A stretch of 64,000 nucleotides of DNA from Diploptera punctata. Lineage: Eukaryota; Arthropoda; Insecta; Blattodea; Blaberidae. Each line of letters opens with the position of its first letter. Positions within the stretch are counted from its first letter, which is position 1. The position numbers and the translations under genes are program-made. Below are positions 1 through 64,000 of this stretch, in pieces. The stretch is taken from the NCBI GenBank assembly GCA_030220185.1, contig JASPKZ010007249.1, positions 496,001 to 560,000 of the forward strand. The letters run 5' to 3'. The notes beneath the pieces were generated by a model that saw only the letters and a list, made by a program, of their open reading frames with translations, was not told the DNA's origin and made no database searches.

Positions 1-68
1 TTTGAAATTCATGAGTTTATCTTTCTTGTTTTTTTGGATGGTAAAAAAATCCACATGTTTCATTGTCA

Positions 69-600
69 TAAGTCGTCATCATCATCTTCTTATTGTGCCC
101 TCCTTTCGGAAGGTCGATTACAAATATGGCCTCCAACCATCTCTATCTTCCCATGCTTTCCTTCTTTTTTAGTTCTTCCCAGTTGTATCCTCTTTCTTAT
201 AAACTTTTCTTCACTTGGTTAATCCATCTATCTTATGGTCTATCTCATGGTCGTTTTCCTTATATCTTGAGATTTAACAGTCTTTATGGTAGTCTTTTCT
301 TTTCCATTCTTTTTAAATGTCCAAACATTTTAGTCTATTTTTTCTATGTCTGTTGTTAATCTTTTTACATTTAATATCTCCCTGATTTTGTCATTTCTTA
401 TTCTATCTCTCCTTGTTTTATGTAACATTCCACGTAAAAATTTCATTTCTGTGGCTTGGGTTCTGCTCAATTCCTTCTTTGTATATGTCCAAGTCTCAGA
501 TGCATATGTTAGAACTTGTTTGAAACAAGTTTCATATATTGCCATTTTACTCTTGATGGGTATATCTTTATTCCAGATTAATTGTTTAGTTAAATTATGA
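69..600 (-). pseudogene. Non-LTR retrotransposon (LINE) 3' end, decayed
   Basis: Minus-strand frames read as the C-terminal tail of an insect LINE polyprotein: a segment near 545-350 with ASETWT, then RRDRIRNDKIREIL, and in other frames FGHLKRMEKKRLP. The 3' end near 70 runs into a GAT-rich tail (gatgatgatgac on the minus strand), typical of these elements. Several stops and frameshifts make it non-functional. It lies outside the recognised dynein exons, on the same strand. Confidence 0.7.
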
Positions 601-723
601 AAAGCTTTAAAATAAAATTGTTACAAGTAACAAGTGAATTATGACTACAACATTTAGAAGGCTTTGGGATAATTGTATGTATCATTTTGTACCTTCCTTC
701 CTCTCTAATAAATAAGGCTGTAA

Positions 724-930
724 TTAAGAATTAAATTAATGTTTTTATTATCTCACCTCATATCCTTTTTCTTCTAGACAGCAGTTTCGGAACTATATCT
801 CCATCGTCAGTAGCCTCTCAACCTCAACACTGAATTTCAATAAAAAGGATATGAGGTGAGGTAATAAAAACATTAATTTAATTCTTAAATTAAACCTCAT
901 AGTGTTTTTTCCCTGTGAAAGTTAAATAAA
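724..930. mobile_element. PLE-derived fold-back element, B-type tail
   Basis: Inverted arms at about 724-770 and 841-890 share CTCACCTCATATCC and its complement. The right end continues into the tail TTAAACCTCATAGTG then TTTTTTCCCTGTGAAAGTT, the same tail seen near 18617, 25690 and 31010. The loop carries a hammerhead ribozyme motif on the minus strand (774-815). Confidence 0.75.
774..815 (-). ncRNA. Hammerhead ribozyme motif (PLE arm)
   Basis: Read on the minus strand: helix I strand CTA, core CTGACGA plus an extra T, stem II GGAG/TTCC, GAAA, stem III AC/GT with loop TGCT, cleavage nucleotide C17 (complement of 777), then TAG pairing with CTA. All conserved core residues except the one-base insertion after A9 are present. 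Confidence 0.7.
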
Positions 931-1009
931 TAAGGCTGTAATTTCTTACATTTCAAGTCAATTGCACCCATAATCTGAATTTAAGCAAAGACAGCAGTTG
1001 GTTTCTTTT

Positions 1010-1430
1010 ACTTCAATCACCATGTTTTTGTTGAGACATCATTGATGCATAATGGAAGATGATAGACACATATTTTTTATCCTTCCATTTCAGAATCATT
1101 ACACCATCTGAGTATTAGGCAATGACTTGTTCTTATTTTCAATTTTTTTTCTTTGCCTCAGATGGTACATTTTTTTTCTGTTGAGGCCAAAAATACTGGT
1201 TACATTAATTCCTTATGTTTTTAAAAGTGCAGCAAGATCAGGAGAGTTGTAGTAATTATCCATCCACAAATTATATTCTTTGTTGAACAGATCATCCATT
1301 AGTTTCACAACAATAGACAAAGTTTTGTTTGTTCCTCCATATTGCAAGGAAGTTTCAACAACCATGCCACTGCCAGTATATTCTAGAAATTTCCATAGGT
1401 AATTTATACTGGATTCTCACAATTCAAACA
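1010..1430 (-). pseudogene. piggyBac (PGBD4-like) transposase fragment
   Basis: In shifting minus-strand frames the sequence reads like the catalytic core of piggyBac transposases: GSGMVVETSLQYGG, then LSIVVKLMDDLFNKEYNLWMDNYYNSPDL (broken here between frames), then LNRKKM. The D in the MDNYYNSP stretch matches the family's third catalytic aspartate region (family knowledge). Frameshifts and an in-frame stop make it a relic. No terminal repeats were found. Confidence 0.65.
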
Positions 1431-2344
1431 TTTTTATTCTGAATTTACAAGTCTTTAGAGGAATGTAAATTCTCAATAATAACCTCCCCTCCCACAATAT
1501 TAGGCTGTTATCTATAGTAATGATTTGACAAGGTATATAATTGATTTGGAACTTCATATTGAGGGAGTTATATATTATGAATTTTGAAGAGTTGTCAAGG
1601 CCAGAAGTTTGGAAATTCCTTGAGATTTCTTGCTATTCTCTCATATATCCTTCACCCCTTGTTTAGTAGGCTAATTTGCAAGTGAGATTATTTTTTTCTT
1701 GTCATTTCTATATATGATTTAATATTATCAGCATTGGAATAATTCTAATAATTATTTATTAATAAGTGAAGACCTATTTCCACTCTTATTAAACAGATTC
1801 TTGTTATTAATATGACTAAAAAAAATATCCAGACTTAATGTTATGAAAATTGAGAAAATTAGAACTGTCAGCATTAGCTAGTATAATATTTCTTTTTATT
1901 TCATTGTTGCAACCACAAAACTGGCTAGATGAGCTTTAGGAAAAAGAAGTTAGGGCTATATATTAAGAGATGAACAAAATTGCTTGCAGTTGTTCCTCAA
2001 AATAGTCCACACGAAACTTGTAAAGAGCTTAAGACATGAAACAAACCCAATAACTTGAATTAAATATTATCAGTGATACAAATGATATGAAATATTTCCA
2101 GTAAACTGTTTCTGTTTCAAATAGCTAATTTTGAAAGTACAACAAGAATATCTGTATTAGCTATACACAATGATTAGTTCATTCATTTTAAAGTGTTATG
2201 TTTAATTTTTCTTGCAAAATAACACATATCCTGGATATGTTTTATTCTGCAAAGAATAGAAGTGTGAAGAGATAATATACATATTTAGAGAAAGAAGAGA
2301 AGAGAAGAGAAGAGAAGAGAAGAGAGAGAAGAGAAGAGAAGAGA

Positions 2345-2375
<31 letters not shown>

Positions 2376-3190
2376 GAAGAAAGAAAGTGATAGTTATAAA
2401 GTTGAATAGAAATATCTGTACATTGATAATGAAATATCTTTTATATACAAGTATGTAAAGAGATAGGAAACAGAAGGAAGTATCAGTGATAATAAAACTT
2501 GAACAACTAATAATAAAATGCTTATAAATTATAGAAATAAAATCTGATTAAAAATAACTTTTAAAGAAACTTTTAGAAGTTGACTATAGTTGGTCCAACA
2601 TATCCAAAAATTATTTTTTGCCATTTCATATATTTTAAAATATTAACAAAAATTCTAAACATGTCCATTTTAATAACAATTCATGAGCATGCCCCTTCTG
2701 AAAAATTTTGTCAAATTAGTAAGTCCATAATTTATTTTATTTTGCATAGAAAGAGACTACTTTTTCTTGATGTTGAATTTAGTGAATGCTTCTTTCATAC
2801 ATAATTTTGAAAATTTATGAAGCTATCATATTCAAAAGCTAATTATTGAAACATTATAATCTTACTGAACAAATGGCATCTCTAAGGTAAGATATTAACA
2901 GTTAATTTCAATTGGTTTCTTTCTGCACACGTTACCTTTATTTTTAACATAATATATTATATGAAAATTTTAAAAAATATGTCCACATTTCTTTCTGATC
3001 TGCTAAAATATCTTTTTTATTAAAACATATGCCTATTACTTCTAGAAAATACTGATATTTTAGGAGAATGTAAATAAAACTATATACAAAAAAGTTATAC
3101 AATTGAAATATTGTAAAAGAAAGAGTTTTTGAAGCACATAATGATGAAGAATATTGGAATAAATGCTAAAATAAATTGCAAGGATATAAC
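1431..3190. other. AT-rich intergenic or intronic stretch
   Basis: Apart from the purine microsatellite at 2287-2390, no gene, RNA or transposon signature is visible here on either strand. If the dynein gene continues leftwards, this is part of its next intron; no further dynein exon was recognised. Confidence 0.5.
2287..2390. repeat. (GAGAA)n/(GA)n microsatellite
   Basis: Repeated GAAGA units grading into GA dinucleotides, purine-only on the plus strand for about 100 bases. Confidence 0.95.
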
Positions 3191-3339
3191 CTTGGTAGAT
3201 GTCATTAATTGTTGCCAATGTCTCTCTCTTATAGCTGGATTCTGAAGTTCGCCTACAGCTCTCAGTGATGTGAGCATATTTTTCACAGTGGCTTCAAGAG
3301 AGATGTATGTGTCCCATGTACGCATCTCCTTGTCCAATG
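3191..3339 (-). CDS. Dynein heavy chain exon 14 of 14 (DHC_N2)
   Basis: Acceptor ATTTTCAG; the donor GTTATATC is weak beyond the GT but falls where the family has a conserved K|V boundary. Encodes ALDKEMRTWDTYISLEATVK, NMLTSLRAVGELQNPAIRER, HWQQLMTSTK. Phase 0 end. No further exon is visible in 1-3190, so the gene continues off the window. Confidence 0.93.
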
Positions 3340-6300
3340 CTGAAAATATGTTAGGTATATAAATAATCTTATTGGTTTAACATTTCTCACTGAAAGATAA
3401 ATTATATTTGAAGAGAAAAATACAAGGTCTAAGCGAAAATTTTTCTCTTCAAATATATAAATAATCTGTTTAATATTTAAAGGAAGTGACACTATTAGGT
3501 TTATTTTAATTAATAGAGAGTTAGAATTTTAATGACTTACCTCATATTTGTACATTTCTTGAAGTTGTAACATATCGAAACTAGTCTTCAGAAATCTACA
3601 AATATGAGGTGAGTCATTAAAATTCTAATTATCTATTAATTAAAATAAACTGCTGTAAACATTTTAGTTATCAATTCTAATGTTTAACTAAAACTTATAA
3701 TTTTTACCTCTTATTTCTTTGGCAAATTTCTTGCATTCAATATCCATATTTTCCACATCTACTTTTCTCCAAGGTGTTGTCTTCCAACCTTCTATGCTTG
3801 TCCGTACTATGTACACATAATCCCATAATTGCTGTAATGTAATTGTAATAATAATAGTAAATTTCAGCAGAAACTTGGTGAAGCAAAATACAAAGAATTT
3901 TCATAGGAATTCACAATGTTAGAACCAGAGGATTCTAACTACATTTTTATAATTTTCTTTATTAAATGGTTCTTAACCCTTCAAGCCAGGAGCCCGAATA
4001 CATACTTCCATATATATTTCTTCCTTACCAGCAGTATTCAGAGTATATACTCACTGGATGCAAGCTCTTATAAAAATCATCATTCTTCTGCCATCTCTTG
4101 GGATTTAGAGGTACTAATCTATGTAACCTTGTATGCTTGAAGATCCTCTTCTACATTTCTACAGACATAAACACATTCTGAGATGATAAAATTTCCATGA
4201 ATTTTAGCTGTTCTCTTTCAATGGTCCACACTCCTGAAAGATTAGTGCATATAAATATGGCACAACTAAGCATATTGTGCAGACTCAGTTCTGATGAAAT
4301 TATCCAAATTTTAGATGAACCTTTATTAGAAAATATTAGAATTTCTGATAGTGGTAGTAAGATAGATACTGATATATAGAAATTTATGACAGCTTTGTGG
4401 GTGATAAGCAAGAGAAAATCAATAAAAGTGCCATAAAAGAAAGTAGTGAGTTAGAAGACAAAACCAGTCAGGTTGATCCACCTTCGAATTGCCACAAAAC
4501 ATAAAGTGCCAGTAATTAGGATTGGTAAAAAGTAAATAATAATTGCAAAAAAATATAAAATTCCATTTAGTGGTAAAGGTGGGCCTATCTGTGAAGTAGG
4601 AAGTGAATCAGAGACATTACTTTTTTTTAAAACATTTAATACATACAATATTCAAGGAACCAACACATATAGCCAATAAATTTATAAATTCAAACCAAGA
4701 CCATCTAAAGCCACAGTCCAGGGATCATCAATTGAAAGATACAGATATTGACGAGCTGTTATTTTTATATCTCATTTTAAATTTTAATAGGCATTATTCA
4801 AAAGCCATCAATAAAATAATATTTTAGCAAAAATCCTCTTCTTGGCACTCCTATATTTTACCACTCCATGTCACAAGATAGGTTTTAACTTCTGAAGAGT
4901 TAATTCATTTAATTGATAATGACATGATTCTGAATTTTGAAGGAAATAAAAAAATATTCTAAACAGATCCCATTGTAAAACTAAACACACACGGCAAACA
5001 AATAGATTTCCCATACTATGGCAGACCCTTTAAAACACCAATTCTAGGTACCAGGCACTTTATTGAGAGCATTCCTCCTACTGAAAAGAAAAAAATGTGG
5101 CAGGGTGTTGCAAAAAAAAATATATATATACCATACTTTATCCAAGTTTTAGGTGAGTATTTGAATTATTTTTATACACCCAGTGAAGGACGGCTCTCTT
5201 CTTGATATCCCTGAAAAATACCGTTATGGTGTGTTAAGTTGTTGTATATATATTGTATTTCTTTCAGAACCCTGTAAGAAAAAGCAGCTAGCAGTCATTT
5301 TAAATACTGCCACAGTGGTGTCAGTGGATTTAAATACCCGGCTTGAATAGTTAAGAGTCATTTCTATAACTAACATTTATGTTTTGTCCATATGTTTATA
5401 ATCTGTGAGTATTGTGCAGGTCAATCATTACTACACACCTTTTCCTTTATCAAGGTCTAAACTTTAATTTGGTCTCCTGATTTTTTTTTTTTTAAATAAG
5501 AGAGAACCATATGGTTCTAACCTCACAAACTGTTGAGTCAACTTCTCCAATCTCTTTATATTTCATTTACTCCACTACATGGCACAACAGATCTAGAAGT
5601 CCCTTGGCTTAAAAACAGCTGCTGGTCTCACATCCATGTGTTAATCACAGAAGTAGATCATCTACCTATATTTTATAAAGAAAATTTCTTGTGGGCCACT
5701 GCACAAGTCTTCAGCAACTTATCAACAAGTAAGAGACATATTTTACCTTTGCTAAAGTTAAGTGCATTATAATCAGTCAATAATTGTAAAAACAAATGTG
5801 GTTTTACAATTTTTTATCATGTTGTTGTTTTCCAATGGCTTGCATTTGGGATCCTTTAACCCACTTTCTACCCATTCCACAGTAATTATAAAAACTGAAA
5901 ATTCTCAGCCATTAATGAAAGAAAGAAATTCTGAACCACAAGCAAGATTTCTTGGTGGAAGAGTTCGGAGATTTACCTCCATCCAAGTTATATCTCCTTC
6001 CAACTTTTATAGGAATAAATCACTATGAGGTTTAATTTATCTTATATCTCTTTATCCAGCAAGAATCTAAAAAATTATGAGTTATTATGAACAAAATATT
6101 CCATGAAAAATAATGATACAAGATATCACTCAATCCTGAAATATGTTTTCTTTTGTAGTACAGAAAAAACAATTCTAGCTGGTTAACCTTTTTTTTTAAC
6201 ATTTTAGAGATCTCTCTCTTATCACACATATGAGATTTTATAACAACTGCTGTTTCTTTTCCCTGCTGGTCATGAAAACAATAAAGAATATAAAACCATA

Positions 6301-9300
6301 GTCAATATACTATACAGACTTTTTTTTTTGTAATCAACTGAGAGTGTGCTATAGATGACTTAAGATTTCCACCAAGAAATACCTTTTTAATTTTAATAAC
6401 CTAAAATGGTGTCCAACTCAGGGTTTGGTCGAGTGATGAGATGAGATAAAGCCCCTATATTTATAAAAGGTATGTGAGTGACAAGGGTGCTGACCAACTA
6501 TGCCTGATGCACTGTCACAGGAGCAGATGAACAAAATGAAGGCAAAATAGGTGAGATGAATATGGAGAAATGGTGGAATGAAATTTGTGGCAGGGGAAAA
6601 TGGGAGAAACCCCAAGAAAATCTGCCCAAGCTCTGTTTCTTCCACCATGAAAAATCCACATGGAGTGAATAGACTCGAACTTGAGACCCTAGCAGTGAGA
6701 GGACATCTAACTGCTTGTGCCATGGAGCTGCGAAGAAATACTTTTACTTTAGAAAACAAATTAAAGAGCAGGAACATAAATAAATATGTCAATATGCATT
6801 ATTTAAATATGTATATCAAAGACAAAAAAGTTCAAATAATTCCTATTTACACTTATATATATAAGTGTTAGTAAAAATTATTTGAACTTATATACACATA
6901 ATTTTTACCAGAATGTCCACTCAAAAGATTTCTGGATGGTATTTATATTGAGGCCAAAAAGGTTAACAAATGTCCTATGTGATTGCACTATGTTGATGAT
7001 CATGATAAATAAATAAATATATATCCAATTAATGGTGTTACTGAAGGTTAAAAGAAGAACTTTATAGGTACCTTGATATCTTTTGGTCAGCTCACATTTA
7101 CATGAAAATATCATGAATTTTCTAAAAATGAAATATTTAAAATTGTTAAACTCTTGAAATCAAACTATGGGTCCCTAAGCACATTAGAGGTATTAAGTTT
7201 TTTTTAGATAAAATAGTGGGTCTGATCCCACCAATTTATATCCAAGTTCTATTCTATAAAATTTAGAACTTAAAACGTTCTTCACTTATTCATATTCAGA
7301 GAAGGATTGTAGGTAATATTCAGCTATCATTAAAATAAAAATTTATTTTATCCTTTGCCATCTTACCTCCTACTTTTGCTATAAGGTGATCTGAGAATAT
7401 GCAGGTCATTGGTATTTCAGGGCTTATTTCACCTTATAAATATTCAACTACCATAATTAAAACATTTTGTCTGTTCATTCTTACCTCTTAGAGTTGTTTT
7501 TTGTTGAACATATGTATCAGAACTTCTTAGCCTTATCGTCAGAACTGTAATCGCTGACAATGGTGCTAAGAAGCTCTGAAACATATATTCGACAAAAACG
7601 ACTCTAAGAGATAAGAATGAACAGACAAAATGTTTTAATTATTAAACAAACCTCTTAATTTAACTTTTATAGGAATTAATCACTATGAGGTTTAATTTAT
7701 GGTGAAATTAAATGTTTCTTACCTCTCCTCATATAAATCTTCTAAGTAGATCGCGATTTCGAGACCATAATGGTCTCATCTTCAGTATTCTTGGCGACTG
7801 ATGTTATGTCGATCAGAAGAAACTCTTCTTCTTCCCTCTGTTCAACAGAGTTTCTTCTGATTGACATAACATCGGTCGCCAAGATTGTACTGAAGATGAG
7901 ACCGTTATGGTCTCGAAATCACGATCTACTTAGAAGATTTATATGAGGAGAGGTAAGAAACATTTAATTTCACCATAAACCTCTTAATGTTACTTCCTAT
8001 TGTATTTTAAAATAAATTCAACTACCAACTCTATATATTTACCTTAAGCATTCTTAGTTCTTTTCGACATTGTTTGATCTGTTTAAAATCTGGAACATTG
8101 ACTTCAAAGAGAGAAGCTGAATCTTGTATGTTCCTCATTTCGGTTTCATGTTCTAATATTTCTAGATTTACATCATCCACTAAGTCATAAGGATACTGGC
8201 AGTCAAATCTACAAATTTGAAATGAAAGCAATTAAATAACTTTTGGAAGAATTAATATCATAATTATCTTTATTATTTTGATGTTATATTTTACTTTAAC
8301 ATGTTCCAGTCCTGAACAAATTTATGTTCTGAAAGGGAAAATTAATGTCTGAACTGGGAATCAAACTTGAACCTCTGATTCTATATGCTGGCATGCAGTC
8401 TATTACACCATTTGAGATACGATACAAATGTTGACATTTCTTTCCACATATACTGTCTTATGTCCAAAGACAGATAGCTAGAACTATTAACAATGCTATC
8501 AGATGACTTCTATCCAAAATATTTTTAACGAGAATTTTCATTACTTTTATCCGTAAAGCTTAATATTTTTATGTAATATTTTCTTTAATGTGTTTCAGTC
8601 CTGGACAAATTAATTTTTTGAAAAGAAAAATTGAAGTCTGAACTGGGAATCGAACCCCAAACCTTTGACTCTGTACATAGATGTGCAGTCCATTACACCA
8701 TTTGAGACACAACTGATGGCATTGTTAATAGCTCTAGCTATTTGCCTTTGGATGTAAGGGAATTGTATACATGGAAAGAAATGTTAACATTTGTATCATA
8801 TCCCGAATGGTATAATGGATTGCTTGCTGACATAGAGAGTCAGAGATCCAGGGTTCAATTCCCAGTTCAGAGGTTAATTTTTATTTTCAAAAAAATCTTT
8901 AATTAAATTGCTTAATTGTACATTTTCCTTTTTTATCATAGTACTTACATCAGAATTTTTACAGAAATAACTCTGACAAGGAAACTGTCAACTATTGCAA
9001 GCCAAAACCTACCTAGAAATTTCTCCCAGAGAATCGTTGTGATGTAACCAAGACCATGTCCAAAAAAATGTCATTTTAAAGCACAAGGTACAAAAATCAA
9101 AGCCAGAACCCAGCAATAGCAGCCCACTGTATGGAGCAGATATAGATCCCTACATTAGTTAAGCACAGAGTGAAGTGAGGCAGGACGCAGCATGGACAGT
9201 GGGTAGTGAGGGTTTTCCAGTCTGCCAATACAGGAGTTGTATTACTTCCCTATAGTTAAATGAGAGATTGGCACTTGATTTTAGTGTCTTGCAGTCAAAA

Positions 9301-11492
9301 ATTGCAGATGGCTTTTTGGACACAGCCTTTGTACATCACAACGCTTATCTGGAAGAAATTTCAAGATAGGTTTTGGTGTGCAATGGTTGACAGTTCTCTT
9401 TTGAGTATAAAATTTTCTCAATATACTTATTGATTATAATGGCATATTTTATTTAATTATAGAAAGCATGTAGCCCCTATTTCCAAAGACAACTGAAATA
9501 TTATTTGGCACAATTGAAGCAAGGAATGCTATTCCTAAATTGATATTTGATATCTTCAAGAAATTTAAAGTACTGCAGAAAGCATAACATGAAATGCTTT
9601 CACTTTAACAATATTAGAGATTCAGTGGCAACAATCTTTACAAAAAGACTCATACAATTTTTTTGTGATTGCCAAGATAAGCCTTTAAAATTATCAGTTT
9701 TTTAAAACCACATTTCTGTTATATTCATATTTTTTATTATTCTGCATCATTCTCAGAACTCAGAATCAGTTCTAGTGGATTACTGGTTAAAGTATAAAAT
9801 TATCCCCCCATGGACTATCACCTTGACGTGGTGGGGATGCCGAGTACTCAATGAACCAGATGACCAAATCGGGGAAGTTTAGCTTTGCTAACTTGCTGGT
9901 TGGTTAGAGGTGAGAGGAAACTAAGAATAGTCCGCAACATGGGAGACATCTGCTAGAAGGTTGACTTCAACCAAGAAGTCTGCAACGGTCTACGAGGCGA
10001 CGTGATACCAGGTGATCATCATAACGGCTCAAGGGGCAGAAGCAGTAACCCTTTCTAAAGGGGTTAATACTTAGAGGAGCATGGATAGAGCTCTGAGACA
10101 GAGCCCTGTCATTATCCTTACCCTGCACAGTGCTCGTAACACGGTCAGGGGACATTTATTATTACTGATTCATCTCAAAGCAAAGGCCAGATTGCACCAA
10201 GAAGAATGTATAATTATAAACCAAAAGGGAGAAGAATGTTGGGAAGACCATTGAAGAGATGGAAGGACCAATTTGACCTATAATGAGATCGGAACAGGCC
10301 ATTGGGCTTAATCCTTGTTGTTGATGATGATGATTATAAAATGATTGAATATTTACCTAAATGGTCCGTCTCCTCAACTTTATTAGTTATTTAAATGTAG
10401 CGCTTTCAGGACTAGTCCTATCATCAGCAGGATCCAAAAGTAGTGTTTCACTGAAGATCTGGAAGAGGGGGTTACACGTACTGGGTTCGTTTTCATTTAT
10501 CAGATGGTCGTTGTTGTTAGCTGCTTTCAAAATTTCCATCTCCTCGAGTACATTTATCTTTGCTGGATTATTTTCTCTGTGTATTACTGTTAGGGTGTTT
10601 TCAATATCTAATATGTGATGTCCTTCTTGGATAACGTGTTTTGTATAGCTTGATTTTCCTTCTGCGTGAATAAAGTCTCGAAAATGTTCTTTAAATCTGA
10701 ATGTTAAAACTTCTGTTTGTACTTCCTATATAAAATTTGTTGCAATCCTTACATGTCAATTTATATACTCCTTTGCTGTTGAAAATGTTATTTTCTTCAA
10801 TGTTATCATGTTATTTAATTTGTTATTAGTTCTGTAAGCTATTTTTACGTTTTTATAGGCTTTCTTTAGTGTATTGGCTAATTTTGATGTTTCTTTTCCT
10901 GTATAATATCTCAACGGAACATATCATGAATCTTATATAAGTTGATTATTGGTTACCATGCTTTGGTTCCAATGTTTGTAGGTTCAAACCTGACCATGGT
11001 TGATGGACTTTTAAGAGTATAAAAATCCTGAACATGGTTTCTTCTGGAAGGGAAGCAAGCACAGCTGAGATCCTGAGTCACAGATTTATAGCACATATAA
11101 GAACCTCAAGTTTGAAATAAGAAGCCTCTGAGCAAACTTCTCTGCAAATATATTCATATTTGAATATTGCAAAAATATGACCTAATTTAATAAAGGACAT
11201 TATTAACTAAAAATTCTATTATGCATAGGACATTTGTTTTCTAAATATGTATAAAGAGAAATGAATTTTATATCTGATTCTGAGTAAGAATCATGTTTTA
11301 ATCTATCAGAACAGTTGCCACTCTTTTCTAAAAATTTAAAAATTAGATTAATACTTTAATGTCAGATATTAATCTCTTACATTAGGACATTTCCCAACCT
11401 GTGGTTCGCGAACCCCCAGGGGGTTCGCCAAAACTTTTCCATAATGGTGGGTTTTGAGGTAGGCATATTATTTCCTTAATTTCTGCAGCATT

Positions 11493-11569
<77 letters not shown>

Positions 11570-14500
11570 TGGATTTGCAATCCCTTCAAAGAGTCAACAA
11601 TTTTAGAATCCACATTAAGCATAAATGAAAAAGAGCAGCTTCTCAACATTTCTACTGGTTTTTAGTTACAGAAAAGTTATAAATCTCTGTCAATAATTGG
11701 GTTTTGGTTAAGTTTAAAGGAGTTCACAGTGTTAGCAAATAAAGCCATGACGGCTTTATTACCCTTTTCATCCACATATTTGTGCGAAAAGTCGTTTTCT
11801 TCATATGCCTATTTAAAAAATAAATACAGAAGCAGACTTTGTGCTGAGAGTAATTTGATACTTTATTTAACTTCTATAGTTCCTGACTTCAAAGCTCTGT
11901 GCCATGGAAAGCAGATGCAACCTGCTCACTGAATTCCAAAGAAGAGGTGAGTAATTGCAATGAAAACTTGTATTTATTATTACAACTAACTTTTAAGCTG
12001 TAACTAGAGTTACTTTATGTTTTAAGCGTTAAGGGTTAAGTTAATTCAAGGTTATATTTAAATTAATATTGGGAAGTAAACATTATGAGGTTATATCATT
12101 AATAGTGAGTGGAGAACTTATTTTTAACGACTCACCTCATATAGTTTCAAATTTCTTTGATACCGGAGGTTTCAGACAATATCTTGTCCCTCTTCAGTCA
12201 TGACTGAAGAATTGTCTGAAACTGCCGGTATCAAAGAAATTTGAAATTATATGAGGTGAGTCATTAAAAATAAGTTCTCCACTCACTATTAATTCAAGGT
12301 TATTAAACTTTTTTGCTTGGAATTAAATTTTATGCATATCTACTGTATGCATTTTTAAAAGTCAGTGGTTCACTTAACTCAGATCGTTGTGGAAGGGATT
12401 CGCGAGTCGAAAAAGATTGGGAACCACTGCATAGGATATTATATGAAATTTAAATTTGATTATCAAAATTCAAAATATCATAAAGAGTATTACAAATTAC
12501 AGGTACACTACAGTTTCAAATATCTTTTTCTATAGATGAAACCTGATTATATTGATAAAATATTACACACATTTGTTCCCTAGTTATCATTGTTATTTAC
12601 ATTTACTTAGGTTATTAAACTTAATGTTCTAATGTGATAAAGCAAGACTTTATTTTACTTATATTATTTAAATATTTTGATAATAAAACACAGTGATGAA
12701 CACTATAATTTATTTTACCTTAAGAACTCTACTTTCTTGAACTTATCCCTGAATTGATTCTGTTGAACATCAAAATTAGCAATTCTGTTACGAATGCAGG
12801 CCACTTCTGTGGCTTGGAGAGGAGCAACTTGCTGCTTCACAGTGACAGCTATCTTCTTTGTATTATTCCACTGTTCAGGCAATTCCTGAATAAAAATATT
12901 AGTACATATGCAATAAATGTAAAGAAAGTTTTATGAAAAAATACTATGAACTTCCTTGATCATATTTTTAAATTTAAAAAAAAATCTGGTAATTTGGAAA
13001 ATATCAACATTATTTTTGAAAGAGTACTGTATTATGCTATATATTTTTTTAATTGTTATCAATTCCTCTTAAGTTATCAAAACAATTATTGAAAAAATAT
13101 TTGATTTAAACATGACATAATAATCGTATAAGAACAGCAAAACATACGAAAACTTAAATACTCTTTATACAGGGTGTTTAAATAACATCAATGTGCATTA
13201 TATGATGAAAGACAATGAATTAATAATTTTATAAGAACAGAAACTCAAAAAAACAAAACAAATCAATGAAACAACCAAAATGAAATTTTTAAGGAAAATC
13301 GCTGAGAGAAAATTCGCAGCTCTGTTATTAGAGAAGAATGTGAAATTGAACCTATAAACCTCTGGATAAATGATAGAAGACTAAATTGGAATGATCATAT
13401 AGATAGAATGGAGAACAGTAGACTAGTGAAGAAAGTACATGACTGGACACCTCAGCAGAAAAGGCCTTTAGGAAGACCACAACTACGATGGAAGGACGTC
13501 ACCATACCCCGGGACTGTAGTGAATGAACACGCAACAAGCTGCCCACTTTCATGCTTAGAGGAAGAAGAAGAAGAATAAGAGGTACTGGTAAACCATATC
13601 CAAAAAATGCATGATTTGTGTGCTATGGGGCAACAAAGATTTCTTTCATATGATCAATAGCATTTCGTAATCCTTGATTGAAATCCTATTGCATCGTTTT
13701 GTAATTAATGTATGATATGATGCTCTGTTGGGGTTAGAGAGTTTATTAGCCATTGATTTTTAGTCTGAAACATTAAAATTATTTGGCACCTCATAGTGGC
13801 CAAACCATGCAGTTTTGAAGATTATTTTCTCTTGTAAAATGATTGTCTTTGTTTCTTCAAACATTCCTTAAAAGAAGAAAAATATATATAATAGGAAGCA
13901 GCAATGAGAGAATTTATCTTACTATTCATTTTAACCCAGATAGAACCAATGTTTAATATGTAGCATAGTAACATTTTATATTTCCTATGCAGGACAAAAA
14001 TATAAAATCTTTATCAGAACAAAAAATAACATAAATAATTTTGTTTATTTTTTATTATTTCACTCACCTCATACTTCATAATTCATAGCAGACCCTGGGT
14101 TTCTTCACATAATTTGTGACATTGTCAATGCTGCATCACGTTCACAACTGACATCCAACGGCCTTCTATCCTGCAGACTGACCTCCGCGCCATCTGGTGG
14201 CCGACCGAAGAATTTCCAAATCAGTCCTCTTTCTTTATAACCGGGTATTTCAAAATTCATAGTTGTATTTTCATTCTACATAACTTAATAAAGTTGGCTA
14301 TCAAGTCATAGGAAAACAAGAATAACGTAAACAACTGGAACAAGATGGCGGCTTCAAACATACAACATTTCAACGAAAACATTTTCGAAAACTAAGATAG
14401 AAATTAAAAGATATTTGAAATTAAAAGAACTTAAAAAATGCAAGAATGAAAATACAACTATGAATTTTGAAATACCCGGTTATAAAGAAAGAGGACTGAT

Positions 14501-17500
14501 TTGGAAATTCTTCGGTCGGCCACCAGATGGCGCGGAGGTCAGTCTGCAGGATAGAAGGCCGTTGGACGTCAGTTGTGAACGTGACGCAGCATTGACAATG
14601 TCACAAATTATGTGAAGAAACCCAGGGTCTGCTATGAATTATGAAGTATGAGGTGAGTGAAATAATAAAAAATAAACAATATTAAAGAACCTCATAGTAT
14701 TATTTCCTATCTACATAACTTAATAAATAATTTTGTTAAAAATAATGATAATAATATCAAAATGGTATTTCATATTGTAATATTATCCAACATTCTAATC
14801 ATGTGAAGCATGGACTTCCTTGGTCCACTAGAGAAATCCACGACTATAATAAATAAAAGTTTTAAATATTGTATCTGAAATACTTTTGGTATTTTCAAAA
14901 TAATCAAACAAAATAATTAATTAATTTTAACTCTTTCCAATAGAACATTTATTTCTTCAGAGTATTTTTACATTGTTATGAGAGTAAACATCATAAAAAT
15001 AAAACTGTGAGAATAAATTTAAAATATTCTTCAGTCTTAGTTAATGCGAAGGTAATAAATAAAATATTTTTTTAAGTAACTTTGAGTTATGAAAAAATAT
15101 AACTGCCATTTACATTAAGGAAAGAACAGTAATGCATATATTAATAAGAAAAAGAAGCGAATCAAAGGATGGGATAATAGAAACACCATAAAAACAAAAA
15201 GTGATTTATTTTAAAAGTTTAGTACAAACTATACATAAATGATTGATAAGAAAATTCTGTCATGCATATATACAGTGAGATCAGTATAGTATTGTACAGC
15301 AGACGCGGGGTTTGTGCTATGCGATGATGAAGGCTTACATGTGCAGACATGGGACTTGAAATATGTGCTGACTCAGCAGTTTACGAGTACATCCTACGCA
15401 ATCACGGTCAGTGTGCTTCGAGTAGATAAGGTGCTCGCTCGCTTTTCATTGTGAACTGAATGATGTGAGCATAGTGTAAATTGTATAATGGCTAATAATT
15501 TTTCTACTAAACAACGTGTATTTATTTATGATCAATATTTGTTAACTTAGTCTGCCAGACAAGTATGAAGACTTTTTGAAACACGATTCCTGGGTGTAGA
15601 AATTCCAACATGTTCAACAGTCCATAATCTGTACAACAAATTTTATAAAGATGTGATAAAAATGTATGGACAACAAAGGTGGACAGTTCCAGCACCTGCT
15701 TCAATAAAGTTGGTAAGTACGACAATTTATAAAAGAGTTACGAAAATGTGTGTTGTTGTATAACCGCGATCCTATGCTGTCTGTTCCCTGCCGCAAGTGT
15801 GTCAGCAGTGTACAGTGAAATCCCCGAGTCTGCTGTCCAATGCTATATTGATTGCACTGTATAAGAAGCTATATCTTTTATAATCATTTTATTTAAAGGA
15901 ATTCAAAATACCCTATGTTGTTAATGCTATAATTCTGCTTCTACAGTGCATGTTTTATCAGAATCTATTCTCATATTAGGAGAATGAAATTGGTCATATA
16001 ATTTAATACTTGCTTTTTAATGTAGAAAAATTCCATACTTAATTATTCTTAGGTACCATACATAAGTTTCTTGCACTTCTATAAACAGAACTTATTATAA
16101 AAATTATTATTTTCATAAAAAATATATAATATTGTATATTTGAAGAGAAAAATTTTCGCCCAGACCGAGACTCGAACCTGGGACCTTTGGCTTTCTAGGC
16201 CAATGCTCTACCATCTGAGCTACCGGGGCAAGTTCCAATCTAGACACAAAATTTTCTCTTATGTACGTTGTAATACCGTACCTACAATTAGGCAAAAAAG
16301 CTAATAAAGTATAACATAATATTTAATTTTAGGAAGTTATATTTTGAGGTTATTTTAATTATATTATTTTTTGGTCTGGACATCTTACCTCAATATTAAT
16401 GTTGATTTGTTCTTGGACATGTTTCAAAACAATTCTCTGTTTTATCTTCAGCTTTCCCAGACTAGTCTGGGAAAGCTGAAGATAAAACAGAGAATTGTTT
16501 TGAAACATGTCCAAGAACAAATCAACATTAATATTGAGGTAAGATGTCCAGACCAAAAAATAATATAAGTATAACATAATAAATAAATACCACCTGTAAA
16601 CTTTCAGTCTGAATACGATTATTTTGTATGCTCTTTTAGTAACTTTTTTTTCCATTTTCCAACACAATTTTATATGTAAATCCAAATAATAATTTCTTAT
16701 AAGAGAATTCTCTGTTTTAAATTCACACTTGTACTTGATAAATATTTCCTGAAAATGTTTAAGCAAACTGATTCTGTAGATCATGAGAAAACATGCACTC
16801 TATAAAGCAGTATTTTAATATCAGTAACATAGGGCATGCAGAATTCCCTTAAAAAGCATATATTAACATCAATTTTAATAGGCCTATATGGTGTGCCACA
16901 AGAATATCAAAATAATATAGAAACAAGCATATGATGAGTGATGCCACATTCAGTATGCATGACCACAAGGTAACCTCACTTCATTGCTCTGGTAACATTT
17001 GAAGTTGCAAGTTAAAAAAATAATTCTAGCATAACCAGAGAAGGCATTGGTTACTAAGATCAGTTCACTGCAATATAAATTAATTTGCTGATCTTAGATG
17101 CAAAGCAGTTAACTTAAAAGCAAAGGTTGACATAAAAATAATATTCATTTTTTGTACATATAATAAAATTAGCATTCATAAGCCAAAGCCCTTTCTAAGA
17201 ATAGACTAGAGAAATACTCTCACAATAGAATTGAATAAGAAGTTTATAAAATTTTAAAAGCAGAATTTTATGCTATATAATGATTTTATCTGATATAATG
17301 AATCCCAAGGGTAATCACTATGAACTGCTCATTTAACAAGGTAATATATTTTATAAATTTATTGTGGGAAATAACATTATGAAGCTTTCTGTTAATGAGT
17401 CTTGAAAATCTCACCGCATAAACTCTATGTTCTTCAAAGCATGGGACCACGGTTTCAGATACAGTCGTCCCTATCTCAGGTCGGAAATATGGCTGAAGAT

Positions 17501-19893
17501 AGAGACAACTGTCTCTGAAACTGCAGTCCTGTGCTTTGAAGAACACAGGAGATTATAAGGTGAGATTTTCACGACTCATTAATATTAATTAAGGTAATAT
17601 ATTTAACGTAAAAATATAAAAATAAAATTATGCATAGCTTTTATTAATTGAGTCTCATGAGTGTTGAATACAATGTATGGCACGTAACAGAACAACAAGA
17701 AGTTTGATGTTTTATTAATAATTTAACACTTCTCACTGAAGGATAAATTATATTTGAAGAGAAAAACTATACACTCAGACTGGGTTTGAATTAATAATTT
17801 AACACTTCTCACTGAAGGATAAATTACATTTGAAGAGAAAAACTATACACTCAGACTGGGGTTTGAAACCAGGACCTTTGGCTTTCTAGGTCAATGCTCT
17901 ACAACTGAGCTACCTGAGAAACTTCAATCTAAACACAAATTTCTCTGGGTTCAAACCCCAGTCTGAGCATATAATTTGTCTCTTCAAATATAATTTATCC
18001 TTCAGTGAGAAGAGTTAGATTAATGATAAAACATCAAAAGAAGCCCTGCTGGCTTTATAAAATAGTGTTCAAATTCCCAATAAATGTCTTCTTAAAACAA
18101 GAAGCCGCCATTTGCGTGATCGAGCAAGGCGAATTAACAGTGTACAAGAGAAAAATTTGCATTTAGATTGGAGTTTCTCAGGTAGGTCAGTGGTACAACA
18201 TTGGCCTAAAAAGCCAAAGGTCCTGGGTTTAAACCCTAGTCTGAGCATATAATTTTTCTCTTCAAATATAACAACAAGATTGTTGATCTAATATCAGTAC
18301 AATTCATCGGAGAACATTTTGTTTAAACAACTCTCCTCATACGATTCATGCTTTCATGATACCGTGGTTTCAAACACAGTCGTGTTCATCCTCAGCCATA
18401 ACTCCGACTGATGAAATTCTTCGTAGTTATGGCTGAGGATGAACACGACTGTGTTTGAAACCGCAGTATCATGGAAGCATGAATCCTATGAGGTGAGTTG
18501 TTTAAACAAAATGTTCTCCGATGAATTTTAATTATTATACCTCATAATGTTTACTTCCCAACATTAATTTAATATAATATCAGTACAGTTTATGCAAACC
18601 AGACATTTAAGATTTAAATTAAACCTCATAGTGATTTTTCCTATAAAAGTTCAAACCAAACATTACTTGAATGAGATATTCTACATAAAAGTTTTCATAA
18701 ATCCAATAAAAACCATTTACTCATATTGCTTCAATAATTTTTTTAAATATTATAACTAACTCACTGACACCACTGAACTCAGAGATTTAAGGCTGTGCAA
18801 ACATAAGTTCTCCATCATCCCTACCCCGAGCATTTTCCTGTACAATTCAATTCTCTCAAATCATAGTTAATGTTATTTGTCCACCTCATTCTTGGCCTAT
18901 CTACTGGGTGTTTTCCCCTTTGTTTCCCTTTTTCATTTTTCATTTTGCCACATGGCCTGCTCATTAGAATCTATGAGAATAAAATATTTTCTAATCCATT
19001 TATATCAAAATTGAGACAACTATAATGTTTCATAAAGGTCAGAAATTATGAGAAATAATGTCACAAGTGATTTCCAAATCATTGATAAATTCACAAATCA
19101 CTTCGTGACTCGTGAATTTATCCAAAGGATTTGGAAATCAAGAGTGGCACTTGTTAGGACTATTTAATGAATATAATAAAGCTGTTTAATAAAAAATCAT
19201 TATTTAAATATAGTTACATGTATTTTTAAATATTTATAGATTCAATGTAAATGGTGATGTTTAAAAACAAATCGGACATTTGAGGTTATGTATATTCACT
19301 GCAACTTGTTCATATTATTTATTGCCAAATAGGATTGCAATATTGTAAGGATCACCCTAGTGGAGAAATAATGAAACATATCGAACTGTATATTATAATC
19401 AACATTATAGATTAATCATTTATTTTTTTTAGTAAACAACTCGGTAAAAATCACAGAATCAGTTCATTATTTGCTATATTCAATGTATTTGTTGGAGAAA
19501 AATAATGCTCTGAGCTGTTCAGAATATTAAAAAGTAGGAACTTTCTTTATCACAAAAGTACGAGCTGATAAAGAGAAATTGATAAAGAGCTAGGTGAAAC
19601 ATGACTGTCATTGGTTATAAAACAAAATTCATTGAAACGTGATTGGTCACTGACTACCATTTGGGGCATGAGTTAAATAGTCAAGATAAATTACACCAGA
19701 AAATATAGTTTATAGATGGCTAAGCCCTAAAATTGATTCTTACTGGAATAAATTATGTTCATCACTTGTTTCCAATTGTTTAGTATCGTCAACCCTTACT
19801 GAAATGTTTATAAAAAATAGACAATTAATAATTTATATGCTTATTAGCTTATAATTAAAACATTATGTAAAAAATCTAAAATGTAAAGAATAG

Positions 19894-19931
<38 letters not shown>

Positions 19932-22900
19932 AAGAGAGGAAGACCGAAGAAAACTTGGATAGAAGGGGTACAAGCAGCTATGAATATCAGAAGAATGGAG
20001 GAAGATCAATGGATGGATAGAGAGGAATGGTGTTTGGTTTCCGGAAGACGGCGGCAGCTGCCATGATACCGGATGATGATGATGATATATATATATCCAT
20101 CCATAGTAATTCTGCCCAAGGGCAGGTCTTTCACTGCAATCATAGCATTTTCATGCTATTCTTTGCAGCTTTACTAGGGAATTGTAGATGTGGTAGCTTC
20201 CCATTGCTTTCCACACCAGTGAAGGATGATGATGATGGGCATATGATTTCAGGAACTGTTTGGGTCTTAAAGTTTTCCTGACATTTGTCTTACAGGTGAG
20301 AAAAAACCCCGATAAAAACCTCACCCAGAAAAAGTGTCCTGACCAGGGATCGAACCTGGGCCCGCTGCATGACAAGGCAGCACGCTACCTTGAGACCACA
20401 GCGGTGGACTATATATATAATTATATCATTATTTAATGGGTACAAAAAATCATAATCCATAAGAAATTTGGAATGCACTATAAAGGGCTGTGAAGCTAAA
20501 CTGTAAGTAAGTAAGAATGAGAGCATAAATTATTTTTTTTATATTTTTTTATTTTTTTTTACTTTCATCATTGGATTCATACACTAATTCACTAGGTATA
20601 ATTTTAACTTGCAATGATAAATTATTTACATTTCTGATGTGGAAAATATATACATTCCTAGTTAGGGGAGGAGGGAAGAAATCTTTTAGTTATTTATAGT
20701 AGTAAATAACGTATTCTTAGTTTACAATAGTAAAAATAAGGTAATAGTAATAGATTTTTGATGACTGAAGTAATTTTTACAAAACAAACAGAATAATACT
20801 TGACGATTTTATTATTAATTTAACACTTCTCATTGAAGGATAAATTATATTTGAAGAGAAAAATTTTCGCCTAGACCGGGACTTTTTTCTCTTCAAATAT
20901 AATTTATCCTTCAATGAGAAGTGTTAAATTAATAATAAAAATCGTCAATAGAAGCCCTACTGGCTATAAAGTAGTGTTAAATTCCCAATAAATGTCTTCT
21001 TAACTAAGAAGCCGCCATTTGCAAAGATAGAAGCTATGGTTTCAAGCATTTGGCGCGAGGGAATTACAACGTACATAAGAGAAAAATTTGCGTCTAGATC
21101 GTAACTCGCCTCGGTAGCTCAGTTGGTAGAGCACTTGGCCCGGAAAGCCAAGGGTCCCGGGTTCGAGTCCCGGTCTAGGCGAAAATTTTTCTCTTCAAAT
21201 AGAATAATACTTGATATTTTTAGGAAGTAACATTGTGAGATTATTTAACAATAATTAAATGAAACAGATTTTAACACCTCATTTCATATTTTGTATCCTT
21301 TCCAAGACTAGTTTTGAGCAAATTCTTCCAGTTTTCAACTGCAATCTCATTGTTGATTTGACAGTTAGTATTTCTTCACTCTCCCTCCCTCTGTTAGTGA
21401 ATCAATGAAACTCCAAATTAAATATTTTTCCCTGGGAGTTTTTCAAAATTCATTATTTTGTATTTATACTTTTTTGGATGTAGATTTTCTCCCAAACTGT
21501 GATTTATTTACATTTCTCTAATTGTTTCATTAATTTTTCTTTTACTTCAATTCTGTGCTTTTCTGACCAAATGTGCTCACAGAATTGAAGTAAAGGAAAA
21601 ATTAATGAAACAATTACAGAAATCTGAAGAACTCACAGTTTGGGTGAAAATCTAGATCCAAAAATAAAAGACAAAATAATAAATTTTGAAATTCCTGGAG
21701 AAAAAGATTTAATTTAGAGGTTCAATAGTCCACTCACAAAGGGAAGAAGAGTGAAGGAATACCAACTGCCATATCAACAGTCAGATGCCAATTGAAAAAA
21801 TGGGGAAGAATTTCCTTGAAACTGACCCTGGTGAGGATACAAAATATGAGTTGAGGTATAAAATCTAATTAATTTTAATATTCCTAGAACAATACTCATT
21901 AAATCACAAAATAATTTATTAGCCTTCAAACTTGATTTAAAGCTAAAATTAACCAGTTTAGTTATATAAATTTTGAAAAATATTTTTTATATTACCAGTT
22001 AAATTTCACTATACTCTGAAGGAAACTATTTTTTTACAACACTTACATGATTTTATTGAGTATTAGGGGTCGGGGAAGGTGCAGGCGTGGGTAGGCAGTA
22101 GAGCAAGAAGCAGAGCAGGTGAAGTTGTGCAAGTGCTGCCTCGCTGCCCCCAGTTACCTGCAGCAATACATTCACTTCTTCTGGAAGTTCCTGATCGTAA
22201 AACTTAAGTAGCTCTATTGTCTGTCTGAGTGGCTCAAACATATCATCAGTTGTTAGTTGTCTCTCCTTCACATTCATAAGATAACCCATAACATTTACTA
22301 GGCGTTCATAGTCGCCTTCTTCTACAGGTTGCTGCAGTCCTTCATCAGCTTCATGAATGAATTTTGCAAGGTCTGATAAACTATACAAAATAGAATAAAA
22401 TTTAATTGAATATGATTACTAGTTATGGTAAAATCAAATGTTTCCTACCTCTCCTCATACAAATCTTCTAAGTAGATCACAATTTCGAGACCATAACGGT
22501 CTCATCTTCAGTACTATTTTGGCGACTGATGTTATGTCGATCGGAAGAAACTCTTCTTCTTCCCTATGTTGGTGGACCGATGAACCTCTGGATCAGGTCA
22601 GAATTTGCAGGAATTTTGAAGTTCATAAGTTTAACTTTGTTTACATTCAGATAAACAAAGGAAAACTTATGAACTTCAAAATTCCCGCAAATTCTGACCT
22701 GATCCAAAGGTTCATTGGTCCACCAACAGAGGGAAGAAGAAGAGTTTCTTCTGATCGACATAACATCAGTCACCAAAATAGAATAGAATAGAATAGATTT
22801 ATTTAGCCTGATGGAGTTAAGACCATGTGGCCTTCTCTTCCACTCACAAGGACAAACATATGTTACATATGAATACAAAAAAAATACAATAATAGTCATA

Positions 22901-25900
22901 TTAAACAATTAATTATCTGTCAAATTGAATAATAATGGAAATAATGTCTAATAATACAATGAAATTAAATACAATTAAAATTAAATTAATGATACAATGA
23001 ATACAAAAAGGAATAACAGCTCGAATCTACTATACATAAAAAGAAAAGAAAGAAAAAATACAAAGAAAGTAATAAACTACATTGAATTAATCTATGCTTT
23101 TTATACAAGGCATTAGGTAAATATATTAACAAATCTTAAAGTCTATTTTTATTAAATAATGAAAAAAAACACATTATTATTTTCAATTTGTTTCTGAAAG
23201 CTGGTAAAGTTTGGCAGTCTCTGACATAGGGTGGAAGGGAATTCCATGTTCTAGCAAGAGAAATTGCAAAAGATTTTGAATAATGGGTAGTATGATGAGG
23301 AGGGATATAAAGGACACTGTGCTCAAAGAGATCGGGTATCTAATTTATGTGTATCAGAGAGTCTAGTGAAGCGGTGTGATAAATAATAAGGTAATGATGT
23401 GTGTAATATGTTATAGAGAAGGCATAGGGAATGGATGGTTCTACGATCTTGTAGACGAAGTCATGACAATTGTTCCAGGGATGGTGTAACGTGATCAAAT
23501 CTACATATACCACAAATAAAATGTATGCAAGAATTATGAACACGTTGAAGTCTTTGGGTAAGAACAGTATTTAGAGTACTGAAGATGAGACCATTATGGT
23601 CTCGAAATTGTGATCTACTTAGAAGATTTTACCATAAATTAAACCTCATAGTGATTAAAAGTTAAATAAGTGATTAATAGTATTCAATACAAATTTGTCT
23701 ATAAATTTTAAAGGGTGCATCTCCAGAGAATTGTACCTCCTAGAAGGTAGTAGAAGAGAAAACAAATACCTCCTGTAGACCAACAAGAACTACTATCTTG
23801 CAGTTTGTCATTACTTAACAAACACGAGAGGAAGATAATCTCGCATAGAAATATGAACATCAGACTGATGTTAGTTAACAATAGGGAAAAATTTCCTTGA
23901 AAATAGTCCTGGATACAACAAAATATGTGGTGAGATGTAAAATCTTGTTAAATTAATGTTCGTTATTCTAATGCCGGTTTATTATGTCAAAAATAGATAA
24001 AGATAAAAAAATCAGGAAATTATCGGATAAAATATGGGAAATGTGAAAAAAAAAACATAGAAAAAATTAAAATAAATGTGAACATCTGAATGAAGGAACA
24101 CTTTAGAAATGTAAAATATGGAAAAATATGAAAAATTGGCAACAATAGTTGCTCGTATGCAAACTGAAAACCATATGACTGAGGAAAATTAAAAATTGCT
24201 GAAACAAGTGGAGAGATCAACAGAACAATCTACAAGCAGAAAAATAGAGACAAAAAATTAATTTTGAAGTACTCAGGAAAAAGGATGTAATCAAGAGGTA
24301 CCAGATGGAAAGATTATACAAGATTTCTAATGGACAACATATAAGCAATTTATTTGTAAAATATAATGATGTATTTTTTTACTTACAAAATACTTAATAC
24401 TGTATTCATAACAATTTTATATTACTGTATACTTTCTTGAAGATGTAATTTTCTAATAAAATAAAAATAAAACATTTTTGTATCCTTATCAAAATGAGAA
24501 TTATTCGTATATGGATTATAGAAATGAAAAGCATATGTAAAGATATAACACATAAAAGCTGATTTTTTAAATATTATAGTTTTAAAAAATAATTTTTAAT
24601 CAATCAGTATAATGAATAAAACTCAAGATTAAATTAAAATACTTCATACCTCACCTCAGAATCAATCTTCTAATTATACTGCAGTTTCGAAGCCTTGGCA
24701 GCTACATCTTCAGTAATATCTCATCGACTGATGTTATTAAGTTATGTAGATAGGAAATAACACTATGAGGTTTTTTAATATTGTTTATTTTTTATTATTT
24801 CACTCACCTCATACTTCATAATTCATAGCAGACCCAGGGTTTCTTCACATCTTTTGTGACATTCTCAATGCTGTGTCACGTTCACAACTGACGTCCAACG
24901 GCCTTCTATCCTGCAGACTGACCTCCGCGCCATCTGGTGGCCGACCGAAGAATTTCCAAATCAGTCCTCTCTCCTTATAACCGGGTATTTCAAAATTCAT
25001 AGTTGTATTTTCATTCTTGCATATGTAAATTTTTTCCCAAATTGTGAGTTCCTTCGGTTTTTCCAATTGTTTAAGTAATTTTGTTTTGGTTTCTATTCGA
25101 TGTTTTTCTGACCAGGCGTGTGCAGCTATTGCAGATTTTTCGGTTTCTCCATTTTTAACATTTCTGAGGTGTTCTTTTAATCTTGTATTTAGATTCCTTT
25201 TTGTTTTTCCTATGTATATCTTTTCACAATCTTTACAATTAATTTGATAAATTCCCGATTTTTTGCAGTCTTCAATCTTTTCATTTTTGTTGGTTTTTAT
25301 TAAATTACCTAAGCTGTAATCATTTTTCGGTGCTAATTTAATGTTGAATTTTATGTCGATCAGAAGAACTACTTCTTCTTTCCTCTGTTTGGTGGACCGA
25401 TAAACCTCTAGATTCAGTCAGAATCTGTGGGAATTTCGAAGTTCATAACTTTTTCTTTCTTTCTTTTTTTTTTCTTCTCTTATGAACTTCGAAATTCCCG
25501 TGGATTCTGACTGGATCTGGAACATTATCGGTCCACCAACAGAGGGAAGAATAAGTAGTTCTTCTGATCGACATAACAACAGTTGGTGAGATATTACTGG
25601 AGATGAAGCTGCCAAGGCTTCAAAACTGCAGTATAATTAGAAGACTGGATATGAGGTGAGGTATGAAGTATTTTAATTTAATCTTAAATTAAACTTCATA
25701 CTGATTTTTTCCTATAAAAGTTCAAAATAAAACTCATCTTTTAATTTTAAATTTCTAATTGTTCATATGTATTAAATATTATATAACTTCCATTATATAG
25801 TATATAGGACTTTAAAAAATTGAATATATGTATGTGATCATTAGGGCTGATAAAAGTATTGGTTTCAGGGTAGTAACTAATTTCTAAACACATTGTTTAC

Positions 25901-28900
25901 AAAATGCATGTCTTTGTCAAGCGTCTCCACTGCCTGCTCGGAGCAGAGAGTATGTATGTATGACTCTCCTCAATAATAGACCTATTTACGCGACATGTGG
26001 TTGTATAAAATTGCCGAAACAAAAATTGTGCAAATATGAGTCCATTCTTACACAAAGCAGACTGTACTATAAGTCTGTCCCGAGTAGCACATATCAACAT
26101 GCAGTTTGTAAACACAGCGGTCTAACTATGATGCAGCCTAGCCTGTAATCCATACTTTTTTTCAGCCCTAGCGATCATAGAGCCATGTTTGAAAGATTCT
26201 AAGAAGAAATATTGGTGCAGTCAAATGTGGAAAAATAGATATAATAGTGATCTGAATGAATTATATAAAGAAGTAGACATAACAACATATATCAGACTAT
26301 CAAGGTTGAGATGTCTGGGGCATGTTAATCAAATGGAGGTTGATAGGAAAGTTAAATCCATTTTAACAGATATCCAAAGGGAACAAGATCAAGGGGTTGA
26401 CCGAGATCAAGATGGTAGGATTGTGTGTGGCAGGATCTGCAGAGGGCAAAAATGGAAAATTGGAGACAGCTGTCGAGGGACAGGGATGATTGGAGGAGAG
26501 CCATAAAGGAAGCGGGGGCCCACCTGGGCAGTTGTGCTAATTAAGAAGAAGAAGGAAACAAAGGTAAAACAATTGAATTAAAAGTGCTCACCTGTTGGTC
26601 ACATGATCCACCAGATGTTGCTTGAACATATTACCCCATTTACGAACTGTATTAAGAAGAGCTTGTCTGAACGGTCTCAAGTCCACTTGGAACCAAGCAC
26701 TAAAAATCTGAACTGGTTCCATGTCCTCTATTTCAATGTATAGGCTTTCAAAGTTGTCAATCTAAAAATATATATTAATTGTATATAATAAGAGGTTAAT
26801 AATACCTGATACAACATTTTTAAGAAAAAATCTGAACTATTCTTAACAATAAAATCTAACTGAAAATATTTATTTTTGTAACTTGAATGCATTTCCTTTC
26901 ATTAGTGTCAAGAACATTATTTTTCTGCCCACAATGGATAAAATATAGCAATTTGAAACAAACATTTTAATAAGAGTTCTATCAGAAGTAACATATGAAG
27001 TCAATTATCAATATTAGATAATTGAATCATTTTTACATCTCACCTCATAAAAATATGTATTTCTCACTGACTATTTTTGGAGGCATCCTCCCCATTATCA
27101 GCTAAACTCCGATTAAACATCAGAGTTTTACTGATGATGGAGGGATGCCTCCAAAACAAGTCGGTGAGAAATATATATTTTTATGAGGTGAGGTATAAAA
27201 CTATCCCATTCAACTACTGGTATGTAATATTAAACACCAGCTAATACCCGGCATGTGCTGCTACACCTAAATAAATTATGTGTTTTTGTGTTTAATTGAA
27301 TAAGTAAAAGGAAAAATAATTATAAATTTATATTGTTATTATTTTTAGACACCCTGTGCTAATTACCCGGCATTGCCCAGGAATCTACTTATCCCAATTT
27401 TCTTGGCATCAATGAAAGACACAAATGTTATTGTGAGTTATCCATAAAAGATAAACATATGCTCTCATGGGCTTTTTGTAGAGTTTTTTGAGATATTCAA
27501 TTCTGTGTGCAGGACATTAATATGGTGTATTTATTATGATTTAGGCAGCATAAGCCATTTAAGCGTACAAAAAGCTACTTATATTTTACTTTTTCACTAC
27601 AAAGGGTGATTTTTAAGGGTGAAGGGCTTGAGCATTAAAACTCTTTTATAGCCTATAACCTTCCAGGAAAATCCTGAACATTTTGCAAAAAAGCCCCATC
27701 ACAATCGGATGAACATACGGCAGTGCACGTTTGTCCAGGAATCTACTTATCCCGATCTTCTTGGCATCAATGAAATACAAAATTGGCTATTGTGAGTTAT
27801 TCATAAAAGATAAACATACGCTGTAACAGACTTTTTTGTAGAGTTTTTTGAGATATTCAATTCTGTGTAAATTAATTTTGTGTATTTGTTATGCTTTAGG
27901 CAGCATAAGCCATTTAAGCGTAAAAAAGGATTTTTTTTTCACTACAAAGGGTGATTTTTAAGAGTGTAGGAGTTGAGTATCACTACTCTCTTACAGCCTA
28001 TGTTCATCCCAGGAATCTCCTGAACATTTTGCAAAAAACCCCATCACAATCGGGTGAAGGTATGGCAGTGCATAAAATATGAACAAACAAACAAACAAAC
28101 ATTCATTTTTACATGCTTTATATTAACTTGACCTGTATCTATCTGTGTAACGGAATCTTTCAATGCGATTTTCACCCACTTAAAATCATTGGATCGACTT
28201 GAAACTTTGTATACTTGTAAAGGACCCGTGACAATACAATGATTTCATATTTATTTTCTAAAATTCTGGCCAGAATCATCAGAAAATCAAAAAAGTGTCT
28301 TTGTATCTATGTAACGGAATCTTTGAACACGATTTTCACCCACTTAGAAACATTGGATCGACTTGAAACTTTGTATACTTGTAAGGGACCCGTGACAATA
28401 CAATAATTTCGTATTTTGTTTCTAAAATCCTGGCCAAAATCATCAGAAAATTAAAAAAAATGAAAACTGGTATAATAGGTTGTGAACTTGTAGACTTTTT
28501 AGTCAATCGTTTTAAGAGCTCAGTTGGTAGAGCGGTGAACTCTAGTGGTATATAATTTCAGTGGTCTATAGGTCGCTGGTTCATATCCGGCTGGGAGGAT
28601 TTTTTTAGAAGAGTATTACTTTTAGCTCATACTACAATAGTATTGAATTTAAAGCTATATACATTTTTATCTTATTCTGTAAAATATTAAAACTAAAAAA
28701 TAAAAAGTAGTTTTAAAAAACTAAAACAGCAAGCTTTATTAGAAAACCGAACTACAAAAATGAAAAATAATTTTAATTTCCAACACGCTTGGGATAAAAT
28801 TAAAGTGGTCAACAAAAAATCATCCCCAACACATGTAGAATAAAATTAGAGTTATCAACAAAAACAAAATCATTTTACCATGAAAAGCGTGGGGTGATTT

Positions 28901-31900
28901 TTATGATTTTTACATTTGCTTCTTAGAGACTTTACTTTTACCAATATCTGTTTATTATCAAATATATTAATTGATATAGAGCACCCCACGCTTTTGATAG
29001 TAATTTTTTTTTCTTTTTGTTGATAACTTTAGTTTTATTCTATATGTGTTGGAGATTATTTTTGTTGACCACTTTAATTTTATCCCAAGCGTGTTGAAAA
29101 TTAAAATTATTTTTCATATTTTTATTTCGGTTTTCTAATAAAGCGTGTTGTTTTAGTTTTTTAAAACTATTATTTATTATATATTAGATTTTATAGAACA
29201 GTCTATGGTGGTTAAAAAGACCTTATATAATTTCATCATAATCTCAAGGATTACGTAATTTATAGAGCTAATGTATCATTAAGTTATATATTTTCAAACA
29301 AGGAAGTTATTAAAGACAAATTTGTGTGTCACATATATCATGATTAGAATATTCTAATATTTCTCAATTATGGCATCAAATGACATTATGCTTTTAATCA
29401 AAATAAGGTTCAAAAGCAATTGTATTCCCTTCACCATTTGTAAATTTTTAACTAGTATGATGAACATAATCTAATTGTAAAATTGTACTATCTGAGTGAA
29501 CAGCCGTAACTTTAGGCATACAAATTTCATGTAATTAAATATTCAATGAAAATGAAAAATAAATAAATCAAGATATGAACTCAAAGAAATAGAGAAATAA
29601 AAATGATGAACTGGATATCAACGTACACTAATTTAAAAAAAAAACAAAAATTGAGACATGATTTGTAAATTAAACCTGTTCTCTAAAAAGATCCATGGTA
29701 GGTGCACTTGGTTTTGGAGCCAAATCATCCTCTAGTGCAAGTAGCTCCTGTTCTTCAGGTGTTAACTGACGTCCATATGTTAAAAACTGTTGCATATAAG
29801 CTTCACGATCATCTAACCATAAATAAGCATAACTCTCAAAGCCTTGGCTGAATTCATTAGCCTGAAAAAGGAGGTGAAAATGCTTTCAATAAACCATGAA
29901 ATAAATTAATAACAAATAATATATATGACTATGTATTTGAAGAAGGTATTTTTAAAAAAATATTTTTTGAAGTACCGGTATGTTTAAGACACAGGATGGA
30001 ATGTTCATGCATAATACTATTACCTGAGGTGACTTTATCACATAATATGTAAAAAAATATTTTAATTTTGTTTTTTTGAGGTTGATAATACGAATAGAAA
30101 CTTTATTTTGCTGTTTAGTTTGAGCTAATTCCTATATCTGTTATCACCTCAAAAAAGAAAAGAATAATTAAACTCTTTTTTTTTACACATGGGATAAAGT
30201 AACCTCAGTAGATTAAAGTAACCTCATTTTACAATAATTTAATAACACTTATTATCACAAGCTGCAAAATAAATGAAAGGCAAATTTAAGAAAACTTGGA
30301 AAAGGGAGAGACTCACTTAATAAAGAAAAGTACTGATATACAGAACAGAGTATACATTATTATCAGTACTATTTAAAACTTGCTGGGAGCTTTAATACAA
30401 TAATTATTCCCTTCTTTTTGGGATGGCTGATTACCATACTATTTTCTTATGTTTGAACAACAAGCAATGATTTTTTTTCATTCAATGCCTCAGGTTGTTA
30501 TTTTGAAATTTTTGGTGTTCTCTCCTGGCATTGGTGTAATTGTAACCATCTTCTGGAAGGCGGGGTTATGCTTCCATGATGATATAATAGGTGATGATGA
30601 TAGTGGTGTGCCAGTAGAATCATTATTTCTAAACTTAATCTAAGGTGAATATGAATGCTGATGATTATGATGGCAATATGATGTTCAGGGACTGTTTGGG
30701 CATTAAAGTTTTCTGACATTTGTTTTACAGGTGAGGAAAAACCTCGAAAAAACATCACCCAGGAAACTTGTACCAACCTACACTCGAACTTGGGCCTGCT
30801 GTGTGACAAGGCAGCATGCTACCTCGAGACCACAGCAGTGAACACAAACAAGCAATGACTGTTTATTTTCTATCACTTCAAAGAATTATAATAGGTAAGC
30901 AAACATCTACAATAAAAGTCTCAAATAATATTTTTTAAGTAAATAGTATAGTGGTTCGATTAAAAATTTGTAAAATATAAACAGTAGAATAAGATAATTT
31001 AATCTTAAATTAAACCTCAAACCTCATAGTGCTTTTTCCTATAAAAGTTCAAAATAATTTTTAATAGTTATTGCACCTACACTATATTTATTGAAATTAA
31101 ACAAAAATAAAAGACTAAAAGTGTGTAAAACATTGGCTCTTCCAACTCTTTTGTATGGTAACGAAGTATGGACATTGAAACAGAAGGATATGCAGAGACT
31201 TAGATCTGCTGAAATGAGATACCTTCGGAGAACTGCAAGATACACACTACCAGATCACAAAAAAAAGAAGACATATTAGAAGAATTACATATGGAACCTT
31301 TAGAAAACAAAATTTCTGATTATAAGTCAAGATGGATGCAACGTGTTCATCGAATGGAAGATCACAGGATACCCAAACAAATGTTAAGATATCAACCTGC
31401 AGGAAGAAGAATGTCCACTCAAAAGACTTTTGGATGGTGTTTCTCTTGAGGCCAAAACAGGTTAACAAATGGCCTAAATTTGTGAATGTACTATGATGAT
31501 GATGATGAAACAAAAATAGTAAAACCCCCACATAGCAAAGATCGATATAACACTAAATCTATAAAAAATATATATTATTCTATGCTCTTGGCAAATTTCA
31601 TATCTTAATAAAGTTGTGTATCATTCATTATTGCAATAAAGAAATTAAGAAACAACTGTTATAACAATTATATTATTTTTGGTCTGGACATCTTACCTCA
31701 ATATTAATGTTGATTTGTTCTTGGACATGTTTCAAAACAATTCTGTTTTATCGTCAGCTTTCCTAGACAAATCAACATTAATATTGAGGTAAGATGTCCA
31801 GACCAAAAATAATATAATTAAAATAACCTCAAAATATAACTTCCTAAAATTAAATGTTATAACAATACCTATACATATTCCAACTAACCTTAAGACAGGT

Positions 31901-34900
31901 TAGTGATCAAGGCTTCCATAGCGGAATGAAACTGGTTTTCATGTTGTTCATCATCCCACATAATTATTTGTTTAGGCAAAATATGGTAAACTTCTACATT
32001 AATAATTTCTCCTATTTTATTTTTAAATTTTTTTGTAGGTATTTGTATTATCATATTCATTAATTTTAGATAGCATATTTTGTTTTAGAGACAAAATAGC
32101 TCTATGGCCTAAAGATGTAATTCGACTTTTTCTGTGACCTCTTCTCCGATTTCAAAATTGGGTTCTATTTTTCTGGCTGTAGATAATTCTATTTCCTTAT
32201 TTATATCTTTTACAGTGTAAAGTTAAAAGTTTAAAATTAAACCAGTCTTCTACTCTTAAGTTATTTTAACTTCAGCCCTAACATACATTTGTAAAATATG
32301 GCTCCAAATTTTGGAGATTTAATAAATAAATACTCATAAGTTATTTCCAGTTATTTATGCTTGTGCACACAAGTCAATAAGCATGGAAATAAAATTAGGA
32401 GCATTTATAGGCTTAGAATACTGGATGAAACGGGATTGTCACAAAAACTTAAAGACAAAACTATTGAGGACAGAAATTTCAGATAATGTAGATAGCACTA
32501 CTGTAAAGTGGTTCAAAATTTTCCAATAGGAATCCTATTATAGTAAAATTAAATCAGCTCCAAGAATAAGAAAGTACAATACTGCATAAAATGAGATTTT
32601 TTATATTTAGCTCCTTTGCATGTTATATTGCTGTTGTTGCTAGTGGTTTCTGGGATTGTTGACCCAAGTAATTTTTTTCCTTAGCTTCCTAATAAAGTTT
32701 CAAGTTTTGTTTTTATTTTCATCTAGTTTTTTGCAGCTGAGAAAGTGGTCCTTATTGATGAAATGTCATCTTGGAGTTTCTTATTGTCTTGTTGTTGGGA
32801 AGCTTGCAATATTGTAATTCTCTTTTGATTATCCCGGAACACCATGAGGAGGTGGGGGTTACTGTGCACCCTTAATATGTCTAATTCTGATCAATTGAAA
32901 AGATAATTTTTCATTTCTTGAGGAGAAGTTAAATTAAACACATTGATTTCACAGTTGCTAAGGCAGTCATAAATGCAATGATATTAAGAATATAAAAAAA
33001 ATATCAAATTGTGTCTTTCTTCAGAAATGATATACAAAATTATCATTAATACTTCCACTAAACAAGAAATAAGCAACAAAAATGTCTATATATATGTTAC
33101 TAAATAAATTTATATATTTTATTTATAAATCTTCTATAAAATTTGAGATATTTTATATAGTTGCTAAGGTAAACAAATTTAAAAATTCTACATTTTTAGC
33201 TTTTTAAAGTTGTAAAGAACTAATAAAACTTAACTATTATGCAAAATAATCTATAAACTTTTCACTAAAATTTATATATCAAAATCTATCACAATACTTG
33301 TATAAATATCTAATAAAACCTATAAAATATGGAGCATCTAGGAACTGGATATTATGATTTGCCATTAATCACTTTTTTTTTTTCCTTTGCATGTTATCTC
33401 CTTAATTATTCTACAGTGTGTTTTTTATCCAATACTGTACAATGAAACCCAACAAAAAATATCCTGATATAACAATATAATCTGTTAGGGTCCACAAATA
33501 TTGTTATATTGAGGTTTGCCTGTACTATATTGCTCTATTATTTTTCTAGTTTTAGCATATTTGGTTTAAAATAAACCACTTTATTTTTCAGTGTTTTGTA
33601 CACTAATTATAATAGATATGATTTGAAATAAAAGAACATGAAAGTCAATATCAAGCAATTACTATACCTCATTCATTACAGTGTTTACTCCTTCCAGAAT
33701 CTCATGTTTCATTTCTTTTATGTCTTCATTATTTTCCATGTCAAACTGCAACAAACATTTTAAATCAAGATATTTGGTTACCGATGCCAATGAATAATTT
33801 TTCTTAAATTGCATAACTTTCTTTTTTACCTCATAATCTTTAGCTTTATTGTTATTAGAAACTCGAGGAACTAGACTAGCCATCTTAATTATGTCAAATA
33901 TAAGACCTTCTACCACTGATGAAAAACAATTAGGTTCTTCAGGATCAAGAGATGGCATAAATATGAGATCCGGTTCACGAAGTTCTAAATGTGCTTCAAA
34001 GAGAGGTGCCAAACCATTGCTGGGATCCATATGCTCAGCAAGATATCCCAAACTGCAATATAAGGTTACACGCTAGATACTTCTTTTTATTAAATTATTT
34101 TGAGCCTGTGAAATCTTACCTCAATACATTAATACTGAGGTAAGATTTCACACTCAAAATAATTTAACACTAGATACTGTTTAATTTGTCATTTTTACAC
34201 AGGAATGAAGATTAATTGAAGTGTCACATCAGTGAGCCGACTGATTTTTTTATTTAAATCTTTATTAAACCTGGAGAATGTTGGATAGATGGAGTGAGGA
34301 GAAGTATGGAAGAAGATGCTTTAGACAGGAACCTCTGGCGACAAATCACTTTGGGTTGAACGAGGAACACTGTATTGTAGAATATTCCTAATAAAGAAAA
34401 TTAAGTTATAATATATTTTTATGTGTGTAGTTGTGGCTCATACCTAAAATGATTTTGTGTTCTTAGGAAGTGATTTTAAATCTTTGCAATTTCTAGTCTA
34501 CAAAATAATAAATGGCATATAGTACATAGAGTAACATGATAATGAAACATAAAAATCTCTTAACTTATTTCCATAAATTGATTACTGTATTGGTTTTACA
34601 CATGAATTTGCATAGCTTAAGACAGTATTTCGAAAGAAAATGATTATTAGATTAAGGAAATTGTATCTTAAACTCAATAATTTTTTTCAAAAGAGTGTTA
34701 ATTAAATATCATAATAAAAAGAATAAGAGTACCAACCTTTTTTAAATCTACATTTTTAATCATTTATATTACAAATTTAAAATATATATATATTACTATC
34801 GTAACATACAATTTGAAATAATGTGACATACCTGCAGCCAACTGTCCTAAGAAGAGATTCAGAAACTATTTTATCCACATAATTAATATAATCAAGCCAA

Positions 34901-37543
34901 CGGGTAGAATCTGCATCTTGAACCATTCCAAACAGTTCTAGGTTTTGTTGTACCAGATTGTGAATTTCTGTAGCTGCACTACTAATCTCAGCATATCTTA
35001 AATGCAAGGAATCAGGTTTATACAAAATAATTCAATAAAGGTACAATATAACATTGTTTATTTTTTATTATTTCACTCACCTCATACTTCATAAATCATA
35101 GCAGACCCTGGGTTTCTTCACGTAATTTGTGACATTGTCAATGCTGCGTCACGTTCACAACTGACGTCCAACGGCCTTCTATCCTGCAGACTGACCTCCG
35201 CGCCATCTGGTGGCCGACCGAAGAATTTCCAAATCAGTCCTCTTTCTTTATAACTGGGTATTTCAAAATTCATAGTTGTATTTTCATTCTTGCATATGTA
35301 AATTTTTTCCCAAATTGTGAGTTCCTTCGGTTTTTCCAATTGTTTAAGTAATTTTGTTTTGGTTTCTATTCTATGTTTTTCTGACCAGGCATGTGCAGCT
35401 ATTGCAGATTTTTCGGTTTCTCCATTTTTAACATTTCTGAGGTGTTCTTTTAATCTTGTATTTAGATTCCTTTTTGTTTTTCCTATGTATATCTTTTCAC
35501 AATCTTTACAATTAATTTGATAAATTCCCGATTTTTTGCAGTCTTCAATTTTTTCATTTTTGTTGGTTTTTATTAAATTACCTAAGCTGTAATCATTTTT
35601 CGGTGCTAATTTAATGTTGAATTTGTTGAAAATTTTTTGAAACTTGTCAAATACGAAAGGATGGTATGTGAACTTCTTGAATTTTTGCCTATATTTTTAT
35701 CTGTCTGAAGAGTACTTTCATTGATGACTTTTTGTTCTTTGAATTTATTTATTTTCTTGTGTATCATTTTCTTGTGAAAACCATTATCCTTAGCAATTTG
35801 TATGATGTGTTCTTTCTCTTTATTGTAATTTTCTTTGCTCATGGGGACATTCACAAGTCTGTGTGTTAAACTATTAAATACTGCCTGTTTGTGTGAAAAA
35901 TGGTTAAATCCAGTAGCTTTTATATAATTGTCGATGTGAGTTTCTTTTCTGTAGATTCCAAATTCTATTTTCTTTTTTTCTTCATCCTAATCAATTTAAG
36001 GTCTAAAAATGGTATTTCATGATTATTTTCTATTTCCACTGTAAATTTGATTGTTTTATTTTGAATATTTAACAGTTTAATGGCATCTTCTAATTGTTTC
36101 TCTTTTACTATTGCTATGATATCATCTACGTATCTTCTCCAAAATTTAAACATCAAAGGATGTGCTTTAGTTACATGACATTCAAAATTCCCCATAAACA
36201 TGTCTGCTAAGAATGGTGATAATGGATTTCCCATTGCGTTTATGGGGAATTTTGAATGTCATGTAACTAAAGCACATCCTTTGATGTTTAAATTTTGGAG
36301 AAGATACGTAGATGATATCATAGCAATAGTAAAAGAGAAACAATTAGAAGATGCCATTAAACTGTTAAATATTCAAAATAAAACAATCAAATTTACAGTG
36401 GAAATAGAAAATAATCATGAAATACCATTTTTAGACCTTAAATTGATTAGGAATGAAGAAAAAAAGAAAATAGAATTTGGAATCTACAGAAAAGAAACTC
36501 ACATCGACAATTATATAAAAGCTACTGGATTTAACCATTTTTCACACAAACAGGCAGTATTTAATAGTTTAACACACAGACTTGTGAATGTCCCCATGAG
36601 CAAAGAAAATTACAATAAAGAGAAAGAACACATCATACAAATTGCTAAGGATAATGGTTTTCACAAGAAAATGATACACAAGAAAATAAATAAATTCAAA
36701 GAACAAAAAGTCATCAATGAAAGTACTCTTCAGACAGATAAAAATATAGGCAAAAAATTCAAGAAGTTCACATACCATCCTTTCGTATTGACAAGTTTCA
36801 AAAAATTTTCAACAAATTCAACATTAAATTAGCACCGAAAAATGATTACAGCTTAGGTAATTTAATAAAAACCAACAAAAATGAAAAAATTGAAGACTGC
36901 AAAAAATCGGGAATTTATCAAATTAATTATAAAGATTGTGAAAAGATATACATAGGAAAAACAAAAAGGAATCTAAATACAAGATTAAAAGAACACCTCA
37001 GAAATGTTAAAAATGGAGAAACCGAAAAATCTGCAATAGCTGCACATGCCTGGTCAAAAAAACATAGAATAGAAACCAAAACAAAATTACTTAAACAATT
37101 GGAAAAACCGAAGGAACTCACAATTTGGGAAAAAATTTACATATGCAAGAATGAAAATACAACTATGAATTTTGAAATACCCAGTTATAAAGAAAGAGGA
37201 CTGATTTGGAAATTCTTCGGTCGGCCACCAGATGGCGCGGAGGTCAGTCTGCAGGATAGAAGGCCGTTGGACGTCAGTTGTGAACGTGACGCAGCATTGA
37301 CAATGTCACAAATTACGTGAAGAAACCCAGGGTCTGCTATGATTTATGAAGTATGAGGTGAGTGAAATAATAAAAAATAAACAATATTAAAGAACCTCAT
37401 AGTGTTATTTCCTATCTACATAACTTAACAATATAACATTCTTTGAATTTACAGCTAATGTTGGCATATAATATTTGTAACCTTTGTTTATTCTTCTGTC
37501 AGAGACTTTTTCACATGAATAACCCATAATATCAGATCGATGA

Positions 37544-37582
<39 letters not shown>

Positions 37583-40500
37583 CTTTCACATAATAGTTTT
37601 ATATGAATAGAGGTGAAATGTTGATTGTCCCATAACCAGATGAAAGGACTTAGGGCCGCATGCAAATACATTTGTCTCTACTCAAATTACTTCCAATCAC
37701 TGGTGAGCTGACTCACCGTGACCAATTGCTGAGATCGAATTAATGGCCGACTTACCGGTCATGCATGAAAGTTGACGTTTTTGTAATATTGGCAACGAAT
37801 TACCCAGAATTCTCAGCAATAAAACCACTTCCGTTATTTTCGTCTGCTATAGAGGAATGCATTTACGCTTGTGTCCCACAAATAATACCGTATACAACGA
37901 CGTCTGCGTCGTGCAATATTACGCTGATTCTCCTGTTCTTCCAGTTGAATTCTTTGGTAGACTCTATCAAATTCCTCTTCTCCGCGTATACCGAAAACAT
38001 GATCGAAGTCTTCAAGGTCTGACATCTTGGATAAAGCTGCAAAGGTTTCAAACTACATCGGTTACCATCGGTTCCCTTCGGGATTTTCATGATAAGTTTC
38101 TATCTTGAGCATCTTAAGTTACCTCGTCAGGTAGCTTACAATTATTATCGCATGAATAGATTTCTGAGTAAGCAAAATGTATTAGGATATAACTTTCTCA
38201 GCAGAGAACACCTTTTACAGTCTAATGCGTTTATAAATTTGACCCTTAATGTCTTGATGGAGAAACAGGTCCACTAACCTAATTCCAGGAAGCAGGAGAA
38301 GAAGTTGAATTGAGACATGCTGTAGTGTAGTTTATTATGGCAATATACTACAACCTTGAGGTCAGGATTTTTAAACTGACCTAAACCTTCTGGCAACACC
38401 ATGGGCCTGGTGTTGACTCAGTCTCAAACAGAAATGAGTACCATATGTAAGTTCTGTAGTAAAGGCAGCCATCACACAGGACTAACATCTTATGTTGACT
38501 GTCTAGAAAAGTGGGATACTTGACCTCCTGCCCTGTAGTGGAATCATGGGATCCCTTTTCTTTTAGATTTTTTATATGAATATTACAAGAATATATTTAT
38601 TATATGGAAACTATTCATAGTTACTATTCATCTAGTCTATAATATATACCCATGCATCCCCACATTTGCTTATTTCCCTACAGATGCCAGTGAGTGACAT
38701 CTGATCAAAACATTGCCTCAAAGAGACATCTAGTAGGCAACAAAGATATTACTTTAATGGACCAATTAAATTTTGCTCAGTGGATCTAATTTAGGATTGA
38801 GGTTCTTTTATGAACATGAAAATCTTCATAAGAATCAAATAAATTGTGAATTCTTCTTACCTCATATATCTATGTTTCTTTAAACACAGCACTGCGGTAT
38901 CGGAGAACCATCATTCCCATCCTCAGCTGTTTTCACGAAGAATTCACAATTCATTTGATTCTTATTAAGAAAACCACATAATGTTAAAATTCCCAAATTT
39001 ATTATATTAAAATGAAAATCTTCATACTTATGGCCCAAGATTTTTTTCCTTTGCTGTAAAATTTGTGAAAAGGAAACCAGTAGAATTAGGAAACAATCTA
39101 CTTAAATGCCAAATTTTCTTTCTGCCACTTTATTGTTTTTTCAATATAATTAAATACTCTCAATTTAATTGAAGCTGTGTTGCTGCTGTATTTCATCATG
39201 CAAGTAGCACTCATTATTTTAACTAGGGTCATGGAATCTTTGTCATCCTACAGAACATGATTCATTAGAAGATGATGTCAGTTCTTCTTACCATCACTTT
39301 TCGGTCTGCTGACATCTCTTCTACCTCTTGGATATAAATCTCAAACTATTCTAATTAGCCTTTTATTACTGACTCTATCAAAGGTATATGTACATTTCAC
39401 TCTTATTTTCTAACCTCCTCCTCAACTCATGTCTAACTAAGGGCTGGATCGAGGGATGAGAAGCAATGAAACCTTTTACATCGAAGGTCTGTGAATAACA
39501 AGGGTGCCGGCTGCTCAAGACTTACACACTATCACAGGGGCAGAAAAAATTAAATGAAACAAAATTAATGAAATTAATAAGGAGAAATGGTGGGATGAAA
39601 TTTGTGGCAGGGGAAAAGGGAGAAACCCTTAGAAAAAACCTCCCCAGACTGCATTTTGTCCACCATAAAACCCACTTGGACCGAGGCATGAACTCGTAAT
39701 CCAGTGGTGAGAGGTATCTAATTATTTGCACCCTGGAGCCACCTTTTTTTTCTAGTTTTTATAAATTATTTTACATCCATTATATTGCACTGTTGTCTCA
39801 AATATTCATTTCTCATTCTATATAATCTGATTTTACTTCCTATGGCTTGCAGTGTATTAATATCTTCTGTATTCGTCCATCACTATGGTGTAGTCGGTAG
39901 AGTCCCTACCTTCCACTCCGGTGACCGTTTCGATTCCCGGTAGGGTAAGGGATTTTTAAATCTCAACCTTGGGACTGGGTGTGTGTGTGTGTCATGCCCT
40001 AGTTGTACCCATTGGGTTTAATTCCTCCAAAAAAAATGATAATAATAATAAATAAATAATTTGTTGTGCCTTTTTTCTCTCTGCCCTAGTTTCAACATCA
40101 TAAGTCATCACTGATCTTACTGTGGTTTTAATAATTTTTATTTTCACTCGTCACTTAATACAAATTAATACTGGTAATCAGGAAAACAAACACATTATTC
40201 ATTTTCATTTATTTTAAGCAGCGTGAGCTAAAAACATCTAAAATCTCTAAGCTGACAAGAAACTGTGCATTTTTATGATTCAATTTGTTTAAACAGTGGC
40301 AGCTCCTCTTCAAGAGCTATAAGGGTCTGGCTCCCATTTCCACTTTTGATAATATAAACTACAATATTATGCAGTATATTACATTAAAGTCATCCTTCTT
40401 AATGTGCTTTCAATAAAAAATATATATATCAATCAAATTCTGCTAGAAGACTGACTGGGCCTGAAATGAGATAGTCCTGCATGTTGAACTATTATAGGAA

Positions 40501-43500
40501 ATATCATAATATGAGATTTAATTTAAAATTTAAAATATCATATTTTTTTTTTTACCTCACCTCATATCCTGTCTTCTAATTAGACCGGTTTCATCATCAG
40601 TAATTTCATGACCGGTGTTCTGTCATCCAGGAGTACTGCTTCTTATTCCATCTGTTGGTGGATTGATGAACCACTGAATCAAACCCTGGGAATTTCAAAA
40701 TTCATTAAGTTTTCTTAAAAAAATGAATTTTGAAATTCCCTGGAAAGTTGATTTGATTCGGAAGATAATTTATCCACCAACAGATGGAGTAAGAAACAGT
40801 AATTTCATGATCAATGATTTGGACAACAGAATATCGGTCATGAAATTACTAGTGATCATACCGCCTAGGTTCTGAAACCAGTCTAATTAGAGAACAGAAT
40901 ATGAAGTGAGGTAAAAATAATTTTATTTTAAATTTCAGTCCTGTATGTATTCATTTTTAATACTAAAGGTTGAAATGAAAACTAGCAACTCTTCCCCATG
41001 CCTTCTCCCACCATCACAGTCTTACATTACATGGGGCTTCCTAGCAGTTGGAATGTGAATTCACAATTCAGTACGGAGGTATATAGTACCGTGCTTGGAA
41101 ATTCCAAGATGGGATTTGAGTTTCATTCTTCCTATAGTATTGTGTTAAAAATTGAAGTTCTATAATACATTAATTTAAAATATTTGTTCATAGTAATGGG
41201 TAAGTAAAAGTAAAGTAAAGTGATCCCACAACAGACCCGGAGGCCCTTGGGGTAGTAGGAGGTTAAGGCTCCCACTTTTTCTAGACAATCGGCACTTTAT
41301 GTCAGCCGGGTTGTCAGCCCTGCGTGACGGCCGCCTTTACCCCAGAACAAGCGTCTGGTACTCATTTCCGTTAGAGGCTGAGTCGACCCCAGGGCCATAG
41401 TGCCGCCAGAGGGTTTGGGTCAGTTTAATGGGTGCAGCTTATTTTCATAACAAACTTTCTTTTTTCCTTTGAATTTTAAGGGCACAGCTTATACCCAAGG
41501 CCAATTAATGGCATATCAAGATGCACCTATAGAGACATAATTATGGTATAAGACATAAGTTTATTATTAATGTGGCCCCACCTAGCTTAGAACTCGTGAG
41601 CTGGCATTGAATTTAAATGAAATCAACATCAATGGAACGATCAGAACCTATTATCAAGCAATATTACTCCAAACTATAATATATATATATTTTTTTTGTT
41701 TAAAAATTATGGTGCATAAAATATACAAGAGCAAAAATTACAATAGTAAAACAACATTTGAAATGGTCCTCTGGGAAGGTACTAATGATATAATTATGAA
41801 AATGATTTGAAAACATATACAAGATTATGAGAAAAAACTCACCTTCGTTGAACATGTTCAACTCTATCATCAATACAGAGCAATGTGTCTTTTTTTCCAT
41901 CTCGGCGTTCAAAGAGGGCAACTTTGCTCCACACTCCCATAATGTTACGTATCTGCTCTAAATTATCTTGTGTATGCTGAACACGAGTCTCAAGGGAATG
42001 CACCAAGTTATGCAGTCTTTCTATATAATCCCACAGTTCTGTTAATATAAAACCAATATAATGTTTATTAAAATAAAAGAAAGTAAAATTGCATGTAAAA
42101 TGTTATTACTCCTCATATTTTATAAAAATATAAATTTTGAAGTTGGATAAAATACAAGATTAAATGGAGGATAATTAGAATGGTATGGCCGTATATGAAA
42201 TTTGGAAGAATACCAAGACAAGCACTAGAATTTAAATTAGTACGGAAGAGATCAATAATCAAGTTGTTTTGAGTCTATATATATATATATACTAGAAGTC
42301 CCGGCCACGTGTTGCTGTGGCTAAGGTATATGTTAAAAATTTAAATTAAGTTGCTGTCTTTCAGCCAGATTACTTAAAACTAATACACACGAAATTAATA
42401 ATATTGAAAATAAAATAAACACTGAACACACTTAAATTATGAAATAATCAATATTTTTAATTCAATTGAAATTCGCGGTTGCAACAAAAAGCAGAGCCAT
42501 CTAGATCTCTCTTTGTTAAATAATAAACCAATTACCTTACCAAATTACCTTACATCGCCATCTGTTAGAATCGTATGGAACTCTCAGATAATTACACCGT
42601 TATCTGTTAGAATCGTATGTAACTCACAGATAATTATAACTCTTTGTTAAATAATTTGCAATAAAAAAATAATGCGACTATAAATTTAGTTATAAACTAC
42701 CCTAAGTCTCAAGTTGGATCAAACTGCACACAGTGTGCAAAATTTTATTAAAATCGGTTCAGTAGTTTAGGGTTCCATCGCAGACAAACAACGTGACATA
42801 AAATTTTTATATACTAAGATATATATATATATCTTACCTCAATTTAATGTTGATTTGTTCTCGAACATGTTCGAGAAGGTAAGATATATATATATATATA
42901 TATATATGCTCAAAAAAACTTGATAAAAAGAACCTCAAAATATTACTTCCTAAAATAAAATAAAGAGATCAATAAGTTTGCCGAGATAAAGGGAAGAACA
43001 AGTTAAGAAGAATGTTGAGAAAAGAGGGGTTGTACGGATGAAAATGATATACAATAATTAAAAATTATTTTTAATACTTGGTCCTTTCGTACTAAAGCAT
43101 TATAAAATGTAATAGATAGAAACCATTAAAATTCATCGGAGAACATATTGTTTAAACAACTCACCTCATAGGATTCATGCTTCCATGATATCGCGATTTC
43201 AAACAGTCATGTTCATCATCAGCCATAACTCCGACTGACGAAATTCTTCGGCCGTCAACTATTCTATTGTCGCCATCTTCAGTGCTGCCATCTATGGTTG
43301 AATTTATGAACTTCGAAATCAATGTAATTTCGTTAGGGATATCAAAATTCACTGATCTACTTTACTTTACTTGAATGTATATTTTTTCCCAAACTGTCAA
43401 TTCCAAAGGTTTCTCTACTTGTTTTAAAAGTTTAGCTTCTCTTCCAATTTTATGATGTTCTAATAAACTATGTGCAGCAATTGCAGATTTTTCAATTTCA

Positions 43501-44655
43501 CAATTTTAATATTTCTGAAATGTTCTTTTGTCCGAATTTCCAAATTCCTTTTTGTTTTTCCTATATAAACTTTATTGCAATCTTCACAATTTATTTGATA
43601 AATTCCAGATTTCTTACTGTCTGGAACATTGACTTTTTTATTGGTACTTAGAAGATTACCCAGACTAAATTTATTTATTGGTGCCAAAGAAATGTTGTAT
43701 TTGTCAAAAAATTTTTGAAATTTCCTGTGCATTTCAGGATGGTAAGTAATTTTCTTGTATTTTTTTCTTTTCTTTGCAATTTTGTAGAGTAGTATATTCA
43801 TTAAGTCTTTTTTTGTGTTTGAATTTCTTCAACTTATTTATAATTAATTCTTCAACAAAACCATTTAATCTAGCAGTGTTTAAGATATGTTTAAACTCTT
43901 TGTTGAAATTTTCTTCGTTTAATGGTACATTTGTCAATCTGTAAATTAAACTATTGAATATTGCATGCTTATGAGCAATGTGATTGAAGCCTGATGATTT
44001 AATGTAATTATCTGTATAAGTTCCTTTTCTAGATATATCAAATTCAATTTTCAGTGTTTGATCATTCCTAATTATACATAAATCCAAAAAAGGAATTTTG
44101 TTTTATTTTTTTAATTCAACGGTAAACTTTACTGATTCATCCTGAAGGTTCAATAATTTAAGAGCATCTTCAATATCTTTAGAATTTATTATTGCGAAAA
44201 TATCATCCACATATCTGAACCAAGTCTTAAACATCCATGGGTATGCTTTAGTGATTTGACACTCCAAGTAACTCATGAACAAATCAGCTAAAAATGGTGA
44301 GAGCGGATTGCCCATTGACAAACCTGAAACCTGTTGGTAAAATTTTCCATTATAGGTAAAATGGTCTTTATAGGAAGCCAGATATAATAAGAACAGTTAA
44401 GTCCCGTAGAATGCGATGGGCAGGACATGTTGCGCGTATGGGGAATGAAAGATGTGCATGGAAACTTCTTGTAGGAAAGCCAGAAGGAAAACGCCCAGTT
44501 GGTAGGCCAAGAATGAGGTGGGAGAACAGCATTAACTATGATTTGAGGGAAGTAGATTATACAGGAAATGATTGGAAAGCATTAGCTCAGGATAGGGATG
44601 TATGGAGAGCTTATGTCCGCGCGGCCATGAACCTACGGGTTCGATAGTGCCAGTG

Positions 44656-44689
<34 letters not shown>

Positions 44690-47600
44690 GTAAAATAAGA
44701 ATTACTGACACATAGCTTAGTAAGAGTTATATATTCCTCTATTATTTCATTTTTAATATTTAGAGAACTTAACCATTTCCTCAAAAAACTTAGCATTTTT
44801 TCAACTGGTATACTTGGAAACAATGAAATTACATCAAATGAAACCAATCTGTCATCATGTCTTAGACTCATATTTTTCAATTTGTCAACCAATTCCAAAG
44901 AGTTCTGAATACTTTTTGTTTCAAATTTGGGAAGCTCATTAAATTTTTGTACCAGCCATTTAGATAAATAATAGCATGGTGAACCAATGTTGTTGACTAT
45001 AGGTCTCATCTTATTACCAATTTTATGAATCTTTGGTAGACCGTACATTCTAGGATTCGATGGATTGGACACTTTTAATTTAAATTTTTTTTGTTTTGTG
45101 AAAGTATATTTTATTTGTTTCAAAGTATTGTCAAATGATTTTACAGCTTTAGGTAAAGGATCCTTTTTCAATTCCAAAGTCGGAGTTATGGCTGATGATG
45201 AACATGACTATGTTTGAAATCGCGATATCATGGAAGCATGAATCTTATGAGGTGAGTTGTTTAAACAATATGTTCTCCGATGAATTTTAATGATTATACC
45301 TCATAATGTTTACTTCCCAACATTAATTAAATATATCCATATACCTATGTTGGATTTGTGAGTAACAATAATGCTGATCAGCTAGCAAAAAAGGGTGCCA
45401 TTATGGAAAGGAAACCAATAGGACAACTAGAAATGCACAAACAGGTTAATAATAAATCATGTACCATGTAGAATCTCAACAAAGACCAATGAAATAAGAA
45501 CTGTTGGAAGGCAATGCCTACCAAAACATCTAATACAGACCTGACATCTTCAATATGCCAAGGAAAACTGCAGTGGCTCTGATTAGACTGAAAACCTGGG
45601 CATGACAGCCTTGCTGAACATCAATTTAAGATAAACTGCCTTACTACACATACTTGCAACTTATTTGATGAAGACAGTATGATGATCAGAAGCCACTTAC
45701 AGGAATGCAGGAGACTAACAAACAGTAGTTTAGCAACACTATTGGGAAGCCAGAGGGAAAGTGATGTAGATCAAATTATTTCCAGTTATATTGGGCAACA
45801 AAAACAAATCATTCAGTGGTTTTGAAAGATAGTATTCACAGTAAAATTTGTTTCTAGATAAAATGCCATATATTTCTTCTTCCTTCCAAGTATTAGGCCA
45901 AGGCCTGTTACGATCCTATAGAAAATTTTCCCCCCAGCATTTCATAGGACGGCCCAGAGATCTTTGTCCTCTTGGTATATAATTATAAACAGCTTTGGGG
46001 ATCCGATTTGAACTCATTCTTTCAAGATGGTGTTTCCAATTTAGTTGGTACTGTTTAATATATTCCAAAATTGGCATAGTCTTCAATTCTTTTAAGATAT
46101 TGGTCTTCCTTTTCTGATCCCATATGGTGTAACCCGCTGTTCTGCGCATGAATCTCATTTCACAAGCCATTATTCTGCTTTCATGTTGTCTTTTTAGTGT
46201 CCATGCTTCACTACCATAGGTCAACACTGGTCTAGCCAAAGTGTTATATAAACGTATATAACCTATATTTGGTGTAGTATCGTAACATTTCAGGTCAAGA
46301 TATCTTCCTTTTGAATAACAGTTGTGTAATCACTCTAGATGTACCATCAAGTTATTAAAAAAATACTTCAGTTTTACTTTCTACGATAATACTATAGGTT
46401 TCCACCAATCAAAATAGTAAGTCATTCGTCATTCTTCAGTACATGTTTCCAGCCATAGCTGATGACACAATTCCATTGCATAGTTACACTACTTGAAGAG
46501 TTGATTGTGATTTTTCCTATGTAAACTATACACAAGCTCTGCAATAGCCCATACCTTAGGTGTAATGGAAGTCAAAATAACTAAAATAACTATTATTTAA
46601 TTTTAGGAAGTGATATTTTGAGGTTATTTTAATTAAATTATTTTCAGTCTGATCATCTTATTTCAATATTAATGTTCTTGGTCATGTTTTAAAACAAATC
46701 CAAGAACAAATCAACAGTAATATTGAGGTAAGATGATCAGACTGAAAATAATTTAATTAAAATAACTATATTGCACGAGATTCTGGATTTTTCCCAGATA
46801 GGGGTAGCCACGTCTAGCCTTATGTATGTATCTGGAGTGGAATGTCTTGGGAAGGGGAAGCAGCTGGCGCTCTACCAGGCTGCTGTTTGATTGGCTTGGT
46901 GGTGGGGCATAGGCAGGGGCAGTGATACTGCTTGAGAGATGTTTAGGCACCGACACTTCTGTTATGTGCTTCTCAAATATTCTAGAATGGTTTCAGTGAC
47001 CATTTAACATAAGACTTGACGCAGCAGCTAGTTAGTTGTAAATATGATATAGAACTCAGCAAGTGAAGAGTAGTGATAATTATGACTAAGAATGCTGTGA
47101 GAGTGTGTTGTAGTAAAGTTTAATTACAATTTTGTTTATTTTTTATTATTTCACTCACCTCATACTTCATAATTCATAGCAGACCCTGGGTTTCTTCACA
47201 TAATTTGTGACATTGTCAATGCTGCGTCATGTTCACAACAATTAATTACAATACTTATATTACAATAGTGATGGTGATTAATTAAGAGATGACTATTGAA
47301 GTGCTAGTGAGAAATGAAGTATCTCAATGAACGATAGATATTAGTGAACTATAAAGTGTAAAGGACTTATAGAGTAAGAATTGTAAAGAATAGTTATTTA
47401 AACTTAAATAAATGAATATTATAAGCTTTAAGTGAAACTAGTGGACATTATTTAAGGGTTATAGTTAGTATAAGGTCATATTTGAAGAGAAAATTTTTTG
47501 CCCAGACCGAGACTCAAACCTGGGACCTTTGGCTTTCTAGGCCAATGCTCTACCATCTGAGCAATTGGGGCGAGTTTGGATCTACATGAAAATTTTTCTC

Positions 47601-50600
47601 TTATATATGTTGTAATTCCTAGCACCAAATGCTATGAAGCCTTTGCTTCTATTAAGTTGTGTATATAGGTCAGTCTGCAGGATAGAAGGCCGTGGACGTC
47701 AGTTGTGAATGTGACACAGCATTGAGAATGTCACAAAAGTTGTGATGAAACCTAGATCTGCAAGAAGTTATGAAGTATGAGGTGAGTGAAATAATAAAAA
47801 ATAAACAATACTTTGCTTCTATCTTTGCAAATGGCGGCTTAATCATCTATACCCCTAAAAGTAACAATATCATCTAATACAACACAGCTATCTGGACAAA
47901 TACAGACCCAATTGATCTAATTACAAAGTCAGATCTAGTTTAAGCAATTATTATTAAATTGTTTATACAACATGAATTATTTACAAATAAAAATTGTAAC
48001 ATAATAATATACATACCAGTTGAATTCCAATTGAGACTAGTTCGTCCTTGTTCAACCAATGCATCAATTTCCCGAATCTGTTCTTCTACAAGAGCAAATT
48101 CAACTGACCGACTTGTTCGTCTTAATTTATTGTACCTAGTTAAATAAAAATTAAGTGTAACAAATTTATATGTTAATAATTTAACACTAAATTGATAGGA
48201 AGTAACACTAGGTGTTTACTAAAAAAAAGAATAGGTTACTTACACATCGTCTCATATTTTGATCTCTCATCTGGGTGTTTCAAAGGACATATTCATCATT
48301 TTCAGCTGAAAATGTCATATGAAACATGTTCCAGATGAGTGAGCAAAAATGATTCAATTTATTTGATATTAAAAATTATCAACACTTGAAATTCATGAAA
48401 CATTGTTTTTGAAAGGCCTCCATATTGGAATAACTTGAACAAGTTTAATAATTTAGTTGAGGGCAACTGACTTACCAGGTACCAATTTAATATTTAATAT
48501 CTTAACAATTATCTCAACATTCCTCACTAACAGAAATAAAATCTAATTATTCTGATATGGAGGTGCACAAGTTTGAACATGGTTGGGGGGAGTAATAAAA
48601 GAAACATACTAAACAAAATAAACTCAATAGTACAAAAGGCTTAGATGACCCTTGGCTTACCAGGTGGTTGCTGGCCACACAACTACATGTGTTAATCACA
48701 GAGGTGAATGATAATCAAAGGTCAACATATCGGATCTCTCAGCCATTATGGCTGGTTTTTTCAACATGGAGTCACTACTTATTGTAGCTACTGCAAGTCC
48801 CAAATTGGCTGAAATTACATGAAAAAATGTCTTCCCCATGGGAACTTGAACCAGCACCAAGCCCCATAGCTCTGTACCAAGACACCATGCCATAAACTGC
48901 TCGGCTATGGTGTGGGGCTAAGAGAGACATTCTATTATAGGACAGATTTGTCACCTTATATTGGGAAGTTAGAAGGAAAATTATATCATTATCAACCCAT
49001 TTGGTTAAAAAAAATCATTCTATTGTAGACTAATACTGATCCTTAGGTAGTTAGGGATTAGTGCATCAACATGGAAAGAAGAAAATTTATTAATTGAGTT
49101 CAACTTCTGGCCCATAAAATAATTTTTCTCTTTATGTTTTAAAAAAATAGTTAAGAGACTCAAAAAACAGAAAATTAAATTTTATACAATAATACTAATG
49201 ATTAAAACTAAAAAAAAAACAAATACAACAACAACAGCAACAACAATAATAATTATTATTATTATTTCTTCCACATACACACAAATATATATATATGGTT
49301 GGTTGGTATCTAATGTCGAGCACTTGATAATGAGATCATTCACTCTCTTGCACTCCAATATTTAGCAGAAAGGCAGGTCTCTTCTACAAAAGCTGGATAA
49401 TGGAGGAGATGGTTTCTTTCCATACCTTATATATGAAATAATGAGTCGCTTTTTATCTTACCTCATACTCTATGTTTTTTTAAACATGGGAACTGCAGTT
49501 TTCAAGAGGAGTCCCTCTTATCTTCACTTGACATTATGACTACCAGATTTGAATGAAAATCTGGTAGTCATAATGTCGGCTGAAGATAGGAGGTATTCCT
49601 CTTGAAAACTGCAGTTCCCATGCTTGAAAAAACATAGAGTATGAGGTAAGATAAGATGTGACTCATTCTTTCATTGAACCTCGGTTTCACCAATACTTAC
49701 CATTGTATTGTCTGATTGAGATTTGAAGTGTATTTTCTAAAAGTCTCACTTCGCTCATAAATTTGAAGTGCTTCTTCAGGTATATCTTTGTGTTCCATTA
49801 GATTAAGATAATGTACTTCACGAAGAATTGCAGTTAACTGAAAAATTAGACAGGTATATTATTGAAAATCTTATCTCAATAGTTTTAAAAAAACATATTT
49901 CATATCATTGACTTTATTATTACGTAAATAAATAAAATTATATTTTACCATAAATAATTCATTAAGTTTTCCTTAACTCCAATGAATTTCAATTTCTTAA
50001 GGGTCTTTCAGATAACTTACCCACTTCAGAAATTTGTTAATTTTTAATCAAATTGCTGAAGACAAATAAGTTATTCAAAAGTCCTTCAAGGAATTAAAAT
50101 GCATTGGAGTTGAATAAGACTGAATGAATTATTTACAGAATAATATAATTTTATTTTTGAAGTTTATCGTTGAACATTTTATGACAACTCGCCTCATAAA
50201 CTTCATGTTTTCATGATACTGCATAGTTTCAAACGTAATCACGTCCATTGTCAGCCATAATAGATGATGAACATAATTACATTTGAAACTGTGCAGTATC
50301 GTGAAAAACATTAAGTTTATGAGGTGAGTTGTCAAAAAATGTTCTCCGATGAATTTCAATGATTACACCTCATAATTATATTTGAAGAGAAAAATTTTTG
50401 CCTAGACCGAGACTCGAACCCGGGACCTTTGGCTTTCCGGGCCAAATGCTCTACCAAGGCGCAATGGTAGAGCATTTGGCCCGGAAAGCCAAAGGTCCCG
50501 GGTTCGAGTCTCGGTCTAGCTGAAAATTTTTCTCTTCAAATATAATTTATCCTTCAGTGAGAAGTGTTAAATTAATAATAAAAATGTCAATACCGGTACC

Positions 50601-53600
50601 TCATAATGTTTACTTCCCAACATTAATTTAATATAATTTTTTTATTTATTTGAATCTTATCTGAATACAAACTCTGCAGAGTTACTGTTTTTTGAAACAT
50701 TCTATTCACAGGTAAAAGCCCTTACAATGAAAATAATTGAGGCAGTTAGAAGCAAAGAGGTATAAGTGCAAGTTTTGTAGTACTGTATTGAGAAAAAACA
50801 GGTTTAAAGTTGAAGTTGTATAAGAAAATCATACGTAACTGAATTTTTTTTTGTCCAATGTCACCAGGTTATCATTTATGACATTTCTGGCTTTCTCGCC
50901 TGGCATTGGTGGAATTGTAATCCATTTCTTAGCTTGGGGCACCTGGAAGGCGGAATTACATTACCCTGATGATATGATGGGTGATAAATGATAATCAAAT
51001 GCCAGGAGAGTCCATAACCTAAATTCCAGACCCTGGGTGACCACAGGAATAATTCCCTTTAACCTTTTGAACGCCATGCCCGGCGTGCGCTGGTGAAAGT
51101 GTGTGTACAGCTGTACGCCACGCCCGGCAGGCTCTGGTTTTCAATCTTATTATTTTAAATATTTTTTTCCTGAAGTTTTTACTTTAATAAACTAAAATTA
51201 TTTTTCGTTCTGTGTTTGTACATCCTTTCTTAGCAATACTTTGCACATCCCTTACAGAATAACGGTACAGGCTAGTTGTAAATGGATTTTCTAAAGGAGG
51301 GTGTATATTCATGTTACAAGGCCTTTTTTTTTTGCTATGAAATGTTGCAATTTCAGGATTTTCTCTTTATTTATTTTATTTTTAGTTGAAAAGATACCTG
51401 GCCAAGGGGTAGGTGGTGCTGTGAAACACAGTGATTCATATCTCAAAGTTGACAAAAATACAATACGCGAGTTTATTGTGTCAGTTTTTCAGAAGACGAG
51501 AGTGACAGTAACAGGTCATCAAATGGTTACTCGTTTGACGAATGTGATACTAGTCCTGTTTCTAAGAGAATATTATTACAATCTAAGCCAATAAATAGTA
51601 AAGCAAGTAATGTAGACCTAAATGAACTGGGTGTGAGTGACAGTGGTGGGCGTGTCGCGCCAGACGAAACACGTGGCATAAAACAGCTGTTTGACTGGAA
51701 TTGATTCGAACCCAGGACCATAAAAAATGTTCAACAATTTTAATATTATAAGTGTTTAGTGATAATGCCATCAAAATTATTCAATAGGAAAAATGTTTTA
51801 GTGATAGTGATAACAAATTCCAATAAAGACGCCGTGCTGAATTCGAACCTGGGATCTTTACGAGTGGAAGCAACGCCGTCTAACCATCAAATAAATGTAT
51901 AATAGTGAGTTTAAATTCAATTTAGCATGGCATGTAGATAGTTAATTTTACTTTATATACGTTAATATTATATAGTATGGCGTAGTACTTTAAATTTAAA
52001 AAAACCTGGCACCCACAGTCCAGCTGGCAAAAGGGAAACTCGGCGGTCAAAAGGTTAAGGAACCTCATGAACTGTAGTCAGAAACGCTGACCATTGGCCC
52101 ATGAGACATAACATTCTTTATCTACTCCTAATGCATGAACTTATATCCCTTTGTCACTAAATAAAAGTATGTTCAAGAATGTAATTATGCACCAAATTCA
52201 TTTTTTGTAAAAAAAATCACACCCCTTTGGTTTCAACTACCTCAATTGTAATGTATAATTTATTTTCTATGAGCAGTTATTTTCATCATCATGATGAACA
52301 GTTTTTAGATTCAGGCAGTGTTGAGCCTATTCCTATATCTCAAGATGATGTTTAGTCTTTCTCTCTCTTGATGTCATTTTTATATGTGTTTTTTAGTTTT
52401 CTTGTTAAACACTGTAATTGGTGTATGCCGATCAGTGACTTTAGTAAGAATTCATTGTCCAATCTCATATACTGCTACCTAGTGGTAGGGCAGTCATCAT
52501 GATAAGTAAAAGCATTGATGGATTGCATGCAAGTTTAAATAAATATAAAAATAAATTAAAGTATATAATAGATGTAATTATTTTTAATGGCATAAAGTTT
52601 AATAAAACATAATTTAAGTTATGTAGATAGGAAATAACACTATGAGGTTTTTTAATATTTTTTTATTTTTTCTTTTACTCACCTCATACTTCATAACTCC
52701 TCGCAGACCTGGGTTTCGTCACATCATTTGTGACATTCTTAATGCTGTGTCATGTTCACAACTGAAGGCCATTGGACGACACAGCATTGAGAATGTCACA
52801 AATGATGTGACGAAACCCAGGTCTGCGAGGAGTTATGAAGTATGAGGTGAGTGAAAGAAAAATAAACAACATAATTTGTTTTAGACATAAAAGTAATGAA
52901 AGAAAGACTTTGTTCACTTACTTGTGGATGAAAATTCAAGGACAGTTCCCTGTTGATAACTTTGCGTGTCAAAAGTGAAAGTTTTAAATTTTTTTCACAC
53001 TGTTCCGGTACTGAGACAATCCAATCAGCAAATATCTTCTTCTCAAATTTATCCAATAAATTCATTATTCTATCATATTTTACCAAGACCAATTGTGCTT
53101 CATCACATTTTACAATTCTGTATCATAAATAAAAAGTTGCAGGTAAGTATTTTCTTAATAATTATGACTTAGGCTAATTTTCTCACTTCATATTTGTATG
53201 TAGTTATATGAGGCAAGAAAAAACAGCCTAACTTATAATTATTAAAATAAATCTCAAAGTATCGGTATTACTTCCTTTAAATATTAAAGTATATTCTTAT
53301 TTGCTAAACAAATGTAATATTATATGAGTTAAGCACTCTTAATGATTGATATCAAAATATAATGTAATATAAAATATAAAGTATAATGTTAATGGAACAT
53401 ATAAACAAACATTAAGAGTCGGAGTTATGGCTGAGGATGAACATGAGTGTGTTTGAAACCATGGTATCATGGAAGCATGAATCCTATGAGGTGAGTTGTT
53501 TAAACAAAATGTTCACCGATGAATTTAAAAAAGTAAAAATTCTAAAGAAATATATGTCACTTTCATGCTAATCCCAGCAAATGAGAAGATTATATATACA

Positions 53601-56600
53601 GAGTGGGTCCAAAATTGTGAAAAATGAGCTAACTAGAAAGGAAGATTTTAGCTTTCCCACAAAAAAAGGAAAGGATATATTGTATTGTCAATCATGATAA
53701 GTATAATTATTTCATAATATATTTTGTGGTAATTCACAATTTTGGAATTCTTGGTGTGTAAAGACATTTAACTCAAATTGAGATATTCTAAGATCTTTGG
53801 TTTGATGCTAGGCTTATACAAAATAACAAATTCATCCTGGGTAATTTTCTCTTAACTAATAATAAAGTTAACACCCCAGACAACAAAAAATCTGGAATTT
53901 ATCAAATTAATTGCAAAGATTACAATAAAGTATATATAGGAAAAACAAAAAGGAACTTAGAAACTCGTAAAAAATAACACTTTAGAAACATAAAAAATGG
54001 AGAAATTGAAAAATCAGCTATAGCACCACAGTTTATTAGAGAATCATAGAATTGAAAAAGAAGCAAAACTTTTGAAACATCTATCCAAACCTTTGGAATT
54101 AACAGTTTGGGAAAATATATATATTCAAAAAAAACCATACTAGAACCATGAACTTCGAGATTCCAGACAAACCAAGCTTGATTACAAAGTTCTTCAAAAA
54201 TACGCCAGATGGCAGTTTAGAAAATTACTCTTTCAAAAGTACACCAGATGGCAGTTTGAATAATTACCAGCAAAAGAAAAAATTGACATTCGTGAAAATA
54301 GCTGACGATGGAGAAGATGGTTCTCCGATACTGTGGTGCTGTGTTTAAAAAAACATTGATGTATGAGGTAAGAAGAATTCACGATTCATTTGATTCTTAT
54401 ACAAAATACTTTGTGTATGTACATATTTAAAAAAAAATTACTGATTTTAATTTTTAACAAACTATCAAATGATGATTAATAGTCAAATGGATTTTGATAA
54501 TAAAATCAATCTCAGTCTTGATGACAGGGGAAAAAATAACTAACTCATTGGCACTATCAAACCTATAGGTTCATGACGACGTGGACATAAGCTCTCCATA
54601 CATCCCTATTATGAGTTAATGTTTTCCAATCATCCCTTTACAATCTACTTCTCTCAAATCATGGTTAATGTTATTCTCCCAACTCATGCTTAACCTGCCT
54701 ATTGGGCATTTTCCTTCTGGTTTTCCTAAAAGGAGTTTCCAATTACAATAAAAAATTCCAGTTATGTTGGTTGACCATAAATTTGAACTTGAAATCTACT
54801 GAATACCAATTTCAAATGGTATCATCTGAACTAAGTATTCCTAATTATTTCAAATATAATTAATACTGGTGATATTTTTCTTATTTAATGTCAGTGTGAC
54901 CACAGGGAGTTTAATGTAGAAACACACTTAGCTTTTGTGGACTTCAAAAAAGCCTTCGACAAAATCAATAGGAATAAATTGTTGGGAAATTTAGCTGACA
55001 ATAATCTACCACAAGAGCATAGTTTAAATGTATACATTATCTATAAAACAAATTTGATTTCAGTTCAAATCAATAACACACAAATAGAATGGACCGAAAT
55101 TAATAGGGGCATAAGACAAGGATGTGGCCTCTCGCCCTTGCTCTTTATTATATACATGGATAGAATACTTCAAGATTGGTGATAGATGAGACACGGTTCT
55201 ATTCAAATTAATAGAAACCTAAAAATAGACTCCCTGCTTTTTGCAGATGACATTTTGCAGATGATTTGGTATTAATAGCTCCAACAGAAACAGATTTACA
55301 GTATTCTATACACAATTTTAATATAACTGCAAAGAGGTACAATATGGAAATCAATACAAAGAAAACTAAAGTGATGGCCTTTTGTGGGAAATACCCTATA
55401 CCTGGCAAAATTGTTTTGGTCGATGAAATTTTAGAATGAGTAAATTAATTTAATTATTTGGGTTATAATTTAACACTTCAAGATGAAGCTGATGTATCAA
55501 AGAAAATCACAAATTTTATAAAAACAACTGGGATAATTAACAGTATAATGAAACCATCTTTAGTGCACAAGAACACAAGATTACAGCTTTATAAGGTTCT
55601 CGCAAGACCAGTACTAAGATATGGTAGATATGGTAGTGAAGCATGGACAATACGAAGAAGAGATGAAAGCCGAATAACAGCAAATGAGATGTGATTTATA
55701 CGCTGTACAGCAGGCTATACAAAGTGGGACCATAAAAGAAATGAGGAAATTATGGAAGAGCTGGAGGTAGAATCCACTGGAAAGCCCATCTGCAACGAAT
55801 GCCATCTCAAAAAATTCCAAAAGCCATGCTTCGTTACTGCCCCCAAGGCAAAAGTTATCTGGGATGTCCAAAAATGTGCTGGATGGAAAATTCCTCTTTG
55901 AGACCTAATACTTGCATGGATGATGTTGACGATGATTTTTCTTAAAAATTATAAAATTTATAATACAGAATATCCTAATCAGCTATCAAAAAATTATAAA
56001 ATTTATAATACAAAATATCCTAATCAGCTATCAAATATTATAAGAACATATAAAATCTTAGACTCTGTTAGTCATTGTCTTCATTAACATATTCTCTGTA
56101 AGCAATACAAGAATACATTAGAACATAAAGTGGTTTGCATAAATTGAAAACCGACCACATTAATGCCATCTATTCTAGCAGTGTGGAATCCAAAGCATGT
56201 TAAATGCAGTGGGCAGCATTAGAAAACACATACATTTTCTCTGATGTCTGTGGCTGATCGGGGTGGAGGGAATGCTAAAATGTGCCTATAGGGTAGCTGA
56301 AAGGTTATAAAATTTGTTATAGTTCCAGATATTTTCATTATCCTTGTAAAGTTTTATTTTAAGGGGAGGGGGCATTGAAGTAGTTTTTATTTATATTTCC
56401 TTTTATTTGCTGTGATCTTCTGGGATCAGCTCTGAAGAAGGGAAAAATTAGTAAGCACTACTTGATGATGATGGATGACAATGATGGATGACGATGAAGA
56501 TGATGATGGTGATGATGATGGCGGTGATGATAATGATAATAATAATAATGATAATAATAATAATAATGATAATAATAATAATATTATTATTAATAATAAT

Positions 56601-56643
56601 ATTATTAACAATATAATTGACGATGACGACGACAACAATAATA

Positions 56644-56697
<54 letters not shown>

Positions 56698-59600
56698 CTT
56701 CATTTTAGCAGGCAGAGTTAAGGCCATAACGCCTTCTCTTCCACTCAACCAGCGAATAGTAGAATTATACAAAAATTACATACATATTACAATTGAGGTT
56801 TTATTAATAAAAATCAAATTAATCGTGAATTCTTCTTACCTCATACTTCTATGTTTTTTTTAAACACAGCACTGCAGTATCGGAGAACAATCTTCCCCAT
56901 CGTCAGCTGTTTTCACGACTGTCAATTTTTCTTTTGCCGGTAATTATCCAAACTTCAAAAGTACATCAGATGGCAGTTTGGACAATTACCAGCAAAAGAA
57001 AAAATTGACAGTCGTGAAAACAGCTGATGATGGGGAAGATTGTTCTCTGATACTGCGGTGCTGTGTTTAAAAAAACATAAAGTATGAGGTAAGAAGAATT
57101 CATGATTTATTTGATTCTTATAAAATTGGCAGCCTGCAAAGCCACATGCAGATTTCTGCATTTTCAGTTGTTAATACAATGCATTTATAAATATGTACTG
57201 ACAACAAGCAAGAACTCAACCAATTAAACACATTGATATGTTGAGCAATGGCAAGTTGCATAGATCATGTGTGGTCCATGAGAGGTTTGGTAATATACAG
57301 AACATAAATAATAAAAAAAAATCAGTAATCTCAAAGCTCGACAGAAAAACACATTTATATCATTCTCTTTGGTCCAAAAATTCTCCTAAGCACTTTTTTC
57401 TCAAATACTTGCAATCAGCTAACATAACTAGAGAGAATAATTTGAACTTGAGCCAGAATTTAAACCCACTGGAACTGCACATGCTGTGCTTTATTAATGA
57501 GCTATTTAGGTACACCTCTAAATATGGTCAATCGTAGAAGACCAGTACATAACACTGGAGATTAAGGGTTTAAATTCTGCCTCAGGTGCAAATTCTTCTC
57601 TACAGTTATGTGAACTATGAAGAGCTTATATACAAACAGCTATGAACCTTAATAGCATCAATAAGTTAGTTATATTAAGTGAAACGGTATATGGCATATA
57701 GGTATAAGTCAGTTTTTACATAATGAGTAAAGTACACTGTTGTATAGAAGAAATTGCATACTGTATTTTAGGTACCTACTGGTACGTAGTGTAGTGGTTA
57801 AGGCACTGCGCTACAAGCTGGAAGGTCGAGGGTTCCAGTCCCGGTGGGGTCAGGATTTTTAAACTGACCCAAACCTTCCGGTGGCACTATGGCCCTGGAG
57901 TTGACTCAGCTTCTAATGGAAATGAGTACCAGATGCTTGTTCTGGGGGTAAAGGCAGCTGTCATGCAGGGCTGACATCAAGTGCCGATTGTCCAGAAAAA
58001 GGGGAGCCTTAACCTCCTACTACCTGAAGGGCCTCCTGAGGCCTGTAGTGGGATTACTCAAACTGGTACATCAACATTTAGTATCATCACTTAGAATAAT
58101 AAATATCTCATAAAACTTATTATGGGAAATAAAATTATGAGGCTTTCAAGATAATAATTAAAATGAATCGTAATTATCGCACCTCATACACTCTGTGTTC
58201 TTCAAAACATAGGACCGCTTTGGAATTGACAGTTTGGGAAAAGGTGTACATTCAGAAGAACAAATTTAGATCAATGAAGATAATAACAATTTTTTTTTAA
58301 TTATTAGATCAATGAATTTCGAAATTCATTGAAGATGCCCAAGATCATATGCTTTGGAGGTATGGCATGGGAAGATGGCAGCAGTTGTAGAAATCTGAAG
58401 ATAGATAGATAGAAATTCGAAATTCCCGGCAAGCAAGATTTAATCTCAAAGTTCATCAAATCAACACTAGATGGCAGTTTAGAAGAAGATAATATAGAAA
58501 AAATTCAACAGTTGCAAAGATGGCTGAAGATAGGAAAAGCTATTCCAGAAACTGCGGTTCTGTACTTTGAAGAATATGGAGTGTGTATAAGGTGAGATAA
58601 TTACGATTCATTCTATTTATTAATAAATATCTCATGATTATTAACATTAAGCTAACTTGATTTTTTGTATATTGACTAATAAAACCCTGTTTTTCTCAAA
58701 AATTCACAAAAAACAGAATATCTGGCAATAAATAGCAATGAAAGAGAAAATTTAATATTGGAAAAAGGAATCCAAATAAATCAAGTGAAACAAAGTAAAT
58801 ATTTGGGAATAATTATGGATAACATTGAAGGTATAGGCAAGGAGAACATAAAACATAGAATTGAATTGAGAGCAAAATAATATCATCATTAAATTCCATA
58901 TGGTGGGATAAGCATATTTGGAAAGACACAAAAAAATATTACTTATTTTAGGAATTCTCACTATGAGGTATATTCATTAAAGTAGAATTTTTTTTTATCA
59001 CTCACCTCATATTGTGTCAAATAAGAAGAACAATATGAGGTAAGTGATAAAAAATTCTACTTTAACAAAAAATACATTGGTAAAACATTGGTGGAATCTG
59101 TTGTAATGTATGGAAGAGAGGTATGGACAACCAATAAGTACTACAAGAATAGACTAATAGCTCTAGAAATTGATTATTTATGCAGAAGTGCCAGAAAGTC
59201 AAAATTAGAACATGTCACAAATAAGGAAATTATAAACATAATCGAAGCAGAAAATGCATAATTGAAATAATTGAGGAGAAGGAATTAAAGTGGTTAGGAC
59301 ATGTTTTAAGATGGAAGATGAGCGATGGCCAAAGCAACTATATCAATGGCATCCGACCAGAAAGAAGAAGAGAGGGAGACCAAAGTAACATGAAGACAGT
59401 AATGCAAGCACGAGGGCTAAGCATTGAAGATGCCCAAGATCGTAGGCTTTGGAGGTTTGACATGGGAAGAAGGCAGCAGCTGTAAAAACCCGAAGATAGA
59501 TAGATATGAAGAAAAATTACTTACACCACTATGCCAAGGGGGTATCCCTTCAACTACAGATAACAGAGGGCTAATCAGGAGGCATTAATTTCTATATAAC

Positions 59601-60220: not shown

Positions 60221-60747
60221 CTAAAAATGTATAAGATAATAACATAAATTTTCTTTTCACATATCATTATAATATTATAAATTTAGAATAAGAAAACATT
60301 TTGTAGTTATTTATTTATTTATACTCTGTTCAATTACTAATACTCATAACTAGGACCAATTGTTATATTTGTTCTAGTTTAGATAGATTCAAGATCAACA
60401 AAGAGCACTCAGTGCTGGACAGAGACATTGCAAAGAGGTACACAATGAAGTTGATGTATTTAAAGTACATACAGTAGAAGCAAATTTGACATGTGGGCCA
60501 TGCCAGTATGTTTCATGTCTTACATAAAAATACTTCAAATTAGAAAATGAAAAAAATATAATAAGTGTATCTAAGGATTAATATTGTAAAGATCTAAAAT
60601 GTCAGGAACAGTTTTTTACAGTACATTATTCTAAAAATGTTTTGAACTTTATATTTAAAGTTTTTAAATGATATATTTGCACACAGTATAGAGAGAGAGT
60701 AATATGATTATGCACAATGCAATCTGTTGATCATGAATGATATCTAA

Positions 60748-61339
60748 GGGTCGAATTTATAACGCATTAGACCGTAAAAGGCGTCCTCTGCTGAGAAAGT
60801 TTTATCCTAATACATTTTGCTTACTCAGAAATCTATTCATGCGATAATAATTGTAAGCTACCTGACGAGGTAACTTAAGATGCTCAAGATAGAAACTTAT
60901 CATGAAAATCCCGAAGGGAACCGATGGTAACCGATGTAGTTTGAAACCTTTGCAGCTTTATCCAAGATGTCGGACCTTGAAGACTTCGATCATGTTTTCA
61001 GTATACATGGAGAAGAGGAATTTGATAGAGTCTACCAAAGAATTCAACTGGAAGAACAGGAGAATCAGCGTAATATTGCGCGATGCAGACGACGTTGTAT
61101 ACGGTATTATTTGTGGGACGCAAGCGTAAATGTGTTCCTCTATAGCAGACGAAAATAACGGAAGTGGTTTTATCGCTGAGAATTCTGGGTAATTTGTTGC
61201 CAATATTACGAAAATGTCAACTTTCATGCATGACCGGTAAGTCGGCCGTTAATTCGATCTCAGCAATTGCTCACGGTGAGTCAGCTCACCAGTGATTGGA
61301 AGTAATTTGAGTAGAGACTAATGTATTTGCATGCGGCCC
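60748..61339 (+). mobile_element. Harbinger/PIF-like non-autonomous element, copy 2
   Basis: TAA at 60745-60747 and 61340-61342. Ends GGGTCGAATTTATAACGC and complement GCATGCGGCCC. Lies just upstream of dynein exon 1 in this list, opposite strand to the gene. Confidence 0.8.
60967..61158 (+). CDS. 63-codon ORF in Harbinger-like element, copy 2
   Basis: Same ORF as 37834-38025 with five or so substitutions (for example FSIHGEEEF for FGIRGEEEF) and no stop. Function unknown; probably a truncated transposase leader. Confidence 0.6.
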   Translation: MSDLEDFDHVFSIHGEEEFDRVYQRIQLEEQENQRNIARCRRRCIRYYLWDASVNVFLYSRRK

Positions 61340-61915
61340 TAAATCTAATAAACAAAATATATTGATACCAATGTTGTAAAGCCTCAATCATAACAATATG
61401 AACACAAAATTTAAATATCTAAAGAGAGTAATCTTTCAAAATCTTACAGTTTTAGAAATACAAAATTCTCCAATCTGGGTCACATTGTAACCCAGAAATT
61501 TCATAACTATTTTGTAATTTGATTACTATGTGTCACTCCATCTGTACCTAAGAGTCATAGTTAATGATCAAATGGCAAAAACTTTAATCTGATGCAAATT
61601 TATTTTTATTTATTTATTTTTGTTGTGTAGTTTTTATTTAAGGATAAGAATCATAAATCATAATACAATGAAAATATAATTTATTGTTTCCTGTTATATT
61701 GTTTTCCCGGATTCATCATTGAATTTTTACAGTTCCTGGGGGAGTTATTGCACTCGCAATGTCCACTGCAATTCTTATTATTCTCCACTTCTTTAATGCC
61801 AACTTCAATCCAATTTTATCCCATCACCAAATTCTATTAATAAAATGAATTGATTCTTATCTTACCATAGACCATAGCAGAGGATTGAAGTTGATTTGAA
61901 CAGGATATATAAAAA

Positions 61916-62208
61916 GTAAAGTAAAGTGATCCCACAACAGGCCCGGAGGCCCTTGGGGTAGTAGGAGGTTAAGGCTCCCACTTTTTCTAGACAATCGGCA
62001 CTTTATGTCAGCCGGGTTGTCAGCCCTGTGTGACGGCCACCTTTACCCCAGAACATACGTCTGGTACTCATTTCAGTTAGAGGCTGAGTTGACCCCAGGG
62101 CCATAGTGCCGCCAGAGGGTTTGGGTCAGTTTAAAAATCCTGACCCAAACGGGACTTAAACCCTCGACCCTCCGGCTTGTAGCTCAGTGCCTTAACCACT
62201 ACGCTACG
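61916..62208 (-). mobile_element. SINE-2, complete
   Basis: (AAAGT)n tail at 61916, body, then minus-strand tRNA-like head about 62208-62150 (GTAGCGTAGTGGTTAAGGCA, GAGGGTTTAAGTCCCG). Confidence 0.85.
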
Positions 62209-62281
62209 AACAGGATATATATCTTCACCTAAATATCCAACTTCATTCTCATATTTTATTCATCTATAACTTTACTGGGAC

Positions 62282-62905
62282 TATTTAACTCATGCTGCAA
62301 ATGGGAGTCAATGACCAATCATGTTTCAATGAATTTTGTTTTACAACCAATGACAGTCAAGTTTCAAATTCTGTTTACCAAAATAAAAAAAAGTTTCTCC
62401 TTTTTGATATTCTGAATAGGTCAGAGCATTATTTTGCAGTGACTGACTCTCGAACATATACATTGAATATAGCAAATAATGAACAGATTCCTTCAAACTA
62501 CACATTTAATATTCGTGTTTTTAAATAATGATTTTACGGAGTTGGTTCCTAAAAAAATATATTAATAACAACCTATAATATTGATTATAATATACAGTTT
62601 GATGTGTTTTATTTTTTCTCCATTAAGATTCATTCTTACAATATTGCGATCCTATTTGGCAATAAATAATATGATCTAGTTGCAGTGGATGAATAAATGA
62701 AATATAACCAAACATTTCTCATTTGTTTTCAAACATCGCCGTTTATATTAATACAAAAATATTTTAAAATAACTATATTTAAATAATGATATGTAAGTAA
62801 AAAGCTTAATTTTATTTGTTAAATAGACCTAATAAATGCCACTCTTGATTTCCAATCCTCTAGATAAATTTAGAAATCACTCGTGGCATTACTTATGATA
62901 ATTTT
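62282..62905. mobile_element. Interspersed non-autonomous element (copy 2 of 2)
   Basis: Inverse copy of 19040-19690. End with ATGCCACTCTTGATTTCC and AAATCACTCGTGGCATT. No coding capacity. Confidence 0.55.
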
Positions 62906-63417
62906 CTAACACTACACTAAGGACTTCTAAAAAAGATATTGCTAATAATTACAGCTTTTCTCACAGGAACTTCAGTTTTATCTTCATTTTGGCAAGAAGA
63001 ATAAGAGGAACCCTCATCTGTATCTATTTTTTTTATTTTTCTTTGGTTTTGTTAGGTTCTAGAAGAAATTTGAACAGAAAATCAATGTCATTTCCTGAGT
63101 CCATTGCCAATGTTTCGTTAGTAAACAAACTTAATTACTTTGAGGCAGTTCCTGAAGTAGAAGTATATGGCTTTTTTTGTACCAACATCTACATTACTTA
63201 AAGCCATTTCTCTTATCATTCATTGATAAATGACAAATGCTCGTTCTCCCTAGTATCTTACAAAACTTAATACTCTTATATAACATATATCGGAATGACA
63301 CACATTCACATTACAAGCACAAACACCAAACAACTTTTTAAAATCCTCTTTAACTTAAAGGTTGTCAACTGGTTCTTCTTTTCAAAATGTTAGAAAGTTT
63401 AATACGGTTTTAAAATA
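62906..63417. other. No feature seen
   Basis: AT-rich; short open frames only. Confidence 0.5.
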
Positions 63418-63840
63418 CAATAGGAAGTAACGTTAAGAGGTTTATATATTAAATTTGGGAATTTTTAACATTATGAGGTTCAATTCATAAGAATTAAATG
63501 AATCGTGATTTCTTCTTACCTCATACTTCTATGTTTTTTTAAACACAGCACTGCAGTATCGGTGACCCATTGTCATCATCGTCAGCTGTTTTCATGACTG
63601 TCAATTTTTTCTTTTGTAGTTTAGAAAATAATTCCTTCAAAAGAACACCAGATGGCAGTTTGGATAATTACCGGCAAAAGAAAAAATTGACAGTCGTGAA
63701 AACAGCTGACGATGGTGACAATGGGTCGCCGATACTGCAGTGCTGTGTTTAAAAAAACATAGAAGTATGAGGTAAGAAGAAATCACAATTCATTTAATTC
63801 TTATTAAGAGGTTTACTTAATAATTAAGTTATTTAATATG
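63418..63840. mobile_element. I-type PLE nested in an E-type PLE tail
   Basis: The I-type element at 63445-63803 has TSD TTAAGAGGTTTA (63433-63444, 63804-63815). The surrounding sequence is the reverse E tail CAATAGGAAGTAACGTTAAG, GGTTTA. Arms GTGATTTCTTCTTACCTCAT and complement; inner hammerhead-like fold with stem GGTGAC/GTCGCC. Confidence 0.85.
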
Positions 63841-64000
63841 GTATTCACTGGATCTGACAAATCATGACTATTGGAACAGATGCTCTTAACCACGCTTCCA
63901 TCACTTTCATTTCCACAATAAGAGAAATGTCACTATATGATGGTTCTTTACTTCTATCTCCTTTCAAAGTTAGACAGGCATAAAAATAATGTCTCATCAT

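Follow-up and report, generated by a model that had tools for sequence, protein, structure and literature searches.

Inverted Penelope-like elements with a small hammerhead motif in introns of a Diploptera punctata dynein gene: doubled by two-ended cDNA priming?

Introduction

The locus raises the question of how so many insertions with inverted arms, several of them with a hammerhead (HHR) motif on each strand, have arisen, and whether the inverted layout is of use to the element. The data are a single 64-kb stretch of Diploptera punctata DNA (hereafter the window), read on both strands by sequence analysis only. An axonemal dynein heavy-chain gene holds the insertions in its introns, with host exons on the minus strand at 22053-22415 (DNAH17, E 2.9e-23; DNAH9, E 3e-21) and 33662-34072 (DNAH9, E 9.5e-14; DNAH17, E 2.7e-7), and the window is dense with short inverted copies of Penelope-like elements (PLEs) that consist of the pseudo-LTR (pLTR) only. 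The integration route of PLEs and the reason for their frequent inversion were left open in a 2013 account (PMC3846280), and in vitro work from 2024 states that the later integration steps still await validation (PMC11167929). Our overall reading, to which we give a probability of about one half, is that these are PLE insertions with a small type I hammerhead that were doubled by two-ended cDNA priming.

Identity of the elements

Flanks were inspected for 28 inverted pairs, chosen by eye from a larger list, and 26 of these were used for the counts of tails and target-site duplications (TSDs), 6828-6889 and 28685-29195 being dropped. The assignment to PLEs with inverted arms made in the preliminary description was borne out by reverse transcriptase (RT) and GIY-YIG pieces, TSDs and tails. 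An RVT_1 match (E 1.8e-8) lies at 44103-44396 on the minus strand, and a telomerase-like RT domain was scored on this match alone; no full-length RT was seen in the window. The GIY-YIG domain (PF01541), the canonical endonuclease (EN) of PLEs, was found at 24845-25417 (minus), 36742-37320 (plus) and 43460-43828 (minus), with E 1.8e-6 within the element 43121-45295. Where coding sequence is present the copy is 5'-truncated, and in the longer copies RT and EN read outward, towards ends of the same kind. Inverted arms of the pseudo-LTR type are present in the 26 elements examined, at least one tail of the 30-40 bp kind scores above the 95% control in 20 of them, and exact TSDs of at least 12 bp, variable in length (12-19 bp), flank 10 of the 26, vs 5 of 650 swapped flank pairs. 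Counted by eye, roughly ten related families of endonuclease-bearing PLEs are represented, mostly reduced to the 3' pLTR. Inverted arms are described as an insertion layout of PLEs (PMC3846280; PMC8969392); both inverted pLTRs and HHRs within pLTRs are already published, and the window copies join that kind.

Two described systems resemble the window closely. For the Penelope elements of Adineta vaga 5' truncation, head-to-head inverted pLTRs, palindromic junctions, short TSDs, nested insertion and a 31-bp tail that is optional on one inverted pLTR are described, with 0 occurrences of hammerheads in the main text (PMC3846280); a further difference is the density of pLTR-only copies in the Diploptera punctata window. 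PAc, a Poseidon element of Anolis carolinensis, likewise combines RT and a GIY-YIG EN with a pLTR hammerhead, has a tail explained through two adjacent internal RT start sites, and has both target strands cut and extended, but it is described in tandem and not inverted copies, and its hammerhead, which overlaps with the start of the ORF, cleaves only when the protein is present (PMC11167929).

Tails and arm lengths

The tail score gave one tail in 19 elements, none in six and two in one, at a threshold above which about 2 of the 52 ends might fall by chance. The element with two tails is the palindromic copy 7669-8000, which is read as nested in the tail of its neighbour 7453-7642, the second tail being read as the neighbour's; its own TSD is AAACCTCTTAAT and the outer one ATTCAACTACCA, with limits picked after the sequence had been read. 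The chance of zero doubles with 20 tails is 0.0019, and of at most one double with 21 tails 0.013.

The element 43121-45295, a 5'-truncated PLE with minus-strand RT and EN, has pLTR arms at 43121-43236 and 45178-45295 that are 96.6% identical, and its interior is broken by another repeat near 44380-44690 (approximate limits). Its tail (ACCTCATAATGTTTACTTCCC...) follows the short right arm on the plus strand at 45296-45335 (end approximate), the long arm is without one, and no TSD of at least 12 bp was found. A tail on the right is also present in the palindromic copies 18298-18530 (tail 18531-18574; 13-bp TSD TAATATCAGTACA at 18289 and 18575) and 22429-23629, where no exact TSD was found and an unrelated insertion (about 22782-23574) splits the right arm. 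Loss of an intron from one arm of the latter copy was considered and rejected by eye, the missing 28-30 nt having no AG end and lying between 5-bp repeats. In the palindromic copies 17392-17582 (TSD AAGGTAATATATTT), 12098-12293 (TSD TTAATTCAAGGTTAT) and 16353-16574 (TSD AAGTATAACATAATA; zero spacer) the tail is on the left. The 2.3-kb head-to-head PLE 35049-37389 (TSD ACAATATAACATT), with RT/EN segments in both arms, and the copy 14036-14684 (TSD ATAAATAATTTTGTT) have it on the right, and the inverted copy 724-888 has a 19-bp TSD and a tail at about 889-924.

Long and short arms were called by hand. Among the 9 firm cases 8 have the tail on the shorter arm (P 0.02); adding four weaker cases gives 12 of 13 (P 0.0017), and a worst-case count gives 11 of 15 (P 0.06). 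Among the weaker cases 3499 depends on a single 10-nt word, 50157 and 56804 have tails under the score threshold, and 52659, which on plain BLAST extents would go against the rule, depends on a 13-nt match that spans a deletion. The clear exception is 14036-14684, with the tail on its longer arm; 7453 and 7669 may also run against the rule, and 7669 would do so on plain BLAST extents. The 13 of 26 elements outside the count comprise six ties (12098, 16353, 46623, 22429, 58977 and 40526), four without a clear tail (27031, 34090, 47132 and 49433), the composite 24602, and the uncertain 7453 and 7669. We also considered whether RT runs off cleaved RNA, so that short arms would stop where the ribozyme cuts, and rejected this on inspection by eye: 43121, 58152 and 18298 do not fit. 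By the same inspection the short arm of 3499 does end there, and those of 724 and 31658 end within about 7 nt.

Origin of the inverted copies

A single tail, placed on the shorter arm, favours an origin from two cDNAs, each made at one of the cut DNA ends. In vitro, a PLE protein has been found to cut both strands of DNA and to extend each of them, starting at two adjacent sites that delimit the tail (PMC11167929). By the route that we propose, the element's enzyme would cut the target on both strands, and each resulting 3' end would prime a cDNA near the ribozyme, one beginning at the upstream site and having no tail, the other beginning about 40 nt downstream and including it, after which both cDNAs would be joined head to head. 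Where both had passed the motif, symmetric priming would leave one ribozyme per strand as a by-product; from folding, transcripts of these double-ribozyme copies would be expected to form a cleavage-blocking hairpin. A more detailed form of this proposal, which we consider rather doubtful, is that one RNA and an enzyme dimer prime both ends, the leading RT starting upstream to give a longer cDNA without a tail and the trailing RT downstream to give a shorter one with a tail, which would leave the insertion with a single, short-arm tail and two ribozyme ends facing outward; it also includes a recently active family that relies on a hammerhead in which the C3-G8 core pair has turned into U3-A8.

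The foremost alternative is self-priming, in which one cDNA or antisense RNA folds back and is copied into head-to-head arms, the doubling of the ribozyme again being a by-product. It was suggested for bdelloid PLEs from the palindromes at inverted junctions (PMC3846280), and the short or zero spacers of many window copies agree with it; we nevertheless hold it to be somewhat unlikely. A copy of a single cDNA cannot hold a tail that was absent from the template, and the short-arm tails (those 8 of 9 firm cases) therefore speak against single-cDNA self-priming, while spacers as different as zero in 16353-16574 and 1.9 kb in 43121-45295 are unnatural for a hairpin primer. A variant in which an antisense RNA template runs through both start sites stands outside the tail argument. 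Should the one-tail, short-arm rule hold genome-wide, genomic copies would record two-ended priming and argue against snap-back copying.

Hammerhead motifs

A strict-grammar script that tolerated 0-2 extra bases after CTGANGA found 13 HHR sites on the two strands of the window, vs 11 in total (mean 0.275) in 40 dinucleotide shuffles. Exactly one extra base follows CTGANGA in all 13 (T in 11, G in 12158 and C in 5666). Two of the sites are weaker: 5666-5717 (minus; 12 bits, E 1.8 in the search with the 12-arm model) may be a chance match, and 774-813 (minus) falls within a 31.5-bit model match. This model (R1), built from 12 arms of the window, when run with its filters switched off, gave 32 matches at E<0.01, of which 20 fall outside the training set. 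By our own reading of the alignment 19 of the 32 have core letters and stem II intact, with the type I features (CUGANGA ... GAA, A15.1-U16.1, H17 and three stems); at 12189 and 40570 the core letters are kept and stem II is lost. Scanning viral contigs for a core word that ends in GAAACTGCAGT returned 19 stretches, and a protein scan found no relative. The 19 contigs, pre-selected for that word, serve as a negative control only; with default filters on both, 27 window matches (15 outside the training set) outscore the best of them (22.4 bits).

Rfam returned no hammerhead, either at the gathering score or at E<=10, for the whole window and for a 1.2-kb piece. Under the refuting condition of the preliminary description, an absence of covariance-model hits, this silence of Rfam even at E 10 counts against the motifs; because the window-derived model works, we infer that short-stem variants lie beneath the reach of the Rfam models. 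The six sites singled out as best in the same description were all recovered within 1 nt by the independent script, and its count of at least 15 sites stands, given the 19 intact model matches. These six are the sites of 22429-23629 (22471-22515, minus; 23574-23620, plus) and 18298-18530 (18354-18401, minus; 18427-18474, plus), that in the short tailed arm of 43121-45295 (45186-45233, plus), and 53425-53472 (plus), in an arm with neither a neighbouring inverted partner nor a visible tail. The long arm of 43121-45295 holds another at 43183-43228 (minus), and the copy 7669-8000 has one in its right arm (7887-7929, plus); these two and the first five were found by both script and model. The left arm of 7669-8000 also has an intact core (7734-7800 with flanks, minus), which the strict script missed. 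In 16353-16574 (16403-16464, minus; 16463-16524, plus) the core alone is intact in both arms, stem I is poor, and stem III is the 6-nt word ACATGT.

A ribozyme in each arm, and on each strand of every element, had been claimed; both cores are intact only in the five elements 7669-8000, 16353-16574, 18298-18530, 22429-23629 and 43121-45295. In the other 21 of 26 at least one arm is mutated, ends before the motif or is from an altered-core family. Thus the intact site 17488-17533 (plus) of 17392-17582 faces a decayed left-arm counterpart, the partner (25582-25646, plus) of 24673-24717 (minus) in the composite copy 24602-25706, whose interior holds the GIY-YIG ORF noted above, has two core changes, the right arm opposite the intact 12158-12200 (minus) of 12098-12293 is without half of stem II, and 724-888 has its motif (774-813) in the long left arm only. 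One family, to which 35049-37389 and 14036-14684 belong and of which 52772-52839 is an example, has a C3U+G8A core.

That the hammerhead-like words merely reflect coding conservation of the ORF C-terminus, with which the motif overlaps in several families, or chance, with no working ribozymes, appears improbable. The silence of Rfam would suit this explanation, as would the overlap of the 5' half of the motif with the ORF end in some copies (judged from translations) and the minimum-energy folds of six single arms, with stem II in all six and the three-way junction in none. Against it stand the excess over shuffles (13 vs 0.275), stem II altered on both sides across families, and, by our own reading of the 45 kb and 35 kb families, the placement of GAAA, stem III and position 17 at or past the stop codon. 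In the alignment of the 12 arms 96.8% of 155 cells are paired (at most 44% in slid controls) and 10 of 13 pairs have changed on both sides, in a test that is partly circular as 11 of the 12 rows were selected by pairing; further pair types were no higher than in shuffles (99 of 500 as high).

In several sites stem III consists of a short self-complementary word, in some cases loopless, which fits ribozymes that act as dimers in tandem copies. With so short a stem III, the hammerhead, by analogy, probably works as a dimer. The very short stem III, pLTR location and likely dimer action are shared with minimal type I PLE hammerheads (Cervera and de la Pena 2014; Lunse et al. 2017; as described in PMC7761336, PMC6155905 and PMC10085705), with which the one-base insert and C3U+G8A core are compared through the descriptions in citing papers only; the tertiary contact between loops I and II is reported to be absent from PLE hammerheads (PMC7761336).

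Hairpin versus ribozyme

The long hairpin that was said to hide the ribozymes is predicted in all seven elements folded; on both strands the whole hairpin is 51-150 kcal/mol more stable than its parts folded on their own. Whichever strand of the head-to-head layout is transcribed, the antisense arm is made before the ribozyme. Given this order and the energy advantage there should be little competition between the two structures, contrary to the suggestion that such competition is how the element controls its processing. It is thus very improbable that inverted arms are kept for regulation by a hairpin competing with self-cleavage, even though both structures are possible on paper and the core is intact on either strand in five copies: the remaining 21 of 26 have at least one arm without an intact core, many copies are truncated or decayed, and the layout is that published for PLE insertions, with 5'-truncated coding copies (PMC3846280; PMC8969392). 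Moreover, the stem III would suit dimers of tandem copies, and an inverted copy provides one ribozyme plus its antisense. In the PLE tested in vitro HHR cleavage occurred only with protein added, and HHR mutants were without effect on insertion (PMC11167929). The asymmetry of the copies, in tails and arm lengths, is a better clue and hints at how they are formed. Equally remote is the reading as foldback DNA transposons (MITEs) with captured PLE ends, which would match the small size, terminal inverted repeats and TSDs but neither the unequal arms, the tail usually at one end only, the longer copies with 5'-truncated RT/EN nor the exact TSDs varying from 12 to 19 bp.

The intronic copies, where the ribozyme lies in the sense of the pre-mRNA and would be masked by its own inverted arm, may offer a natural test of the cost of a hammerhead to its host gene. 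The palindromes are also visible in the Rfam search, where many of the matches listed are miRNA-precursor models fitting their hairpins.

Inverted Elements and the Host Gene

Self-comparison of the window revealed numerous near-palindromes, the longer of which encode proteins of Penelope-like elements (PLEs), with a reverse transcriptase domain (RVT_1) in 44103–44396 and a GIY-YIG endonuclease (EN) in three ORFs; for the EN of 36742–37320, a protein of Diploptera punctata (Blattodea) shows 97% identity over 91%. An exact flanking repeat of at least 12 bp was found for 10 of the 26 inverted elements vs. 5 of 650 swapped flank pairs. Two minus-strand ORFs are similar to axonemal dynein heavy chains 9/17 and, since their order is that of a minus-strand gene, the window is taken to be mostly intron. 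The 2.3-kb head-to-head PLE at 35049–37389, whose arm segments reach 100% identity, is either a very recent insertion or an artefact of assembly, though a 13-bp target-site duplication and one tail are present. A 165-nt spacer (14278–14442), seemingly from the element's 5′ region, is joined to the EN end; does it come from an internally deleted source copy? Another repeat, within a PLE ORF (44380–44690), resembles by eye a C-terminal piece of another retrotransposon. There are also tRNA-derived (SINE-like) repeats, some in inverted pairs, at 16135–18270, 20800–21200, 47478–47571, and 50374–50547 (Rfam tRNA matches at 16157, 17848, 18176, 21108, 47499, and 50399).

Hammerhead Motifs in the Arms

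A script with an explicit grammar, i.e., CTGANGA, zero to two extra bases, stem II, GAA, a stem III with A15.1-U16.1, position 17 not G and a stem I of at least three pairs, found 13 hammerhead sites on the two strands of the window, vs. 11 in total (mean 0.275) in 40 dinucleotide shuffles. The six sites singled out as best in the preliminary description were all recovered, offset by at most 1 nt. Exactly one extra base follows CTGANGA in all 13 sites (T in 11). By its own terms the covariance-model check proposed for these sites counts against them, as Rfam gave no hammerhead match at the gathering score and none up to E 10. Twelve arms were aligned, 11 of the 13 script sites together with the left arm 7742–7798, not found by the script. 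In this alignment 96.8% of 155 cells are paired in the hammerhead structure, 10 of 13 pairs changed on both sides (equalled by 12 of 500 shuffles), sliding the partner by 1–3 columns left only 20–44% paired, and further pair types were no better than shuffles (99/500); these statistics are partly circular because eleven of the 12 rows were chosen by pairing. A model built from the window gave 32 matches at E < 0.01 with filters off, 20 of them new, and core letters and stem II are kept in 19 of the 32 when the alignment is read by hand. With default filters for both, 27 window matches, of which 15 had not been used in training, scored above the 22.4-bit ceiling of a hard control of 19 viral contigs picked for containing a core word.

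Tails and Integration

Many elements carry outside one arm a tail of 30–45 nt with the common word AACCTCATARTG...TTCC; an optional tail on one of the inverted pLTRs (the arms) has already been described (PMC3846280). When the score cut-off was set at the 95% level of random window positions (n = 2,000), a single tail was assigned to 19 of 26 elements, no tail to six, and two tails to one. The sole two-tailed element, 7669–8000, is read as sitting inside the tail of its neighbor 7453–7642, because its own duplication AAACCTCTTAAT forms part of that tail. Under random placement the chance of zero doubles with 20 tails is 0.0019, and that of at most one double with 21 tails is 0.013. PLE copies are apparently inserted within the tails of other copies at 7453–8000 and 63430–63483, and PLE tails may be preferred targets. 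The tail word includes the reverse complement of ATGAGGT, present downstream of the hammerhead, so that the two could form a stem-loop in RNA.

Arm length was judged by hand, from the spacer relative to other copies or from continuity of the motif. The shorter arm is tailed in eight firm cases (elements starting at 724, 17392, 18298, 31658, 35049, 43121, 58152, and 63484), whereas in one (14036) the tail is on the longer arm (8 vs. 1, P = 0.02), in a count that omits 13 of the 26 elements as ties, tail-less, composite or uncertain; arm and tail results cover one 64-kb window. Four weaker cases in agreement (3499, 50157, 52659, and 56804) bring this to 12/13 (P = 0.0017), setting 7453 and 7669 as contrary gives 12/15 (P = 0.018), and moving 52659 to contrary as well gives 11/15 (P = 0.06).

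One PLE protein, in purified form, cuts the two strands of its target and extends each of them; its cDNA synthesis begins at either of two neighboring internal sites, which mark the limits of the tail, and the strands do not differ in this (PMC11167929). One cDNA made at each DNA end, the two being joined head to head, would produce the observed anatomy; if both were made on one RNA, the upstream starter would keep its lead and yield the longer, tail-less arm. For the inverted copies of the bdelloid Adineta vaga, self-priming is the origin preferred, but not settled, in the published account (PMC3846280). A literature search, which ran without the 2014/2017 hammerhead and 2021 PLE papers, turned up no published account of twin priming in PLEs.

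Ribozyme and Hairpin

In two-armed elements the motifs of left arms are on the minus strand and those of right arms on the plus strand, and the antisense arm is therefore made first in each transcript. That a long hairpin hides the ribozymes, as had been suggested, agrees with the folds: in 7 of 7 elements, on both strands, the whole-element fold beats the parts folded apart by 51–150 kcal/mol. The whole of 18298–18530 is predicted at −176.6 kcal/mol, and six single arms at −11.8 to −18.7 kcal/mol; the minimum-energy folds of these arms have stem II in 6/6 and the full three-way junction in 0/6. Stem III is a self-complementary 8-mer in several copies (ATCGCGAT, ACTGCAGT, and ACCATGGT) and a loop-less 6-mer in others (ACATGT, AGCGCT, and ACCGGT). 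Judged by these words, self-complementary stems III would suit dimer action, and reviews describe or suggest dimers where stem III is weak, in type I hammerheads of PLEs or in others (PMC7761336, PMC6155905). The accompanying proposal, that the hairpin serves as the element's own control, is not supported; as an inverted copy has no second sense ribozyme available, we think that such copies are silenced by-products. The sense of the host pre-mRNA is the strand of the minus-strand motifs, and masking of pre-mRNA-sense ribozymes may make the host tolerate these insertions.

Altered Cores

Six matches of one family (54287, 56855, 57009, 63534, 63691, and 38875) have GAT in place of GAA and a G as base 17, and should be inactive by the hammerhead rules; with stems paired (54287–54353, 56855–57075, 63534–63757, and 38875–38941), they are read as hammerhead fossils. 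In the family of the elements 35049, 14036, 47132, 52659, and 24845, C3 is replaced by T and G8 by A in 9/9 arms found (35089–35188, 37250–37349, 14076–14175, 14545–14644, 24816–24915, 47167–47239, 47676–47773, 52691–52771, and 52778–52838), the core word being TTGANAA in eight and TTAAGAA in one. Much of the remaining core is kept in these arms, including GAAAC and C17, and so is stem II except for end or single mismatches. A literature search on the hammerhead catalytic core C3-G8 found no paper; in PAc, the Poseidon PLE of Anolis carolinensis, a C3G/G8C double swap partly restores activity (PMC11167929). By our own reading C3U and G8A are both synonymous in the overlapping ORF, so the altered core could possibly have arisen by drift.
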